A DNA stretch of 64,000 bases. It comes from Nonomuraea deserti. GTDB lineage: Bacteria; Actinomycetota; Actinomycetes; Streptosporangiales; Streptosporangiaceae. Numbering within the stretch: the first letter of the stretch is position 1; the number at the start of each line of letters is the position of its first letter. Both the position numbers and the translations under genes were made by a program. The DNA is taken from positions 1 to 64,000 of the forward strand of contig NZ_SMKO01000024.1 of assembly GCF_004348685.1 (NCBI RefSeq), read 5' to 3'. Below, in pieces: positions 1-64,000 of this stretch. The notes beneath the pieces are model-generated. The model had not been told where the DNA came from. It saw only the letters and a list, made by a program, of their open reading frames with translations, and ran no database searches.

Positions 1-511
1 CAAACATCAGCAAACCGGACCGGGGAGGTCTCCCAAGGGGCGGGTGGAGATCAGGGCACCCGAGGCCATCCACGGGGAATTCTCGTGGCCATCAGCCGGG
101 ACTCAACTGGCCGCCCACCAGGAGTCTTCCATGGCCGTCGGCACCGGTCTCATCTTCGACCTTTCGTGAGCCAAGGTTTCAGGGATCGAAGAACGTTCAC
201 CGGACGCAGGGTTGAAGAGGCCTCCACCCTCCATGGCTGCCTGGATTCACCGCGCTGCTGGTCGCGCCGATGGGGTGCGCTGCCGGCGCCGGTGGGATCG
301 CCGCCGGCCGATGCCCTGGCCGCGATCGTCGCGTGGATGTGTGCCTGCCGACAATGTCATGCGCGCAGATAATCCAGCTTGCCCGACTCCTCCCGCCTCA
401 TGTTCCTGTGGGTGCCCGAGACTCGGCCGCGATTCACCAGTGCGACAGACCAGCGCGTGTAAGTCTCGACGCCGCCCTCCGCTTGTCGCGCGATCAGAAC
501 AACGGATCAAC
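1..511. other. No recognisable gene
   Basis: Several overlapping reading frames are open here, but none has a plausible ribosome binding site or a recognisable domain, and they overlap each other on both strands, as expected of random open frames in high-GC DNA. I see no RNA gene. The stretch is the left flank of the IS5-like element. Confidence 0.5.
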
Positions 512-587
512 ACTGAGGCTTTTCCAACCTGATCGCGCTGGCCAGCAGGGGCGGTGCCAGCACCGGTTGGCATGAGAAGAGGCTCCC

Positions 588-649
588 GGTAAGACAGCAG
601 TCGACCAAGATCCGATGCCTCTACCGGAGAGCCTCGTTGCTGTCTTACC
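588..649. promoter_or_regulatory. Inverted repeat over the IS transposase start
   Basis: GGTAAGACAGCA (588-599) is perfectly inverted as TGCTGTCTTACC (638-649), with a nested GGCTC/GAGCC pair inside. The right arm overlaps the first codons of the transposase. Such a hairpin could shield the start from read-through transcripts, a known tactic of insertion sequences; that role is inferred here. Confidence 0.4.
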
Positions 650-1419
650 CTGCCGCGATTCCGCTGTCCAATCACACCCTCATCCGCCTGGCCGAGCTGC
701 TCCGTGCCCGGCGTGCCGAGCGCCGCTGCCGCTGGCGGCGCCTTGATGCGTCCCGGCAAGCCCTGCTGGTCCTGGCCCACCTGCGCAACGGCGACACCTA
801 CGCGCGGCTGGCCGCGGGCTTCGCCATCGGCACCAGCACCGCCTGGCGCTACGTCCGCGAGGCGGTCGACCTGCTCGCCATGCTCGCCGACGACGTCCAT
901 GCCGCCGTCGTACGCGCCGACCGGCTGGCCTACGCCATCCTGGACGGCACCCTGATCCCGATCGACCGGCTGGCCGATGAACGGCCCTACTACTCCGGTA
1001 AACACCGACGCCACGGCATGAACGTGCAGGTCCTGGCCGATCCGGCCGGTCGGCTGGTATGGGCCTCACCCGCACTGCCCGGTGCCACGCATGACCTGAC
1101 CGCGGCACGTGCCACCGGCCTGATCGACGCGCTGACCGCTGCAGGGGTGAAAACCTTCGCCGACAAGGGATATCAGGGCGCGGGCGGCAGCATCCGCACG
1201 CCGTTCAAAGGCCACCGGCTGCGGCCGCCGCTGTCACGCCATCAGCGCTCGGTCAACCGCGCGCACGCCCGCATCCGTGCTTGCGGGGAACGCGCTGTAG
1301 CCCCCTTGAAGACCTGGAAGGTCCTGACCCGGCTGCGATGCTGCCCGCACCGCGCCACCACGATCGTGCAGGCCATCCTCATCCTGCAGCTCATCGAAGA
1401 AGGCCGCTACTCAGAATGA
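637..1419 (+). CDS. IS5-family DDE transposase
   Basis: This 260-residue protein is probably an intact transposase of the IS5 superfamily (DDE_Tnp_4 type). An N-terminal helix-turn-helix region (about residues 35-80, with TYARLAAGFAIGTSTAWRY) is followed by the catalytic core. The first catalytic Asp lies in ILDGTLIPIDR, the middle part has GATHDLTAAR and FADKGYQGAG, and the C-terminal region has the NRAHARIRACGERAVA signature with the last acidic residue. The usual order and length of the family are kept and there is no frameshift. The open frame begins with TTG; a better start is not visible. Terminal repeats flank the gene. Confidence 0.85.
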   Translation: MLSYPAAIPLSNHTLIRLAELLRARRAERRCRWRRLDASRQALLVLAHLRNGDTYARLAAGFAIGTSTAWRYVREAVDLLAMLADDVHAAVVRADRLAYAILDGTLIPIDRLADERPYYSGKHRRHGMNVQVLADPAGRLVWASPALPGATHDLTAARATGLIDALTAAGVKTFADKGYQGAGGSIRTPFKGHRLRPPLSRHQRSVNRAHARIRACGERAVAPLKTWKVLTRLRCCPHRATTIVQAILILQLIEEGRYSE

Positions 1420-1623
1420 AAAGCACTCACTGGGGACCTCGTCATACTTTCGCTCCAGCTCCACCACCTTGTATCCGGTCATAGCCAGGACCCCCAAGAT
1501 CACAAGAAAGGCCATCAGCCGGAGGGCGAGCGCGTCACGGTTTTGTCCTGCTTGCTGTGAGTGCCATGCGGCGGCCCAGAGCACCAGAATTGCCAGGGTG
1601 GCGCCCATCGCTAGAGGTACCAT
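1411..1623 (-). CDS. Small two-helix membrane protein, 3' end replaced by IS
   Basis: From ATG at 1623 the product is 70 residues: a hydrophobic segment (about 3-20), a short polar loop, a second hydrophobic segment (about 31-48) and a charged tail. I do not recognise a family. Upstream in-frame codons exist to 1713 but look non-coding. The last five or six residues and the stop lie inside the right end of the IS5-like element, so the native C-terminus is lost. Function unknown. Confidence 0.4.
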   Translation of the reverse strand: MVPLAMGATLAILVLWAAAWHSQQAGQNRDALALRLMAFLVILGVLAMTGYKVVELERKYDEVPSECFSF

Positions 1624-2034
1624 GCCGTCTCCCAAGGTTCGTTGGCGACAGCGGATCAAAAGGCGCTTTAAGCAGACTTTCGCCATACTTCGACTTCGTA
1701 GCTGACCAAGCACTGCTGAAGCACGGCCGCGTGCTTCGCCTGCCCGTTTGCCGTCGTCCCACCCAACGGGTAGCGGGGCCGCCCGGCCGCTTGCCTGGTG
1801 TCAGGGCGGTGATGGAGGGACGGCGGTCCCGCGGCTGGTCTGCTAGGGCTTTGCGCCTGCCGATAATGCATCCACCCAGGTCATGGCCATGCAGGCCTTA
1901 GCGTGGCGTGCGCGAGCTCCGACCACATTCGCCCGTCGGCACCGGCCCTCCGGCGTGTGTGGCCCATTCGAGATCTTCCATGACTCGGAGGCCGCCGCCA
2001 CCCCGGGCGCCGGCACGCCCACGCCCGCCCCCTC

Positions 2035-2165
2035 CGTGATCGCGCCCTCGTCTACCTGCTGTTCGGCACCAGGCTGCGCCGGGCCGAAGTCGTCGGCCTG
2101 AACCTCGACCGGCTTGACGTAGCCGACCCTGCCGCGCTGCGCCGGACCGACGCCACCGAGTTGCA
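2035..2165 (+). pseudogene. Tyrosine recombinase (phage integrase) fragment
   Basis: One frame reads LVYLLFGTRLRRAEVVGLNLDR and continues DVADPAALRRTDA, which matches the box-I region of tyrosine recombinases where the catalytic Arg sits in the G-hR-xxEhhxL context. Nothing else of the enzyme can be traced, so this is a remnant. It marks past integration near the monooxygenase/TetR pair. Confidence 0.45.
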
Positions 2166-2271
2166 CCCGGTGGCCGGCGTACGTGCCGGGCGACGTCGAG
2201 TTGTGGCCGAACTTCGCCGGTGGCGAGGCCGTCGATCTGCTCGGCTGGCTGACCGTAGATCGGAGCGGGTG

Positions 2272-3471
2272 CTACGCGACCGCCGGTTCGGTCGCGGCGC
2301 CGGATGCCTGGCGCATGACGTCGGCGAGTCTGATGTCCTTGCCTGCGAGGATGGAGCTCAGGTAACCGGTGACGAAGGGCACTCGGGTCAGGCCGAGCAT
2401 GATGCGCCGGATGCGCAGGTCGGTCGGCGAGGAGGGCAGGAACCAGCGGGCCATCGATCGGGCGTTGCGTTGTTTGTCCTCGACCACGGGCCGCCACAGG
2501 CGCTCGAACTCGGCGGCGGCCCGCTCGATCGTGGGTGCCTGCGCAAGGCGATCGGCGAGCACGAAGGCGCCGGCGATCCCGAGCGACGCGCCCTGCCCGG
2601 CGATCAGCGACACGGCGTAGGCGGCGTCGCCGAGCAGGACGACCCGGCCGGTGCTCCACTCCGGAAGCTCGATCTGCGCGACCTGGTCGTAGTAGATCTC
2701 CTCGTCCGGCGGGCACTGCTCCAGCGCGCGCGGCGTCACCCATCCCAGACCGGTGTAGGCCCGCTGGATCGCCACTCGAAGAGCGTCCGGAATTGCGGGG
2801 TCGGCGCTGCGGTGCACCGCGAACGCGGCAACCCGGCCGTCGCGCAGCGCGTAGAAGCCCATCTGCCGGTTGACGGAGTCGGTGAGGCAGAACGCGTGCT
2901 TGGTGGCGGCGTGCACGTCCGGCGCGTCGAAGGTGAACGCCGCCGTGTGCAGGCCCAGGTAGCGCAGGTAGCGGTCCTCCGGCCCGAAAACCCGCCGGCG
3001 GACGGTCGAATGGATCCCGTCGGCGCCCACGAGCAGATCGGCGTCCAGGACGGTGCCGTCCCCCAGCGTTACCGCCACGCCGTCGGGGCGGTTGACCACG
3101 TCGGTCAGCGCCGTTTCATAGCGCAGCTCGACCTGGGCCGGAAGGTTCTCGGCCAGTACGGCCTCGATGTCGGGGCGCAGGAGGTCCAGCAGCCGGCCGC
3201 GCGAAAAGCTCTTGGTCCGGAGCGTGGCGCGGCGGCGACCGTTCTGGTCGACCAGCCGCCCCTCGTCATAGTGGTAGGCCGCTCGTTCGAACGCGGGCAG
3301 CAGCCCCATGGCCTCGACCGCCTCCAGCCCGGGGCCGAAGAAATCGATCATGTATCCCTGGGGGCGAGGCCCGGGGGCCCGCTCGACCACCACGACCTCG
3401 CCGCCTGGGGCGGCGAGCCGATGGGCCAGGGCCAGGCCGCTGATCCCGGCCCCGCAGATCACTGTTCGCAC
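2272..3471 (-). CDS. FAD-dependent aromatic-type monooxygenase
   Basis: This 399-residue flavoprotein belongs to the PHBH/UbiH-like group A monooxygenases, which use NAD(P)H and oxygen to hydroxylate or epoxidise small molecules. The Rossmann motif GAGISGLALA is at the extreme N-terminus and the FAD-ribose motif VLLGDAAYAVSLIAGQGAS is near residue 285; a DG motif lies in LLVGADGIHSTVRR. The start is GTG at 3471 because AGGAGG lies seven bases upstream and the Rossmann fold begins immediately after. It overlaps the end of the TetR gene by 13 bases, so the two are co-transcribed, and the regulator probably responds to a substrate of this enzyme. TetX-like inactivation of an antibiotic is possible but not shown. 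Confidence 0.85.
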   Translation of the reverse strand: MRTVICGAGISGLALAHRLAAPGGEVVVVERAPGPRPQGYMIDFFGPGLEAVEAMGLLPAFERAAYHYDEGRLVDQNGRRRATLRTKSFSRGRLLDLLRPDIEAVLAENLPAQVELRYETALTDVVNRPDGVAVTLGDGTVLDADLLVGADGIHSTVRRRVFGPEDRYLRYLGLHTAAFTFDAPDVHAATKHAFCLTDSVNRQMGFYALRDGRVAAFAVHRSADPAIPDALRVAIQRAYTGLGWVTPRALEQCPPDEEIYYDQVAQIELPEWSTGRVVLLGDAAYAVSLIAGQGASLGIAGAFVLADRLAQAPTIERAAAEFERLWRPVVEDKQRNARSMARWFLPSSPTDLRIRRIMLGLTRVPFVTGYLSSILAGKDIRLADVMRQASGAATEPAVA

Positions 3472-4046
3472 TGTCGTTCCTCCTCGGGGGACGCGGAAAG
3501 AAGCCTGCGTAGCACCGCCGAGGGATCCTTCGCCTTCAGGCCCAGGCCGCGGTGCAGCAGAAGGCCGTCCACGCAGGCCGCCAAGACGGCGGCGGTCTCG
3601 AACGGGGCGGGCACCCCGTGCTGGTCCAGCCACTGGCCGAACCGCTGCCGGAACTCGGCGACCAGCTCGCGGATCCGCTCGCGCAACTCGTCGTCGCGGG
3701 TGCTCGCCAGATACGCCTCGATGAACAGCAGCGAGCTGGCGTCGACGCCGGTGTACTCCTCGACCGACGCGAGCATCGTCTCGATGGCGTCGCCGGGCGA
3801 GCGGGTGCTTTCCATCAGCTCGTTCAGCCCGGCGAGCAACTCCCTCATCCGGCTGGTCGCGGCCTCGCTCAGCAGGCTCGACAAGGAGGGGAAGTGGTAG
3901 TGCACCACGCTCGGCGTCACCCCGGCCCGCTCGGCGAGGATCCGGGTGCTCACCGCCGTCCAGCCGCGTTCGGGGATGAGCTCCGCCGCTGCATTCAGCA
4001 GTCGTTCCCGTACCGCGCGCCCGCGCTCGGCCGCTGGGGAGACCAT
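3459..4046 (-). CDS. TetR-family transcriptional regulator
   Basis: This 195-residue protein has a TetR helix-turn-helix at residues 14-60 (LLNAAAELIPERGWTAVSTR, then ILAERAGVTPSVVHYHFPS), the normal spacing for the family. The variable C-terminal ligand domain gives no clue to the inducer. The gene is first in a two-gene operon with the monooxygenase. Palindromic bases just upstream of its start are the likely operator, so it probably represses its own operon. ATG at 4046 is the natural start. Confidence 0.88.
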   Translation of the reverse strand: MVSPAAERGRAVRERLLNAAAELIPERGWTAVSTRILAERAGVTPSVVHYHFPSLSSLLSEAATSRMRELLAGLNELMESTRSPGDAIETMLASVEEYTGVDASSLLFIEAYLASTRDDELRERIRELVAEFRQRFGQWLDQHGVPAPFETAAVLAACVDGLLLHRGLGLKAKDPSAVLRRLLSASPEEERQCEQ

Positions 4047-4059
4047 GGCTCTCTCCTCT

Positions 4060-4098
4060 ATCAGGGCAGTCGTCCTGTATCAATGCCCTGATTGTATG
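4060..4098. promoter_or_regulatory. Likely TetR operator
   Basis: ATCAGGGCA (4060-4068) is repeated inverted as TGCCCTGAT (4084-4092), and the overlapping TATCAATGCCCTGATTGTA (4079-4097) is itself an imperfect palindrome. It lies immediately upstream of the TetR start. Assignment to this regulator is by position only. Confidence 0.5.
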
Positions 4099-4480
4099 GT
4101 CGCGCTCCGGCCACGTCCAAGTCCAAGCGGGTTCGGGCAGGTCACGGGCGCTCAAACAGGTGGAGCCGTGTTCGATCGAGTGTGGCCGGCCGGGTTCCGT
4201 GGACGTCCAGCGCCAACGGCGCGGCCGGGTTGAGCGTGCGGACGGACGGGTGGGAGCGGGGCAGCAGCCGCGTTCCGGCGGGGTAGGCGATGTGCACGTC
4301 GCGCGTTCGGCGGGCGCGGCCGTGATGACGACCGTCGGCGGGAGCGCGGAGGCACGGGCGGCGCTGTACGAGGGAGCGCTCCTCGTCCTCTACGACCTGC
4401 ATGCCGTGCTCACGCGGACTGTACGCGATCTGGTCCGGGACGCGCGCCACGATCGGAGCTGTCTCATGACGTCTCCGCAA
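4099..4480. other. Intergenic, no gene seen
   Basis: About 380 bases between the TetR/monooxygenase operon and the GHL10 gene. Short open frames on both strands lack ribosome binding sites and recognisable domains. I see no RNA gene. Confidence 0.45.
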
Positions 4481-4550
4481 GCTGGTACGGACCACTGGTG
4501 ATAAGTGGCCTACACGCAGGCATAATCGCTCTTTACTTGTACGGACCAGT
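4481..4550. promoter_or_regulatory. Two GntR-type operators before the GHL10 gene
   Basis: TGGTACGGACCA (4481-4492) and ACTTGTACGGACCAGT (4535-4550) are palindromic, share the ACGGACCA core, and resemble the ACTGGTCTAGACCAGT site bound by DasR-type GntR regulators. The same motif occurs twice before the sugar-binding protein gene at 18274-18366. The regulator encoded at 14399-15115 is the obvious candidate ligand. Confidence 0.6.
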
Positions 4551-4591
4551 ACGTCAGACTCCTGGCAGCAAACAGCTGATCAGGAGGATCC

Positions 4592-6967
4592 GTGCGCACT
4601 CGACAATGGAGCACCGCGCTGCTGGGTGCCGCCGTGCTGGCGTTCCCGCCAGCCGTCCCGGCTCACGCCACGACCGGCCCGGCCGGCGGGCCGGCGGTGG
4701 TCGCCGCCGACGGCAGCCGGCAGGAGATCACCGCCATCGACCCGACCAGCAGGGCGGCCGGGGCGCTGGCGCTGTACACCCCGGCCTTCCAGCCCAGCAC
4801 CGGCACCAACGCCTTCGGCGGCGAGGCGGTGCTGCGGCGCACCGGCGAGCGGGACGTCTACGAGGTGCTCGACGTGTGCACCGCGCTGACACCCTCGTGC
4901 GACAACCCCGGCGACAACGCCATCCCGGCCGACGGCATGGTCCTGTCCGCGTCCCCGGGCGGCACCCCGGACGTACGGGAGTTCCTGCGCGACCACCTCA
5001 AGCGGGGCGATCGGGTACGCCTGGAGAACCTGCTCTTCAGGAGCGTCAATGCCACGCTGGACGCCGTCGACCCGACGGCCGCGAGCAACCCCGCGGGCGT
5101 CGACCCAGCCACCGGCCAGTGCTTCCCCGGCTGCCGCGGCGCCGAGCAGCTCGTCGTCTACACCCAGGGCGAAAGGACCGGCACCAACGCCTACGGCTTC
5201 GAGGTGACCGTGGTGGACGGCAGGGTGAGCGCGCGGGGCGGCGGCGACAGCCCCATCCCGGCCGGCGGCTATGTGCTGAGCGGACACGGGTCCAAGGGCG
5301 AGTGGCTGTCGGCCAACGCCGTGATGGGCGCAGCCGTCACCCGGCAGGACAGCCATGTCGCCATCTCGGTGGACGCGGGAACCTATGTTCGCGGCGCCGA
5401 GCGGCAGATCGCCACGGCCGGCACAGGGCTGACCGATGCCACCGCCACCTGCCTCCCTGTGGACGGCGCCGCCGCCGGGCGGCACCTGAGGCAGGCGGAG
5501 GAACTGCTGGCGCGGGCACGGGCGGAGACCGACGAGCCCGCCTCGGCCGAACTGGCTCAGCGGGCCGGCCGGGAGGCGGCCCAGGCGTGGTACCGCACCC
5601 GGGAGTCGCGCCCGGCCGAGGGCCGCGGCATCTGGGTGCGGCCGACCGAGACCACGCCCGAGCAGATCGAGAAGTCGCTCGACCGCCTCCAGAGCACCGG
5701 CGTCAACATGATCTTCCTGGAGACGCTCTGGCAGGGCTACACGATCTTCCCCAGCCGGGTGGCGGAGAAGTGGGGGATCGAGGGGCAGCGGCCGAACATG
5801 AAGGGCTTCGACCCGCTGAAAGTGTGGATCGAGGGCGCGCAGCGGCGAGGCATGGAACTGCACGCCTGGGTGCACACGTTCTTCGCCGGTCACCAGGGCA
5901 CCAGCAAGGGGGCGGGCCCCATCCTCAACGCGCACCCCGAGTGGGCCGCTGTCGAGCGGGAGGATGTGGGCAAGGCCGGACCGCAGCCCTCCTCGCAGGA
6001 GGCCGGATACTACTTCCTCGATGCGGCCATGCCGGAGCCGCGGCAGTACATCAAGGAGATCTTCCAGGAGATTCTCACCCGCTACCGGACCGACGGCTTG
6101 CATCTGGACTACATCCGCTACCCGGTCTCGATGCCCTACCAGGCGTCCTTCTCCTACAGCGACTACAGCAGGGCCGCCTTCGCCAAGGAGAACGACGGCG
6201 TGGACCCCTACACGCTGACCATGGACGATCCCCGCTGGCAGGACTGGAACGCCTGGCGGGAACGGCAGGTGACCACCTTCGTCTCAGAGGTGCGTGACCT
6301 GCAACGCGAGGTGGCGCCCCAGGTGCAGTTGTCGGCGGCGGTCTTCCCCGACCCCAGCGACGGGCTGGCCAAGAAGTTCCAGAACTGGGCCGACTGGGTG
6401 AAGAAGGGCTACGTGGACGTGCTGACCGGAATGGCCTTCGGCACCTCCGCCGAGGCGGTGGCCGTCGACACGGCCAGGATGCGTGCCTCGGTCGGCTCGG
6501 ACAACCTCCTCTACACCGCCACCTACGGGCCCTTCCGCGGCAGTGGTCCCGACCTGGTGACCGAACAGGTGCAGGCGGTGCGGGAGGCCGACTCCGACGG
6601 CGCGGCCCTGTTCTCCTACCTCCAGCTGCGCAACGACCAGGCCGCCGCCGTGGGACAGGGCGTCTTCCGCACCAAGGCGCTCGTGCCGCACGCCGATCCC
6701 GCCTCCGCGACCCGCGCCGGCATCGGCTACACCACCGGTCAGCTCGACGCGGCCTGCGTGCCCACCCGCCTGGCCAAGGACATGGGTAAGGATCTGGCCG
6801 CAGCGGACCGCTGGACCGGGCTCGGCAAGCTGGAGCGGGCCACCGCCGAGCTGGCCTCGGCCGCCCGCCGCCTTGAACGGGCCTCGGGCGCGCAACCCGC
6901 GTTCCGCGCTCGGGTGCTGCGCGACCTGGCGATGTACCAGCGGTGGCTGTCCAGAACCGGCCGCTGA
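4592..6967 (+). CDS. Secreted GHL10 (DUF187) family glycoside hydrolase
   Basis: A 791-residue exported protein. Residues 1-27 form a signal peptide (basic start, hydrophobic core, AHA cleavage site). The middle part (about 340-680) is a GHL10/YddW-type TIM barrel: RGIWVRPTE opens it, LHAWVHTFFAG follows near 425 and LHLDYIRYPVS near 505, all typical of this family of putative glycoside hydrolases. The first 300 residues contain a duplicated beta-rich segment (the FQPSTGTNAFGGEAVLR and ERTGTNAYGFEVTVV stretches align). The C-terminus is helical. GTG at 4592 follows AGGAGGATCC. Two GntR operators precede it, so it is probably induced with the convergent uptake operon and cuts the polymer outside the cell. 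The substrate is not known. Confidence 0.8.
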   Translation: MRTRQWSTALLGAAVLAFPPAVPAHATTGPAGGPAVVAADGSRQEITAIDPTSRAAGALALYTPAFQPSTGTNAFGGEAVLRRTGERDVYEVLDVCTALTPSCDNPGDNAIPADGMVLSASPGGTPDVREFLRDHLKRGDRVRLENLLFRSVNATLDAVDPTAASNPAGVDPATGQCFPGCRGAEQLVVYTQGERTGTNAYGFEVTVVDGRVSARGGGDSPIPAGGYVLSGHGSKGEWLSANAVMGAAVTRQDSHVAISVDAGTYVRGAERQIATAGTGLTDATATCLPVDGAAAGRHLRQAEELLARARAETDEPASAELAQRAGREAAQAWYRTRESRPAEGRGIWVRPTETTPEQIEKSLDRLQSTGVNMIFLETLWQGYTIFPSRVAEKWGIEGQRPNMKGFDPLKVWIEGAQRRGMELHAWVHTFFAGHQGTSKGAGPILNAHPEWAAVEREDVGKAGPQPSSQEAGYYFLDAAMPEPRQYIKEIFQEILTRYRTDGLHLDYIRYPVSMPYQASFSYSDYSRAAFAKENDGVDPYTLTMDDPRWQDWNAWRERQVTTFVSEVRDLQREVAPQVQLSAAVFPDPSDGLAKKFQNWADWVKKGYVDVLTGMAFGTSAEAVAVDTARMRASVGSDNLLYTATYGPFRGSGPDLVTEQVQAVREADSDGAALFSYLQLRNDQAAAVGQGVFRTKALVPHADPASATRAGIGYTTGQLDAACVPTRLAKDMGKDLAAADRWTGLGKLERATAELASAARRLERASGAQPAFRARVLRDLAMYQRWLSRTGR

Positions 6968-6985
6968 CCGCGACCGAACGGCAAG

Positions 6986-7021
6986 GAGCCCGCCACCTCG
7001 CGGTAGAGAGGTGGCGGGCTC
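6986..7021. terminator. Bidirectional hairpin terminator
   Basis: GAGCCCGCCACCTC (6986-6999) pairs perfectly with GAGGTGGCGGGCTC (7008-7021) across an 8-base loop. It lies between two convergent genes. There is no strong T-run, as is common in actinomycetes. Confidence 0.8.
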
Positions 7022-7035
7022 TCCTGTCCCGCAGG

Positions 7036-9558
7036 TCAGCGCACCAGCAGCGTGCGCAGACCGTAAGGCGGCAGCTCCAGGCTCTCGCCGGCCGGCGCGG
7101 GGTCGCCGCACGGGGTCTCGTCCAGACGGGCCTCGGTGACGAGCGTGCCAGGCGGCAGCGACAGTCCGGCCGTCACCGCCTGCCCGGTCGGGTTGGTGAC
7201 ACGCAACACGTAGCCGCCACCGCCCTCGGCGGGCTTGAGCGCGCTCAGCAGCCCGCCGGTGACGCCAGGCCCGACGCGGCGGGACGCGGGCGAGCTGCCC
7301 GGCCTGGCCTGCAGGGCTCGCACCGGCACCCGGGCCTCGGCGGCGGCGCGAGCCAGCTCCAGGTCGCCGGCCTCGCCCAGCCGCACCGTCAGCCGGAACC
7401 GCCGCGGGCCGCGGCACTGCGCCTCGGGCGTGGCCAGCATCGGGCCGGCACCCGCCGTACGGGCACGAAGGTCGAACCTGGACAGCCAGCCCACCGCCCG
7501 CACCAATGTGACGGCCAGCACGTCTCCGTCGCCGCCCGGCAGCGCCTGCATCTCGGGCAGCCCCGGAGCGGCGACCGTGACCCGGTCAGCCCCCGATCCG
7601 ACCGAGCCGAACGTCTGGACCGGGGCCACCGAGTGCCTGGCCTCGCGGGCCACCTCGCCGGGCAGCGGGCCGAGCTCGGGTTCCACCGGGCGGCGCAGCA
7701 GCGAGAAGTGCGCGTCGGCCAGCCACTCGCCGGGCGAGTCCAGGGCGGGGAACAGCAGGCGAAGCCGGTGATCGTCGGCCCGGTTGTCCAGGCTGACGTC
7801 CCAGTGCAGATCCGGCAGGCCGTGCCAGGCCGTCACGTCAACGTGTACGGGCACCGGCACCGTCGCTGACGCGCGGCGCTCCCGCTCCGTGTCCAGCCCC
7901 GTGGGCAGGTCGAGCACGGCTCCCAGGGACAGTACGGTACGCACGGCCGAGACGGTCACGTGGGAGCTGACGAGCCGGGCCCCGATCGGGGCGCCGGGCA
8001 CCGGATCGAAGGTGTAGGCGTCACCGCGGTCACCCACGTCCTCGAACCGGCCAAGCCCGGCGAAGACCCGGGCGCCGTCCGAGACCGTGACGGAGGCGTC
8101 CGCCCGGGCCCGCAGAACGCGCGAGCCCACGCGCGCCGTGTCGCCAGGAACGGTGCGCGGCGCGGCCACGGGCTGCGGGCCCAGCTCCACCCGGTAGGAC
8201 TGCCAGCCCAGCGGCGGCACCCGCCCGGCCAGGAACGCCACCTGGTGCCTGACGACCTCACGCGTGTCCGGCAGCAGGTCGAGATCGGCCTCGAACACCT
8301 TCTCCGGCCCCGCGGTAACCGTCTCGAAGGCCACCGCCTCGCCGTCCGGCCCGTAGACCGCGCGCGGGTGAACGCCCGGCGCGGTCAGCACATCGGCCTG
8401 CACACCTTGGGTGACCGGGGCGCCGTGCGGGTTCAGCACGGCCAGCGTCACCTCGTCGGCGCGCGGGTCGCCGTGCTGCCGCACGTCCAGGCCCAGCGAC
8501 TCCAGGCTGCGACGCAGCACCTGCTCGCCCACCGACTGGACGCGGTCGTAGCGGGTCATGTTCTCCCGGTGGACCTCGTCCACGCTGCAGCCGCAGATGG
8601 AGTCGTGAGGGGCGTTCTTGAGCAGCAGGTCCCACGCGTGCCGCAGGCTCTCCAGCTGGCCTGGCCTGCCCGACAGCGCCGCGTACGGCTCGGCCCAGCG
8701 TTCCAGCAGGGTCTGGGCGCTGCTGTTGGCCTGCTTGAGATAGGTGCGCGCACTGAGCGTCCCGGGCAACAGGAACGTCAGGGGCCCGCCGGGGTGACGC
8801 AGCTCGCCCTCCACCACCTGCGGCTCGGGATCGGCCGACCGGGCGGCGGCGAAGAAGTCGGCGAGCGTGCTCTCGCGCAGCGGCTCACCCAAGGCCGCGA
8901 CCCGGGCCGTGGTGCCGGACGGAGCCAGGTGGTCGCCGCCGTTCAGCAGAAGCCAAGGGCCCTGCGGCGAGCGTCCGCGCTCCCTGGACAGGAAGGCGGC
9001 CAGGCGCTCTTCGGCGTTCACCCACAGCACCTCGGCCTCGTGGTAGCCCTGGTTGACCGCGTACACCTGAGAGCCGTCAGGCGCTCGCCAGCGGAACCGG
9101 GCCAGGCCGGCGGGCGCTCCCCGCCACACCAGCGCGGTGTCCAGCCCGAACCCGCGCAGCACGCGGGGCAGGTCGGCGGGGTGACCGAAGGCGTCGGGGG
9201 AGTAGCCGACCGGGGTCAGCCCTCCGACCGCGCCGGCGACCCGGCGCGCGGCGAGCAGGTTACGGATCATGTTCTCGCCGGAGACGAGCTGGTTGTCGGC
9301 CAGCACATGCCACGGGCCGATCGCCAGCCTGCCCGCGGCGACGTGCCCCTTGACCCGTTCGGCGAGGTCGGGCCTGATGGACAGCACGTCGGACAGCGTG
9401 ACGGTCTGGCCGTCCAGGTGAAAGGCGTCCATCCCCCCGCTCTCCAGCTCTGCGCAGACGTGCTCGACCAGCTCGACCAGCCGCGAGCGGAACGACTCGA
9501 ACGTGCGGTACCACTCCCGGTCCCAGTGCACGTGGCTGACGACATGGCAGACGGTCAT
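7036..9558 (-). CDS. GH38-family alpha-mannosidase
   Basis: An 840-residue cytoplasmic glycosidase without a signal peptide. Zinc-site residues are in VSHVHWDREWY (residues 7-17), the nucleophile Asp in GYSPDAFGH (Asp about 122), and NAPHDSICGCSVDEVH near residue 320 is the conserved helical-domain motif. The long C-terminal part is the beta-sandwich portion of the family. Alpha-mannosidases of this type trim alpha-mannosides after uptake. The ATG at 9558 overlaps the end of nanE by four bases. It is the last gene of the sugar operon, next to the ABC importer, which suggests that the imported oligosaccharide contains mannose or a mannosamine relative. Confidence 0.88.
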   Translation of the reverse strand: MTVCHVVSHVHWDREWYRTFESFRSRLVELVEHVCAELESGGMDAFHLDGQTVTLSDVLSIRPDLAERVKGHVAAGRLAIGPWHVLADNQLVSGENMIRNLLAARRVAGAVGGLTPVGYSPDAFGHPADLPRVLRGFGLDTALVWRGAPAGLARFRWRAPDGSQVYAVNQGYHEAEVLWVNAEERLAAFLSRERGRSPQGPWLLLNGGDHLAPSGTTARVAALGEPLRESTLADFFAAARSADPEPQVVEGELRHPGGPLTFLLPGTLSARTYLKQANSSAQTLLERWAEPYAALSGRPGQLESLRHAWDLLLKNAPHDSICGCSVDEVHRENMTRYDRVQSVGEQVLRRSLESLGLDVRQHGDPRADEVTLAVLNPHGAPVTQGVQADVLTAPGVHPRAVYGPDGEAVAFETVTAGPEKVFEADLDLLPDTREVVRHQVAFLAGRVPPLGWQSYRVELGPQPVAAPRTVPGDTARVGSRVLRARADASVTVSDGARVFAGLGRFEDVGDRGDAYTFDPVPGAPIGARLVSSHVTVSAVRTVLSLGAVLDLPTGLDTERERRASATVPVPVHVDVTAWHGLPDLHWDVSLDNRADDHRLRLLFPALDSPGEWLADAHFSLLRRPVEPELGPLPGEVAREARHSVAPVQTFGSVGSGADRVTVAAPGLPEMQALPGGDGDVLAVTLVRAVGWLSRFDLRARTAGAGPMLATPEAQCRGPRRFRLTVRLGEAGDLELARAAAEARVPVRALQARPGSSPASRRVGPGVTGGLLSALKPAEGGGGYVLRVTNPTGQAVTAGLSLPPGTLVTEARLDETPCGDPAPAGESLELPPYGLRTLLVR

Positions 9559-10241
9559 GGGCGGCGTTCCTTCAGTGCGGAGGCGAAGCGGCGGGTGATG
9601 TCGGCGGGCCGGGTGATCGCGCCGCCGACGACGACGGCGTGGGCGCCTGACTCGAGCGCGCGGGCCGCCTGGGCCGGGGTGGCGATGCGGCCCTCGGCGA
9701 ACACGGGGACCCGGCACTTGCCCGCCAGGGCGGCCACCAGGTCCAGGTCCGGATCGTCCTGGGGGGAGGAGTCGGGGGTGTAACCGGACAGCGTCGTGGA
9801 GACGCAGTCCGCACCGTGGTCGACTGCGGCCAGCCCTTCCTCCAAGGTGGCGACGTCGGCCATGACCAGCGCACCCGTCCGGTGGACGCGTTCGAACGTC
9901 TCGGCCAGGCCGAGCCCGTCGGGGCGCGGGCGGCCCGTGGCGTCGAGCGCGACGACGTCGGCGCCCGCGTGCGCCACCGCCACGGCGTGCTCGGCCGTCG
10001 GCGTGATGTAGACCTCGCCGCCGCCGTCCTTCCACAGCCCGATCAAGGGCACCGCTACGGCCGCGCGTACCGCCTCGACGTCGGCCAGGCCGTTGATCCG
10101 CACTCCGGCCGCGCCGCCCAGGACGGCGGCGCGGGCCATCGCGCTCATGAAGTGCGGCCCGTGCAGCGGGTCGTCAGGATAGGCCTGGCAGGAGACCACG
10201 AGCCGGCCGCGCAGCCGGTCGAACAGCTCCGCCGCGGTCAT
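9555..10241 (-). CDS. nanE: Putative N-acylglucosamine/ManNAc-6-phosphate 2-epimerase
   Basis: A 228-residue TIM barrel of the NanE family, which interconverts N-acetylmannosamine-6-phosphate and N-acetylglucosamine-6-phosphate. Visible family motifs are VSCQAYPDDPLH at the N-terminus, IGLWKDGG with the catalytic Lys, DVVALDATGRPRP, and VFAEGRIATP followed by VVGGAITRP for phosphate binding. Start ATG at 10241 overlaps the preceding gene by four bases. Together with the ROK kinase in the same operon it gives a route from an imported amino sugar to GlcNAc-6-phosphate. The exact sugar is inferred from context. Confidence 0.82.
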   Translation of the reverse strand: MTAAELFDRLRGRLVVSCQAYPDDPLHGPHFMSAMARAAVLGGAAGVRINGLADVEAVRAAVAVPLIGLWKDGGGEVYITPTAEHAVAVAHAGADVVALDATGRPRPDGLGLAETFERVHRTGALVMADVATLEEGLAAVDHGADCVSTTLSGYTPDSSPQDDPDLDLVAALAGKCRVPVFAEGRIATPAQAARALESGAHAVVVGGAITRPADITRRFASALKERRP

Positions 10242-11899
10242 GCAGCCTCCTTCCCGGCGAGCGCGGTCGCCGCCCGCGCCCACGTGTCACCGAGGTCCGC
10301 GCCGGAGCCGGGCCGACCCAGCCGGTCGGCCGCCGCCAGGAGGGCGGCGCGGTCCGCGTCGGTGAGCGGGTCATGCGGCCGGATGTCGAGGCCGTCCGGC
10401 CGGACGGCGCCGGCCGCGGCGAGCCGCTGCACCGGTGCGAACAACGGGTCGTCCGGGCCGACGTCGAGCACCCACGCGATCGGCGCCCCTCTGGCGACGA
10501 GCGCCGCCTGCAGGGCCGCCAGCTCGGCCGGCTCGCCCAGCCGGGCCGGCGGGATGCTCCGGCGTACGCAGTGGGCGGCGGCCGTGCCCGAGGCCTCCCC
10601 GACGGCCCATTCGCCGTGGTGCACGCGGTACGCGGCGGCCGCGGCCTGGGTGGCGCCCAGGTTCTTCGCGGCGGCCAGCAGGTTGCCGGGCCGGGGCGCC
10701 ACCAGCGCCGACAGCGGGATCTGGAACGGCGCCGACGGCGCGTAGTGGACGTCGGGATGGCCCACCCGCGGATGGAGGTCCATGTGGTACCAGGCAACTC
10801 CGACCGAGTCCGGCATGGCCGCTGCCCTGGCCTGTCCTGGCACGGGGCGCAGCGCGTGCTCGGTGACGGGGGTCGGCACGGCCAAGCGGCGCGACTCCCG
10901 CACGTACGGGTGCGCGGCCATCCCGTGCGACGTGCCCGGGGCCTCGGTGACCAACCGCAGCCCGGGGAAACCCGCCTCCGCCTGGAGCCAGTGCAGGAAC
11001 GCCAGCGACAGCAGGCGCGCCTCGGCCGCGGCCCGCTCGGGCTCGTGGATGAGCGAGCGGTCGGCGTAGTCGTTGCCGACCCAGTTGATCAGCGCCAGGT
11101 CCCGGCCGCCGAGCACCGAGGCGTCGCGCAGCCGCCGGTAGGTCCAGAACGGCGGGCTGCCGTCGGGCCCTTCGTCGAACATCCGGTACCGGTGGGTCCT
11201 GCCATCCCAGCCGGCGATGTCCAGGGCGAACGGCTGGCAGTCGCGCCAGCGCTCGTACCCCGGCGGCCTCGCGACGGTGTGGTCCTCGCCGGGCAGGTGC
11301 TCCACGAGGAAGCCGACGGTGCACGACTGGACCGCCTCCGGACGTGGGCCGCCCTCGACCGCCAGCGACTCGCCATGGGCGTCGCCGCCCTCCGAGCCGC
11401 AGACCCACGGCGCGCCGGCGAGGGCCAGCAGGTCGCCGAGTTCCGTGGCGTCGCAGAACACCTCTCCTTCGACCTCCTGCCCGTCGCTGAGCGTCACCGC
11501 CTCGATCAGGCCCGCGTGCCCGCGTACGGCGGCGGGCGCGGCGTCCGTGAGCACGGTGAGCCGCCCGGCCGCGACGTGCGGGGCGAGCAACTGCTCGATG
11601 GCCCGCGCGCCGGCCTGCGGCTCGAAGCACAGCCTGCTGACCCAGCCGCCGCCGGGATTGGCGAGCCCGCCGTAGCCGGCCCGGATGAGGTCGCGCAGCC
11701 GCCGGTAGGAGGCGGAGACGCCGCCGGTCTCCACGTGCGGGTGCTCGTCCAGCGCGGGCACGAGCTGGGTGGTGATCTGCCCGCCCAGGCTCTCTTCCGC
11801 GCAGGTGAGCACCACGCTACGGCCCGCTTCCGCGGCGGCGAGCGCGGCGGCCACGCCGCCCAGCCCACCCCCGACGATCACGACGTCGGCTGTACGCAC
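10238..11899 (-). CDS. FAD-dependent oxidoreductase of sugar operon
   Basis: A 553-residue flavoprotein of the FAD_oxidored (PF12831-like) family. The Rossmann motif VVIVGGGLGGVAAALAAAEAG starts at residue 6, and EVEGEVFCDATELGDLLALAG is the characteristic middle motif. The region NLLAAAKNLGATQAAAAAYRVHHGEWAVGEA is the conserved C-terminal FAD contact. Members are often found in glycan-utilisation operons but reactions are mostly unknown; oxidation of a sugar or inositol is plausible. Start GTG at 11899 overlaps the DUF4127 gene by 22 bases, placing the fold right at the N-terminus. Confidence 0.75.
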   Translation of the reverse strand: MRTADVVIVGGGLGGVAAALAAAEAGRSVVLTCAEESLGGQITTQLVPALDEHPHVETGGVSASYRRLRDLIRAGYGGLANPGGGWVSRLCFEPQAGARAIEQLLAPHVAAGRLTVLTDAAPAAVRGHAGLIEAVTLSDGQEVEGEVFCDATELGDLLALAGAPWVCGSEGGDAHGESLAVEGGPRPEAVQSCTVGFLVEHLPGEDHTVARPPGYERWRDCQPFALDIAGWDGRTHRYRMFDEGPDGSPPFWTYRRLRDASVLGGRDLALINWVGNDYADRSLIHEPERAAAEARLLSLAFLHWLQAEAGFPGLRLVTEAPGTSHGMAAHPYVRESRRLAVPTPVTEHALRPVPGQARAAAMPDSVGVAWYHMDLHPRVGHPDVHYAPSAPFQIPLSALVAPRPGNLLAAAKNLGATQAAAAAYRVHHGEWAVGEASGTAAAHCVRRSIPPARLGEPAELAALQAALVARGAPIAWVLDVGPDDPLFAPVQRLAAAGAVRPDGLDIRPHDPLTDADRAALLAAADRLGRPGSGADLGDTWARAATALAGKEAA

Positions 11900-13341
11900 G
11901 CGTCGCCCCCCTCTTCGATGTCGAAGTCCACCTCGAATGTGCGCTCCCACGGGAGCCTGACGCGCCGGACGCGCAGCCCTCCGAATCCGGGCAGGTCCAG
12001 CGCGTCGAGTGCCACGGCGATGTCGTGGATCACCGGATGACCGGCCGGCACGTGGTCGTGCAGCAGCGGATCGCCGCCCAACCGCCGCCGTGCGGCGCCG
12101 CGAGCCTTGGTCATGTAGCCGTAGTCCTCGACCAGCCGGCGCAGCAGCAGGCGGCGGTGCGCCCCGGCGTCGAACGTGCCGGAGCGTTGTCCCGCCACCG
12201 CGGCCACCGCGTGAGCCACGGCCGTGCCGATGGCGTTACCCGCGGTGTTCCAGCCGGCGTAGGCCGTCAGCCTGTGCAGCAGCCCCCGCCCGGCCAGCGC
12301 CTCGACCAGGGCGGGGTCCGAGCCGTTGGGCTGGGCGCAGTCCGCCACCGCCACCCGCCGCCCGGCCCTGAGCAGCCGTTCGGCGAGCGCGGCCAGCCGC
12401 TCCGCCGCGGCCCTGTCGGTGCCGGACGGTGGTGCCACGGCCCAGTCAGCGCCGCTCTGGTCGGGGACGTGGATCAGCAGGGAGACCTGCGGCGCGGCCT
12501 CGTCCATGACCGCGCCGCAGGCGGCGATCTGGCCGCGCGCGGTCCGCTCGACCGGCATGTTCTCGTACGGAGCGACCCGGTCCAGCGGGCCGGTCGCCGC
12601 GATGGTGAAGGTCACCGGGTCGCCGCCGGCGATCACGCGAGCGACCAGCGCCGCCGTCGCCTCGTCGGCGCCTGGCCGTACCGCGACGCGATCGTCGCCC
12701 AGCCACGTCGCCCAGGTACGCAACCAGGCCAGTTCGCCGGTGGCCAGCCCCCACAGGGCGGTGTCGTCCGCTCCGACGACCAGCGAGCGCAGCGTCCCGT
12801 CGGAGAGCAGGCCGAGCGCGGCGAGGTTCAGCGTGTGGTTCCGCAACCGGCGCAGCATGAAGTCCTGACGCACCTCGGGCGGGATGTCAGCCGCGACACC
12901 GGAGCCTTCCGCGTCGGATTCCCGGTGCAAGCGGGCCGAGAGCCGGTGCAGCGCGGGCCCGTAGGCCGACCAGTAGTCGGGTTCCTCCATCGCGTCGCGG
13001 GAGTCCGGCGTGCGCGTCACCAGCGTCACCGCGTGCACCGGCACGTCCAGTGACCGCAGCGACGCCCACCTCCCCGTCACCTCCTCGACGGTGACGGGGA
13101 CGGTACGGGAGGCGATCAGCCCGCCGAACCCGAGCGTCTCCAGCGCCACGACCGCAGCGTCACACGGCGTGGACGCCAGCCAGGCAGCGATCGCGTCGGG
13201 GTCGCCGGGGCGGCGGATGCGGGGCAGCGCCGACGCCGGCGGCAGGAGCGTACGCGCCCCCGCCACCGCCGCGATCTGGGCGGGCAGGGCGGCGCAGACC
13301 GGCCGCTCGTCCAACGGGACAAGCGCGAGGGTGGGCGTCAT
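11878..13341 (-). CDS. DUF4127 family protein
   Basis: A 487-residue protein that begins LALVPLDERPVCAALP, the hallmark of DUF4127. Family members have no established function but recur with sugar ABC transporters and ROK kinases in actinomycetes and firmicutes. Motifs ALETLGFGGLIASR, VVGADDTALWG and AYAGWNTAGNAIGTAVAH are visible. ATG at 13341 overlaps the ROK gene by four bases, so it is translated within the operon. A role in catabolism of the imported sugar is inferred. Confidence 0.8.
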   Translation of the reverse strand: MTPTLALVPLDERPVCAALPAQIAAVAGARTLLPPASALPRIRRPGDPDAIAAWLASTPCDAAVVALETLGFGGLIASRTVPVTVEEVTGRWASLRSLDVPVHAVTLVTRTPDSRDAMEEPDYWSAYGPALHRLSARLHRESDAEGSGVAADIPPEVRQDFMLRRLRNHTLNLAALGLLSDGTLRSLVVGADDTALWGLATGELAWLRTWATWLGDDRVAVRPGADEATAALVARVIAGGDPVTFTIAATGPLDRVAPYENMPVERTARGQIAACGAVMDEAAPQVSLLIHVPDQSGADWAVAPPSGTDRAAAERLAALAERLLRAGRRVAVADCAQPNGSDPALVEALAGRGLLHRLTAYAGWNTAGNAIGTAVAHAVAAVAGQRSGTFDAGAHRRLLLRRLVEDYGYMTKARGAARRRLGGDPLLHDHVPAGHPVIHDIAVALDALDLPGFGGLRVRRVRLPWERTFEVDFDIEEGGDACVQPTS

Positions 13342-14402
13342 GAACCCGCCCGCCGCGCTCCGGCGCCGGACGGCGTGGCGGCCGCATCGAGGGCCGCTCC
13401 GACCAGCACCGCGTCGTCACCCAGCCGGGCGCGCAGCACGGGAACGCCCGCAAGGGCGGGCAGAAGCCCGGCGGCCAGCGCGGACCGCAGCGGGGCCAGG
13501 TACCGCTCGCCCGCGGCCAGCACGCCGCCCGCGATGATCACCGCTTCCGGATCCACCACGTTCACCACTCCGGCCAGCGCCCGACCGAGCGCGGCGCCGC
13601 CGAGCGCCAGCACCTCCCGCGCGCGCTCGTCCCCGGCCCGGGCGCGGTCCAGCACCCACCGCAGGTCCCGGGGTTCGCGGCCGGCCGCGCAGCCATCGAC
13701 GCGGGCGCCCGCCCCCGCACCGCGACCGCCGGTCGCCTCCAGCGGGTCTGTCGTGGCGGGCGGCTCAGCGCCGTGACCGCTGTCCGCCTCCGGCGGGGCC
13801 GTCAGATCGTCCGGCTCCGCGCCGTGACCGCTGACCGCTTCCAGCCGGGCCGTCATGGCGGGGCCGCCGGCCACCGCCTCGACGTGGCCGGTACCGCCGC
13901 AGGCGCAGCGCAGCCCCTCCGCCTCGGGCACCGGCACGTGGCCGAGATGACCCGCGGCGCCGTGGGCGCCGCGCACCACCACGCCGTCCACCGCCACCGC
14001 CCCGCCGATCCCGGTGCCGACGGTGACGCCCAACGCCGTCCGCCACGTGGAGACCGCGAGCTCTCCCGCGAGGAACGCCTGCACGTCGTTGCGCACCACT
14101 ACGGGCACGCCGAGCGCCGCCTCCAGCAGCCGGGCCAGCGGCGTGCCCGCCCAGTCGCGTATCGCGTCGGTGGCGCCGACGATCGTCCGCCCGCCGGGGT
14201 CGACCACACCGGCGGTTCCGACGCCCACGGCGGCGACCCCGTCGAGTCCGAGCTCGCGGGCCAGCCGCGTCACCGTGTCCACCACAGCGTGCCGGCCCTG
14301 CCTGGCCGGGGTGGGTGCCTGCTCGCGCCGCAGCACGGCCCCCCTGTCCGTCACCAGCCCGGCGGCGATCTTCGTGCCGCCGATGTCGATGCCCAGCCTC
14401 AC
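13338..14402 (-). CDS. ROK-family sugar kinase with acidic insert
   Basis: A 354-residue cytoplasmic kinase. The ATP phosphate motif LGIDIGGTKIAAG is at residues 3-15, the base Asp is in VVRNDVQAF (Asp about 106), and the ROK zinc motif appears as HLGH...RCACGGTGHVEA (about 151-176), where the usual second-pair Cys is His. Directly after it, residues about 190-235 are a low-complexity insert with two copies of a GHGAEP-containing unit that ROK kinases normally lack. Start GTG at 14402 overlaps the GntR stop. Amino-sugar phosphorylation upstream of NanE is likely. Confidence 0.82.
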   Translation of the reverse strand: MRLGIDIGGTKIAAGLVTDRGAVLRREQAPTPARQGRHAVVDTVTRLARELGLDGVAAVGVGTAGVVDPGGRTIVGATDAIRDWAGTPLARLLEAALGVPVVVRNDVQAFLAGELAVSTWRTALGVTVGTGIGGAVAVDGVVVRGAHGAAGHLGHVPVPEAEGLRCACGGTGHVEAVAGGPAMTARLEAVSGHGAEPDDLTAPPEADSGHGAEPPATTDPLEATGGRGAGAGARVDGCAAGREPRDLRWVLDRARAGDERAREVLALGGAALGRALAGVVNVVDPEAVIIAGGVLAAGERYLAPLRSALAAGLLPALAGVPVLRARLGDDAVLVGAALDAAATPSGAGARRAGS

Positions 14403-15115
14403 TTCTTGCGGCTCCTCGCGATCGACACCCGGTAGTCGTAGCGGTCGGCCCGGTAGAGGCTGATCGCCCGCTCCACCGCCCGGCCGCGCGCGTCGTGCGT
14501 CACCCTTGACACGCGCAGCGCGGGAAAATTGTTGGGCACGCCCAGCAACTCGGCCTGCTCGCGGTTGACCACGGTGGCGGAGATGATCTGGTCGGCGTGC
14601 TCCGGTGCCGCCCCGGCCGCCTCCAGCACGTCGTAGAGGCTGTCCACGTCGCGCCCGCGCGCCAGCGCCGCGGCGAACTCCTCCGGCACCCAGGCGTTTT
14701 CCAGGCACATCGGCTCGCTGTCGGCGGTCCGCAGCCGCCTGACGTGGACGACGGGACTGCCGGGCTCCAGAAACAGGTCGCGGGCCACGTCGATCTCGGC
14801 CGGTTGGACCTCCAGCAGCAGGAGCTTGCTGCCGGGCGTCATCCGCCTGGCCCTGATGTCCTCGGTGAAGGAACTGAAGGTCAAAGACTTGGTGATCTTC
14901 CCGCGTTCGGTGACGAAGGTGCCGGATCCCTGGATGCGGTAGACCCGCCCGTCGCGGACGAGCCCTTCGACGGCCTGCCGCACGGTCATGCGGCTCACGC
15001 CGTACTGCTGCATCAGCTCCCGCTCGCTGGGCAGCGGATCGTGCGGGGCCATCCGCGAGTCGATGATCTCGACGAGCGCGCGGCGGAGCGTCTCGTACTT
15101 GGTTTCCTGCGTCAT
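14399..15115 (-). CDS. GntR/HutC-family transcriptional regulator
   Basis: A 238-residue regulator. Residues 5-75 are a GntR winged helix (LPSERELMQQYGVSRMTVRQAV, then YRIQGSGTFV), and the rest is a UTRA effector domain (SKLLLLEVQPAEIDVARDLF; MCLENAWVPEEF). This is the DasR/NagR type, whose ligands are usually sugar phosphates. It sits inside the operon it probably controls and overlaps the upstream permease by four bases. DasR-like palindromes lie before the two transcription units of the region, consistent with local repression relieved by an intracellular sugar phosphate. Confidence 0.88.
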   Translation of the reverse strand: MTQETKYETLRRALVEIIDSRMAPHDPLPSERELMQQYGVSRMTVRQAVEGLVRDGRVYRIQGSGTFVTERGKITKSLTFSSFTEDIRARRMTPGSKLLLLEVQPAEIDVARDLFLEPGSPVVHVRRLRTADSEPMCLENAWVPEEFAAALARGRDVDSLYDVLEAAGAAPEHADQIISATVVNREQAELLGVPNNFPALRVSRVTHDARGRAVERAISLYRADRYDYRVSIARSRKK

Positions 15116-15999
15116 CCCTTGACCGCTCCTTCTCCGACGCCCCGGAAGAAGAATTTCTGCAGGGCGAAGAACAGCGCCAGCAACGGCAGTACGGCGATCA
15201 TTGTGCCCGCCGCGATCACCCTCTGGTCCGAGGTGAACGTGCCCGACAGGTACTGGATGCCGACGGTGAGGGTGTAGTTGTCCGGGCTGGACAGCACGAT
15301 CAGCGGCCACAGGAAGTCGTCCCAGGCGAAGACGAAGCTGAAGATGGCCACCACCGACAGGGTGCCGCGCACCGACGGCATGGCCACCCGCCAGAAGCGC
15401 TGCCACTCGTTGGCGCCGTCGAGCATGGCCGCCTCCTCCACCTCCATCGGCAGGTTGCGGAAGCCGTTACGGCACAGCAGCACCGACAGGCCGGTCACCG
15501 CGGTGGGCAGGGCCACGCCGAGCAGGGTGTCGACCAGACCGAGCGAGCGCGAGGTGAGGTAGACCGACACCATGATGACCTCGAACGGGATGATCATCGT
15601 GCCGAGGAAGGCGGCGAACACCATCTTGCTGCCCCTGAAGCGCATCCGGGCCAGCGCGTAACCGGCCATCGCGCCGAACAGGCAGTTGGACAGCGCCGAG
15701 CCGAGAGCCACGGCCAGCGAGTTGAGGCCGTAGCGCCACACCGGCACCGTGTCCGCGGCCCTGGCGTAGTTCCGCAGCGTGGGCTCGTCGGGCCACAGGT
15801 CGGGCGGATAGCTGAAGATGTCCTCGGTCAATCCTTTGAGCGAGGTGGACAGCTGCCAGGCGAACGGGCCGATGAGCACCACCAGGACGACGAGCAGCAG
15901 GAGGTAGCGCGCGAACCGGCCGGCCAGCCTGCGCCCGGTGACGTGGGCGGGCGGCCGGTAGGGGGCCGGCGCGGGAGATCTCTCCCGGGTCGGGGTCAT
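15112..15999 (-). CDS. Sugar ABC transporter permease (MalG-type)
   Basis: A 295-residue inner-membrane permease with about six membrane segments. The EAA loop that docks the ATPase reads EEAAMLDGANEWQRFWRVAMP. An N-terminal cytosolic stretch precedes the first helix (LLLLVVLVVLIGPFAW). ATG at 15999 follows AGGAGG and overlaps the stop of the other permease. No ATPase gene is present, so a shared MsiK-type ATPase elsewhere is expected, as usual for actinomycete sugar importers. Confidence 0.88.
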   Translation of the reverse strand: MTPTRERSPAPAPYRPPAHVTGRRLAGRFARYLLLLVVLVVLIGPFAWQLSTSLKGLTEDIFSYPPDLWPDEPTLRNYARAADTVPVWRYGLNSLAVALGSALSNCLFGAMAGYALARMRFRGSKMVFAAFLGTMIIPFEVIMVSVYLTSRSLGLVDTLLGVALPTAVTGLSVLLCRNGFRNLPMEVEEAAMLDGANEWQRFWRVAMPSVRGTLSVVAIFSFVFAWDDFLWPLIVLSSPDNYTLTVGIQYLSGTFTSDQRVIAAGTMIAVLPLLALFFALQKFFFRGVGEGAVKG

Positions 16000-16874
16000 G
16001 ACCTGTCCTCCTGGCGGTTGAGCCGGGTGATCAGCAGCGAGAAGCCCAGCGTGGCCACGAACAGCACCAGGCTCAGCGCCGAGGCGTAGCCCGACTCGCC
16101 GTTGAGACCGAGCCCGGCCTCGCGGATGTAGTACACGATGCTCGCCGCCTGGCCGCCCGGCCCCGCCGAGCCGTTGCTGAGCACGTAGATCTCGGCGAAC
16201 ACCTTGGCCGACGCGACCGCTGACAGCGTGGCGACCAGCACCATCGTGGGACGGATCGCCGGCACGGTCACCGACCAGAACCGGCGCAGCAGCCCGGCGC
16301 CGTCGACCTGGGCCGCCTCGTGGTGTTCGCGCGGCACGTCGGCCAGCGCCGCCAGGTAGACGACCATGTAATAGCCCAGCCCTTTCCACACCGTCACCCC
16401 GACCGCGCTGAGCAGCAGCAGGTCGGCGTCGGTGAGGAACGGCAGCGGCTCGCTGATCACGTTCAGGCCCCGCAGCGCCGCGTTGACCAGCCCGTCGCTG
16501 GACAGTAGCCACGACCAGATGAGGCCCACCACCACCATCGACGCGACGACGGGCGAGTAGAACAGCGCGCGGAAGATCCCGACAGCGAAGATCTTCTTCT
16601 GCACCAGCAGGGCCAGCAGCAGCGGCAGCACCACCATGGCGGGCACGCAGAGCAGCACGTACAGCGCGGTGTTGCCCAGAGCGTGCCAGAACTTCTGGTC
16701 CTCGGCCAGACGGGCGAAGTTGTCCAGGCCGGTGAACGTGCCGCCGCCGAGCGTCGAGGCGTTGGTGAAGGCGAGCACGACCGTGTTGACGAACGGCCCG
16801 AGCGAGAACACGAGTGCCACCAGCAGGGCCGGGGCGACGAACAACCAGGGGATGGCCGGGCGGCGGCCGATCAT
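15996..16874 (-). CDS. Sugar ABC transporter permease (MalF-type)
   Basis: A 292-residue membrane permease with about six helices, starting with WLFVAPALLVALVFSLGPF. The EAA loop is EHHEAAQVDGAGLLRRFWSVTVP. I chose ATG at 16874 rather than 16889 because GGAGG lies nine bases before it; the longer form would place the start on the ribosome binding site itself. It forms the import channel with the partner permease and the binding protein encoded upstream. Confidence 0.87.
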   Translation of the reverse strand: MIGRRPAIPWLFVAPALLVALVFSLGPFVNTVVLAFTNASTLGGGTFTGLDNFARLAEDQKFWHALGNTALYVLLCVPAMVVLPLLLALLVQKKIFAVGIFRALFYSPVVASMVVVGLIWSWLLSSDGLVNAALRGLNVISEPLPFLTDADLLLLSAVGVTVWKGLGYYMVVYLAALADVPREHHEAAQVDGAGLLRRFWSVTVPAIRPTMVLVATLSAVASAKVFAEIYVLSNGSAGPGGQAASIVYYIREAGLGLNGESGYASALSLVLFVATLGFSLLITRLNRQEDRS

Positions 16875-16935
16875 GTGGCGGACCTCCATGAGGGTGGGCG
16901 GACCGGTCCCGGCGGGGCCGCCGGGACCGGGACGG

Positions 16936-18237
16936 TCAGGAGCCGGTGATCTGGTTGGCTTCCTCGACCGCCTGATCCAGCGCCTCCTGGGCGGTCAGCT
17001 CTTTCTGCATGGCCAGCTGGACCTTGCCGACGACGATCTTCTTGATCCGGTCGTCGAACTGGACGGGGGTGAGGTTCCTGGCGTTCCGCAGCGCCGCGGC
17101 CGACAGCTTGCGCGCCTCCGCCTCGGGACTGCCGTCACTGGCGGTGAAGTACGGGTCCTTCAGCGCCTCGCTGACGCTGGGCAGCACCGTCACGATCTTC
17201 GAGAAGGCCAATTGGTTCTCGCCGTTGGTCATGAAGCGGGCGAACTCGACGGCGGCTGCCTGATTCCGGCTGGACTTGGGCACGAGCAGCCCCATGACCG
17301 ACATGTTCGACACCCCGGCCTCGCCGGTGATCTGCGGGCCGACGCCGGTCTGCTCGGCCACCTTCGGTGCGTTCTCCTTGACCAGCGTGAGGAAGTTCGG
17401 ACCGCTGGGGAAGAGGGCGATCTTGCCCGCCTGGTAGGCCTCGGTCTCCTTGGCGTGGTCCTGGGTGAGCGAGTCCTTGGCGAACACCCCGTCCTGGTAC
17501 ATCTTGGTCAGTCTCTCGACGTGCGCTACGGCCTCAGGGGCGTTGAACGTCCACTTGCCGTCCGCGTCCAGCAGGGGGACGCCCAGCTTGGCAAGATCGG
17601 TGATGAAGTGGTTCTCCAGCGCCGGGTGCAGGCCGTAGAAGGCGCCCTTGCCCGCAGCGCCGATCTTCTCGGCCGCGGCGTGCAGTTCCTCCAGCGTCGT
17701 GGGCGGCTTGTCCACGTCCAGGCCCGCCTTCTCGAACAGGCTCTTGTTGTACATGGTCACCTCGGAGGTGAGGTACCAGGGGAACCCGAACGCGCCGTTC
17801 GTGCCGGGCACCTTGAAGGCGTCCCAGGCCCCGGGCACGTAAAGCGGCTTGGCGTCGGCCGCCGCCGTCTCCAGGTCGACGAAGATCCCCTTGGCCTCCA
17901 GCGGCTGGGCGAAGTTGGGGTTCAGGTTGACCACGTCGGGCAGCTTGCCCGCGGCCGCGTCGGCGACCAGCTTCTCCTGCGCGCCCTGGAACGGAATATC
18001 GACCCACTTCACGTCGACACCCGGATTGGCCGACTCGAAGGCCGTGACCGTCTTCTCGATGTAGTCGGTGAAGGTGGGCTTGAGCTGCAAGGTCTGAAAG
18101 ACGACCGTGCCGGTCACGCCGCCGTCGTTCTGCTGCGTGGCGGCGGACTGCTCGGCGCCGCCGAGGCCGCAGGCGGACACGGCGAGGGACAGTCCGGCCA
18201 GGCCGCCGACGAGGCGAAGGGAAAGCGTCGTACGCAT
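16936..18237 (-). CDS. Sugar-binding lipoprotein of ABC importer
   Basis: A 433-residue family-1 extracellular solute-binding protein. The lipoprotein signal ends in LSLAVSAC with the lipidated Cys, so it is anchored outside the membrane. The body has the expected fold signatures, such as FESANPGVDVKWVDIPFQGAQEKLVA, GIFVDL, and GKIALFPSGPNFL. It is the first gene of the nine-gene sugar operon and has two GntR operators in its promoter region. ATG at 18237 gives the correct signal-peptide length. Ligand not predictable; a mannose-type or amino-sugar oligosaccharide fits the downstream enzymes. Confidence 0.88.
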   Translation of the reverse strand: MRTTLSLRLVGGLAGLSLAVSACGLGGAEQSAATQQNDGGVTGTVVFQTLQLKPTFTDYIEKTVTAFESANPGVDVKWVDIPFQGAQEKLVADAAAGKLPDVVNLNPNFAQPLEAKGIFVDLETAAADAKPLYVPGAWDAFKVPGTNGAFGFPWYLTSEVTMYNKSLFEKAGLDVDKPPTTLEELHAAAEKIGAAGKGAFYGLHPALENHFITDLAKLGVPLLDADGKWTFNAPEAVAHVERLTKMYQDGVFAKDSLTQDHAKETEAYQAGKIALFPSGPNFLTLVKENAPKVAEQTGVGPQITGEAGVSNMSVMGLLVPKSSRNQAAAVEFARFMTNGENQLAFSKIVTVLPSVSEALKDPYFTASDGSPEAEARKLSAAALRNARNLTPVQFDDRIKKIVVGKVQLAMQKELTAQEALDQAVEEANQITGS

Positions 18238-18273
18238 GGTGCTCCAGGGGGAGAGGCGCGCCAAATGAACATG

Positions 18274-18366
18274 AGTGGTCCGTACCACTTGCGTGGAGAG
18301 TCTGAAGCGTATAGGCGCGGCCTGTCAAGACGTCTTCCGGGATGACCGAATGTTGTCCGTACCACA
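18274..18366. promoter_or_regulatory. Two GntR operators before the sugar operon
   Basis: AGTGGTCCGTACCACT (18274-18289) and TGTTGTCCGTACCACA (18351-18366) are palindromic and share their core with the two sites before the GHL10 gene. They lie about 35 and 115 bases upstream of the binding-protein start. This is strong sequence support for one regulon. Confidence 0.65.
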
Positions 18367-18676
18367 TGGCGAAGTGGTCTGACCTACCTTGAGAGGCGTG
18401 GTGCGAGTAGCTGACCTCTAGGGAAAGGCTGGCTGGTCAGGGCGTCACCAGCTGGGCTGAGGGCGTGGCTCAGCGCACGATCCAGCCTCGGTCTCGACGA
18501 GGATGCCGCGGTTGACCAGGCGTGGAGGCAGGTTCAGAGCCAGGCACAGGCCACGAGCTCGTAGCGGGCGGCCGAGCTTGCTTGGTAGAGGCGTCCGGCA
18601 CCACTTCGCAGGACGGCGAGTGAGCACCGAATCCAGCCGACCCACGGCGTGACGCTCCGTGGCTGCGAGCTTCAGT
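18367..18676. other. Intergenic, no gene seen
   Basis: About 310 bases between the GntR operators and the IS left end. Small open frames have no ribosome binding site or recognisable domain. Confidence 0.4.
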
Positions 18677-19794
18677 GAAGCTGCGCCCTCTAGAAGTAGC
18701 TGGTCAGGGTGGTGGCGTGAGGGTCGTTCGGGGTGGTCATGCTGGTGTTCGGCGGAGGTCTCGGTTGTAGATCATCTGTCAGCGGGCTCCTTCGAGGTTC
18801 GTCAGGACGAACAGGGCGCGCAGCAGGCCGGTCGCGCGGGCGGGATCGGTGCGGAGCTTGGTGAGGATCCGCCAGTTCTGGGGATGGGCGAAGCCGTGCT
18901 CGACCGGGCGCGTGCGGCGGCGAGCGCCCGGTTCGCTTCCTGTCGCCGGTGATGAGCTTGCGGGCGCGGGCGGCCTTGAAGCCGGTGACGACCACGGGGT
19001 CATCCGGGTCGTCGTCCAGGCCGAGGGAGCGTCGTGAGTGCGGCCGGGCCGAGCCGCGGAGATCCAGATCATCCGGCCCCGTTCGTCGGTCAGGGCGAGG
19101 ACGTGCAGGCCGTGGCGGTGGTGGTAGCCGGAGTAGTTCGGCCGGTTCGCCGTCCCGGTGCGGCGCTGGGTGGGGATCAGGGTGCCGTCGATCAGGACGA
19201 CCTCGCCGCCCCGCCGGGCGATCTTCTTCAGGGCGCGGTCCAGCCGTGGGGCCTTGGCGGCCAGCAAGGTGATCAGCTCGTCGCGCCAGCGCCGGATGGT
19301 GGTGGCGGAGACGTCGTTGCCGCCGGCCATGTCGGCCAGGCGCTGATCGTGCCGCAGCACGGCCAGCACGATCGTCGCGATCCTCCCGGCCGGCAGTGCC
19401 CGCCACCTGGACCGTATCGACTTCAGGTGGCCGCGCAGCAGATCGGCGAGGTAGTTCCTGGGCCCGCTCGTCGGCGAGCTGCTCACTCATCCGCTGCCAC
19501 ACCCGCTCGGCCACGGCAAGCTCATCCCGCTCGGCCTGCACCTCCGCCAGCTGCTTGACCAGCTGTTCTTCGAGTCCGTCCAGCTCCGCACGACGCGTGG
19601 CGATCCGTTCCTGTATCTCGGGGTCCATCATGCGCCGGAGCGTACGAGCGGCGCCGATCCCGACGGACGAGAACCCGCAAATCCAACCCTGCCAGACGAT
19701 CTACACCTCGGACTGCCGCCCACCACCAGCACGAGCACCCCGAACGACCCTCACGCCACCACCCTGATCAGCTACTTCACGATGGCGCAGCTTC
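18677..19794 (-). mobile_element. IS element with unusually long inverted ends
   Basis: The ends form a long near-perfect inverted repeat: from GAAGCTGCGCC (18677-18687) and GAAGTAGCTG (18693 onward) to about 18750, matched by the reverse complement of about 19720-19794. Roughly 70 bases pair with only a few mismatches. Inside is a transposase frame on the minus strand. The element separates the sugar operon from a LamG remnant. Confidence 0.65.
18779..19631 (-). pseudogene. IS5-type transposase with two frameshifts
   Basis: The upstream part (start near 19628) reads as the short coiled-coil protein that often precedes these transposases (MDPEIQERIATRRAELDGLE...). The core has SATTIRRWRDELI, VVLIDGTLIPTQRR and RPGRTHDA, then about 110 bases read in the wrong frame (the correct residues LGLDDDPDDPVVVTGFKAAR occur in another frame), then VEHGFAHPQNWRILTKLR returns in frame. 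Two compensating frameshifts and a break after the N-terminal piece mean it is probably inactive. Confidence 0.65.
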
Positions 19795-19874
19795 CATGTG
19801 TACGCGTCCACGGACGGCCATCACCGGTGATGGGCTGGACGCCCTCCCACACCTTCACGTTTTCGCCGAGGCGG

Positions 19875-20225
19875 CTACCCACCGGCCGAGCTGCCGTCCA
19901 TGAGGGCGAACACCTCGTCGGCGAGAAGCTCTCTGCCGTGCACCCAGACCTCGTCGAGCGTGCCCGTCATCGCCGTACCGAGCGTCATCGGGCCTTCCGC
20001 GTGCCACGGCGTGAAGGCGAGCGCGGCGCTGCCGATGCTCGCCCCGTTGAGGTACAGGCTCGCGGTGCGCGAGCCGCTGGTGTACGTGGCAGGCTCGGGG
20101 ATCCATTCGCCCACGTACGTCTCGCGCCGGACGCGTGGCGAGGAGGGTAGGTCCAGACAGATACGCCCGGCGACCGTGGTCAACCAGCCGCCGGGCGATG
20201 CGATGGCGTCCCGCTGCTGCCGGGA
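19875..20225 (-). pseudogene. LamG-like domain C-terminal fragment
   Basis: The frame contains TASLYLNGASIGSAALAFTP and TLDEVWVHGRELLADEVFAL, the last strands of a LamG (concanavalin-like jelly-roll) domain of secreted actinomycete proteins. No N-terminal part, signal peptide or ribosome binding site is present. The neighbouring IS probably removed the rest. Confidence 0.5.
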
Positions 20226-20396
20226 CATGGCATACCAGCGGCCAGTTCGACAGGACAGCGGAGTGAACCTGTGAGGCTGGCGCGTCGCCCCACAGGTCGC
20301 CTCACCTTCCGTGATGTTGCGTTGCCGGATCAGCCGGCGGGACCACATCCCCGATGCGACTCGTCCAGATGCGGAGGGGCGTCGGGAGATATCGGT

Positions 20397-20900
20397 TCAG
20401 CCGTGGTTATCGGGTTCTTCCGCAGAGGAGGTGTTTGCGGCCTCTGGGCCGGCGGGGTCCCAGGTCACATGAGGCGAACCCGTCAGCGCAGTGGTGTCGA
20501 GGTACCTGGGCTCGAGGACGCGCTCGGTGAACTTCCAGCCATCCGGGGTGCGCTGGTAGCGGTCGTGGAACAGGCCGTACATGACGACCGACCTGCCGTC
20601 GCGCTGGCGACCGATCTCGAAGATGGATTCCCGGCCGGTCGCGGTGTCACCATCGAGTTGGATCGTGCCCGGGTGCACGTTCTGCACCCAGAACTCCCAC
20701 GCACCCTGCAGTCGTTCGATACCGGCGCGGATCTCCTTCCGCCCGGCGAACTCGACGTTGGCGGGGGGTATCCGCCACACCGCGTCCCGGGTGAACAGCG
20801 ACGCGAAACGGTCGTAGTCGCCGATCATTGCCGCGTCGACGTGTTCGCCCCGCAGCGCCTCGATCTCGACGCGGTCGGCGATAGTCTGCAGATCTCTCAT
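20397..20900 (-). CDS. SnoaL/NTF2-like protein
   Basis: A 167-residue protein with the cystatin-like alpha+beta fold of SnoaL-like proteins. The N-terminus (TIADRVEIEALRGEHVDAAM; YDRFASLFTRDAVWRIP) is typical of SnoaL_4 members linked to ring hydroxylases, polyketide cyclases and isomerases. A Tyr-Asp pair in IGDYDRFASLF lies at the usual active-site position. It stands alone beside a broken LUD gene, so the role cannot be assigned. ATG at 20900 is preceded by AGAGAGGAAACG, a fair ribosome binding site. Confidence 0.75.
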   Translation of the reverse strand: MRDLQTIADRVEIEALRGEHVDAAMIGDYDRFASLFTRDAVWRIPPANVEFAGRKEIRAGIERLQGAWEFWVQNVHPGTIQLDGDTATGRESIFEIGRQRDGRSVVMYGLFHDRYQRTPDGWKFTERVLEPRYLDTTALTGSPHVTWDPAGPEAANTSSAEEPDNHG

Positions 20901-21086
20901 CGTTTCCTCTCTCCTGCGAACGTGATGGATGACGGCATCGGGCTCCTGCCGAAGGGTGCCGCAGGGTGCGTCCGCACCAGCAGCGCTTCACTGAACGTCT
21001 AGGTCTGGTGGCTGTATCTAAAAGGGCCTGAGGCGATGGATGTCGGTGGTGTGGAGGGGGACGGGCGGCGTGTACTGCTGGTGGTG

Positions 21087-21690
21087 TCAGAATCCGATGG
21101 CTTGGCGCAGCAGCAGAACGGTGCCGCGCGGGGTGGGGTTGCGCGTTGAGGATGAGCATGCGGTTGACGGCACCGGGCTGCCCGTAGACCTTCTGAGCTC
21201 GGACGCTTTCCAAGGGGAGGGCGTGCTCTTCCACACGGCGCAGGGCTGCGCTCGGGTCGGCCACCGGCTTCTGCGCGCCGGCGATCCAGATCGCGTGAGC
21301 GGCGCCGCCGGAGCAGGCGGGCAACTGGCTTCCGCCGGCCGGGAGAACCACGAGGGCACCGGTTTCGGTGACGGCGCTGACACTGCCCACGACGACGTCG
21401 GGGCTGGCGAGCAGTCGCCGGATGTCGCGTCGCCTTCGGTGGCGCGCGGTCCATGGCAGCAGGCGCGGCTTGAGGGCCTGGTGGAGGTCGCTGGTGTTGA
21501 TGTCCTCGTCGATGCCGGACAGGCGGAGAGTCTCGCTGGCGAGGATGGCTTCGGGGCGGCCCGGAGTTCGTCGTGGTGGCGGACACTCGCTCTGGCCTTT
21601 CGGCGGTTGTGCACGGGCCTCCCTCCCAGTTCGGCCGCGCCATCTGGCCCTATCCGTTTGCCGACGTAGCAGGAGCGATCGTCCATGGTG
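21087..21690 (-). pseudogene. LUD-domain (LutC-like) protein, frameshifted
   Basis: The pieces SETLRLSGIDEDIN, then ASPDVVVGSVSAVTETGALV, SGGAAHAIWIAGAQKPV and ALPLESVRAQKVYGQP, and finally GTVLLLRQAIGF are consecutive segments of a LUD-domain protein, but the last segment is in a different frame and the N-terminal part is also out of frame. At least two frameshifts are needed, so the gene is dead unless the sequence has errors. Confidence 0.6.
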
Positions 21691-21848
21691 GCCTTCTTGC
21701 CGCAGTGGCGGTTACAGTTCATCGACGAATGAGTCCGGCGCGTCGGGACGGCCGGCGAACGTGACGGGGCTCACACTGCACGGTCGCGCACGCCGCCCTG
21801 ACGCGGACCCGCCGCCGTCCCGGGCCGACAGGTCTGCGTCTGGACCTC

Positions 21849-22668
21849 TAACGTGCTCGTCTGCATAGGTCGTGCCCGGGACGGCGGGTCCTGGCCCGGC
21901 AACACCACCGACACCGCCCTGATCCGCCAGGTCAAGGACGACATGCGGGACTGGACCCTGTCCAAGATCGTGTGGGTCGGTGATCGCGGCTTCGCCTCTG
22001 CTGACAACCGCCGCTACCTGCGCCAGGGCGATCACCACTGCATCATCGGCGAGCGGCTGCGTTCGGGCTCGGCCGAGGCCAAGGCCGCGCTGTCGCGCCA
22101 GGGCCGCTACCAGGACGTGGCCGGGAATCTGAAGGTCAAAGAGGTCCGGATCGGCGAGGCCGACCGGTTCGTGATCTGCTTCAACCCCGAAGGCACCGAA
22201 CGCAACGCCGCCATCCGCCGGCGTCTGATCGCCCAACTGGAGGAAGTGATCGCCGGCACCGACGCGCTCAGCGCCACCAAACGCGCCGAACTCCGCGGCG
22301 TCATCTCCACCGAGCCCGGCCTGAACCGGTATCTGCGCACCACCCCGAACGGGCTGCTGCGTATCGACGCCGCGAAGGTCAAGGCCGAGACAACCTGGAC
22401 GGCAAGTACCTGCTGCGCTGCTCCGACCCCAAGCTGCCGGCCGAGGACATCGCCGTCGGTTACAAGCAACTGCTGGAGGTCGAGCGGGGCCGGCGCGACA
22501 TGAAGCAGGTCATCGACCTGCGCCCGGTCCATCACCGGCTGGAGGAACGCATCCGCGCACACGTCATCTTGTGCTGGCTGGCGCTGCTGGTGATCCGCAT
22601 CATCGAGACCACCGACATCCCGACCCCGAAGAAGATCGTCGAAGCCATCCCAGCCACAGACGGCTGAC
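21849..22668 (+). pseudogene. IS1634-like (IS4 superfamily) transposase remnant
   Basis: The 5' half is missing. The remaining part has WPGNTTDTALIRQVKDDMRDW, WVGDRGFASADNRRYL, LSRQGRYQDVAGNLKVKEVR and ELRGVISTEPGLNRYLR in one frame to about 22390. After a frameshift it continues with LDGKYLLRCSDPKLPAEDIA and LEERIRAHVILCWLALL in another frame, ending near 22668. These are IS1634-type DDE transposase motifs. Confidence 0.7.
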
Positions 22669-22782
22669 CAGGCACAACACTCACGCCTAGTGACACGCCG
22701 CATCAGCGCGCCCGCAAGTGTTCCCGCAGTTCACAGCCCAGATCTGTGTGCTTTTCCCACTACACATCTGCGGAACGCGGGT

Positions 22783-22975
22783 CCGGCTTCGGCCGGTGCG
22801 GTGCCGAAGGTGTGCCGCAGCGCGTGAGGATGACCAGCGGTGATCCGATGACGGCGCGGTGATAGCGGAAAGATCGTGCGCAGCCCGGCTGCCGTGAGTG
22901 GTCGTCACCCGGTTGGGGCCCTTGGCTACCAGGAACAGCCGCTGCTCGGTCGAGTCGGGACGCTCAGCCAGGAGG
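22783..22975 (-). pseudogene. Decayed Tn554-type recombinase A fragment
   Basis: On the minus strand this stretch closely matches (about 90% by eye) bases about 53369-53560 of the intact tyrosine recombinase at the other end of the cluster: LAERPDSTEQRLFLVAKGPNR is nearly the same in both. Small indels break the frame, and only the segment before the catalytic HxLRHTF box and that box survive. It lies just outside the last gene of the peptide operon, in the orientation opposite to the intact copy. Confidence 0.7.
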
Positions 22976-23052
22976 CAGGGAGAGCGACAACGGCTGAGAA
23001 GTCTTCGATGTCGATGCCGTCCTCCATGGGGTGCATCCCCCCGCATCTGCTC

Positions 23053-24345
23053 TCACACCGCGAAAGACGGGGTGAGCCGCAGCCATGATCCAGCGGTGGA
23101 GTAGTCGCGCCAGGGGAAGTAACATAGGGCCGCGTTCGCCCCCGTGATCGCGGAAAGGATGTCCAGCGCGGTGGCCGAGAAGACCACCGGAGCATTCCGC
23201 GACACAACCTCCCCTTGCTGGACGCGGGCGACGTCGACGCGGAAGGTGATGCGATCCCCCGCCCGCATCCCCTGTGTTCCTTCCCCTCGGGTGCCGTAGC
23301 CGAGCAGGCCCGTGTACTCCACCGGCACGTCGAAGGGATCGGCCTCGAGACGGACGTTGGACGGGAAGTACTCGGGGGTGAGGCTGGCCGCAGAGCGTAC
23401 GGCGTTGCCGTTCAGTTCCGTCCGCCGGCCGTGGCGGTCAAGCAGGACCGTCGCCTGCGTGGAGATCCCTTCATGGTCGAAGGGGCGCGAATGACCGCCG
23501 AGAGCGGCATGCGGATCGTCGACTAGAGAGCAGGGCAGATCGGCCATCATATTGATCATCGGCTGCTCCCGCTCGACCATGTCCTGTACGAGGACGCGCA
23601 GGACGGTGGCGGACGGACGGGGAGAGAGGACGAGATCGTCCGCCGATCTCTCGTCCGTTACTGGTGCCAACAAGGCGCCTCCTCGCCAGGCAGCCTCCAC
23701 GGTGAGATCTTCCACGTGGAGATCCTGGAGCCTGCCCGTGTGCCGGGACGCCCACAGCCGCAATGTCCTGCCCCCCTTTTCCAGCTCGTACAAGACCCGA
23801 ACCTCGGACCACGTCTGCGCGAAACCGACGGCAGACCCGTCTGACGAGGCGAAGGCCTCTGCGGTCACATGCTCGGTGACGGCACACTTGACGACCTTCA
23901 TGTCCAGACATTGACGATGAGCAGTCTCGGTGGCCCAGTAGGTGAGCTTCGCCTGGAGTTCGGTCAGCGCTCCGGCAGGGTTGGTGCCCAACTCCTGATC
24001 CAGGAACCGGTCCCGATCCCACCGGTGGGGAGACCATGATGGCGTCCGGTCGCGGTACGCACGACCATGGGGCGCGAGCTCGCGTGCCGTACTTACGAGT
24101 TCGACGCCGACGTGCGCGGCGAGACCGTCCTGACCGATATGGACGTCTCGCCCATCATGGGCCAGGCCAAGCAGGGTGAACCCTTCGCTCTGCGGGGTCC
24201 TCGACCGAACCCCGCGGGGAGAGACGGTATGCGCGCGGCGCAGGCGTGCGGTGGACACCACCTGGATCCGTTCGCCCGGCCGAACCAGCTCCACCAGACA
24301 CAGCGAGTTCCGGGTGGCCGCGTTGAGCAGCTCGTCGTAATTCAT
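23053..24345 (-). CDS. TldE/PmbA-like protease partner
   Basis: A 430-residue protein of the TldE/PmbA side of the TldD/TldE family. It lacks the HExxxH zinc motif, as TldE subunits do, and is expected to pair with TldD to form the closed heterodimer that cuts unfolded peptides threaded into it. Family-like regions are LQAKLTYWATETAHRQCL, LTPEYFPSNVRLEADP and the C-terminal NAPVVFSATALDILSAITG. ATG at 24345 lies one base after the tldD stop, so translation is coupled. It is the last gene of the exporter/repeat-peptide operon. Identity is by context and weak motifs; sequence divergence from E. coli PmbA is high. Confidence 0.65.
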   Translation of the reverse strand: MNYDELLNAATRNSLCLVELVRPGERIQVVSTARLRRAHTVSPRGVRSRTPQSEGFTLLGLAHDGRDVHIGQDGLAAHVGVELVSTARELAPHGRAYRDRTPSWSPHRWDRDRFLDQELGTNPAGALTELQAKLTYWATETAHRQCLDMKVVKCAVTEHVTAEAFASSDGSAVGFAQTWSEVRVLYELEKGGRTLRLWASRHTGRLQDLHVEDLTVEAAWRGGALLAPVTDERSADDLVLSPRPSATVLRVLVQDMVEREQPMINMMADLPCSLVDDPHAALGGHSRPFDHEGISTQATVLLDRHGRRTELNGNAVRSAASLTPEYFPSNVRLEADPFDVPVEYTGLLGYGTRGEGTQGMRAGDRITFRVDVARVQQGEVVSRNAPVVFSATALDILSAITGANAALCYFPWRDYSTAGSWLRLTPSFAV

Positions 24346-24346
24346 G

Positions 24347-25717
24347 TCAGCAGTGCCAATCGAGGCGGTCGAAGCGCATAGTCGGTGAGTAGAGCCCAAT
24401 CAGGACCGACTGTCCTTGCTTCCCGCAGGTCGCGTTGTCACCCTCGACGTCGTCGGCGATGCCTGCCAGGCGATCTATGGCCTCCCGTGCGTCTCCGAAC
24501 AGGTTGACGTCCTTCAGGGGCACGGCTTCTCCCGCGGAGGTCAGATAGTGGGCCGCCGCTGCGGAGAAGGAGAACTCCCCTCGCGCGGGGTTGAACTCAC
24601 CCGATCCGAGCGACGAGATGTACAGCAACCCCGACCCAGGGCACGGCTGTAGTAGGGACGGCACACTATCCTCGCCGCCCAGAACCGAGGTGTTGGAGGC
24701 TCGAGGCAGGGAAGCGTGGCGATAACTCTCCCGGCGCCCGCTGCCACTCGGGGAGTCGAGCCTGGCACAGGTGAGTCGACCGACCACTGTCCCATCGGTC
24801 ACGAGAGGCGTAGGGGCGCAGAACTGACCGTCGTCGTCTACCGCGCGGCTACCCATCCCGTCGGGAAGGAACGGGTCGTCCAGCAGATTCAGAGATGCCC
24901 TTGTGAGCCGTTCGCCCATGAGGCCGACTGAGTAGGGCGAGTTCTTCGCAAGGTTGTCCGCCTCCAACGCGTGACCGATGAGCTCGTGCAGGAACGCCGC
25001 GCCGGTCTTGGGCCCGAACACGACAGGGGTCGTCTTGTGTCCCATAGAGCGGAATCGCAGAAGGGCACGAGCCTGGTCGGCAGCGGACTTGATCAGGTGT
25101 GCGGCTGACTCGACAAAGCTCGTCTCAGCGCTAGCCGGTTCCCAGTGCGGGTTGTTACTCCGAGTGAAGGCACGAGCAGTCGCCGTACCGTCGAACACGG
25201 TGGCGATGGCCCGTCGGCGGCCGCCGCCTACCCGCAGCGCTCGTCGGGTACCGGCAGAGTCCACGATCACACGGTGCTGGCGGAAGAAATCCTGAATGAA
25301 CCGGACCGCTGTGTTGGGCTGGAGCGTCACGCAGGTTTCGTCGGTCAGCGGTCGGGCTGTGGTAGCGGGCACCGTCTCCAACGGACTGCGGCCGCGCCAC
25401 GGCGAGGGGATCCGCGGAGTGCCGGGGCAGAGGGCGCTTATCTTCTCCGCCAGAGTCTGTGGCTCGTGCAACGGCGCGCAGCTGTACGTCCAGACTCCCG
25501 CGCGACGTAAGAGGAGACCGACGCCATACCGCCGGTTCACCGAGGTTGCGGTGGCCGAGACCGCCGGACCGCGCAGTCGCGACTCCCATCGGAGGTCGGC
25601 ACCAGCCTCGACGAAGGCCTGGGCGTATTCGGCTCCAAGCCGCAGACCCTCCTCGCACCAGTGTGCGGCGATATCGATCAGCGAGGACTCGAAGCCCTCC
25701 AGATCCTCGGCCATCAT
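24347..25717 (-). CDS. TldD-like metalloprotease
   Basis: A 456-residue protease subunit with the family zinc motif HELIGHALE at residues 244-252 and a second ligand region ATCGKQGQ near the C-terminus (the GKxGQ signature of TldD). Also visible are GVGLLLRRAG in the N-terminal domain and DSAGTRRALR in the middle. In E. coli the TldD/TldE pair matures microcin B17 and degrades CcdA. Here it follows a (VDA)15 peptide gene and a nucleotidyltransferase gene, so cutting the repeat peptide into short units is a reasonable role. The start codons ATGATG overlap the nucleotidyltransferase stop, so either Met 1 or Met 2 begins the protein. Confidence 0.82.
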   Translation of the reverse strand: MMAEDLEGFESSLIDIAAHWCEEGLRLGAEYAQAFVEAGADLRWESRLRGPAVSATATSVNRRYGVGLLLRRAGVWTYSCAPLHEPQTLAEKISALCPGTPRIPSPWRGRSPLETVPATTARPLTDETCVTLQPNTAVRFIQDFFRQHRVIVDSAGTRRALRVGGGRRRAIATVFDGTATARAFTRSNNPHWEPASAETSFVESAAHLIKSAADQARALLRFRSMGHKTTPVVFGPKTGAAFLHELIGHALEADNLAKNSPYSVGLMGERLTRASLNLLDDPFLPDGMGSRAVDDDGQFCAPTPLVTDGTVVGRLTCARLDSPSGSGRRESYRHASLPRASNTSVLGGEDSVPSLLQPCPGSGLLYISSLGSGEFNPARGEFSFSAAAAHYLTSAGEAVPLKDVNLFGDAREAIDRLAGIADDVEGDNATCGKQGQSVLIGLYSPTMRFDRLDWHC

Positions 25718-26787
25718 CGAAACTGTGTCCGGGAGATCAGGCCTCGCTCGTCGAGGGTTTTGAGGATCCCACGAACTCGCCCGGCCGTCAGCGGCACTTG
25801 CTCTGCGCCGACTGTGAAGGGTTCCAGGTGGAGGGCTGCATCGATGATCTCCTCGTCCGGACGGCCGTTGCACAGGCTCCAGATCAACGCCACATGAGGC
25901 TGAACGACGAACTGCCTCTTCAGTTCGTCGTTCAGCAGCACGCCCTGGGTCAGGTGGATTGTGGTGAAGTCGGGGTTCCGTCGATAGCCTTCCGGCCCGG
26001 CGATCCAGAACGGCCATTCAGTCAGGTGCGTGCCCTCCCACCCGAGGATCTGGGCCGCTGCCATCAGCGTCTGCGTGAAGGTCGCGAACTCGGTGGCGCC
26101 CGATGTGTAGTCCTCGCGCGCCCACGCCCCCGTTTGGAGGAATGAGAACCGGTGGAGTGGGAAGGCCGCTCCTGCGGATCGGCGGAGCTGGCAATGCACC
26201 CACTTGTGACCGTAGTAGAGATCCCCCGCTGCCGCGGCGACCGCTTTGCCGGCACACAGCATCAGGACCTGCCCGATGAGGGCGGCCGATTCCATATCAC
26301 CGTCCTGGTGCGCACCCCGGAAGTCGGACAGGTGCCCGTTGGCCTCGACCGCCCACGCTGACAGCACCATCTGGCGGAGCTTGTCTTCGTTACGCAGGAG
26401 CTGGTCGCGGAAGGTTGTCAGACGGGGGGAGTCCTTGATGACTTCGCTTTGGCGCATCCGTATGAGGACGTCTAGCTGTTCTTCGCTCAGCTGCTTGGAC
26501 CGCAGGTCGGTACGGCTGAGTTCCCAATCGGCCAGCTTTCGTAGCGTATTTTCGTACCATTCAGCGGTATAGGTCTCGATATCCAGACGTTGCCCGCCAA
26601 GCGGCTCCTGCCGTACCCCGGTCTTCTCGGAGTCCGACGTGATGGCGAACACGTCAACATCGCTGGTGGGGCTGCCAAGTCCAGCGGTGAGACTGCCTGC
26701 GAGATAGACGGAGTCCAACTGAGCGTCTGCGATGAAGGTAGCGACTGCAGTTCGAGCAGTGGCGAGCTTTTCTTCGCGATAGGCCAT
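25714..26787 (-). CDS. Nucleotidyltransferase-fold protein of the repeat-peptide operon
   Basis: A 357-residue protein. Residues 28-48 (YLAGSLTAGLGSPTSDVDVFA) carry the minimal nucleotidyltransferase signature: Gly-Ser and the DxD pair at about 43 and 45, with a third acidic residue expected in QRLDIETYT (about 67-74). The middle is helical, and the last 30 residues (LTAGRVRGILKTLDERGLIS) look like a winged helix, which might recognise a peptide or act as a PqqD-like element. The likely reaction is transfer of a nucleotide to a small molecule or peptide. ATG at 26787 is preceded by ACGAGGC. Upstream in-frame codons exist but encode a shadow of the VDA repeat. It overlaps tldD by four bases. 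Confidence 0.7.
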   Translation of the reverse strand: MAYREEKLATARTAVATFIADAQLDSVYLAGSLTAGLGSPTSDVDVFAITSDSEKTGVRQEPLGGQRLDIETYTAEWYENTLRKLADWELSRTDLRSKQLSEEQLDVLIRMRQSEVIKDSPRLTTFRDQLLRNEDKLRQMVLSAWAVEANGHLSDFRGAHQDGDMESAALIGQVLMLCAGKAVAAAAGDLYYGHKWVHCQLRRSAGAAFPLHRFSFLQTGAWAREDYTSGATEFATFTQTLMAAAQILGWEGTHLTEWPFWIAGPEGYRRNPDFTTIHLTQGVLLNDELKRQFVVQPHVALIWSLCNGRPDEEIIDAALHLEPFTVGAEQVPLTAGRVRGILKTLDERGLISRTQFR

Positions 26788-26857
26788 CGATTTGCCTCGT
26801 AATCCATAGAAGGGGCGCGAACGCTTACCGCATTCACGCCCCGTTGAAAGCGACCGA

Positions 26858-27022
26858 TTAGGCGTCCACGGCGTCCACGGCGTCCACGGCGTCCACGGCG
26901 TCCACGGCGTCAACCGCGTCTACGGCGTCAACCGCGTCCACGGCGTCAACCGCGTCCACGGCGTCAACCGCGTCCACGGCGTCAACCGCGTCCACGGCGT
27001 CGAACTCCAAGATGTCCTCCAT
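26858..27022 (-). CDS. Repeat peptide MEDILEF-DA-(VDA)15
   Basis: A 54-codon gene on the minus strand: MEDILEF, then Asp-Ala, then fifteen exact Val-Asp-Ala tripeptides, then TAA. GAGAGGAGGATCCC directly before the ATG at 27022 is an excellent ribosome binding site. The product has at least nineteen acidic residues and no Lys, Arg, Cys or aromatic residue except one Phe. The leader is only seven residues, far shorter than in usual RiPP precursors. It lies between the exporter permease and a nucleotidyltransferase, in one operon with TldD/TldE. The closest idea is the pheganomycin precursor, which contains tandem cores used by the ATP-grasp ligase PGM1; a PGM1-like ligase is encoded at 41289-42629. 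Other possibilities are an acidic carrier or scaffold peptide. Confidence 0.8.
   Translation of the reverse strand: MEDILEFDAVDAVDAVDAVDAVDAVDAVDAVDAVDAVDAVDAVDAVDAVDAVDA
26861..26995. repeat. Tandem 9-bp (partly 18-bp) repeat array
   Basis: Fifteen 9-base units encode Val-Asp-Ala on the minus strand. The five units nearest the stop codon are all GTGGACGCC. The ten units nearest the start alternate between GT(G/A)GACGCG and GTTGACGCC, making an 18-base period. The pattern suggests growth by slippage or unequal exchange while the reading frame and peptide were kept. Confidence 0.95.
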
Positions 27023-27087
27023 GGGATCCTCCTCTCAGCACTCGTCAACGACCCCGGGCCGGACGGCGCGGGGGGTCTGGGACATGG

Positions 27088-27816
27088 TCATCGGCGCGCG
27101 TGAAGCACCGCACGGTGGATGACCAGGGCTCCTACTGTGAACCACAGGAGGCCGACCGCCGCCTCTCCGCCCACGGCTCCGAGAACATCGGGCTCCTCGA
27201 TGCCCTGCATGACGTGGCTGAGCGGGAAGACAGCCGAGACGGACCGCACGGGCCCAGGCAACATGTCAGCCTGGACCAGGGCGCCGGACAGAACCATGAG
27301 CGTCAGATATGTAAGGTTCGGCGGCACGAAGACATCTTTGATCGTCATAGACAGACCGCTGACCATCGTCCCGTAGCCAAAGGAGCTGATCAGTGACAGC
27401 ACGAGAAGCCAAGCGAACGTTTGGGCAGGCAGCGGAAGCACGCCGAACAGGGCACAGCACGCTAGGTATGTGATCATTCCGCTGATGAAAGCGTCCACAA
27501 GATGTGGTAGCGCTCTTTGGCAGACGGCGCCGAGTTTGTTCTGAGGGCTCGCCAGCCAGATGTCCAAGGTCCCGTAAGAACGTTCGTTGCCCACTGACAA
27601 TGCCATGCCGTAGATCACGGCGTGGGCGCCAGCGAGCAGACTGGCGCCGATCAAGGTTGGGCCGACGACGGCTCCGTAGTGCGAGCTGAGCGCGCCAAAG
27701 GTCACGGTCAGGCCGATGGGCCTGACAATGCGTGAGCTGAGGTAGCCCAGCGGGTTCGACCAGGTGAACAGAGCTCGGTAGGACAGTAAAGCCCCTCGGA
27801 CGACATGGTTGTCCAT
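27088..27816 (-). CDS. ABC-2 type exporter permease B
   Basis: A 242-residue membrane protein with about six hydrophobic segments and the ABC-2 pattern (GALLSYRALFTWSNPLGYLSSRI at the N-terminus; a conserved permease loop ALSVGNERSYGTLDIWLASP; a C-terminal PLSHVMQGIEEP motif). Such permeases work in pairs with a single ATPase to export peptides, lipids or drugs. The gene lies three bases after the end of the other permease and 65 bases before the repeat-peptide gene. The likely cargo is the mature product or the peptide itself. Confidence 0.8.
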   Translation of the reverse strand: MDNHVVRGALLSYRALFTWSNPLGYLSSRIVRPIGLTVTFGALSSHYGAVVGPTLIGASLLAGAHAVIYGMALSVGNERSYGTLDIWLASPQNKLGAVCQRALPHLVDAFISGMITYLACCALFGVLPLPAQTFAWLLVLSLISSFGYGTMVSGLSMTIKDVFVPPNLTYLTLMVLSGALVQADMLPGPVRSVSAVFPLSHVMQGIEEPDVLGAVGGEAAVGLLWFTVGALVIHRAVLHARR

Positions 27817-27819
27817 GGG

Positions 27820-28554
27820 TCAGGCCTCCAGCGGAATGGCACGGGCGCGCGCCGCGTGCTCGACACGCCTGACGGACAGCAGAATGACGAGGTAAATCAG
27901 GGTGCTCTGCGACAGCGCTGTCGCCAACTCTGCGACAGCGCCGCCGTGCACCCATGCCATTACGTGGGATTGCGGCACCAACCACGCGATGGGCTGCATG
28001 AAGGGGGGCAGCGCCGTACTTGGGACAAGTAGGGTACTAAGCGCGATGAGCACTCCAGTCAACCCGTTGGTCATGCCGGGAGAGGAGGGAAACCGCAGTA
28101 GAGAATACGACAGCAGGCCTACGAGGGCGGTTGTGGCGACCGCAAGACACAGGCCACCAAGGAACCATCTGCTCCAGTCGAAGTTCGGTGACATCCCCCA
28201 TATGAGGGTCAGCATCAGCAGCGTTCCCGGCAGTGAGATGAGCGATTGTACGGCGACTCCTACCAGGCGCCCCACCACCAAGGGAATCAGCCCACCCGGA
28301 CTGCTGAGCGCCGGATACAGTGTTTTCCACCTCTTCTCCCCTGACAGAGATACTAGGAGATCCACGATCACCGCGTTCAGCATGCCGATGCCGGCTATTC
28401 CTACTGCCGTCGCGGCGTCTGTATGGGTGGCGGTGTGGCTGTAGAGGATGAAGGCGAAGACCGCCGGCATCGCGAGAGCCGCGAGAAGGGACATCGGGCT
28501 GACGGCCTGGGTTCTGATCTGATCGATTGCCGCCCGACAGGCTGTGGGGAACAT
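27820..28554 (-). CDS. ABC-2 type exporter permease A
   Basis: A 244-residue six-helix permease (first helix AALAMPAVFAFILYSH, later GIAGIGMLNAVIVDLLVSLSG and VVGRLVGVAVQSLISLPGTL). The C-terminal IAWLVPQSHVMAWVHGG matches the PxxHh motif in the partner permease, showing that they are related halves. The ATG overlaps the ATPase stop by one base, so all three exporter genes are translationally coupled. Confidence 0.8.
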   Translation of the reverse strand: MFPTACRAAIDQIRTQAVSPMSLLAALAMPAVFAFILYSHTATHTDAATAVGIAGIGMLNAVIVDLLVSLSGEKRWKTLYPALSSPGGLIPLVVGRLVGVAVQSLISLPGTLLMLTLIWGMSPNFDWSRWFLGGLCLAVATTALVGLLSYSLLRFPSSPGMTNGLTGVLIALSTLLVPSTALPPFMQPIAWLVPQSHVMAWVHGGAVAELATALSQSTLIYLVILLSVRRVEHAARARAIPLEA

Positions 28555-29501
28555 CAGCGGACCTCGGTCATACTGAGGAAGACCTCTTCCAGCGTTGGCG
28601 GGGAGACCGACAGGCTCGGGATCTGAGCGCCGAGTTCAGCGAGCAGCCATTGCACTGCCATTCCGCCGTCCCGGACGCGCAGCCGTGTTACCCCCCGATC
28701 CTGCTTGATGTCCATCAAGCCGGGGCAATTTGAGCAGTTACCGGTGGAATCGGAACCGTTCCAGATCACCTCAACGACGAAACCATGCTGGCGTGCGGCC
28801 CCTAAACGCAACTCCGCAGGGGTGGCTTCGGTATGGACTGATCCGTCCTTCATGAGCACCACCCGCGAACTGAGTTCTTCGGCTTCTCGCATGTCATGCG
28901 TAGTGAGCAGAACGCTGTGGCCCTCGTCGGCGAAGCTGCGGACAAGGCGCCGCATGGATGCCGCCGAGTGTGGATCGAGGCCCGCGGAGGGTTCGTCCAG
29001 GATGAGGACCGGGGGCTTGTGGAGCAGCGCCCTGGCCAAATGGAGCCGCTGACGCATGCCCCTGGAGAAGGTGCTGACTGGTTCGTCCGCGCGATCGGTG
29101 AGATTGACATGGTCAAGGAGTTCGGCGGCGCGGCGTTTGAGGGCCTGTCCACGCATGCCGTACATCAGTCCAAAGAAGGCAAGGTTCTGCAGCGCGGTCA
29201 GGCGCGGATAGAGTCCCGAATCTCCGCCGAGGCTCGAACCGCACGCCAGCGCGGCTTTTCGCCGCTCACGCACCACGTCGTATCCCTCGATGACTGCTTC
29301 CCCGGCTGTGGGCAGAAGAAGACCGGTCAGCATCCGGACTGTCGTGGTCTTTCCCGCGCCGTTGGAGCCGAGAATAGACACGAGTTCACCCGGCCTGACG
29401 ATGAGATCGAGATCATCAACCGCCACGCGTGTCGAAACGTCGTTGCTGGTGAACTCTCGGCGTAGTTGTCGGGTGGCGATCCCGCTGACAGATGTAGGCA
29501 T
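28554..29501 (-). CDS. ABC exporter ATP-binding protein
   Basis: A 315-residue ATPase of the DrrA/CcmA type. Walker A is GSNGAGKTT, the signature is FSRGMRQRLHLARAL, Walker B is VLILDEPSAG and the switch His is in LLTTHDMREAEEL. The C-terminal extension has a CSNC pair and a beta-rich domain, common in drug exporters of this type. ATG at 29501 is preferred to GTG at 29507, with GGAG nine bases upstream. It is the first gene of the seven-gene minus-strand operon, so export or self-protection comes with production. Confidence 0.88.
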   Translation of the reverse strand: MPTSVSGIATRQLRREFTSNDVSTRVAVDDLDLIVRPGELVSILGSNGAGKTTTVRMLTGLLLPTAGEAVIEGYDVVRERRKAALACGSSLGGDSGLYPRLTALQNLAFFGLMYGMRGQALKRRAAELLDHVNLTDRADEPVSTFSRGMRQRLHLARALLHKPPVLILDEPSAGLDPHSAASMRRLVRSFADEGHSVLLTTHDMREAEELSSRVVLMKDGSVHTEATPAELRLGAARQHGFVVEVIWNGSDSTGNCSNCPGLMDIKQDRGVTRLRVRDGGMAVQWLLAELGAQIPSLSVSPPTLEEVFLSMTEVR

Positions 29502-30225
29502 GGTCACCGCTCCATAGGCAGGAGATTCCCAGGGTATTTGCCCGATTCCTTGCGGACGCTGGGCCTTGTAATGAAACTAACTCGAGGATATTTCCGCTCA
29601 CTGCCAGCAATGCACCGCCGATGGAACTCAATGATAGCAACATAGTCACTCGGCCTGTATGCCAGTGATTTGACCGCCCGTACGAGTTCGTACGCCCGGT
29701 CGAGTTCTCCACTCCAGGCGAGGCTCGCGTCCTCCCCGCCGAAGCGAGATTCAGGGCAGACCCGCTTCAGCGCCTATATCAGAGCCGGCAGGTCGCTGAC
29801 CTCCAAATCAACTCCGACGCCGGACTTTATAAATGAGTATTGACCTCGATGTATTGCTGCTGACCTAACTCCATCCGGAGATGGTAAGCGGAAATGAATC
29901 AAAGGGCTCTCTGTCTATTCGCATAGTCGCCATATCAAGCACCAAGGGTGTGATCGGGATTCGGGATGCCGACTTCCAAGTGCAAGGCCATTATGCACGG
30001 CATCACGGGGAAAGGTCGAAGTTCTCGTGCAAGACCAATTCCGCTTTGCTTTTCCAGGTGAGATGATTCTGGATCATGGCATGCACAATAAATGATGTCA
30101 ACTACACCTCTTGCACAAATGCCGCGACTATTGGCGGTTTTTCAGGCGAGGGCGGTCTGACACAGGGTGGGGAAGCGACTGGCGGGCCGATCTCGGACCA
30201 GCATCTCCGTCGTGCACTTGGCAGA
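29502..30225. other. Divergent intergenic region, lower GC
   Basis: About 0.7 kb upstream of the exporter operon with visibly lower GC than its surroundings. No clear gene. A frame at 30076-30258 begins MACTINDVNYTSCTNAATIG and looks peptide-like, but it lacks a good ribosome binding site and runs into the inverted repeat at 30226. The promoter of the minus-strand operon should lie near 29520-29650. Confidence 0.4.
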
Positions 30226-30417
30226 CCCTTCAGTCGTAGATCGGTGAGGCCGCTGTAGTCGTCTGGGTCGTGGCTGATCGGGGTGGTGGCCGCGCAATCC
30301 GGCGAGCGGCTCGGCGGGTTCGGTGGCAGGCGCGGGCTCGGGCTCGATGCCGGCGTCGCCAGGCCGGCCAGGCAAGCGCCCGGCGGAGCTGTTCGGCCGG
30401 ATCGGACTGGTCGGCCA
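30226..30417 (+). repeat. Inverted repeat copy L (partner 34193-34385)
   Basis: The reverse complement of these 192 bases occurs at 34193-34385 with only three differences by eye (two substitutions and one base in a C-run). The pair brackets the hydantoinase-amidase cassette. Copy L continues inward into transposase-like sequence; copy R does not. Confidence 0.9.
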
Positions 30418-30610
30418 GGGCGACGAGCAGGCGTCGGATCTCGTACGCGATGAACCGCAGGGGCGGGATGCTACCGGTGGGCCCGGCGCGAGCCCTCCGC
30501 GTGGGACGGGTCGGCCTCCGCGCTCGAGTGGAGTTCGTCTGGGGCGAACATGCCTGCTGCCGGACGGTGACGATATCCCGGACGGCCAGGAAGGCGGCAG
30601 CCGGCGCTGG
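30226..30610 (-). pseudogene. Transposase C-terminal remnant
   Basis: On the minus strand the frame reads IPPLRFIAYEIRRLLVALAD followed by EQLRRALAWPAWRRRHRARARACH, the C-terminal pattern of a common actinobacterial DDE transposase (WRRRHQARARxxH). The rest of the gene is missing. The last part lies in the inverted repeat. Confidence 0.5.
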
Positions 30611-31395
30611 CCGGGCAGGTCCCGCTGTGGCTCAGCGCCGTGGTGATCAGGGCCAACGACGCCGAGGCCCGTACCTCGCAGCGGATGCGAAAGCAGCACG
30701 CGCCGGCAATGCGGATGCGTGATCGGCAGGCCGACTACCTAACGAGCACTCCCGCTCCCTGGCACCACCAACAACCGCGCCCCCGGAACTTGGTCAAGCC
30801 CTACCGCCGAGCCGGCCGAGATCGTACGGTCTACGGGAGTGTGGCACCGGGGTCGAGCAGAGTCACCAGCGGTCAAGAAACCCGCTCCGATACCGCCATC
30901 CAACCCTCGCGAATCGCGCAATCAGCTTCTGCTGGAACGCAAGGTTCGCGATACTCCGGCCCAATCCAGCCGACGTTTCGCCCGGTCCCCATGAGCCGTC
31001 AATGACTGACGGGCATAGTCGGCGACGCCCGTTCCAGCAGCACTACCTCTTGATCTCATCCATGGCCAGCCGGAGCACGCATGAGCCGCAGCTGGGAGTC
31101 AGATCCTTGTTCAACTGCCGATAATACTCAGTCGAACAAACGGCTCAGGGAGACAGATTGGTTTGAGCGTCACACACGTGCGCTCGACGAGGAACCGCCG
31201 TATTGTCGCCAGGAGATCGCATCAAGCCGTGGGCGGGAACGCTTCGCCATGCGGCCTCAACCCTTTATCACACAAGGCGATCCGCCTCCCCGAATGCACT
31301 TCGTCCCGCCGATCGGCGTATCGCCCTGTCAATGCGCAGGTTCCGTCACGTTCCTCGCACTCACCACATATCGCGCACTCACTGGAGGACATATC
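30611..31395. other. Intergenic before hydantoinase gene
   Basis: About 0.78 kb without a supported gene. The open frame that runs into the hydantoinase from 31081 lacks a ribosome binding site and any recognisable domain. The hydantoinase promoter should be here. Confidence 0.4.
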
Positions 31396-33030
31396 GTGGC
31401 TGATGGAATCCTTGATCTGGTCGTAGCGAACGGGACGGTCGTCCTCGGCGATGGACGCCACAACGTGGCTGTAGGCGTCAAAGACGGAAAGGTGGTCGCC
31501 CTCGCGCCCGAGGAGTTGCTGCCACCCGCGAAGGACCGCATCGATGCTCTCGGCAACTACATCCTCCCAGGCATCGTCGACTCGGAGGCCCACCCCGGCT
31601 GCTACGTGCCCTTCGAATACGACATGCGCACCGAGTCGCGGACCGCGGCGTGCGCCGGGGTGACCACCTGGGGTATCCAGGCGCCGGTGACGCGTATGGG
31701 TACCGAACCGTTCCAAGAGGTCGTCAACCGGGCCGACGTGGTCTCGTTCCATCAGGCGTTCCCATCGGCTCGGAAGGTGATCGAGACCGTTTCGCACGTC
31801 GATGCCTACCTCACCTACATGCTCGAGACCGATGAGCAGGCCCACGAGATCCAGGAGTATGCCGAGGGACATGGCGTCACCTCGTTCAAGCTCTACCTGC
31901 AGACGCGCGGCCTCAAGGCCATGAGGGACGGGGACGACAGCAACTGGCCTTCTCGGCGCGCAGGCCTCGGTACCGGCATCGACGACGGAACCGTCTACCA
32001 GGTGATGGAGCAAGTGGCCCACCTCGGTTACCCGGGAATGGTGCACATCCACCCGGAGAACTGGGAGATCGGCCGGGTCTTCGAGGACCGTCTGCGCGCG
32101 GCTGACCGCACCGACTTCGGCGCCTGGACGGACCGTTCCCCCGACTTCCTCGAGGCACAGCACATCCGGGCCTACTCATATCTGGCGCAGCAGACGCCGG
32201 GAAATCCTCCGCTGTACCTTCAGCACTGCACCACGCGCCTCAGCTTCGAGGAGGTGGCGAAGGCACGCGCAGAAGGCGCGAGGATCTTCGCGCAGACCGG
32301 TCCGGCATGGCTGTGGGCGCAGCCGGAGGACGGCTGGCGGATCAACGTGCCGTTGCGGCGCCGGGAGAACATCGACGCCCTGTGGCAGGCGCTGGCCGAC
32401 GGCACCGTGGACGTCGTCGGGTCCGATCACGTGGTCGGCTGGGAGCCGGCGAGTTTTGAAGAGATGTACAACCCAAACATCTGGGACTGCCGCACCGGCT
32501 TCAGCCGGGTCGAACTCTTCCTGCCCGTCCTCCTGTCCGAAGGCGTGCACAAGGGCCGGATCAGCATGGAACGCCTGGTGCAGGTCAGCTGCGAGAACCC
32601 GGCCAAGACCAGCGGCCTCTGGGGCCGCAAGGGCTCGCTGCTGCCCGGCTTCGACGCGGACATGGTCATCGTCGACGCCGGACGCGAGGTCACCGTCGGC
32701 AAGGAACACATCAACACCCGAGCCGGATGGTCGATCATGGAAGGCCACTCCTTCCACGGTTGGCCGGTCAAGACGATCATGCGTGGCAAGGTCACCGCCG
32801 AATGGGCCGACGACTCCCCGGGGATGCGTCCGGTAGCCGAAGCCCGGGGCGAGTATCTGGCTCGGTACCCGGGGCGCGCACCGCACACCTACCCGATTGC
32901 GGAGCCGACCGCCATCGACCTGTCGCACCGCCGGTGGAGCGGTTCGGCCTTCAGCCGGCCTGGCTTCAGCGCGGAGACCCAGCTGTACACCTCCGTGCGT
33001 GCGGACGTGCTCGGGGAGGTCGAGCGATGA
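31396..33030 (+). CDS. Dihydropyrimidinase/hydantoinase-like hydrolase
   Basis: A 544-residue cyclic-amidase superfamily enzyme, which opens cyclic ureides or imides. The carboxylated Lys is in SFKLYLQT, further metal His in MVHIHPEN and LQHCTT, and the catalytic Asp in VGSDHVVG. The usual first motif D-x-H-x-H appears as IVDSEAHPG, so the first metal His is replaced by Glu. That could change metal use or substrate. GTG at 31396 is preceded by GGAGGACATATC. The next gene, a cysteine amidase, overlaps by four bases, so ring opening followed by removal of a carbamoyl group or amide is likely. The substrate is unknown; a pyrimidine-type ring of a deazaguanine is one possibility. Confidence 0.78.
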   Translation: MADGILDLVVANGTVVLGDGRHNVAVGVKDGKVVALAPEELLPPAKDRIDALGNYILPGIVDSEAHPGCYVPFEYDMRTESRTAACAGVTTWGIQAPVTRMGTEPFQEVVNRADVVSFHQAFPSARKVIETVSHVDAYLTYMLETDEQAHEIQEYAEGHGVTSFKLYLQTRGLKAMRDGDDSNWPSRRAGLGTGIDDGTVYQVMEQVAHLGYPGMVHIHPENWEIGRVFEDRLRAADRTDFGAWTDRSPDFLEAQHIRAYSYLAQQTPGNPPLYLQHCTTRLSFEEVAKARAEGARIFAQTGPAWLWAQPEDGWRINVPLRRRENIDALWQALADGTVDVVGSDHVVGWEPASFEEMYNPNIWDCRTGFSRVELFLPVLLSEGVHKGRISMERLVQVSCENPAKTSGLWGRKGSLLPGFDADMVIVDAGREVTVGKEHINTRAGWSIMEGHSFHGWPVKTIMRGKVTAEWADDSPGMRPVAEARGEYLARYPGRAPHTYPIAEPTAIDLSHRRWSGSAFSRPGFSAETQLYTSVRADVLGEVER

Positions 33031-33827
33031 GGGACAACACCCACGGTGGTGGCATCAACGAAGATGCTGCTGTCAACGACGAGGTCTGGGCGGATGTCCT
33101 CGGCAAGACCGACCGCATGGTCTTCGAAGCCGCAGGCTGGGGACGTCGGGCAGGCTTCGGCCGACGGCCGGCGCTAATGATCGTCGACGTGAACTACAAC
33201 TTCTGCGGAGACGTGCCCGAGCCGATCCTTGAGTCGATCAACCGCTGGCGGTACTCCTGCGGTGAGGTCGCGTGGACCACGGCGATACCGGCGATCGCGC
33301 GGCTGCTGGAGGTCGCCCGACGCAAGCGGCTACCGGTGATCTACACGACCAACCCACGGCGGCCGGATGGATTCGACCTCGGCGTCTGGACGTCGAAGAG
33401 CACCCGCAGCGGTGAGGCGGTGGACGTGAACGGACACATGGGCAACCGAATCGTCGCCGAGGTCGCACCGGAAGCCGATGACATCCTCATCGAGAAGCGG
33501 AAGCCCTCGGCCTTCTTCGGTACACCGCTGATGAGTCACCTGACGATGCTCGGCACCGACTCGCTGATCATCACGGGCACGACGACGAGCGGTTGCGTAC
33601 GGGCCACGGCCGTGGACGCCATCTCCTACGACCTTCGTGTCACCATCCCGCATGAGGCGGTCTTCGATCGAGCAGTGCTTTCCCACAAGGTGAGCTTGAT
33701 GGACATCCATATGAAGTACGCCGACGTCACCGGGCTTGACGAGGTCCTCGGCCATCTCGAAGGACTCAAGGAGGGGATGTTCGACGACGTCTACCCGCCG
33801 GCGGCAGCTAGGGCCAGCTCCAGCTGA
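33027..33827 (+). CDS. Isochorismatase-like cysteine amidohydrolase
   Basis: A 266-residue cysteine hydrolase. The triad is visible: Asp in LMIVDVNYNF (about 53), Lys in IEKRKPSAFFGTPL (about 155) and nucleophile Cys in TTTSGCVRATAVDA (about 191). Family relatives include N-carbamoylsarcosine amidase and nicotinamidase. The long N-terminal arm (EVWADVLGKTDRMVFEAAGWGRR) resembles N-carbamoyl-type amidases. Coupled to the hydantoinase (ATGA overlap), it probably hydrolyses the ring-opened ureide. Confidence 0.82.
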   Translation: MRDNTHGGGINEDAAVNDEVWADVLGKTDRMVFEAAGWGRRAGFGRRPALMIVDVNYNFCGDVPEPILESINRWRYSCGEVAWTTAIPAIARLLEVARRKRLPVIYTTNPRRPDGFDLGVWTSKSTRSGEAVDVNGHMGNRIVAEVAPEADDILIEKRKPSAFFGTPLMSHLTMLGTDSLIITGTTTSGCVRATAVDAISYDLRVTIPHEAVFDRAVLSHKVSLMDIHMKYADVTGLDEVLGHLEGLKEGMFDDVYPPAAARASSS

Positions 33828-34192
33828 CACCTAGACGCCATGCAGGCGCCGGCTATGCCTGAGCGTACGAACGTCGGGTTGGATGGGCACGCCGCGGGCG
33901 CGGTGGCGTGCGGATAGGGGCCGTACCCGGCCGTCGCTGAAGGCCGTACTGGGCCAGACGGCGATCTCCGCCACCTAGAGATGTGGCACCGAGGCGAGAT
34001 AGACGCCGCCGGCGTGCAGTGGGGTCGCGGTGCACGACGCGTGGGCGCCGTACGACACACGAACCCAGTTTGTGTAGTGACCATGTCCTGCGCGGTTGCA
34101 GCAGGTCATCGGCACCACCGCCGAGGGGCGGTGGTGCTGGGCTGCCAGGTCGCCGGCGCAATGCTGGCGATGAAGGCTCAGGTTGAGGCCGC
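33828..34192. other. Intergenic, no gene seen
   Basis: About 365 bases between the amidase gene and inverted repeat copy R. Short open frames are present on both strands without ribosome binding sites or recognisable domains. Confidence 0.4.
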
Positions 34193-34385
34193 TGGCCGAC
34201 CAGTCCGATCCGGCCGAACAGCTCCGCCGGGCGCTTGCCTGGCCGGCCTGGCGACGCCGGCATCAAGCCCGAGCCCGCGCCTGCCACCGAACCCGCCGAG
34301 CCGCTCGCCGGATTGCGCGGCCACCACCCCCGATCAGCCACGACCCAGACAACTACAGCGGCCTCACCGATCTACGACTGAAGGG
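34193..34385 (-). repeat. Inverted repeat copy R (partner 30226-30417)
   Basis: Nearly identical reverse complement of copy L. It ends about 215 bases before queD. No transposase part extends beyond the repeat on its outer side. Confidence 0.9.
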
Positions 34386-34601
34386 ACCTGGCCATTTACG
34401 GGTAATTCAACGTGCGATCGAACCTGCGTGGGCCGCATCAAATTCCCGTTGTGCGTTGGCATGTCGGCAACGAGTCTCTTGTGATGTTGCCTGCGGCCGC
34501 ATCACGATAGCGGGAACGAGCGAACATGTGCCGTGTGAATGTCGGCGGCACCTTCTCCGCGTCATTTACCGGAAGCCTGGTGCGAACTGGAGGAGAGCTT
34601 G

Positions 34602-35138
34602 ATGGATGGAAGAACCGATAAACTCGCACGCGGTGCGACATGGTGCGAGGAGGAGCAAGAGATCGGCCGCAGTGAAATCCAGCAGGCCGCAGCGACTACC
34701 GCTATCACTGTTAGGCACAACTTCGAGTCCGCGCATCGTCTGCCGCAGCTGGGCGGAAAATGCCAAAATCTCCACGGTCACTCCTGGTGGGTGGAGGCAA
34801 CCGTCGCGGGCGAAACTGGAACCGACGGCATAGTTGTGGAGTTCCATGACTTGAAGAGCTACCTGCGGGAGTGGATCGACGGCAATCTCGATCACGGGGC
34901 CATGCTGGGCCGCGAGGACGAGCTGGTGTCGGCCTTGAAGGCGGCGGGTTGCAAGGTGTTCGTGTTCGGCGATTCGGATCCCTCGGTCGGTCTCGAGTAT
35001 CCGACGGTTGAGAACGTCGCCGAGCTTCTCATCCGGGTCACAGCTGGATACATCCGATCGCGGAGGTGGCCAGGTGTGCGCGTGTCTCGGGTCGTGGTGC
35101 GGGAAACCCATGTCAATGCCGCAGAGGTTACGAGGTGA
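34602..35138 (+). CDS. queD: 6-carboxytetrahydropterin synthase (QueD)
   Basis: A 178-residue member of the QueD/6-pyruvoyltetrahydropterin synthase family. Zinc His residues lie in FESAHRLP (about 45) and NLHGHSW (about 58 and 60), the catalytic Cys in GGKCQN (about 54), and the substrate Glu in YPTVENVAELL. It converts dihydroneopterin triphosphate to 6-carboxy-5,6,7,8-tetrahydropterin. ATG at 34602 follows GGAGGAGAGCTTG. The N-terminal arm of about 33 residues is longer than usual. It is coupled to queE (GTGA overlap), the standard deazapurine gene order. Confidence 0.88.
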   Translation: MDGRTDKLARGATWCEEEQEIGRSEIQQAAATTAITVRHNFESAHRLPQLGGKCQNLHGHSWWVEATVAGETGTDGIVVEFHDLKSYLREWIDGNLDHGAMLGREDELVSALKAAGCKVFVFGDSDPSVGLEYPTVENVAELLIRVTAGYIRSRRWPGVRVSRVVVRETHVNAAEVTR

Positions 35139-35887
35139 AGACAGACGAGGCTGACCAGGATTTGCCCGAGTCCGGAGACGGCAGCATGCCGGCACTGCCG
35201 GTCTCCGAGGTGTTCGGTCCGACCATCCAAGGCGAAGGCCCGTATGCCGGCCGAAGCGCCTGGTTCGTCCGGCTCGGCGGCTGCAATCTTTCGTGTTCCT
35301 GGTGCGACTCGGCATACACCTGGGATGCGCAGCGCTTCGACCTGCGACGCGAGATCCCAATGACACCGGTAGAGGAGGTTCTCGCCCAGGTTCCCTCATC
35401 GTCGCTTGTCGTCGTCACTGGTGGAGAGCCGCTGCTGCACCAGAATCGACCTGCGTGGCGCGCACTGTGCAACGGGCTGAGAGCACGCCGCTGCACGCTC
35501 CATGTCGAGACCAACGGAACAATCGTGCCGAACGAGACCACTCGAGGCTGTGTCCAGACATTCGTGGTGTCACCGAAACTCGCAAATGCGGGTGTTCATC
35601 GCGGCAACATCGATCCGGCACTGCGTACCGGGTGGGTTGAGGTCGCAGAATCCGGCAACGCACACCTGAAGGTGGTGTGCGCTTCGACCGACGATGTCGC
35701 GGGCGCTCTCGAAATCGCTCGCACAACCGGTTGGCCCCTCAGTCAAGTCTGGGTGATGCCGGAGGGGACGACCGCACAAGAGCTGAACGGCCGCTGGCGC
35801 GCGATCGCGGACGCGGCTGCGCATGCCGGCATCAACGCTACCCACCGGCTGCATATTCTCGCCTGGCAAGACTGTAGGGGTCACTGA
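35135..35887 (+). CDS. queE: 7-carboxy-7-deazaguanine synthase (QueE)
   Basis: A 250-residue radical SAM enzyme. The iron-sulfur motif is GGCNLSCSWCDSAYTW (Cys at about 50, 54 and 57), preceded by GPTIQGEGPYAGR, typical of QueE; VVVTGGEPLLHQ follows. It rearranges the carboxypterin to 7-carboxy-7-deazaguanine (CDG), the branch point to queuosine, archaeosine and deazapurine antibiotics. The start GTG at 35135 overlaps the queD stop. No queC follows, so conversion to preQ0 is not encoded here. Confidence 0.9.
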   Translation: MKTDEADQDLPESGDGSMPALPVSEVFGPTIQGEGPYAGRSAWFVRLGGCNLSCSWCDSAYTWDAQRFDLRREIPMTPVEEVLAQVPSSSLVVVTGGEPLLHQNRPAWRALCNGLRARRCTLHVETNGTIVPNETTRGCVQTFVVSPKLANAGVHRGNIDPALRTGWVEVAESGNAHLKVVCASTDDVAGALEIARTTGWPLSQVWVMPEGTTAQELNGRWRAIADAAAHAGINATHRLHILAWQDCRGH

Positions 35888-36460
35888 ATGATTGACATTG
35901 ACAAGGTCGCGTCGAGTGTTTCCGACCTCCTGCTCGCGCTCGGTGTGGAGCGCGATTCGCATACGTACGACACGCCCCGACGCGTCGCCGAAGCATGGGC
36001 CGAGTGCCTCGCCGGATACGACACCGATCCGGCCATGCACCTGGACGCGACGTTCACCGGGCCGTCGGATCCCGGCCTCGTCGTGCTCAGCGGGATCCGC
36101 TTGACCTCCACATGCGCGCACCATCTGCTGCCGATCACCGGCACTTCGACAGTCGCGTATCGCCCGCGACCGGGAGCACCCATCGTCGGCCTGTCCAAGC
36201 TCGCTCGGGTGCTCCACGGGTATGCGCGGCGACTGCAGGTCCAAGAGCACATCGGCTACCAAGTTGTGGAAGCGATACGCCAGAAGCTCGACCCGGTCGG
36301 TGCCGCGTGCATCATCACGGCGGAGCATGGCTGCATCAGCACGCGGGGCGTCCTGGAACACAGCGTACTGACGACGACGCAGGCAGCTGTCGGTGAGTGG
36401 GAGCCGGGGCATGCCGATCTTCAAGCGATTCTCGCGGAGCACGCAGCCCGGAACGTCTGA
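35888..36460 (+). CDS. folE: GTP cyclohydrolase I
   Basis: A 190-residue enzyme. Zinc ligands are Cys and His in LTSTCAHHLLP (about 76 and 79) and Cys in AEHGCISTRGV (about 147); VGLSKLARVLHGYARRLQVQE is the conserved core. It converts GTP to dihydroneopterin triphosphate, the first step of the CDG route. It starts right after queE. A second folE-like gene beside queD/queE is common in deazapurine antibiotic clusters such as toyocamycin, which supports a cluster-specific role. Confidence 0.92.
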   Translation: MIDIDKVASSVSDLLLALGVERDSHTYDTPRRVAEAWAECLAGYDTDPAMHLDATFTGPSDPGLVVLSGIRLTSTCAHHLLPITGTSTVAYRPRPGAPIVGLSKLARVLHGYARRLQVQEHIGYQVVEAIRQKLDPVGAACIITAEHGCISTRGVLEHSVLTTTQAAVGEWEPGHADLQAILAEHAARNV

Positions 36461-36802
36461 ACACTCGAACCGGCGCGATTCCGGCGGCGATCGAAATCGA
36501 GAGCTCCCAAGTCCGGGCCGATCAGTACAACTGAACTGTGCAACTGAAGAGAATCCTCAGTTGCACAGACGAGATCCGGAGCTGAACCTTCGTCATCGCC
36601 GACCGTTGTATATGTGCTGGTGTTGAGTATGAACGCCGCAGGCTGATTAACCCTCTCTTCTCGACTGCTGACTGAGCAGGTCGGGCACCGGTGCGCGCCT
36701 TGACGTCGGCAACACACCTGGTGTTGTCTGCGGCAGACATTGTCTGAAGCCGGTCAGAGGGTTCTGCGATCGGCGTAAGTCATCTGCGAATGGAGGATAT
36801 TG
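36461..36802. promoter_or_regulatory. Intergenic with hairpin and palindrome before second operon
   Basis: CTGTGCAACTGA (36536-36547) is exactly inverted as TCAGTTGCACAG (36557-36568), a strong low-GC hairpin that may end the folE operon or bind a regulator. TGTCTGCGGCAGACA (36725-36739) is a perfect palindrome and a candidate operator. The promoter of the long ligase-KAS operon should lie here. The binding protein is unknown; the StrR-type activator is a candidate. Confidence 0.45.
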
Positions 36803-36847
36803 ATGACCACTGTCACCAACGTGCCCACGTTCTGGTGGGCGCTGTGA
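36803..36847 (+). CDS. 14-codon ORF coupled to ATP-grasp gene
   Basis: ATG at 36803 follows GGAGG (36792-36796) with six-base spacing and encodes MTTVTNVPTFWWAL. Its TGA (36845-36847) overlaps the GTG start (36844) of the RimK-like ligase. So the best ribosome binding site of this operon drives a tiny ORF, and the ligase is probably translated by coupling. It may be only a leader for coupling or attenuation (two adjacent Trp codons), or a very small precursor peptide like the seven-residue MccA. The alternative is that the ligase starts at ATG 36790 in frame and the tiny ORF is meaningless. Confidence 0.45.
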   Translation: MTTVTNVPTFWWAL

Positions 36848-37776
36848 AGCTCGGAATTCTCGCGTGGGAGAAAGCGGAACCGGAAGCGCTCGGGATAGCG
36901 GACGTCGCCAGGGAACGCGGGCACAGTGCGATGGTGTTCGAGCTCGACGACTTACGCTGTGATCCCGGTCCCGCGGGTGCGGTGGCGACCATCCAAGGGA
37001 CCCCGTTGTCGGAGTTCGACCTCATTCTCTGTCGGTGCGATCTCAGCACGCCACCCTGGACGGAGAAGATCCAACAGCTTCTGCTACTCAACGGCGAACC
37101 AGGCGTGACCGTCCTGGATCCGCTGGAAGTGCACATCAGAGCAGCAAGCAAGCGAGCCATGATCCACCAGCTCACGCTGCACGGCATCCCCGTCCCTCCG
37201 ACCAAGGAGTGCCATAGCGCCGCCGACGTGCGCGCCGCGCTCGACGCATGGGGCCAGGTGGTGGTCAAGCCGGCTCTGGGCTACCGAGGGCTCGACGTCG
37301 AGCGCCTCCTCGAAGGCCCGACCACCTCGGCGCTGGAACTCACCGAAACACTCCTCGAACGCCACGGCACGCTCCTCTGCCAGCCCTACCTGGCGCACAA
37401 GGGCGACTTCCGAGTGCTCATCATCGGGTCGAAGGTCTCCAGTTGCACGCGGTTCGACACCGCCGGCGACGACTGGAAGCCCTTCTCCGGTGACCTTGCC
37501 GACGATCCGGTGAGCTCCGCTCTCATCGAGCCGTCGGACGAACTCGCGTCCCTGGCCCTGCAAGCTGTGAAGGCGACGGACCTGACGATGGCCGGCGTCG
37601 ACATCATCATGAGCGAGTCCGGCCTGACGGTGATCGAGGTGAACCCGGTGCCGGGCTGGGCCGCATGGACCCCGGAGATGGCACGAGTCCCCAACGTTCA
37701 CCTCGTGGAGTTCGCGGAGACCCAGGTCAACGCTCGGGGCAGCGTCAGCGCGCAGTCGGCACGGGGGTGGCGATGA
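36844..37776 (+). CDS. RimK-like ATP-grasp ligase
   Basis: A 310-residue ATP-grasp enzyme (start GTG at 36844; an ATG at 36790 would add 18 residues). It begins VKLGILAWEKAEPEAL like RimK proteins. ATP-binding residues lie in GQVVVKPALGYRGLDVERL, and the metal-binding end is MAGVDIIMSESGLTVIEVNPVPGW. RimK/LysX/MptN relatives activate a carboxylate as acyl phosphate and join it to an amine. With queD/queE/folE just upstream and no queC, one candidate acid is 7-carboxy-7-deazaguanine; amino acids or the acidic repeat peptide are others. It overlaps the KAS III gene by four bases. Confidence 0.8.
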   Translation: MKLGILAWEKAEPEALGIADVARERGHSAMVFELDDLRCDPGPAGAVATIQGTPLSEFDLILCRCDLSTPPWTEKIQQLLLLNGEPGVTVLDPLEVHIRAASKRAMIHQLTLHGIPVPPTKECHSAADVRAALDAWGQVVVKPALGYRGLDVERLLEGPTTSALELTETLLERHGTLLCQPYLAHKGDFRVLIIGSKVSSCTRFDTAGDDWKPFSGDLADDPVSSALIEPSDELASLALQAVKATDLTMAGVDIIMSESGLTVIEVNPVPGWAAWTPEMARVPNVHLVEFAETQVNARGSVSAQSARGWR

Positions 37777-38837
37777 TGAACCACGGGTCGAAGAGCCGGT
37801 CGGAGGGTCGCGCAGGCCATACCGCGGCGGAGCCGTCGACGGGAATAATCGGCACTGGCTCGTGCCTGCCGAGCACCGTCGTGACCTGCGACGACATGGA
37901 TCGGGCGCTCAATGCCAGGCCCGGGTGGACGGAGCGTGCGACGGGGATCCGCGAACGGCGTCGTGCCCCCGCCGAGACATCGCTCACCGACCTGGCCGTC
38001 GGCGCAGGACGGGAGGCCCTCCGCGCCGCCGGTGTCCGCCCCGACGAAGTGCGGACCGTCATCGTGGCCACGGTCAGTTCCGACCCGCCGGTCCCGGCGG
38101 TCGCCGCCCGGGTCCAGGACCGCCTCGGCGCTACACACGCCTTCGCGTTCGACCTCAACGCAGCGTGTGCGGGGTTCGTCTTCGCGCTGGAGGTCGCACG
38201 GCCACTGGTCGGGGTGGATGCCGAGCGGCCGTTCGTTCTGGTCATCGGTTGTGATCTCTGGTCGCGGATGACAGACCCGCTCGATCGTCAGACCTGGCCG
38301 CTCTTCGGAGACGGGGCCGGGGCAGTGGTGCTTGGCCCGGTCAAGGAGGGCGGGTTCATGGCGACGAAGCTCGCGACGAACGGCGCGCTAGGCGATTACG
38401 CCGTGGGCGGCTTCTCACCTCCGCTGCCGGGTCGGACCCCCGAGAGTGCCGGCCATCTCTTCAAGATGCGCGGCCGGGAAATCTCTGAGCTGATGCTCGA
38501 GAAACTGCCGAAGTTGGTGAACACAGTGACGCAGATGGCGGGTGTCACCGTGGCGGACGTCAACTACCTGATCTGTCACCAGGCGAATCCCAAACTCGTG
38601 GCGCGATGCGCTGAGGAAGCGGGCTTCGCCGCGGACCGGAATGTGAGTACCGGCGAGGTGTTCGGCAACACCGTCGGAGCGTCGGTGCCTCTCGGTATCG
38701 ACGCGGCGGTGAAGGACGGTCGGCTGCGACAGGGGTCTTTGGTACTGCTCGCAGCCTTCGGCGCCGGAATGTCGTGGGGAGGCACCCTGATCAGATGGTC
38801 GAACCCGGGTGCCAGAGTGGAGGAGCCGTGGACATAA
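37773..38837 (+). CDS. KAS III (FabH-like) ketosynthase 1
   Basis: A 354-residue thiolase-fold enzyme with a complete triad: Cys in NAACAGFVFALE (about 132), His in ICHQANPKL, Asn in VFGNTVGAS. It condenses or transfers an acyl-thioester. In antibiotic clusters FabH-like proteins often start chains, make beta-keto acids, or act as acyltransferases (CerJ type). No acyl carrier protein is encoded nearby. It is coupled on both sides (ATGA with the ligase, overlap with the acyl-CoA dehydrogenase). Confidence 0.85.
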   Translation: MMNHGSKSRSEGRAGHTAAEPSTGIIGTGSCLPSTVVTCDDMDRALNARPGWTERATGIRERRRAPAETSLTDLAVGAGREALRAAGVRPDEVRTVIVATVSSDPPVPAVAARVQDRLGATHAFAFDLNAACAGFVFALEVARPLVGVDAERPFVLVIGCDLWSRMTDPLDRQTWPLFGDGAGAVVLGPVKEGGFMATKLATNGALGDYAVGGFSPPLPGRTPESAGHLFKMRGREISELMLEKLPKLVNTVTQMAGVTVADVNYLICHQANPKLVARCAEEAGFAADRNVSTGEVFGNTVGASVPLGIDAAVKDGRLRQGSLVLLAAFGAGMSWGGTLIRWSNPGARVEEPWT

Positions 38838-40021
38838 CGTGGAACAAGCGTCAGTTGGAGATCCGAGAGCGGTTCCATGAGGTCGCCACCGATCTGGTGG
38901 CGGTCGGGACCGAGGCCCGCGATCGAGACGGATTCTTCGATCGGGGGGTCTGGAAGGAGTTGGCGGCCACCGATTTCTGGAGGCTGCAGGTGCCGGCGGA
39001 CATCGGAGGCCTCGCCCAGGACGGCTGGGACTGGCTGGCAGCGATGGAGGGCCTCTCGCTCGGTGCGCATGATCTCGGCTTCCTCATGTCCGTCGCGTCG
39101 CAGAGCGGACTGATCCGGCTGCTGGTGACGGCCGGCACCGCGGAGCAGCAGGACAAGTGGCTGCCGGGTCTGACATCTGGAGACATCGCGGCCACGGGGT
39201 CCACCGAGGAGTCCGGCGGGTCCGACGTCCGGGGGTTCTCAACCCGGGCGGTCCCCGCAGCCGACGGCGGCTTCATTCTGAACGGCGGCAAGGCGCACAT
39301 CACGAATGCGCCCGTTGCGGACGTCGTCATGCTCGCGGCTCGCACTGACACTGAGCCCGGGGCTTTCGAACTCAGCCTGTTCGTGACGCGCACCAGCGTC
39401 GAAGGGGTCGAGATCGGGCCCGGTGAGGATCTTCTGGGACTCCGGACGAGTCCCACCGGGCCGATCAAGTTCCGCGACGTGCGCGTCCGTGCCGACGCGG
39501 TGATCGGAGGCGTCGGCAAAGGCCTGACCTGTCTCTACGACACGTTGGCTTACGACAGGATTCTGTTCGGGATCATCGTCGGGAGCTCGCTGGAGGCACA
39601 GCTCGCGCCGCTGATCCGGCAGCTCGAGACGAGGCACGCGTTCGGCGCACCGCTGAGCGAGCAGCAGTACATGCAGGAAAAGGCTGTGTCGCTCGCCATG
39701 GCCCTTGAAGGGTCCCGCGCGCTGGCCTATCGGTCGTTCGGCCTGCTGGACGGTCGGCACGATGGATACAGCCTCAGTGCCTCGGTGACGAAGCTGTTGG
39801 CCTCGACAGGTCTCGTCGGCTCGGGGCTCGACCTGGTCCAGGCATTCGGCCACTCGGGCTACGAATCCGGCAGCGCAGTAGAACGCAACCTGCGCGACTC
39901 GGTGGCCTTCAAGATCGCTGCCGGGACGGACGAGATGCAGAAGAAGAACATTTTCAACCACGTGCGGCGTGCGTACCGGTCCCGCGAGCTCGATCGAGGC
40001 CTGAGGGGGTCAGGGACGTGA
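38828..40021 (+). CDS. Acyl-CoA dehydrogenase-like flavoprotein
   Basis: A 397-residue member of the acyl-CoA dehydrogenase family. Typical motifs are ATGSTEESGGSDVRG (flavin/substrate loop), GKGLTCLYDTLAYDRILFG, FGAPLSEQQYMQEKAV and the C-terminal QAFGHSGYESGSAVERNLRD. GTG at 38828 follows GGAGGAGCC and overlaps the KAS III end. It probably desaturates an acyl-thioester, or a carrier-bound amino acid, made in this operon. Confidence 0.85.
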   Translation: MDITWNKRQLEIRERFHEVATDLVAVGTEARDRDGFFDRGVWKELAATDFWRLQVPADIGGLAQDGWDWLAAMEGLSLGAHDLGFLMSVASQSGLIRLLVTAGTAEQQDKWLPGLTSGDIAATGSTEESGGSDVRGFSTRAVPAADGGFILNGGKAHITNAPVADVVMLAARTDTEPGAFELSLFVTRTSVEGVEIGPGEDLLGLRTSPTGPIKFRDVRVRADAVIGGVGKGLTCLYDTLAYDRILFGIIVGSSLEAQLAPLIRQLETRHAFGAPLSEQQYMQEKAVSLAMALEGSRALAYRSFGLLDGRHDGYSLSASVTKLLASTGLVGSGLDLVQAFGHSGYESGSAVERNLRDSVAFKIAAGTDEMQKKNIFNHVRRAYRSRELDRGLRGSGT

Positions 40022-41277
40022 TGGCGGGAGCATCCACACTGCCGATGGTGGATCGGGCGTATGGAGTCATGATCGTCGACACCGACGGCCGGGAATACGT
40101 TGACGGATGCTCCGGCACGATCTGCGTGAACATCGGCCACGGTGTGTCCGACGTGCTCGAAGCGATCTCGGCGCAGTCGCAGCTCGTGACGTTCGCCCAT
40201 CGCAGCCAATTCCGCAGTCAGCCCGTCGAAGACCTGACCGCCATGATCCTAGCGATCGCCGGCCCAGGGTACAGGGAGGTCGTCTACACCAATTCCGGCT
40301 CAGAGACGATGGAGACCGCAGTCCGGCTCGTCATGCACCACCACGCCGGGACCGGGCGAGACATCATCGTCTCGCAGCGGCCTAGCTATCACGGCATGAC
40401 CGTCGGCGCGCTCGCGGTGTCCGGACATCCGCCTCGCCGCCGCAACCTCGAGGCTCTGCTCGGCGGGGTGGCGAAGCTGGAGCAGGTGTCATCCTCACGC
40501 GACGCCGAGATCCTCCCTTCGCTCGAGGATTGGTTGCTCGTCCTCGAACGGGTGGATCCAGCCCGGATTGCCGCCGTCGTCTTCGAGCCGGTAGGAGGGG
40601 CAGCTAGCGGAGGGGCGGAGATGGATGTCCGGACGCTTCGCGGGCTCCGCGAATTCTGTGACAGTGTCGGCGCGCTGCTGATCGCGGATGAGGTCATGAC
40701 CGGATTCGGCCGGACCGGTGAATGGTTCGGCGTCACGAAGTCCGGTATCACGCCCGACCTCGTGGTCACCGGGAAGGGCCTCAGCGGCGGTTACCTTCCG
40801 ATTGGCGCTTGCATTGTGGGGGAACGCGTGCTGTCCGGTGCCTCGGCGGCGGACGTGTCGATGGGGCACACGATGAGCGGCAACCCGCTGGCCGCTGCGG
40901 CGGCGCTCGCCGTACTCAAATACACGAGAGACCAGCGGCTCGTCTCGCGAGCGCGGGAGGTGGGCACCTTCCTTCGGGGAGAGCTGGAACTTGTCGCGGA
41001 GTCGGTCCCCTTCCTCCAGCCGCCACGTGGACGAGGTCTACTCCTCGGCATGGGGATCGAGCAGAACCCGGTCGATTTCGCGACCACGCCGTTGAATCGC
41101 CGGATCGTCGAGGCCGCTCTGCGGAACGGACTTTTGGTGTACCCCTCAGGCGTCGATGCGCGTACGCAGTCGGTGATGGTGTGCCCACCACTGACGATCC
41201 GTGACCGAGAGGTCGAGATGCTGATCGCACGCTTCACCCGCGCGGTCTCTCAATCGTTCGTAGCAGAGCGCGTCTGA
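40021..41277 (+). CDS. Class III PLP aminotransferase
   Basis: A 418-residue fold-type I enzyme. The PLP Asp region is LLIADEVMTGFGRTGEWFG, and the Schiff-base Lys is in VVTGKGLSGGYLPIG (about 252). The cofactor phosphate region is YTNSGSETMETAVRL. The class III family aminates ketones, aldehydes and beta- or omega-keto acids. With a KAS III and a thioesterase in the same operon, amination of a beta-keto acid to a beta-amino acid is a coherent option. TGATG overlap with the dehydrogenase gene. Confidence 0.88.
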   Translation: MAGASTLPMVDRAYGVMIVDTDGREYVDGCSGTICVNIGHGVSDVLEAISAQSQLVTFAHRSQFRSQPVEDLTAMILAIAGPGYREVVYTNSGSETMETAVRLVMHHHAGTGRDIIVSQRPSYHGMTVGALAVSGHPPRRRNLEALLGGVAKLEQVSSSRDAEILPSLEDWLLVLERVDPARIAAVVFEPVGGAASGGAEMDVRTLRGLREFCDSVGALLIADEVMTGFGRTGEWFGVTKSGITPDLVVTGKGLSGGYLPIGACIVGERVLSGASAADVSMGHTMSGNPLAAAAALAVLKYTRDQRLVSRAREVGTFLRGELELVAESVPFLQPPRGRGLLLGMGIEQNPVDFATTPLNRRIVEAALRNGLLVYPSGVDARTQSVMVCPPLTIRDREVEMLIARFTRAVSQSFVAERV

Positions 41278-41288
41278 GGACGGTGACG

Positions 41289-42629
41289 ATGACTACCCTG
41301 TACGTCGGGAACTCGTACAACGAGACACTTGTCGGCGACCTCAGTCAGTTCGACCCCGAAGAGCGCCGGATCGGCGGAAACCTGTCCTGTCGGTTGGTCT
41401 GGTTGATGGACCCCGGCGACCTCCTCGTCAGCCCGCAACCTATCAGCGACGAGTTCCTCGGCTACGCCTCCCGGTTGAAGGGTGTGCCCATCACATCGGC
41501 AGACGTCGTCATTCCGCCGCCGGGCGGGTTCGGCGAAGACGTGTTGACGGCGGACCGACTTCGGGAGGGCCGGTTTGTAGACGAATTACGAGCGATGATC
41601 GCCGGCCGGGGACTCGATCGCATCGTCCCCTACTGCTACGACCAGATCATCGCGTCGCTCGCCCGCGATGTCGGTATCGGGTCGCACGATGCGAGTGCCG
41701 CGTTCTGCGAGGCCGGTGGTGTCGACCTGATCAACCGGAAAAGTGTGTTTCGGGCACTCTGCGGGGGAGCCGGCGTCCCCGTCGCGGACGGCCTGGTGAC
41801 CCGATCGGTGAGCGAGGCCACCGACTTCGTCACCTCGTTCATCGAGGCGGGACAGTCCGTGATCGTCAAACAGGACGCGCACCAAGGCGGTCACGGCAAC
41901 GAGATCCTCACGCCATCGGCGGACACCGTTCAGTTGGGAGCCGCTGTCCTCACCGTCGTCGCGGACCGCCACGCCGTCGAGGAGCGATTGGGCGAGCAGT
42001 GGCCGCGCTTCAGCTCGAACAGTCGCGACCCCGTCGTCATCGAGCACTACCTGGAGAACGCGATCTCGTTGGGGTGTGAAGTGAGCTTGGCCGGCGAGTC
42101 CGCAGTCATGCGCCACACCGTGGAGATGCGGATGACGCCCGTCTTCGACGGATTCCTGATACCCCCGAGTTTGATTTCCGAGGAGTGCAACGCCGAGTTC
42201 TCACGGTACTCGCTCGAACTCGCCAACGTCGTGCACGCGATGGGCTATCGCGGGTACATCAATATCGACGGGCTTGCGGCCGACGACGGCAAAGTCGTCG
42301 TCCTCAACGAGTTCAACGGTCGCCTTGGCGCTTCCACCCATCTCCACTGGATTGGCCGGGCGCTCATCGGCGACGACTACCTGCGACGGCGGTACCTCAT
42401 CAGCAACAACGATCTGAAGGTGGATTCGTTCTCGAGCGCCGCGGAGGCGCTGGAGCGGGCCGGCTTGGCGTTCGACCCCGAGCGTGGCGAGGGCGTCATC
42501 CTCACCTGCGACCACACCGCCCAGTCCGGGGCGGTCGAGTACTGCGCCGTCGGAACCGACGTCGCCACAGCCGCTGACTACGAGCGGCGGCTCCACCTGC
42601 TGTCGACGTCGCGCCGACAACATCCGTAG
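41289..42629 (+). CDS. PGM1-like ATP-grasp peptide ligase
   Basis: A 446-residue ligase. The first 120 residues match the PreATP-grasp domain pattern (YVGNSYNETLVGD, then EERRIGGNLSCRLVWLMDPGD). The ATP-grasp core has VIVKQDAHQGGHGNEI (phosphate loop, about 192-206), VIEHYLENAISLGCEVS and the metal-site VVVLNEFNGRLGASTH. This architecture is that of PGM1, which joins a non-ribosomal amino acid to the N-terminus of a ribosomally made peptide in pheganomycin synthesis. The same cluster encodes a tandem-core peptide, so a similar ligation is likely. ATG at 41289 follows GAGGACGGTGACG. Confidence 0.75.
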   Translation: MTTLYVGNSYNETLVGDLSQFDPEERRIGGNLSCRLVWLMDPGDLLVSPQPISDEFLGYASRLKGVPITSADVVIPPPGGFGEDVLTADRLREGRFVDELRAMIAGRGLDRIVPYCYDQIIASLARDVGIGSHDASAAFCEAGGVDLINRKSVFRALCGGAGVPVADGLVTRSVSEATDFVTSFIEAGQSVIVKQDAHQGGHGNEILTPSADTVQLGAAVLTVVADRHAVEERLGEQWPRFSSNSRDPVVIEHYLENAISLGCEVSLAGESAVMRHTVEMRMTPVFDGFLIPPSLISEECNAEFSRYSLELANVVHAMGYRGYINIDGLAADDGKVVVLNEFNGRLGASTHLHWIGRALIGDDYLRRRYLISNNDLKVDSFSSAAEALERAGLAFDPERGEGVILTCDHTAQSGAVEYCAVGTDVATAADYERRLHLLSTSRRQHP

Positions 42630-42722
42630 ACAGCTGAGCGGACGTCGAGCAACGGTCATGGCTCCCCGGTCCGGCGTGATCAGTGGCCGTGAGGGAGCCT
42701 CTACATGTCAGGAGAAGTATCC

Positions 42723-43088
42723 ATGACCAGCAATGAACGCCGAATAACCGTCAGCCCGGACGACTCCGCTTCGCGCTGGGGGAATCCCGGTATCGAGGTG
42801 CTTTCGACCCCAGCCATCCTCGGCCACGTGGAGCGCCTGTGTGCTGATCTCCTGGAGCCGCAGCTGGCACCTGGCGAGATGACGGTCGGCGTACAGGTTG
42901 TCATGAACCACCGTGCACCCGCCCGGGTCGGCGAGGTCGTCGTCATCGAGGCGACCGCTGCCGGCTCCGGCTCGCCGCCTCGATTCGACTTCGCCGTCAA
43001 GAGCGTCGACGGCAGTGTGCTCTGCGACGGTGTTCACCAGCGCGCCGTGGTCGACGCCGACCGGTTCCGAGCCCGCATATCCGCCTGA
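42723..43088 (+). CDS. FlK-like hotdog thioesterase
   Basis: A 121-residue hotdog protein of the fluoroacetyl-CoA thioesterase (FlK) type. Active-site candidates are the Ser-Thr of VLSTPAILGHVE with its Glu, and His in VVMNHRAPARVGEVVVIEA, at FlK-like spacing. It would hydrolyse an acyl-CoA, either to release the acid made by the KAS III/dehydrogenase steps or for housekeeping. ATG at 42723 with GGAGAAG upstream is better than 42705. Confidence 0.78.
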   Translation: MTSNERRITVSPDDSASRWGNPGIEVLSTPAILGHVERLCADLLEPQLAPGEMTVGVQVVMNHRAPARVGEVVVIEATAAGSGSPPRFDFAVKSVDGSVLCDGVHQRAVVDADRFRARISA

Positions 43089-43105
43089 GATCCCCCGTGA
43101 CACTC

Positions 43106-43162
43106 CTCACCCCGGCCGCTCAGGTTCGGCGAAAGCGGTCGCCCACGAGCGGCCGGGGTGAG
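43106..43162. terminator. Bidirectional hairpin terminator
   Basis: CTCACCCCGGCCGCT (43106-43120) pairs perfectly with AGCGGCCGGGGTGAG (43148-43162). It lies between the convergent thioesterase and phosphotransferase genes and ends the long plus-strand operon. Confidence 0.85.
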
Positions 43163-43183
43163 GGTTCCAGCGGCGGATCACGG

Positions 43184-44194
43184 TCAGCCCCGCGCCGCCT
43201 GCCGGGACAGGCCCCGGCGAACCGGGAAATACTTGAGCAACGACGACGTGCCGTCGACGGCGAGGGCGAGCACCTCGACGAGCCCGTCGCCGGGGCAGGG
43301 ATGGTAGATCTTGGCCATGTCGATGCGAAGCCGCCAGAGCTCCGTCAGCGCGGTCATCACGTGGTCCCACAGGATCCGCTGCTCGGCCGTGTCGTCCCCG
43401 TCCAGCGGAGCGACGGCTCGGTAACCGGCGAGAGCGACGTCGACCAAGTGCAGGGGTATCTGTGCGAAATCGATCGCCGGATCGAACCAACCCGCGTCAT
43501 CCCAGTCGATCAGCGCGCGAAGCTGGTCGTCGAACTGCAGGATGTTCCCCGGCTTGAGGTCGCCGTGCACGAACCGCCGATACCGGTTCGCACCGCTGAC
43601 CGAGGGCTTCAGGGCGCTCAACAATTCGTCGAACCACTCGGCCATGTGCGCGGCCACCACGCCGGCTTCGACGAGCCCTGTCAGGATTGCGACGTGGTCG
43701 AGAGGGCGGGTCCACTTCTCGAGCCACCCCTTCGGATCGTCCACGTGACCCACGGAGTGGTGGAGTGTCGCAAGTTCACGTCCGACGCCGTGCCAGACGG
43801 CCGCGTCGGACGGCAGGACTTGTGCGGACGGGGTCACCGAGTCGCCGCGCACGTACTCGAAAACCGAGAACGGGACGCTGAATATCTCCAGGCTGTCGTC
43901 GAACACGACGAGTGATCCGGTCCGTACGCCGGCGGAAGTGGCGGCCGGCACCGCCACTGAAGCAGTGAGTGTTTCTCCGATCGCCCGCGGATGGTCTCGC
44001 GGTATTTTCAGGATATACTTATCGTCGAGCCGGTACACCGAATGCACGTTGCCCGACGAATTGAGCCGCTTCGTTTTCCGTGGATCTATGTCGAGCTGGT
44101 ATCGGTCGATGACCGCCGAGGCCTGGACTAGCGTCACGGTAGGGAATGGCTCCCCGTCATAGGGGGGGCGAATCGGGCGTCGAATTGATGTCAT
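43184..44194 (-). CDS. APH/choline-kinase-like phosphotransferase
   Basis: A 336-residue kinase of the aminoglycoside phosphotransferase fold. The Lys of the ATP site is in KYILKIPRD, the catalytic loop is FVHGDLKPGNIL and the metal Asp is in LIDWDDAGWFDPAID. It is the only minus-strand gene in this part of the cluster. Such genes often give self-resistance by phosphorylating the product, or phosphorylate a pathway intermediate. The substrate cannot be told from sequence. Confidence 0.82.
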   Translation of the reverse strand: MTSIRRPIRPPYDGEPFPTVTLVQASAVIDRYQLDIDPRKTKRLNSSGNVHSVYRLDDKYILKIPRDHPRAIGETLTASVAVPAATSAGVRTGSLVVFDDSLEIFSVPFSVFEYVRGDSVTPSAQVLPSDAAVWHGVGRELATLHHSVGHVDDPKGWLEKWTRPLDHVAILTGLVEAGVVAAHMAEWFDELLSALKPSVSGANRYRRFVHGDLKPGNILQFDDQLRALIDWDDAGWFDPAIDFAQIPLHLVDVALAGYRAVAPLDGDDTAEQRILWDHVMTALTELWRLRIDMAKIYHPCPGDGLVEVLALAVDGTSSLLKYFPVRRGLSRQAARG

Positions 44195-44310
44195 GCCGCA
44201 ATACTTCCTGCGCTTACCATATCGATCTCCAGCTTCGGTAATGGGTGAGTTTTGCGTGGCTACATTACCTCGCCCGACACAGCTGCAAAACTACTTCGAA
44301 GGAGTGTGTA
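44195..44310. promoter_or_regulatory. Divergent promoter region with inverted repeat
   Basis: The 116-base gap separates divergent genes. AGTTTTGC (about 44249-44256) is inverted as GCAAAACT (about 44286-44293), a low-GC 8-base pair that could be an operator. AAGGAG lies seven bases before the ATG at 44311. Confidence 0.4.
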
Positions 44311-45138
44311 ATGGCTCAGCCCGACTTGGAGAGCCCGGAGCCGATGGCGCGGCTGGTGAAGGGGGGCCCGGTCAGTTCCTCGATTGGCCACCTCCAGCAG
44401 GTATTCTCCGAGATCACCGATCGTCTCCGAATGTCATCAACCGAACAAGTCGCCGCGCGGCTTCGAGGCTGGGACAATTACCAGCGCGCTTCCCTGGGGC
44501 GCGGCGAGACTCCGGCGCTGGTCGCCGGCGACATCAAGTCGTCCTTCTCGCTGTCCGAGACCAAGTTCGAGCCTCGTGGGGAACCGGGACTCGAGCTCCC
44601 CGACGTGACCGAGGTGCCGGCGTTCGCCCACCTCGACGGCATCGTGCGCCTCGCGGCGCAGCTGGCGATCCCGGACGTATCCGACGAGCAACGCGTAGTC
44701 GTGACGCTGTTCCTCTACCGGGTGATCGCGCGCGCCGGGCAGATCTACGAAGGATTCCTCCACCGCGACATCGCTTCCCCGCAAGAGCCGGTGGGCAGTG
44801 TGATTTTCTATCCCACGGTGAGAACGCAGAATATCGAGGGAGCGGAATTCGGCGCTCACTTCTCCGGTCTTCCTGTCGATGAGCTGCGGCGCCGCGACCA
44901 CGACATCACATTCGCACCCCAGGAGTACGAGGGTGCCGCACTCGTCCTCGGCTACCCGCACAACCTCGCGCACGGCGTTCGTACGGGGAACAACCCCCAC
45001 GCTGTCCTGACAGACGCGACGAGAGATCGCGCCGACGATGTGCGGGAGCTCCTCGATCCCCACGAGACCACCTTCGTGAAGGACATGGCGGTGCTGACCT
45101 TCGCGCAGACGACGGCGATCGAGGCGGACATTCCCTGA
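44311..45138 (+). CDS. Putative Fe(II)/2-oxoglutarate oxygenase-like protein
   Basis: A 275-residue protein that I do not recognise with certainty. A possible 2-oxoglutarate oxygenase site is visible: FLHRDIASPQEPVGSVIFYP offers a HxD pair and, about 75 residues later, YEGAALVLGYPHNLAHGVRTG offers the distal His in an NLxHGV context. This order fits a cupin oxygenase, which would hydroxylate or desaturate a peptide or amino acid. It heads a four-gene operon with two kinases and a KAS III. A hairpin separates it from the kinases. Confidence 0.5.
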   Translation: MAQPDLESPEPMARLVKGGPVSSSIGHLQQVFSEITDRLRMSSTEQVAARLRGWDNYQRASLGRGETPALVAGDIKSSFSLSETKFEPRGEPGLELPDVTEVPAFAHLDGIVRLAAQLAIPDVSDEQRVVVTLFLYRVIARAGQIYEGFLHRDIASPQEPVGSVIFYPTVRTQNIEGAEFGAHFSGLPVDELRRRDHDITFAPQEYEGAALVLGYPHNLAHGVRTGNNPHAVLTDATRDRADDVRELLDPHETTFVKDMAVLTFAQTTAIEADIP

Positions 45139-45180
45139 GCCCTGTTTTGACGGCGAGGTGGGGATCGGAAGTGTTCGAGC

Positions 45181-45212
45181 ACGCCGGGTACGGTACAGCC
45201 CGTACCCGGCGT
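45181..45212. terminator. Hairpin between oxygenase and kinase genes
   Basis: ACGCCGGGTACG (45181-45192) pairs perfectly with CGTACCCGGCGT (45201-45212). There is no T-run. It may attenuate transcription into the kinase genes rather than end it, as no strong promoter is evident after it. Confidence 0.6.
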
Positions 45213-45237
45213 GTCAGCCGGTGGAGGAGAACACTGG

Positions 45238-45978
45238 ATGAATCATTCTGAGAGTGGTTACGGCGACCTAGATTTCCGGATCGATATGCGACGTCATATC
45301 TGGCCTGGGAAACTCATTGCCGTATCCGGAATCGATGCCAGCGGAAAGACGACGTTGATCCGGTGCATCGCGGCAGAGGCAAGGCGCCGCTCGATCGTGG
45401 TGCGGCGCTTCAAGTTCCCATCTCGGGAGCTGAAGGACACGGCGCTGTTCCGAGAGTTCGACAGGGATCGCCAGGGCAGTCTGGACCGTGGTTTCATCGA
45501 CCCGTTCGGGTTGACGCTCGTCCTGATGGGAGACCGCCTGCTCACGCTGCACAATCAGGTGAGGAGTCATCTCCAGGCGGGACACACGGTGATAATCGAT
45601 CGATATTTGTTCACGACGCTGGTGGAGTTCTTGCTGACGCCGCACTCGGCTGCCGAGCGTCGTGCCGTCTGGAGCTGCGCCGGGCATTTTCCCCGGCCAG
45701 ATTGCTATCTTTTCGCCGATGTTCCTGTGGAGGTTGCCGCCGATCGGCTGCGGGACCGTGGGGGAGCTGAGGCGGAGTCAATCGATTTGGAAGGCATGTC
45801 CATGAGAGCGAAACTCTTTCGTGAATTTGCCAAGTTGAACGACGGCATATCGGTTCGAACGGATATCGGCCTTGCGCATTCTATGAGGGCTGTCAGGGAG
45901 CGTCTCATCGCCATTGACGCGCTGCCTTCTCAGGCCTGCGGTACCCGGATAGTTGCGAGCGCCAGGGAGCAGCGATGA
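45238..45978 (+). CDS. Thymidylate-kinase-like P-loop kinase 1
   Basis: A 246-residue P-loop kinase. Walker A is VSGIDASGKTT (about 29-39) and the DR(Y/H) motif appears as IIDRYLFTTLVEF (about 120), as in thymidylate kinases; the lid has RLRDRGGAEAESIDL. GGAGGAG precedes the ATG at 45238 by eight bases. The usual thymidine-pocket residues are not obvious, so another nucleotide, or a phosphorylated natural-product intermediate, may be the substrate. It overlaps a second, diverged kinase. Confidence 0.75.
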   Translation: MNHSESGYGDLDFRIDMRRHIWPGKLIAVSGIDASGKTTLIRCIAAEARRRSIVVRRFKFPSRELKDTALFREFDRDRQGSLDRGFIDPFGLTLVLMGDRLLTLHNQVRSHLQAGHTVIIDRYLFTTLVEFLLTPHSAAERRAVWSCAGHFPRPDCYLFADVPVEVAADRLRDRGGAEAESIDLEGMSMRAKLFREFAKLNDGISVRTDIGLAHSMRAVRERLIAIDALPSQACGTRIVASAREQR

Positions 45979-46748
45979 GTCACACCGACCGAAGCCAGGA
46001 CTGGACTCCCGTCGTACTGGACGGACCGCGCCATGAATTTCCCGGCCGCCTCTTGGCCATCGAAGGATCGGACGGATCCGGGAAGTCCTATTTCGTTTCG
46101 TGGCTCGTGTCGGCCATGAGTGACGATATCCCGTGCACGCACGTGTTGATGCCGGGAGAGCACATGCGCGCTTATGACCTCTGGCGGGCATGGAGCGACG
46201 AGTCTCTTGGGTTCGATCGGAGCCTCATCGACGATGCCGGCCTGAAACTGATGGCGGTCGGCGATCGTTTGGTCCGGCAGCGGGCGATCATTGAACCCGC
46301 TCTTCGGCGGGGTCATCTCGTGATCTGCGAGCGATACGCCCTCACCCCGCTAGTATTCAATTCCGAAGCGATGTTCTCGAAGCCGCTGCAGCGACTTTAC
46401 CGGCCGGACCTCGGGCTGTTGTTTGACGCACCGAGCGATCTCCTTTTCGACCGCGTGCTGCAACGTACTGACTCACCCGTGCACCCGCAGACGCGGCACG
46501 ACAAGGAGATCGAGGTCAAGCGGTTTCGAGAATTGGCTGAAAAGAACCTTTATTCAGTTGTGGGCACGAGCGCACCCAACGACTTCGAAGATGTCAGACC
46601 TCTCCTGTGGGAGATGTTGCGACCGAGGGCAGGCGGGCTGTCACGAGTCTTGGCGACCCCTGTGGACTCCGCGGAGCCGCCACCGCAGGCCGATGCCGAT
46701 CGTATTCCGCCGGTGCGAACAGGTCTTGGGAGTGTGAAGAACCGATGA
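45975..46748 (+). CDS. Thymidylate-kinase-like P-loop kinase 2
   Basis: A 257-residue paralogue-like kinase: Walker A IEGSDGSGKSYFV (about 31-43), the DRY motif replaced by CERYALTPLVF, and a lid with FDRVLQRTDSPVHPQ. Similarity to kinase 1 is in the fold motifs only. ATGA overlap with kinase 1 and with the KAS III gene implies fixed stoichiometry. Two adjacent nucleotide-kinase-like genes are unusual and suggest stepwise phosphorylation of an unusual nucleoside, or a heterodimer. Confidence 0.72.
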   Translation: MSHTDRSQDWTPVVLDGPRHEFPGRLLAIEGSDGSGKSYFVSWLVSAMSDDIPCTHVLMPGEHMRAYDLWRAWSDESLGFDRSLIDDAGLKLMAVGDRLVRQRAIIEPALRRGHLVICERYALTPLVFNSEAMFSKPLQRLYRPDLGLLFDAPSDLLFDRVLQRTDSPVHPQTRHDKEIEVKRFRELAEKNLYSVVGTSAPNDFEDVRPLLWEMLRPRAGGLSRVLATPVDSAEPPPQADADRIPPVRTGLGSVKNR

Positions 46749-47758
46749 GTGATGGCGTCACTTCGGCGAAGGTTCGCAGTCGCGGACGACGATCCGCCCG
46801 CATCCTGGGAATCGGCGCCTATCGGCCGAACCGTGTCGTGGGCAACGAGGAGATCAGCAAGTACATCGACTCCGACGATAGGTGGATCCAGACCAGGTCG
46901 GGCATCGTCTCGCGCCGGTTCGCGGCCGGCGAGAGCATTCCCGAGATGGCAGCCTGGTCTGCGAGCAAGGCGCTCACTGCCGCCGGCCTCACTCCGAAAG
47001 ACGTGTCGTGCGTCATCCTCGCGACGATGTCCTATCTGCACCAGGCGCCGCCCGCGGCCGCGGCATGTGTCGCGGAACTCGAGGCGACCGGCGCCGCGGC
47101 TTTCGACATCGGAGGAGCCTGTGCGGGTTTCTCCCAGGCCCTCGCGGTGGCAAGCAGTCTCGTTTCTTCGGGGGACGCGCAGTATGTGGTGGTCGCCGGC
47201 GCCGAGCGTATGAGCGACATCGTCGACATCACAGACCGGTCTACAGCATTCCTGTTCGGCGACGGCGCCGGCGCAGTCATAATCGGACCTTCGGAGCAGC
47301 CGGGCATCGGTCCTGTCGTCTGGGGCAGCGACACCACGCATCTGCACGCGATCAAGCAAAGTGCGTCCTTCTCGGCCTTGAAGACACCGAGTGCTGTCCG
47401 GTGGCCCTACCTGGAGATGGCAGGGGTGGAGGTGTTCCGGTGGGCGATCAGTGCACTCGCGGATGTCATCCGTGAGGCGTTGGACGCCGCAGGCCTCGAG
47501 CCCATCGACATCAAAGCGCTCGTACTGCATCAGGCGAACGTACGGATCATAGAGAGCATTGCGAATCAGCTCAAACTGCCGGCGTCCGTTGTCGTGGCGC
47601 ACAGTCTCCGGGAGGACGGCAATACGTCGGCGGCGTCTATTCCGATGGCACTGGAGGCATTGTGTGCCACCGGAAAGGTCCAGTCCGGCGACTTGGCGTT
47701 GCTGGCCGGGTTCGGCTCCGGGCTCGGCTACTCAGCTCAGATCGTCACCGTTCCCTGA
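46745..47758 (+). CDS. KAS III (FabH-like) ketosynthase 2
   Basis: A 337-residue FabH-like enzyme with Cys in DIGGACAGFSQAL (about 126), His in VLHQANVRII and Asn in DGNTSAAS. It is diverged from the KAS III encoded at 37773-38837. It ends the oxygenase-kinase operon. Again no acyl carrier protein is nearby, so a CoA-dependent condensation, or an acyl transfer of the CerJ type onto a hydroxyl or amine, should be considered. Confidence 0.85.
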   Translation: MSDGVTSAKVRSRGRRSARILGIGAYRPNRVVGNEEISKYIDSDDRWIQTRSGIVSRRFAAGESIPEMAAWSASKALTAAGLTPKDVSCVILATMSYLHQAPPAAAACVAELEATGAAAFDIGGACAGFSQALAVASSLVSSGDAQYVVVAGAERMSDIVDITDRSTAFLFGDGAGAVIIGPSEQPGIGPVVWGSDTTHLHAIKQSASFSALKTPSAVRWPYLEMAGVEVFRWAISALADVIREALDAAGLEPIDIKALVLHQANVRIIESIANQLKLPASVVVAHSLREDGNTSAASIPMALEALCATGKVQSGDLALLAGFGSGLGYSAQIVTVP

Positions 47759-47779
47759 ACTCGCTCCCGCACAGACCAT

Positions 47780-48640
47780 GCGATCCGAGGGGACGCGGGC
47801 GGGAAGGCGGACGCGGACCTTCTCCGGACGCCGACGTAGGGCCGGAAGCCTTCCGCCGCGTCCCGACTGTCGGCGGCGCTGGACTCTGACAGTTGGACGC
47901 CGGTGCTGGCCAACAGCCTGGGCCGCGTAGCCACCACCGCCCGCCCGGCGTTCGGATCCCGAGCGGTGCAGGTTCTTGAACGGCCGGACATGGATGGACG
48001 GGGATCCCGGCTGATCATCGCGATCAGGACTGGTGTCTGGCCGCTGACGGAAATCAGGATGCGTGTCCCAGTGCGTGCTGAAACAGACTTCGGGTGAGCT
48101 TCTGCGAAACGATGACGCGGTTTGCGGCAGATTGGGCAGATGGCGATCTGCTCCGCCGCATGGCGGCGCGCAGATGCCAGGCTCTGCGCAGCTGAATGTT
48201 GCCGCCATGAAGCTTGTACCTGCCGCTCCACCACAGATCAGCACCGTTCGGGCCGGGCGTGGACACCGATCGGTACGCACCATGGTCTCGTCCAGGTATA
48301 GGTGCAAGACCTCGGTGGTCTTGGCCTGCTCCAGTGCGGTGTGCAGGTCGGGAGCCCGGGCGGCCAGTGCATCGATCCCTTCATGCAGGTAGGCGTAAGC
48401 GGTGCTCTTGCCGATGTCGTTGTCGACGGCCAGGTCACGGACCCGCGTGGTTTCGATGGACCAGCCAGCACCAGCACGGTCTGCTTGGACGGGCCAACGT
48501 CGGCGTTCCAGTCCTGGTGTCGATCGCGAACCGGTGAGCTGCCAGTTCGGCGGGGAGGAACTCGGCGGTGGATCGGCTGACCGCAGAGTCGCGCTTTTCG
48601 ATTATCGGGTATCGGCGTCGGCGGTCGCCCGAAAGTAACA
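47780..48640 (-). pseudogene. IS5-type transposase remnant
   Basis: The minus-strand frame at about 48217-48460 reads VRDLAVDNDIGKSTAYAYLH and KTTEVLHLYLDETMVRTDR, matching the N-terminal half of an IS5-type transposase with its first catalytic Asp region. After LICGG the frame is lost and only short pieces remain. It lies between the KAS III and alaS genes. Confidence 0.5.
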
Positions 48641-48740
48641 CCAGTCGCGGAGGCCTACACGGAAGAGCTCATCATTCAGCCCACAGTCGCGTTACCGCAT
48701 CCGCCTTAATCCGGGAGACCTAACCAGTTACGATACTTCG

Positions 48741-48842
48741 AGTCTAGACTGCCCGATGACACATGGCATTGTGTCACACGACGGGAAATCCACGACGAAG
48801 CCGGGCGACCGCCACAGGTCGCTCGGCGACATGGAAGGACGA
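48741..48842. promoter_or_regulatory. Promoter/leader of the extra alaS
   Basis: A perfect palindrome AGTCTAGACT (48741-48750) follows a possible -10 (TACGAT). In the leader a GCGACC/GGTCGC hairpin with a six-base loop lies shortly before the start. I see no T-box element. An upstream in-frame ATG at 48756 exists but the extension does not look like AlaRS. Confidence 0.35.
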
Positions 48843-51530
48843 ATGCTGATGAGGTCGGCGGAAATCCGCAAACGCTGGCTCGGCTTTTTCGAGGAACACG
48901 GGCACACGGTCGTGCCTTCGGCATCGTTGATCGCGGACGACCCGACCCTGCTGCTGGTACCTGCGGGCATGGTACCTTTCAAACCATACTTCCTCGGCCA
49001 GGAAACGCCACCCTTCCAGCGGGCCACTAGCATCCAGAAATGCGTGCGCACCCCGGATATCGACGAGGTCGGCAAGACCACTCGCCATGCCACGTTCTTC
49101 CAGATGTGTGGCAATTTCTCGTTCGGCGACTACTTCAAGAAGGAAGCGATCACCCTCGCCTGGGAACTGCTGACCTCCCCGCAGGACGCGGGCGGCTACG
49201 GCATGGATCCCGAGCGGTTATGGATCACCGTCTTCCACGAAGACTCTGAAGCCGAGGCGATCTGGCGCGATGTCGTCGGCGTCCCGCCGGAGCGGATCCA
49301 ACGCCTGGGCATGGGGCCGAACTTCTGGTCCATGGATGTGCCCGGGCCCTGCGGACCCTCATCAGAGATCTGTTACGACCGCGGCCCGGAGTTCGGCGCT
49401 GAAGGTGGCCCAGCCGTCAACGACGAGCGCTACATCGAACTGTGGAACCTCGTGTTCATGCAGTACGAACGAGGTGAAGGTATCGGAAAGGAGGACTTCG
49501 AGATCCTCGGGGAGCTGCCGGCGAAGAACATCGACACCGGTCTTGGCCTCGAGCGGCTAGCGATGATCCTCCAGGGCGTGAACAGCATCTTCGAGATCGA
49601 CACCTCGCGTGCCGTCATCGGCAAGGCGACCGAGCTGACCGGAGTGCCGTACGGCGCGGATCCGAAATCAGATGTCTCGCTCCGCATTGTGTCGGACCAT
49701 ATGCGGGCGTCGGTAATACTGGTCGGAGACGGGGTCACGCCCGGCAACGAGGGCCGCGGCTACGTGCTGCGCCGGATTCTACGTCGCGCCATCCGCAATA
49801 TGCGGCTGCTCGGCTCCACCGGGCCGGTGGCCGGAGCCCTGCTCGACGCCGTTCTCGGCATCATGGGTGAGCAGTACCCCGAGCTCCTGGCAGACCGTGC
49901 GCGCATCGAAATCGTTGTGCGGGCCGAAGAAGCCGCATTCCTCAAGACACTGAAAACCGGGACCGCCATCCTCGACGAGGCGGTCACCGAGACCAAACGC
50001 CGCGGTTCCTCAGTCCTGGGCGGCGACCAGGCCTTCATGCTGCACGACACCTACGGCTTCCCCGTCGACCTGACTTTGGAAATGGCGGCCGAGCAGGGCC
50101 TGCAAGTCGACGAGGGCGTTTTCCGACAGCTCATGAAACAGCAACGTGACCGGGCCAAGGCCGATGCCCGGGCCAAGAAGGCTGGCCACGCCGACCTTTC
50201 CGCCTATCGGGAGGTCGCAGACCGCGCCGGGACCGTCGAGTTCACCGGATACGAGTTGCTGGAGGATGAGGCCTCGGTCGTCGGTCTGCTGGTCGACGGC
50301 GTCCCCTCGCCCGCGGCGTCCGAGGGCGACGACGTCGAGATCGTCCTGAGCCGGACGCCTCTCTACGCCGAGGGCGGCGGCCAGTTGGCCGACTACGGCC
50401 GAATCCAGACACACTCGGGCGCGATCGTGGCCGTGCACGACGTGCAGCAACCGGTACCCGGCGTCCTGGTGCATTCAGGTACTGTGCTGGTCGGCGAAAT
50501 CACACTCGGCTCGACGGTGCTCGCGACGGTCGATGTCGAACGCCGTCGTGCCATCTCCCGTGCGCATTCGGCGACCCACCTGACGCACCAGGCGCTACGC
50601 GTCGCGCTCGGTCCGTCGGCCGCGCAGGCCGGCTCGGAGAACTCCCCCGGGCGGTTCCGCTTCGACTTCGCCTCACCGTCCGCGGTGCCCCACTCCGTGC
50701 TAGCGGACGTCGAGCAGGAGATCAACGAAGTGCTGGCCCGCGAGCTGGAAGTGACCGCCGCGGTGATGACCATGAATGAGGCCCGCAAACAGGGTGCCGT
50801 CGCGATGTTCGGCGAGAAGTACGGGGACCGGGTGCGCGTCGTAACCATCGGCAACTATTCCAAGGAACTGTGTGGCGGAACGCATGTCCGCAACACCGCG
50901 CAACTCGGCTTGGTGAAGCTGATGAGCGAGTCGTCCATCGGTGCGGGCGTACGGCGGGTCGAGGCACTGGTCAGCGTAGACGCTTACCGTTTCATGGCAC
51001 GCGAGCACACGTTGGTGAGGCAGCTGACCGAGTTGGTCAAGGGCAGACCGGAGGAACTGCCAGAGAAGGTCGCTGGCATGATCACGCGGATCCGGGACGC
51101 AGACAAGGAGATCGACCGCTTCCGGCTGGACAATCTCATGCAGGCGAGTGCGTCGCTGGTGCAATCGGCCGAGAACGTCGGCGGCGTCGCGCTGGTCGCC
51201 GCGAAGGCGCGAGACGGGATCGTGATGGACGACCTGCGGCGGATGGCACGGGATGTGTGTGCTCAGTTCACGTCCACGGAAGCCGCGGTCGCCCTATTCT
51301 CCGTCAAGGACGGTCGACCGTTGTGTGCGGCCGCGGTGAATGAAGAGGGACAGGCGGGCGGATTGAAAGCCGGCGAGCTGATCCGTACGGCGATGACGGT
51401 TCTCGGGGGTCGCGGAGGGGGCAAGGACAACGTGGCGCAGGGAGCAGGCACCGACACGAGCGCTGTGGACCAAGCAATCGCTGCGGTGCGCCAGGCTATC
51501 CTCACGCAGGGTTTGTCTCAGGGTCTCTAG
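48843..51530 (+). CDS. alaS: Alanyl-tRNA synthetase, probable second copy
   Basis: An 895-residue complete AlaRS. It starts [20 protein letters not shown] as bacterial AlaRS do, so ATG at 48843 (GGAAGG upstream) is preferred to 48756. The class II aminoacylation site is intact ([34 protein letters not shown]), the editing-domain zinc ligands are present ([11 protein letters not shown] and [14 protein letters not shown]), and the C-terminal C-Ala domain is kept. It is cut off from any housekeeping context and stands in a biosynthetic cluster between mobile elements. This is the usual setting of a resistant target copy. Whether it replaces or duplicates the housekeeping gene cannot be told from this window. 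Confidence 0.9.
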
Positions 51531-51603
51531 TGTGATGGTGTGCCCCGGGTTGGGTGGAGGTGGGTTACTGGATTCTTGTGCCACTTGATGAGAGGAAAGT
51601 GGC

Positions 51604-51909
51604 ATGGGACGACGGGGCTACCCGCCGGAGTTCCGGCGCAAGGTACTGGACCTGCTCGAAGCAGGCCGCGCTGCCACCGAGCTGGCGCATAACCTGGACA
51701 TCAGCACGCAGACGATCTACACCTGGCGACGCCAAGACCGTATCGATCGCGGCTTGGAGCCGGGCCTGACCAGCGGCGAGAAGGCCGAGCTGGCGGCCGC
51801 CAAACGGCGCATCGCCGGGCTGGAGACCGAATTGCAGGCCACCCGCCGGGCCATCGAGCTCATTCGCGAGGCGGCGCCCCCAAAAGACGGTTCGCAGCCA
51901 TCGTGGTGA
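51604..51909 (+). CDS. IS3-family orfA (helix-turn-helix)
   Basis: A 101-residue protein: MGRRGYPPEFRRKVLDLLEAG with a helix-turn-helix (LAHNLDISTQTIYTWRRQ), then a leucine-zipper-like coiled coil to the end. It overlaps orfB by seven bases, the usual place for the programmed shift that makes OrfAB. It appears intact but orfB is not, so transposition is unlikely. Confidence 0.85.
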   Translation: MGRRGYPPEFRRKVLDLLEAGRAATELAHNLDISTQTIYTWRRQDRIDRGLEPGLTSGEKAELAAAKRRIAGLETELQATRRAIELIREAAPPKDGSQPSW

Positions 51910-52327
51910 TGGCCGGCGAAGGCATCCCGGTCGAGGTCGCCTGCCACGTGTTGAACGTGTCGGTGTCCGGCTACTACGCCTGGCGGGTTCGGCCGCCCTC
52001 GCCACGGGCCATCCGGCACGCCTGTCTGACCGACCTGATCCGGCAGATCCACCAGGACTCGCGCGGCACCTATGGCGCCCGCCGGGTGTGTGCCGAACCG
52101 GCCCTCGGCCACCAGGCCACGGTCAGCCACGGCGCGGTGGAACTGCTGATGCGCCGGGCCGGGCTGGAAGGCCTCAGCCGGCCTGAGTGGCGGCTTGCCA
52201 AGCCCGACCAGATCGCCACCGACCTGGTCGACCGCGCCTTCACCCGAACCGGGCCCGACCAATTGTGGATCACCGACATCACCGAACACCCGACGCACGA
52301 GGGCAAGGTGTACTGCTGCGTTCGCGC
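51903..52327 (+). pseudogene. IS3-family orfB, 5' part
   Basis: The frame has the OrfB N-terminus (VACHVLNVSVSGYYAWRVR, HQDSRGTYGARRVCAE) and reaches the first catalytic Asp (LWITDITEHPTHEGKVYC). There the rve core stops; the sequence continues as an unrelated IS30-like tail. The matching 3' end is at 55918-56115. Confidence 0.75.
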
Positions 52328-52430
52328 TCAACACCAGGCCCGAAAGACGCTCGGATGGAAGACACCGGCAGAAGCGTTCAGCGAGCATCTAGACTTGCTG
52401 CTGAGCAGCAGTGTTGCGACGACTGATTGA
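52328..52430 (+). pseudogene. IS30-type transposase C-terminal fragment
   Basis: ARKTLGWKTPAEAFSEHL and SSVATTD are the C-terminal signature of IS30-family transposases, here fused in frame to the truncated IS3 orfB. It shows that an IS30 element once inserted and was later mostly lost. Confidence 0.55.
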
Positions 52431-52614
52431 CTCCGAGCAAATTCGGGTCCTGGGCCTTCACTCAGCGGGCCAGGGGCTCCGGACTGCTGCCGTCGATGGG
52501 CAGCGTGGGGTCCTCCCTCTTAACCGGCTAACACCTATGTTTCCCCAGATCAGCGACACGCCGTGATCTGTTACCTGCTGGCCGGATGGGGTCATCGCGG
52601 GTACATCTGTCCTC

Positions 52615-53700
52615 ATGATCGAACAGGGACTCCGGCTGGAGGAGCGTGAAGGGAGCTGGATGCTGGCCGGACCCTCCGCCGGGCAGTTCGTCCTGGTCGA
52701 TGAGTATCTGGCGTATCTGGCAGACCGGAACTACTCGCCCAAGACCGTCCGCGCCTACGGCTATGACCTGCTGGCATTCTGCCGCTGGCTGGCGACCGAG
52801 GACGTGTCGCTGGGCGAGGTGACGACCGAGACGCTGCTGAAGTTCCTGCACGCCTGTCGCGAGGCCAAGGTCCCCGGGCGTCGCGGCGGCCCGAACGTCG
52901 TCACCTTGTCAGGCCGCCGGATGGATCAGTACGCCGCCACGACGATCAACCGGCGACTGGCGGCCATCTCGGGGCTGTTCACGTTCGTCACGATGCGCGA
53001 CCCGGAGTCCATCAACCCGGTCCCGAAAGGACGCGAGGCGCGCTGGCGGGTGGCCGGCGAGCGGTCCGGGATGCTCGCGCACACGATCCGCCGCCCGAAG
53101 AATCGCTCCTCGCTACGACTGCGCGAGCCACGGCGCCTGCCCAAGGCACTGTCCCAGGCCCAGGCGGCCGAGTTGCTGGCCAGCTTCCACACCTGGCGCG
53201 ACCGAGCGATCGCGGGCCTGATGCTGTATTGCGGGCTGCGCTCGGCCGAGGTGCTCGGCTTGAACGTCGCCGACGCCGACATCGGTGGCCGCTGGGCGAG
53301 CGTGATCGGCAAGGGTGATCGGCAGCGGCGCGTCCCGTTGGACGCCGACGTCGCCTCGGTCATCCAGGTGTATCTGCTGGCTGAGCGTCCCGAGTCGACC
53401 GAGCAGCGGCTGTTCCTGGTGGCCAAGGGCCCCAACCGAGGACGACCGCTCACAGCGGCCGGGCTGCGCACGATCTTCCGCTATCACCGAGCCGTCAGCG
53501 GGATCACCGCAGGTCATCCCCACGCGCTGCGACACACCTTCGGCACCGCACTGGCCGAAGCCGGAGTCGACCTGGCGGTGATGCAGGCGTTGCTCGGTCA
53601 CGCGCACGTCGACACCACCGCCCGCTATATCCATCTGGCACCCGCCCACGTGAAAGCCGAGTTCGATGCCGCACGCAGCCGCATCCGCGCCCAGCAATAG
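52615..53700 (+). CDS. tnpA: Tn554-type tyrosine recombinase A
   Basis: A 361-residue recombinase, the same length as Tn554 TnpA. N-terminal SAM-like domain (DEYLAYLADRNYSPKTVRAYGYDL), catalytic Arg in LMLYCGLRSAEVLGLN, the Lys region in IGKGDRQRRVP, HALRHTFGTALAEAG with His and Arg, and GHAHVDTTARYIHLAP with the Tyr nucleophile. All catalytic residues are present. A decayed partial copy lies at 22783-22975. Confidence 0.85.
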   Translation: MIEQGLRLEEREGSWMLAGPSAGQFVLVDEYLAYLADRNYSPKTVRAYGYDLLAFCRWLATEDVSLGEVTTETLLKFLHACREAKVPGRRGGPNVVTLSGRRMDQYAATTINRRLAAISGLFTFVTMRDPESINPVPKGREARWRVAGERSGMLAHTIRRPKNRSSLRLREPRRLPKALSQAQAAELLASFHTWRDRAIAGLMLYCGLRSAEVLGLNVADADIGGRWASVIGKGDRQRRVPLDADVASVIQVYLLAERPESTEQRLFLVAKGPNRGRPLTAAGLRTIFRYHRAVSGITAGHPHALRHTFGTALAEAGVDLAVMQALLGHAHVDTTARYIHLAPAHVKAEFDAARSRIRAQQ

Positions 53701-55571
53701 CCTGCACGCCGATTACCTGGACTATCTGCAGCGGACCGGGCGAGGCAACCGTCCCTATCAGCAGGCCGCGCGAGTGTTCTTCGAGCGTTGGCCCGACCCC
53801 GGGTGCTGGGCCGCGGAACCGTTGGAGATCCGCTTGTCGGCTGATGCGCACACGCGGCCGATCATCACCTTTCTCATGCTGCACCGCGGACTACGACCCG
53901 GCTACGACTACCTGCTGGAACGCAAACTGTCCACGTTCTGGCGAGAGATCGAGGACTCGCCCATCGCTGCGGGAGTGCAGCGCTTCATGACCGCCGCCGA
54001 GGACCTCGGCTTCTCCTTGCGCGTGCGTCTGGCCACCGGCTCTCAGGTGCCGGCCCGGCTGCTCATCCAGGCCGGACGCCCTCTGGAGCAGCTCACCTTG
54101 GACGATCTGGAAGAGTTCGCCGCCGCCTGCGCCGCGCGCAGCGCCCGCACCGGCAAGGACCACCGTCACTATCTGTCCGCGCTCAGCCAATGCCCAGCGG
54201 GTCCTGTTCCACCTGGGCATTATCGACACGCTGCCGACGATGGGCGGGCCGGTCCCCTTCGAGCAGCGGCTGGCCGAGGTGGCAGAACCGATCCGCACCA
54301 CGATGATCGCCTACCTGGAACGCAAGCGCGCCACCTGCCAGCCCAAGACCGTCTCCGCGATCGCCACCCGGCTCAAACACTTCGGCCTCTTCCTCACCCA
54401 CATCGATCCCGGACTCACCCCGATCGCCCAGCTGGACCGCCAGCGTCACATTGAGCCCTACCTCACCGCCCTGGTCGAGGCCGTCAACCCCAAGAACGGC
54501 GAAGTCATCACCGTCGCCGACCGCTCCCGCCGGGTGATCGCGCTGACCGGCTTCCTCACCGATATCACCGAGTGGGGCTGGGCTGAGGCGCCCGCCCGCA
54601 AGCTGGTGTTCCGTGATGACAACCCCAAGCTCCCGCAGGTGCTGCCCCGCTACCTGCCCATCGATGCCGATCGCCGCCTGACCGAAGAGCTCCGCGACCG
54701 TCCCGGCAACCAGCTGGCCGCCTGCGCCCTAAGATTGCAACGCGCCTGCGGGCTACGCATCGGAGAACTCCTGGACCTGGAACTCGACTGCGTCCACGAG
54801 GTTCCCGGCCATGGCAGCTGGCTGAAGATCCCGCTCGGGAAGCTGGAGACCGAACGCATGGTCCCCCTCGACGAAGAGATCCTCGACCTGATCGACCACA
54901 CCATCGAGCTCCGAACGCACGGCAGACCCATGCCGCATCCCCGCTACCGACGTCCCGCGCAGTTCCTGTTCACCCACCACGGCCGCCGCCTCGGCCAAGG
55001 AGCCGTCCGCGCCGAACTCGATCGCGCCGCTCACCAAGCCGGACTCGGTCACATCACCTCCCACCAGCTCCGCCACACCTACGCCACGGCCCTGGTGAAC
55101 GCCGGGGTCTCGTTGCAAGCGCTGATGGCGTTGCTCGGACACGCCTCCGCCGAGATGAGCCTGCGCTATGGACGACTGTTCGACACCACCATCCGCGCCG
55201 AATACGAACGAGCCCTCGACCTGGCCAAACAACAAGCCCACACCCCGGCCCCCGGCCGTGTCCACCTGCCCCTGGCCGACATCACCGGCGGCAAGGACTG
55301 GAAAGACACCCCGCTGATCAAATCCAGAATGGCCGGCGGCTTCTGCCTACGCGCACCCGCCCAAGGCGCCTGCACCTACGCCAACATCTGCGAACACTGC
55401 CCCAGCTTCCACACCGAACCCAGCTCGCTGCCCATCCTCGCCGCCCAGCGTGTCGACGCAGACGCGCTCGCCCAAGACGCCGAAAATCGAGGCTGGATCG
55501 CCGAAGCCGAACGACACCGCCGGCTCATCACCCGACTCGACCACCTGATCAGCGAGGCCCACGCCGGATGA
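53666..55571 (+). pseudogene. tnpB: Tn554-type tyrosine recombinase B, frameshifted
   Basis: Read through one frameshift near 54189 the product is about 634 residues, the TnpB size. The first part ends in RTGKDHRHYLSALS; the next frame continues NAQRVLFHLGIIDTLPTMGG. The second part has the full catalytic set (LQRACGLRIGELLDLE, SHQLRHTYATALVNAG, GHASAEMSLRYGRLFD). Either the gene is inactive or the shift is a sequence error. An independent start at 54240 would still encode the catalytic domain. Confidence 0.75.
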
Positions 55572-55867
55572 CCAGCAGCGACACCCTCCACCGCGTCGAG
55601 AAGGCATGCGCCCAGCTCCACCGCGACGGCCAACCCGTCACCTTCATCGCCGTCGCCCACCTCACCGGGCTAGGCCGCACCACCCTCTACCGCAGCGCCA
55701 CCCTCCGCGCCGTCATCGAGGAGAACCGCCGCCGCGCCGCCACCAACGGCACCCTCACCGGCCTCCTGGACGAAATCCGCACACTCCAAACCGCTCTGGA
55801 AGCCGTCGCTGCACGCGTCCGGCACCACGAAGAGCAACTCCGCCGACTTACTACTCGGGTCGGCTGA
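55568..55867 (+). CDS. TnpC-like accessory protein (DUF6262)
   Basis: A 99-residue protein overlapping tnpB by four bases. A DNA-binding-like N-terminus (VTFIAVAHLTGLGRTTLYRSATLR) is followed by a coiled-coil (LLDEIRTLQTALEAVAARVRHHEEQ). This is the DUF6262/TnpC type that accompanies TnpA/TnpB and affects transposition frequency and orientation. Confidence 0.75.
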   Translation: MTSSDTLHRVEKACAQLHRDGQPVTFIAVAHLTGLGRTTLYRSATLRAVIEENRRRAATNGTLTGLLDEIRTLQTALEAVAARVRHHEEQLRRLTTRVG

Positions 55868-55917
55868 AAGCGTTAACCGGCCAACGCCCAGAACCGGCTT
55901 CATTAGCCGGATAATGC

Positions 55918-56115
55918 TTCGACAACGCCATGATGGAGTCGTTCTGGTCCCGGATGCAGGTCGCACTACTCGACCGTCAGCGCTGGAACAGCCGCATCGA
56001 GCTCGCCAACGCGATCTTCGAGTACCTGGAGATCTGGCACAACCGGCAACGACGGCACAGCAGCCTGGGCATGCTCACCCCGATACAGTTCGAGAACACG
56101 TCCACCGTGGCATGA
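55918..56115 (+). pseudogene. IS3-family orfB, 3' part
   Basis: NAMMESFWSRMQVALLDRQR and EYLEIWHNRQRRHSSLGMLT are the last third of an IS3 OrfB, with the catalytic Glu in AMMESFW. It is the missing end of the gene that starts at 51903. Confidence 0.8.
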
Positions 56116-56195
56116 CAATCCAGCACCGCGACTCCACCCCACCCGGGGCACACCACCTCCACCGAACCCGGGGGCCGGTCAAATCAAATGCCCCC

Positions 56196-57623
56196 TTAGT
56201 TCGATGTTGCGAGCAACGACAGTTCCCCGAGGCCAGCCCGCCGAGCCAGGCGGTTAGCCAGCTTGCGCGATTCGCTAACCAAGGCGGGCACATCGACGCC
56301 CATTAGCTCGCCGTCGGCGACCCTTCGCCGTCCCGCCACCCAGACGTCTTTCACTTCGCGAGGTCCCGCGCAGTAGACGATCGCCTGGAACGGATCGTGG
56401 ACATTGGCGAGGGCTGGCGAGCCGCCGTCGAAGACAACCAGGTCGGCGGCCTTTCCGGGTTCCAATGAACCGACCGCGGTTTCGAGGTGCAGCGCGGCGG
56501 CACCCTCGATGGTCGCCATGCGGAAGGCCTCACGCGCGGTCAGAGCAGCAGGGTCGAGCTGATCCAGCCGTTGGAGGAGAACGCCGGTCTTGATCGCTTC
56601 CAGCATGTCCTGGCGGTCGTTGCTGGCTGGGCCGTCAACGCCGAGCCCGACATTGATCCCGCTACCGCGCAGCCGTGAGACCGGGCATACCCCCGACGCA
56701 AGGATCATGTTCGATACCGGGTTATACGCTACGCCGACGCCGTGCGATGCCAAGAGGCGGATGTCAGTATCCTCGAGCCAGACGCAGTGTGCTGCGAGTG
56801 TCGGCAAAGCGAACAGTCCGTTCTGTGCGCAGTACGCGATCGGGCTCATATGTCGGGACTCTCGGATGAACTCGATCTCCTCTCGTGTCTCATGAAGGTG
56901 GATGTGGATTCCGTCTGCATTCAACGATGCGAAGTCAACCGACCGTGCGAACATCGAAGGGGCTTGCGCAGCCACCGTCGCCATTCCGACGCGGAACCGG
57001 CACAGCGTACTGGCGGCCGCGGCCTCACATAGCGCGGCATGTTCGGCGAACACATCCTCCACCGGAGTCCCTGGCCGCCGATCACTCGCGCCATAGGAGA
57101 CGATTCCCTTCAGGCCCAGTTCCTCGAGGCCCTGGACAACTCCAGGCGTGACGGACGTCGTCCTCGGGTCACAGACGAACATGTCGTTCGTCAGCGTGAT
57201 CCCGGTCCTCAGCATCTGAACACCGCCGAGCAGCGTACCGATGAAGGCGCTTTCCCGGTTGAGGTGGGGGGCGACGGCGTCGATCAGGACTCGAAGCCAG
57301 TCACCGAGAGCGAAGTTCTCCGCGATTCCTGTCACGAGGGCTTCGGAGAAGTGCCCATGAGTATTGATGAATCCGGGGGTGACGATATCGTTGGACCCGC
57401 CGAGAACGGGACAAGAAGGAAACCTGCTGGACAGATCGTCGAACGACCCGATGTCTGCGATCGTGTCGCTCACCACGCGCACGGCGCCATCTGAAATCAT
57501 CTCGGGTTCTGACGCTGTCAGGACGTACTTGCCGCGAATCAGGAATCCAGCATCCGACTGACGGAGATGGGCGGTCCCCTCCGAAGACATCGTCGGATGC
57601 AGGCGGTCGGACCGTTCAGTCAT
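56196..57623 (-). CDS. Amidohydrolase (deaminase/chlorohydrolase subfamily)
   Basis: A 475-residue TIM-barrel metal hydrolase. Metal and catalytic motifs are INTHGHF (about 86-92), IHLHETREE, LAAHCVWLED and LGVDGPASND. This set is typical of the TrzN/SsnA/8-oxoguanine-deaminase/SAH-deaminase group, which deaminates purines, pterins or triazines. In a cluster that makes 7-carboxy-7-deazaguanine, deamination of a guanine-like ring is a reasonable guess. ATG at 57623 is chosen because GGAGGG lies just before it. It runs in the same direction as, and about 160 bases downstream of, the StrR-type regulator gene. Confidence 0.82.
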   Translation of the reverse strand: MTERSDRLHPTMSSEGTAHLRQSDAGFLIRGKYVLTASEPEMISDGAVRVVSDTIADIGSFDDLSSRFPSCPVLGGSNDIVTPGFINTHGHFSEALVTGIAENFALGDWLRVLIDAVAPHLNRESAFIGTLLGGVQMLRTGITLTNDMFVCDPRTTSVTPGVVQGLEELGLKGIVSYGASDRRPGTPVEDVFAEHAALCEAAAASTLCRFRVGMATVAAQAPSMFARSVDFASLNADGIHIHLHETREEIEFIRESRHMSPIAYCAQNGLFALPTLAAHCVWLEDTDIRLLASHGVGVAYNPVSNMILASGVCPVSRLRGSGINVGLGVDGPASNDRQDMLEAIKTGVLLQRLDQLDPAALTAREAFRMATIEGAAALHLETAVGSLEPGKAADLVVFDGGSPALANVHDPFQAIVYCAGPREVKDVWVAGRRRVADGELMGVDVPALVSESRKLANRLARRAGLGELSLLATSN

Positions 57624-57784
57624 CGAATTCCCTCCATTCCCCATGCCATGTCGGAGTCAGTCTGATTTTCTATCGGCGATGCGGGACATCGGAGATCTAC
57701 GCCTCCCTCGATGTCGCGCCATCTGGCGCTTCGCCCTCACTGGCCTTGAGCCCTCGCGGGGCAGGCCTCGAAGCCGCCGAAGCT

Positions 57785-58849
57785 TCAGAGCCCGGACGCG
57801 CCCCGGGCCTTGCTTTCGGGCATGAGTCGAGCGGACCCTTCCAGTTCCTGAGCGAACTCGTCCCACAACTGCGCGTACCGTCGAGCGAGTTGCACCAGGA
57901 TGGGCACACTGTGCGAAGGCACCGCCGAGGCGAGAGAGGCCGATTCCAACAGGCTTGATGCGTTCGCCTGCAACACTCGGAGAAGCTGGCGTCCGGCCTG
58001 CTTGTGGCGCATGGAAGGATCGCAGGCGAGCTTGGTGACGATGCTGACCGGATCCACCGCCGTCGACAGCGAGGCCCGCAGCGGGCGCGACTCCGAGCGG
58101 CGCCTGGCCGACGACACCCTGGAGTCTGGTCGGCTTTCGTCGCACGCGTACGGTTCCGGTATCGGGTCTTCGCCTCGTGCCAAGCGGCGGCGGACATCGG
58201 CCACCGTGTTCGGCGATATCCCAGAAATCTTGGCCACCTCCCGCAGCGATGACCGCGGTTGGTCCTCCAGCATCTTGGCGGCCTTCAGCCGACCTTCCAC
58301 CGTGCTCAACGGCCGGGTTCTGCCGTCTCGTCCCACTCGAGCGGACGGCAGCGATGACACATCCTGGGCCATGTGCCGCATCTCTGCGACGATCTTGGCC
58401 GCCATACCGACGACCTCGGCGATCGCCCGATCGGACATCTCAGGGTGCGACGTTATGATGCGTGCCGCGGCCGCACGCCGGTCGGCGCGCGACAGAGGGA
58501 GGCCATGCTTCACATTCGCCTCGACGGCGCAGAGGAATGCGTCCTCAGCAGTTCCGTCTAAGAACTCGACATTGATGGATTCTTTCCCGTTGAGCACCGC
58601 TGCCATGAATCGATGGGCACCGTCGACCACTTCCATCGTTCGCCGGTCCACGAGGATCGGCGGGAGTTCGACATCGATCTCCGCGAGGCGCGCGACATGC
58701 TCCTCGTCCCTTCCTCCCAGGCGTGGAGATTGCCCCAGCGAGAGGCTGGCCAGGGGGACAACCCAGGGCCCCCGGCCTGCGGAAAGGTCGTCGATCGCGA
58801 CACCGCCGGAAGGGGGCATCGATTCTTCGTAGAGAGCCGATTTCGACAT
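57785..58849 (-). CDS. StrR/ParB-type cluster activator
   Basis: A 354-residue regulator with a ParB-like N-terminal domain (VPLASLSLGQSPRLGGRDEEHV, ELPPILVDRRTMEVVDGAHR, AVEANVKHGLPLSRADRRAA) and two helix-turn-helix units (MSDRAIAEVVGMAAKIVAEMR; SLREVAKISGISPNTVADVR). This is the layout of StrR, NovG and related pathway-specific activators of streptomycin, aminocoumarin and glycopeptide clusters. It is therefore the probable activator of the 23-58 kb cluster. ATG at 58849 is preferred over the TTG six codons upstream. Confidence 0.85.
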   Translation of the reverse strand: MSKSALYEESMPPSGGVAIDDLSAGRGPWVVPLASLSLGQSPRLGGRDEEHVARLAEIDVELPPILVDRRTMEVVDGAHRFMAAVLNGKESINVEFLDGTAEDAFLCAVEANVKHGLPLSRADRRAAAARIITSHPEMSDRAIAEVVGMAAKIVAEMRHMAQDVSSLPSARVGRDGRTRPLSTVEGRLKAAKMLEDQPRSSLREVAKISGISPNTVADVRRRLARGEDPIPEPYACDESRPDSRVSSARRRSESRPLRASLSTAVDPVSIVTKLACDPSMRHKQAGRQLLRVLQANASSLLESASLASAVPSHSVPILVQLARRYAQLWDEFAQELEGSARLMPESKARGASGL

Positions 58850-59464
58850 CGCTTTTACCTGATTCAAGGCTGCAACCCCTCATCAATTGATCTCGCAAGG
58901 CAGTTGCACAGCTCTCCGCCTCACGACGTACACATGCACCGGTCCGTGCATGAACCGGTGGATTCTTAGTTCACTGAACTGACCTCTCATGCCCGGGCAG
59001 TCGCATTCTTACGCGCAGTGGAAGCGTAATTCTCGGTCGTGGTCGGTTCACCGGAGGACGGCCACCGCGGGGCAGCCAAGTCGTTTATTGGCATCGTCGA
59101 ATCTTTCGGACAATACTCGTTCTTACAGATGATTATCGTCTGTAATCCTCTACGATGTGAAAGGGAGGAAGAGGAGGAACCTAGGCAACTCCTGAAACGC
59201 GTGATATGAGCGCGAGGCGTCCGGCCGCACTGTACCGCTGCCACGGGCACCGTGCCGCTGGGCGGCATCATTGACCGGCTCACCCTCGCACATTAAGAGA
59301 TGTCGATATCGATCCGCTTTAGAGTCGCTTTAGCTTCGATTCTTCGGGATTAAGGTGCGGTCGGTTGAACGGCCCGGCTGAAGGTCGAATGTGCGCCGCG
59401 GTCAGCACGCTGGCCCGGCTGTCACGCCGGGTGGGCGGGGTTCTGCGCCGGATGTAATCGACGA
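58850..59464. promoter_or_regulatory. Upstream region of the activator with palindromes
   Basis: CATGCAC (58933-58939) is inverted as GTGCATG (58946-58952), interlocked with CACCGGT/ACCGGTG (58937-58943 / 58954-58960), and AGTTCACTGAACT (58968-58980) is a 13-base palindrome. These are good operator candidates for autoregulation. The remaining 480 bases are of lower GC and hold no gene I can support. Confidence 0.5.
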
Positions 59465-59600
59465 ATGTTCGGCAAGACGCGGCGGCAGACCGCCTACTAC
59501 GCCTGCCTGCCCGCCCACGGTTACCGGCCTGATGGGCACCCGCCGACCATCTACGTTCGCGAAGACCACTGGGAGGGATTCAGGTGTGAACCCCACCGCA
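59465..59600 (+). pseudogene. Serine recombinase zinc-ribbon fragment
   Basis: MFGKTRRQTAYYACLPAHGY and the following PTIYVREDHW match the zinc-ribbon segment of large serine recombinases. It is fused by chance to unrelated sequence. Confidence 0.4.
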
Positions 59601-59713
59601 TGAACGCAGCCGCAGAGCGGGCCCCCGTCCACCTCCCCGGGAACCCGTGGTCGGGGCGGCCCACGCGCGGGCCACCCCGGCCCGGCGCACCGATCCGTGA
59701 AGGAGACCACACG

Positions 59714-59800
59714 GTGACCTCCACCGACACCGCCCGCTGGCGGCACATCGAGATCGTCCTGGACCGCTCCGCATCCATGCGTTCCATCTACACCGGCAGT
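59714..59800 (+). pseudogene. VWA-domain protein start fragment
   Basis: VTSTDTARWRHIEIVLDRSASM has the start and MIDAS-type DxSxS of actinobacterial VWA proteins, after a GTG preceded by GAAGGAG. The protein is cut after about 30 residues by an ISL3-type transposase tail in the same frame. Confidence 0.45.
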
Positions 59801-59802
59801 CA

Positions 59803-60252
59803 GAACCTGCTCTACCGGTACATCAACCAAGGCCGCGTCGAATGCGACCGGCCCGCGATCTCGCCCAAGCGTCTGGCCGGCCTGCTCCTCAGCGCACCGG
59901 GCAAGGTCACCGGCCACCACGCCGAACGACTGGATGCCGCCATCGCCGCCTGCCACGAGATGACCATGCTCGCCGGACTCGTCCGGGACTTCGCCGCCCT
60001 CCTCGACCCCCAGCAGGGCAACGACCAGCTCCTGACCGCCTGGATCGAACAAGCACGCCAGGTCGACCTGCCCCACCTGCACGCCTTCACCCGCGGACTG
60101 GAATACGACCGGGCCGCCGTCAACGCCGCTCTCACGTCCCGTTTCACAACGGCGGCACGGAAGGCGTCAACACCAAAGCAAAAATGATCAAGAGGCAGAT
60201 GTACGGGCGAGCCGGCTTCGCGCTCCTCCGCCACCGCATCCTGCTCGCCTAA
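59803..60252 (+). pseudogene. ISL3-family transposase C-terminal part
   Basis: ERLDAAIAACHEMTMLAGLV, LTAWIEQARQVDLPHLHAF and TRGLEYDRAAVNAALT lead to a frameshift near 60145, after which the terminal MIKRQMYGRAGFALLRHRIL reads in another frame. These are C-terminal ISL3 motifs. Confidence 0.7.
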
Positions 60253-60391
60253 CCACGGTCGGTCACCACCGAAAGTGGGCCAGAGCCAGTGACCGTACAG
60301 ACCCCGCCTGGGGCATCGACGTCGAAGTCGTCCCACGCCGCTCCCACCAGCCCGGCTTCCACGTCGTCAAACGTGACCGTACAGACCCTGA

Positions 60392-61309
60392 TCACCAGGT
60401 GGCTGTGGCGGTTGGTCCGCCCCATTCGTCGACGAGTCGCTTGGTGGTTTCGCTAAAGGCCTGGACTCTGGTGGTTTCGGCGTTCGTGCGCCAAACCAGT
60501 CCGAATTCGAAGGGTGGCGCATCGGTCATCGGAATGTATGCGACATCGGTCCGGGGATGGTAGCGGGTGTTGTGCGCTGCCACGGTGCAGATGCCCTGGC
60601 CAGCGGCGATGAGCGTCATCAGTTCCTGGAAGGTGCGGACCGCTGGTCCCCGATCGATCGGTTGACCGCTGGGGGTTGTCCAGGGCTGGTAGCTCTCCAG
60701 CCACTGTGAGGGTGGTGACCCGGCGGGGCGGAAGATGCGGTCGGTGGCGAGATCTTCGAGCGAGACTGTGTCGTTGCGGGCCAGAGGGTGTTGGGCCGAG
60801 ACTGCCAGAACGCACGGCTCGACGATGACGACCGGTCCGGTCGTGATGCCTGGCTCGGTCACCGGAAACTGGGTCAGGAGCAGATCGAACTCGTTGTCCC
60901 GCAGCGGCCCGCAGGGGTCGGCGACCTCCGTCGTATGAAGCTGGATCTCCAGGTTTGGCTGGGTGGATCGAAGCGTGTCGACGATGTCGAGAAGGACCCG
61001 GCCGGCGAGCGGGCCGAGGAACCCGACATCGAGCACACCGCTGATGCCGCGGCCGGCTGTCTGCGCCCGAGCGATGCTGTCGAGGACCGACTGGTGGGCC
61101 GGAGCCAGATCGGCGAGGAGTTGCTGACCGATCGGGGTTAGGCTCACCCGGCGGGTGGTCCGGTCGAACAACAACGCGCCGACTCGCCGCTCTAGCTTCT
61201 GGACCATACGGCTGACCCGGGCCTGGGACAGTCCGAGCCGCTCTGCGGCCCGGCCGAAATGCAATTCGTCCGCGACCGCCAGAAATACCTCGATTTCCTG
61301 CCAGTCCAT
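60392..61309 (-). CDS. LysR-family transcriptional regulator
   Basis: A 305-residue LysR regulator. The N-terminal winged helix is VFLAVADELHFGRAAERLGL then SQARVSRMVQKLERRVGALL; the effector domain follows with DVGFLGPLAGRVLLDI and FDLLLTQFP. ATG at 61309 places the helix-turn-helix normally. It lies apart from the cluster, between IS remnants, and transcribes away from the MFS exporter gene. Target unknown. Confidence 0.87.
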   Translation of the reverse strand: MDWQEIEVFLAVADELHFGRAAERLGLSQARVSRMVQKLERRVGALLFDRTTRRVSLTPIGQQLLADLAPAHQSVLDSIARAQTAGRGISGVLDVGFLGPLAGRVLLDIVDTLRSTQPNLEIQLHTTEVADPCGPLRDNEFDLLLTQFPVTEPGITTGPVVIVEPCVLAVSAQHPLARNDTVSLEDLATDRIFRPAGSPPSQWLESYQPWTTPSGQPIDRGPAVRTFQELMTLIAAGQGICTVAAHNTRYHPRTDVAYIPMTDAPPFEFGLVWRTNAETTRVQAFSETTKRLVDEWGGPTATATW

Positions 61310-61829
61310 CACACCTCGATCCATTACGACGGCCTATCGATTGTGTCAGTTCTCGCTGCCGCATATCGACGCCGACGGCTGGATAGTGAGGTCACGGCCG
61401 GTGGCCGAATCGAAGAGGCGCGGCAACTTGGCCGCGCCGGCGGAGCGAACGAGTCTCGCGACGAGCAAGGTGCTGGATGTGTCATGTCTCTGGGGGGGTT
61501 GCAAGCGGACGAATGATCGGAAGGAGGAGCCTATGGGGGACGGCGGGGGACAGCTGCACGAGTGGTACGCAGGAAACTGGTCTGACGGCGGTCGACCTCG
61601 GCGTCGGGCGGGAAGCCGCGACGGTTGGGGCGATTCTGATCGGAGGCGTACCTTGACCTCGGCTTGCACCCATGGGGCGGCACGCCGTGGCCCGGCGTCG
61701 CGAGCTTCGTTGCAACCCACCGAACCAAGGAAGATCTCCTCGGCGACAACAGCGGGACGTTCGCCTCCGATGGGCTCTCAGCCGCAGCCCGGCGTGTCAA
61801 GGATGGCGCAGAGGACAAGGACGTCACGT
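61310..61829. other. Intergenic, no gene seen
   Basis: About 0.5 kb between the LysR gene and ISAs1 debris. Short open frames on both strands lack ribosome binding sites. The LysR promoter should be at its left side. Confidence 0.4.
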
Positions 61830-62290
61830 CCCCTTGCCGACCCACTGATCGACTGCCCGGTCTGTCGGCCCTGACCGAGGTGCTGGATGCGTTGCTCGAC
61901 CCGCGTAGCCGCCGGGGACGCCGCTACTGGCTCGACCCGCTGTTGGCGTTATCGCTGCTCGCCGTACTCGGGCGGCGCGACATCTCTGGCGAAGATCACC
62001 CGGTTCTTGCCGGATATGAACAGAGCTTCGGGCCTGGGCTGGTTTGCCCGGCACGCTCCGGCTGGCCGCCGGCACTCTCCGGCGGCTGCTCGCCCGCCTG
62101 GACGGCGACGCTTTCGACACCGCCACCTGCGGCTATCTGGCCGTGCTCGCCGACTGTGCGCCGCCCGCCACCACGAGCAGTCCGCCCTCAGGCCGGCTCC
62201 CGCTCGCCGGGCCTGGCCGTGGACGGCAAGCTCCTGCGCGGCAGCCGCACCCCGGACGCCACCTTCCATCTCTCTGAAGCATGTCCATCA
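61830..62290 (+). pseudogene. ISAs1-type transposase remnant
   Basis: ALTEVLDALLDPRSRRGRRY then WLDPLLALSLLAVLG is the N-terminal DDE_Tnp_1-associated domain of ISAs1 transposases. It continues in a second frame (SLAKITRFLPDMNRASGLGW) and a third (RLAAGTLRRLLARLDGDAFD), then LAVDGKLLRGSRTPDATF. Several frameshifts make it inactive. Confidence 0.65.
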
Positions 62291-62570
62291 ATCGAGGGCT
62301 CCCCGACCCAGGCCGGTCACGATTCATGCAGCCTCGACATTGATCGTTGCATGGATCGGTATTGATGGCCGATCTCGTCTCCGATCACACTGCGTAGGCA
62401 GGGATTTCGGCGTGGCTGGGGAAGCCGATCGCGCCGGAGGCTGAGGAGGGACGGGATGATGCTATCGGTACTCCGCGTAGGGAAAGCGGGCGTAAGTTGA
62501 TCAGACAAACCTCGGGCTCGCACAGGGTGATGCCGGGCGCCCCGAGTCCCGTACGGGTCTGGCGGTCCCC

Positions 62571-63995
62571 GTGACACATGTGATCAGGAACCCGATCACC
62601 ACGTCGGATGGGCTGCGGCTGTCGCAGCCTGCCGGTCGGTGGGTGGTCGTGGCCACAGCGCTGGGGGCGGGACTGGTGCTGTTGGAGACCACCGTGCTGA
62701 ATGTCGCGCTGCCTGAGATAGCGCGCGGCCTGGACACAGGCATGGCCGGTATGCAATGGACGGTGAACGCGTTCGCGTTGGCGCTGTCGGGCCTGATTCT
62801 CTTCGGCGGCGCGCTAGGGGATCGGTACGGGCGACGGCGGATCTACCTGGTCGGCCTCGCTTTGTTCGCGATCGCCTCGCTGCTGGGCGGCTTCGCCTCG
62901 AGCATCGGCTGGGTGATCGCCGCGCGGACGCTGCAAGGTGTCGGTGCCGCGTTGCTCGTCCCGGGGTCACTGGCACTCATCCAGGCTGTGTTCCACCCAG
63001 CTGATCGGGCGCGGGCGGTCGGCGCCTGGTCGGGCATGAGCGGGATGGCCGGGGCGGCCGGGCCGCTGCTCGGCGGCGCGGTGGTCGATGTCGCGGGGTG
63101 GCGTTGGGTGTTTTGGATCAACGTCCCGATAGCGGCCGTGGTGGCGGTGCTGATGATCCGTCACGTCCCTGAAACCCGCGATGCGGCAGAGCCTGGCCGC
63201 CTGGATGTGGCCGGGGCCGCGCTTGCGGCGATCGGCCTCGGTGGCCTGACCTACAGCCTCACCGACGCCTCCGGCGGCTGGCCGCTCGCTGGAACCGCCG
63301 CCGCGATCGGCATGCTCGCAATGGTCGCCTTCGTGCTGGTCGAGCGGCGCGCTGCGGCGCCGATGCTGCCGCTGGGGCTTTTTTCCGTCCGGGAGTTCAG
63401 CGCGGCGAACCTGGCGTCGTTTTGCCTATACGGTGCAGTCGCCGGGCTGTTCTTCCTTTTGCCCATGCAGCTTCAGATCACCACCGGTTACTCCCCGCTG
63501 GCCGCCGGGATGGCACTGCTGCCGATCACCATAGTAGTGCTCATTCTCTCGCCCCGGATGGGCACGCTCGTCACCCGCGTCGGTCCCCGCATCCCGCTTA
63601 CGGTCGGCTCTGTGGTCTGCGCGATCGCCGCATTGCTGGCGGTACGGGCCGGCCCACACGCCTCCTATGTGCTCGATGTACTGCCGGCCGTCGTCGCCGC
63701 AGGCCTGGGCATCTCAGCGATCACCGCCCCCATCAGCGTTACCGTGCTGTCTGCCGTGCCGGACAGCCGCGCCGGCATCGCCAGCGGTGTCAACAATGGA
63801 GTTGCCCGCGCGGCCGGACTGCTGGTCGTGGCCGCGCTTCCGCTGCTGGCGAACCTGCCCCAAGACGCCGCTCACAGTCCGGGGGCCCTGAGCCAGGGGT
63901 TCGGTGTGAGCATGCTGATCTGCGCCGGGCTATTCCTGCTCGGTGCCGTGGTGGCCTGGTGCGGGATCGGGCGCTCCGGTCGGCTCGCCGGATAA
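62571..63995 (+). CDS. DHA2-type MFS drug exporter
   Basis: A 474-residue transporter with about 14 membrane segments, the drug:H+ antiporter-2 layout. Motif C-like GVGAALLVPGSLALIQA, motif A-like GGALGDRYGRRRIYL and motif D1 LLETTVLNVALPEIARG are present. Function is export of hydrophobic compounds, possibly a drug or the local product. The start GTG at 62571 has no strong ribosome binding site. The gene is complete, ending just before the window edge. Confidence 0.87.
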   Translation: MTHVIRNPITTSDGLRLSQPAGRWVVVATALGAGLVLLETTVLNVALPEIARGLDTGMAGMQWTVNAFALALSGLILFGGALGDRYGRRRIYLVGLALFAIASLLGGFASSIGWVIAARTLQGVGAALLVPGSLALIQAVFHPADRARAVGAWSGMSGMAGAAGPLLGGAVVDVAGWRWVFWINVPIAAVVAVLMIRHVPETRDAAEPGRLDVAGAALAAIGLGGLTYSLTDASGGWPLAGTAAAIGMLAMVAFVLVERRAAAPMLPLGLFSVREFSAANLASFCLYGAVAGLFFLLPMQLQITTGYSPLAAGMALLPITIVVLILSPRMGTLVTRVGPRIPLTVGSVVCAIAALLAVRAGPHASYVLDVLPAVVAAGLGISAITAPISVTVLSAVPDSRAGIASGVNNGVARAAGLLVVAALPLLANLPQDAAHSPGALSQGFGVSMLICAGLFLLGAVVAWCGIGRSGRLAG

Positions 63996-64000
63996 GCCCG

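Follow-up and report, generated by a model that had tools for sequence, protein, structure and literature searches.

We propose that a compact minus-strand operon at positions 23053-29507 of the window (by which we mean the whole 64,000-nucleotide stretch of Nonomuraea deserti DNA analysed here) represents a so far undescribed RiPP subclass, whose poly-tripeptide would undergo nucleotidyl transfer and cleavage by TldD/E. We put the probability of this complete reading at about one half; its assignment to a RiPP subclass is, by itself, well supported. The operon encodes three exporter components, a 54-aa peptide, a nucleotidyltransferase and a TldD/TldE pair:

28554-29507, minus strand: ABC exporter ATPase (Pfam ABC_tran, 2.8e-31)
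27820-28554, minus strand: ABC-2 permease 1 (Pfam ABC2_membrane, 3e-5, slightly below the family cut-off)
27088-27816, minus strand: ABC-2 permease 2 (Pfam ABC2_membrane, 2.2e-9)
26858-27022, minus strand: tandem-tripeptide precursor MEDILEF-DA-(VDA)15, 54 aa (repeat search, translation, counterparts in relatives)
25714-26787, minus strand: nucleotidyltransferase (NTP) with a C-terminal RiPP recognition element, RRE (Pfam NTP_transf_2 and PqqD, both weak; structure prediction)
24347-25717, minus strand: TldD metalloprotease subunit with HELIGH motif, start assumed (Pfam PmbA_TldD_3rd)
23053-24399, minus strand: TldE-like subunit, without HExxxH, start assumed (Pfam PmbA_TldD_3rd, 8.3e-6)

The precursor consists of MEDILEF, DA and then exactly 15 VDA units (TRF places the array at 26861-27001), and it contains no Ser, Thr, Tyr, Lys or Cys. 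Arms with exporter, tandem precursor, NTP, TldD and TldE are also present in Micromonospora MW-13 (L022), S. poriferorum (L023) and two further Streptomyces genomes (L084 and L085; the genus is that of S. poriferorum, G451), and the tandem precursor lies immediately upstream of the NTP gene in all five tandem loci. Counted backwards from the C-terminus up to the first unit without a middle Asp or Asn, the window array comprises 16 units, of which FDA is the first, and the other four comprise 11, 15, 12 and 14; the relatives' units are VDV, IDV, ADV, TDV or ANV. The last residue is A, V or I, and in none of the five arrays is it Asn or Asp. Between neighbouring units of the window array, 20 codon changes are synonymous and a single one, where FDA gives way to VDA, is non-synonymous; the corresponding ratios are 11/2 in L084, 18/3 in L085 and 9/6 in L023, and a non-synonymous excess in L022 (5/9) speaks against our reading. 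Since unit differences are mostly synonymous and arrays occupy the equivalent position in four other genomes, chance repetition of DNA does not explain the array: the precursor is conserved, with codon-level selection. It is very improbable, in our view, that this peptide is no product at all and instead, for example, binds metal or serves a structural role while NTP and TldD/E regulate or degrade it; metal binding by acidic repeats is conceivable, and general proteolytic roles of TldD/E are described in the accessible text of PMC10885120, but two of the five arrays are ANV and not acidic, and an RRE-bearing enzyme and an exporter adjoin the precursor in 5/5 tandem loci.

The nucleotidyltransferase, merely listed in the first-pass annotation, emerges as the central enzyme of the operon. 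Its NTP_transf_2 match scores 20.3 bits against a Pfam cut-off of 21, and PqqD matches the enzyme's C-terminus weakly, likewise below cut-off; PqqD is matched in 3 of 12 family members, and in the L085 enzyme it reaches 2.9e-5, above the family cut-off. In an AlphaFold2 model (pLDDT 91), the N-terminal part resembles ANT-4 in the PDB (Z 11.9, identity 11-12%), with a loose superposition (rmsd 5). The best-ranked structural match of residues 266-357 is the RRE of MccB (Z 8.8, rmsd 2.4, 78 residues), and this domain also superposes on the RREs of TigE, TbiB1, TruD and another heterocyclase; among the 12 structural matches listed for it alone, 11 are RiPP enzymes and seven are MccB entries. The model thus indicates an ANT-like domain joined to an RRE, the predicted leader binder, at the C-terminus. 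The catalytic residues are conserved: Asp43, Asp45 and Asp69 are invariant across the 12 aligned family members. Two hallmarks of a RiPP cluster are found here: a short precursor gene beside modifying enzymes and, in the predicted model, a leader-binding element matching those of MccB, TigE, TbiB1 and TruD.

The remaining operon genes are, on sequence comparison, co-conserved with precursor and NTP. The exporter ATPase shares 66-67% identity with its counterparts in L022 and L023, and the TldE-like subunit 36-37%. HExxxH is present in TldD of all eight loci examined and absent from the window TldE; a profile built from three TldDs matches the E. coli-type TldD 5nj5 at 7e-40. The first-pass annotation is supported in its reading of this arm as being of RiPP type, with TldD/E and a part made up of Val-Asp-Ala. 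The gene set occurs in a few actinobacteria and is seemingly undescribed; literature-search listings turned up no pathway with the combination that the annotation had called undescribed.

NTP-family loci of a second type have a small leader-core peptide alongside in 13/13 cases, with precursors unlike the tandem arrays, and candidate 16-aa peptides occur near NTP-family genes in L029, L100 and L101 (those of L100/L101 being MGEDIVVEEELGTNAI). The fusion of ANT-like domain and RRE is an easily mined family marker, already associated with at least two precursor types. Neighbouring genes vary between genomes and the arm stays constant, as would also be expected of a carrier: a tandem peptide reusable as in pearlins, whose C-terminus or Asp side chains NTP would activate for attachment of a small molecule that the variable neighbouring genes produce. 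After modification on the peptide, this molecule would be cut off by TldD/E. Indeed, the accessible part of PMC12715798 describes release of a C-terminal dipeptide from a scaffold by the TldD/E-like Amm12/13 in ammosamide biosynthesis. We nevertheless regard a scaffold as unlikely: one end would be enough for it, versus 11-15 like units here; the 16-aa candidates of L100/L101 point to the unit as the core in its own right; and there is no PEARL/lantibiotic-dehydratase domain (PF04738, the pearlin marker) among the scanned window genes.

We hypothesize instead that the precursor has a leader, short and acidic (MEDI-x-EF), to which the nucleotidyltransferase binds through its C-terminal RRE; the ANT-like domain of the enzyme would transfer a nucleotidyl group to the poly-tripeptide, or would activate its carboxyl or carboxamide by nucleotidylation, the target units having the form x-(Asp/Asn)-(Val/Ala/Ile). 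Cluster-encoded nucleotide-kinase-like enzymes would supply the activated nucleotide; TldD/E would cut the polymer to short units, probably tripeptides, which the ABC exporter would release. Modelling of TldD/E predicts tripeptide release, according to the accessible text of PMC10885120, so that precursor and protease would here fit each other: a poly-tripeptide, and an enzyme whose modelled products are tripeptides. Such an arrangement would perhaps be a route to many small peptide-nucleotide molecules at once.

The kinase step, a testable prediction on the chemistry, draws on the neighbourhood of the NTP family. A nucleotide-kinase-like gene lies within about 10 kb in 28 of 32 loci (the window being among the 32) when tmk/NDK/PPDK/PRK/PK queries are used, several of which were drawn from these same loci, which consequently match themselves. 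The four loci lacking such a match are the window, L083, L086 and L087; L102 likewise has none near its NTP gene. Judged by Pfam, 6 of 13 whole genomes have a dTMP-kinase or NDK match at most 10 kb from the NTP gene, versus 0.14 expected; seven miss in this test, five of which carry a PPDK-like gene instead, and the L021 kinase is weak (0.0024). In L022, uridine-kinase, dTMP-kinase and pyruvate-kinase folds are encoded on the RiPP-arm strand and together could convert a nucleoside to its triphosphate. Phosphorylation of a peptide hydroxyl by the kinases is impossible, as the window peptide has no Ser, Thr or Tyr. The only kinase candidates found in the window, two dTMP-kinase-like genes, lie on the opposite strand beyond a 1.5-kb gap, at a distance of 19-20 kb from NTP, and belong to a second set of genes, the second arm:

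31081-33030, plus strand: amidohydrolase, first gene of the arm, which we take to be hydantoinase-like (Pfam Amidohydro_1, 3.4e-12)
32727-33827, plus strand: isochorismatase-fold hydrolase, true start probably later (Pfam Isochorismatase, 2.4e-28)
34539-35138, plus strand: queD (Pfam PTPS, 1.1e-26)
35066-35887, plus strand: queE (Pfam Radical_SAM, 3.1e-8)
35888-36460, plus strand: folE (Pfam GTP_cyclohydroI, 1.3e-47)
36790-37776, plus strand: RimK/MptN-like ATP-grasp ligase (Pfam RimK, 7e-12; NCBIfam MptN, 2.3e-29, below its cut-off)
37665-38837, plus strand: KAS III 1 (Pfam ACP_syn_III_C, 5.1e-26)
38774-40021, plus strand: acyl-CoA dehydrogenase (Pfam Acyl-CoA_dh_1, 3e-22)
40018-41277, plus strand: class III aminotransferase (Pfam Aminotran_3, 1.4e-81)
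41283-42629, plus strand: PGM1-like ATP-grasp ligase (Pfam PreAtp-grasp, 1.3e-25; PGM1_C, 3.1e-17)
42705-43088, plus strand: FlK-like thioesterase (Pfam FlK, 1.4e-17)
43184-44194, minus strand: APH-fold phosphotransferase (Pfam APH, 4.7e-20)
44311-45138, plus strand: orphan protein (no Pfam or NCBIfam match)
45211-45978, plus strand: dTMP-kinase-like 1 (Pfam Thymidylate_kin, 6.1e-14)
45975-46748, plus strand: dTMP-kinase-like 2 (Pfam Thymidylate_kin, 7.2e-10)
46607-47758, plus strand: KAS III 2 (Pfam, 5.6e-29)
48756-51530, plus strand: second, full-length AlaRS (Pfam, 2.7e-183)
56196-57644, minus strand: amidohydrolase 2, membership uncertain (Pfam Amidohydro_1, 6.2e-53)
57785-58867, minus strand: HTH regulator, presumably StrR-type, membership uncertain (Pfam HTH_24 and HTH_23 only)

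Pfam and translation confirm that the parts named for both arms in the first-pass annotation are present, with two adjustments: its two kinases exist but are dTMP-kinase-like by Pfam, and its StrR-type activator is an HTH regulator gene for which Pfam gives HTH matches only and does not confirm the StrR assignment. IS-like and integrase genes (51604-55571) separate AlaRS from the last two genes. The annotation had left unnamed the orphan protein, for which the only genome with a match among 394 of the class is its own and whose single-sequence fold failed (pLDDT 34), as well as the pair of amidohydrolase and isochorismatase-fold genes at 31081-33827. The folE, queD and queE genes of the 7-carboxy-7-deazaguanine pathway are all present; no queC domain was found by Pfam among the window genes scanned, and no ribosyl- or phosphoribosyltransferase was recognised in this arm.

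Bearing in mind that NTP-family loci mostly have a kinase-like neighbour and that the window's only candidates are in the second arm, the two arms may be partly linked, with the dTMP-kinase-like genes as the best candidate for that link (the first is 31% identical to its L022 counterpart). Were these the kinases that supply the nucleotide, at least part of the second arm would be a payload pathway. Somewhat short of even odds, however, is the alternative of two independent clusters that adjoin on an island: the RiPP arm would draw on host nucleotides, and the deazaguanine/PGM1/KAS III genes would form an unrelated cluster whose AlaRS serves as its own resistance gene. The opposite strands, the 1.5-kb gap and the nearby IS-like and integrase genes agree with this alternative, as does comparison with relatives: PGM1 has no match at 1e-5 in any of three genomes with NTP and TldD (L022, L023, L029; G450, G451, G452), two with a tandem precursor and one single-core, and queE, alaS and the orphan gene are absent from the relatives' stretches searched. 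Against it stand the kinase neighbourhood and an NTP relative on an S. durmitorensis plasmid, which directly adjoins a thymidylate-kinase gene and two KAS III genes. The second arm, with its deazaguanine genes, PGM1-like ligase, KAS III and second AlaRS, is not a constant partner of the peptide arm, and as a set it was never found beside that arm in the relatives searched, an outcome that the first-pass annotation had itself named as refuting its proposal.

The same searches bear on the proposed pheganomycin-like pathway, in which PGM1 would join cores released from the tandem peptide to a non-ribosomal amino acid; we consider it quite improbable. The PGM1_C ligase and the tandem-core precursor are 14 kb apart in the window, and L089, a distant NTP relative, has a PGM1-like gene about 7 kb from its NTP gene; yet the three relatives' genomes have none, the 20-kb stretches of L084 and L085 give no match, and the window gene belongs to the other operon, which has amino-acid-type genes of its own. 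As regards graspetides, marked by an ATP-grasp cyclase that is conserved with the precursor, ATP-grasp genes of the window are confined to the second arm; of the two relatives' stretches searched for RimK, L084 has one weak match and L085 none. Of the hybrid ribosomal/non-ribosomal product suggested earlier, the RiPP arm is supported and the PGM1 step is not, and the best connection between the arms is through the dTMP-kinase-like genes.

Under our preferred reading, the second AlaRS could confer immunity. It is the second copy in its own genome (60.5% identity to the other; 70.6% to the full-length S. poriferorum copy), and because three of the five genomes searched (G000, G451, G452) have two AlaRS matches each, an extra copy is not special to the cluster. 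A bolder version, which we rate a long shot, is a Trojan-horse class of tripeptide-nucleotide RiPPs: the 11-15 like cores of one precursor would each receive, from the RRE-guided ANT-like enzyme, a cluster-specific nucleotide that differs between genomes and is deazaguanine-derived in the window, and TldD/E would release tripeptides that suit peptide permeases. The aminoacyl-nucleotide set free would then be toxic to the synthetase for the residue that ends each unit, AlaRS in the window, and the second copy would give immunity. In L022 and L023, whose arrays end in Val, the 51 and 47 kb surrounding these arrays showed no class I synthetase motif.

Several known systems share features with this cluster. 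Pheganomycin is made with a PGM1 ligase and a tandem-core precursor, and the window has both in one region; unlike in pheganomycin, PGM1 does not accompany the precursor in the relatives' genomes searched (0/3, two tandem and one single-core). Pearlins (ammosamide, 3-thiaglutamate) are similar in having, for ammosamide, a cluster TldD/E-like protease. In pseudomycoidin-type lasso peptides, as far as the accessible descriptions go, a kinase (PsmK) is likewise paired with a nucleotidyltransferase-type enzyme (PsmN) acting on a RiPP; the window precursor has no Ser, and the scanned window genes contain no Pfam domain of an asparagine-synthase-like lasso cyclase. With microcin B17 the cluster shares the pairing of TldD (HExxxH) with a TldE-like protein for a RiPP, but here the TldD/E genes are inside the cluster beside a tripeptide array, and YcaO, the marker of LAPs and microcin B17, is absent from the scanned window genes. 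A Yersinia microcin C analogue is processed by TldD/E (accessible text of PMC10885120), and MccB-like chemistry requires a C-terminal Asn (accessible text of PMC9239234). Microcin C (MccA/MccB/MccC), so far as those accounts extend, shares with our cluster an RRE-fused nucleotidyl-transferring enzyme, a minimal precursor with an exporter, and accessory immunity genes, both the nucleotidyl transfer and the immunity being putative in our case. In contrast to the ThiF-like MccB, which modifies a C-terminal Asn, the window enzyme has no ThiF domain by Pfam, its catalytic part matches ANT-type nucleotidyltransferases, and its presumed substrate is an 11-15-fold tripeptide array that does not end in Asn. 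If our reading is correct, this would be a second, MccB-unrelated kind of leader-guided nucleotidyl-transferring enzyme for RiPPs.

Seven genes of the peptide arm overlap or stand no more than about 70 bp apart:

23053-29507, minus strand, peptide arm, in the order ABC ATPase, two ABC-2 permeases, 54-aa peptide, NTP (nucleotidyltransferase fused to a RiPP recognition element, RRE), TldD, TldE
25714-26787, minus strand, the NTP gene within this arm

The precursor reads MEDILEF-DA-(VDA)15 (54 aa) and contains residues M, E, D, I, L, F, V and A alone. Neighbouring units of its array show 20 synonymous codon changes versus a single non-synonymous one, at the FDA/VDA boundary; this ratio suggests that selection acts on the protein, as opposed to drift of a DNA repeat.

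The AlphaFold2 model of NTP (pLDDT 91.1, pTM 0.91) is bipartite. Residues 1-296 superpose on ANT-4, the kanamycin nucleotidyltransferase type (Z 11.9, rmsd 5.0-5.1, 237 residues, 11-12% identity), and residues 266-357 superpose on the N-terminal RRE of MccB (Z 8.8, rmsd 2.4, 78 residues; a Z near 8 can be generic) as well as matching TigE, TbiB1 with leader bound, and heterocyclases. Among the 12 structural matches listed that are confined to the C-terminal part, 11 are RiPP enzymes and one is a methyltransferase. The family also matches PqqD by sequence, and G31, S42, D43, D45, R67 and D69 are invariant in all 12 aligned members. Taken together, the superpositions, the PqqD match and the invariant residues indicate that the modelled protein is a nucleotidyltransferase fused to an RRE and probably active. 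At locus L021 (8120-12480), a distant NTP relative adjoins a separate PqqD gene, an AurF-type oxygenase and, as judged by eye, an asparagine-synthase-like gene; it is as if the fusion had been split there.

The first-pass annotation had proposed a RiPP-type arm built on the tandem peptide and TldD/E, and neighbourhood comparison bears this out: the complete arm recurs at four loci. A single scan with a three-row NTP alignment, run over a collection of genomes described as covering 84,980 species, gave 10 relatives, two of them with the complete arm and an NTP 56% identical to ours: Micromonospora sp. MW-13 (L022) and Streptomyces poriferorum (L023), in which TldD is 50-56%, TldE 36-37% and the ABC ATPase 66-67% identical. 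Within the genus of S. poriferorum, NTP matches at 1e-15 in 35 of 392 genomes, and among 14 regions examined from those 35 we found the complete arm twice more (L084 and L085; NTP 39% and TldD 39% identical to the window's, with a TldE-like protein seen by Pfam). The leaders of the tandem precursors share an acidic ED/EN...EF motif.

Tandem arrays of the relatives; units were counted from the C-terminus backward, stopping at the first unit lacking a middle Asp/Asn, and the last values are synonymous/non-synonymous changes between neighbouring units
L022: 11 units (6 VDV, 2 ADV, 2 TDV, 1 VDA); 5/9
L023: 15 units (12 VDV, 3 IDV); 9/6
L084: 12 units (11 ANV, 1 DNA); 11/2
L085: 14 units (12 ANV, 1 ANI, 1 DNA); 18/3

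The L022 array shows no synonymous excess between adjacent units. Profile matches to NTP are rare, and just some belong to the tandem type: 5 of 394 class genomes at 1e-15, our own included, and, at 1e-20, 4 of 160 genomes of the MW-13 Micromonospora genus and 7 of 327 family genomes. At three loci (L029, from Sphaerisporangium corydalis, L100 and L101), a candidate 16-aa precursor (MGDEIIEEEELGMIVI; MGEDIVVEEELGTNAI) accompanies genes for NTP, TldD, an exporter and an NDK-like protein; these loci may represent a single-core variant of the tandem arrangement. L024 and L009 denote one locus, as do L103 and L030, and genome G1152 appears to be that of L029 again (near-equal coordinates); each was counted once. 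L025/L079 and L081/L082, whose NTP surroundings are about 94-95% identical, were treated as separate loci.

A second RiPP type surrounds the same enzyme family at 13 loci (L009, L018, L025-L028, L030, L031, L079-L083). In all 13, the single-core precursor terminates in YLFGVH or YLLGVR/H, and there is a protein of 730-766 aa whose C-terminus is cyclophilin-like; a PPDK-like enzyme (missing from L083) and a B12-type radical SAM protein (missing from L009) are each present at 12. Near NTP in L084 (15866-17143) and L100 (10723-12066) we also saw similar-looking proteins with an HCHG/HCHS motif, which belong to no Pfam family.

NTP tends to have kinases as neighbours. A kinase-type gene (dTMP-kinase-like, divergent NDK-like, PPDK-like, uridine-kinase-like or pyruvate-kinase-like) lies within about 10 kb of NTP in 28 of 32 loci (a total that includes the window), several of the queries being derived from loci of this same set; the window's own kinase genes stand 19-20 kb away, and L083, L086 and L087 have none of the counted types within about 10 kb. 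Among the later regions L079-L092, none a source of kinase queries, the proportion is 11 of 14, with two kinds in L085, whose PPDK match we take to be probably the housekeeping enzyme. The cleanest evidence comes from a Pfam survey of 13 whole genomes, 6 of which have a dTMP-kinase or NDK match within 10 kb of NTP, where copy number and genome size would predict 0.14. Five of the other seven have a PPDK-like gene; the window's genome and G045, the latter with a weak kinase match only, make up the rest. In the last four loci, L100 and L101 have an NDK-like gene and L103 a PPDK-like one; no kinase-type gene was found near NTP in L102. Upstream of the L022 arm, on the same strand, stand uridine-kinase, dTMP-kinase and pyruvate-kinase folds, which could supply the three steps from nucleoside to triphosphate. 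Two similar-looking P-loop proteins beside NTP genes (L023 5395-6456, GRGSGGKT; L087 14172-15272, GRQGGGKT) are perhaps HPr-kinase-like; lacking a credible Pfam family match, they were excluded from the kinase count.

Two of the three dTMP-kinase matches in the window's own genome fall in the second arm, whose gene content is as first annotated:

31081-51530, second arm (queD, queE, folE, PGM1-like ligase, KAS III, dTMP-kinase-like genes, orphan, AlaRS)
44311-45138, orphan, 275 aa
48756-51530, AlaRS, second copy in the genome

With FolE, QueD and QueE and without QueC, the deazaguanine pathway would stop at 7-carboxy-7-deazaguanine. Searches of Pfam, NCBIfam, plasmids and the 393 other genomes of the class found nothing that matches the orphan, and its single-sequence fold (pLDDT 34) is too poor for use. 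Pfam likewise gave no match for five unassigned open frames (22687-23046, 30142-31005, 33981-34602, 47737-48392 and 59465-60187), so no ribosyltransferase could be assigned.

That both arms form one cluster, as originally proposed, holds less well. The genomes of L022, L023 and L029 contain no PGM1 match; in the search, which spanned six genomes, L028's genome gave one, on a different contig. Moreover, queE, alaS and the orphan are absent from the relatives' stretches searched with them (L084/L085 covered to 20 kb), and the second arm is thus not a constant partner of the peptide arm. On the other hand, hints of a link come from the S. durmitorensis plasmid p1 (L008), where NTP, thymidylate-kinase and two KAS III genes stand in a row, and from L089, where NTP, NDK-like and PGM1-like genes lie within about 8 kb of one another's neighbours. 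The L008 neighbourhood also holds a P450, a nitroreductase and a PEP-type enzyme. Within the genus, PGM1 at 1e-60 is found in our genome alone of 54. Plasmid searches with PGM1 (21 records), RimK-like (39), dTMP-kinase-like (22) and TldD (55) queries returned relatives all below 60% identity, and the one PGM1 plasmid neighbourhood examined, from S. anthocyanicus, overlaps the second arm in an isochorismatase-family gene only.

The window is part of a 71.8-kb contig in an assembly of 10.7 Mb. Its G+C content is 60-67% across the cluster versus 70-77% at 2-16 kb, and Pfam identifies an IS-like pair and two phage-integrase-family genes at 51604-55571; these features are consistent with a mobile island. 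Outside the cluster, a 51-bp tandem repeat (2.8 copies) occupies 13720-13862.

What might the peptide arm make? The residue composition of the window peptide leaves no hydroxyl, which makes hydroxyl phosphorylation or nucleotidylation impossible; the target must be a carboxyl, a carboxamide (Asn in L084/L085) or a terminus. According to PMC10885120, TldD/E processes a microcin C analogue and was modelled as releasing tripeptides, and such release would fit the array period of three. Given the composition, the MccB-like RRE, the kinases and this precedent, the candidate product that needs the fewest assumptions would be a peptide-nucleotide or some nucleotidyl-activated conjugate.

A more specific version, in which tripeptide-nucleotides are mass-produced to poison AlaRS and the second AlaRS confers immunity, seems to us improbable. 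The window AlaRS is 70.6% identical to the full-length S. poriferorum enzyme versus 60.5% to the other copy in its own genome, a sequence pattern as would be expected of an acquired copy. Two AlaRS matches are, however, present in three of five genomes; those of S. poriferorum (one partial) and Sph. corydalis lie away from the RiPP arm, which lowers the odds of this version and leaves the window AlaRS a candidate cluster partner. An extra ValRS, considered as immunity near the Val-ending arrays, was rejected: the 51 kb surrounding L022 and the 47 kb surrounding L023 hold no class I motif K[MFL]SKS.

The proposed nucleotidyl-modified or nucleotidyl-activated peptide, our preferred reading, can be set beside known systems. 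Searches of open-access literature turned up no account of a RiPP that pairs tandem tripeptides with a nucleotidyltransferase fused to an RRE, and the main text of an RRE survey (PMC12710340) has no word starting with "nucleotidyl" or "TldD". Nucleotidyltransferases do occur with other RiPPs: some daptide clusters have them as accessory genes (PMC10036551), and a lasso-peptide counterpart is the nucleotidyltransferase-like PsmN (PMC9266682).
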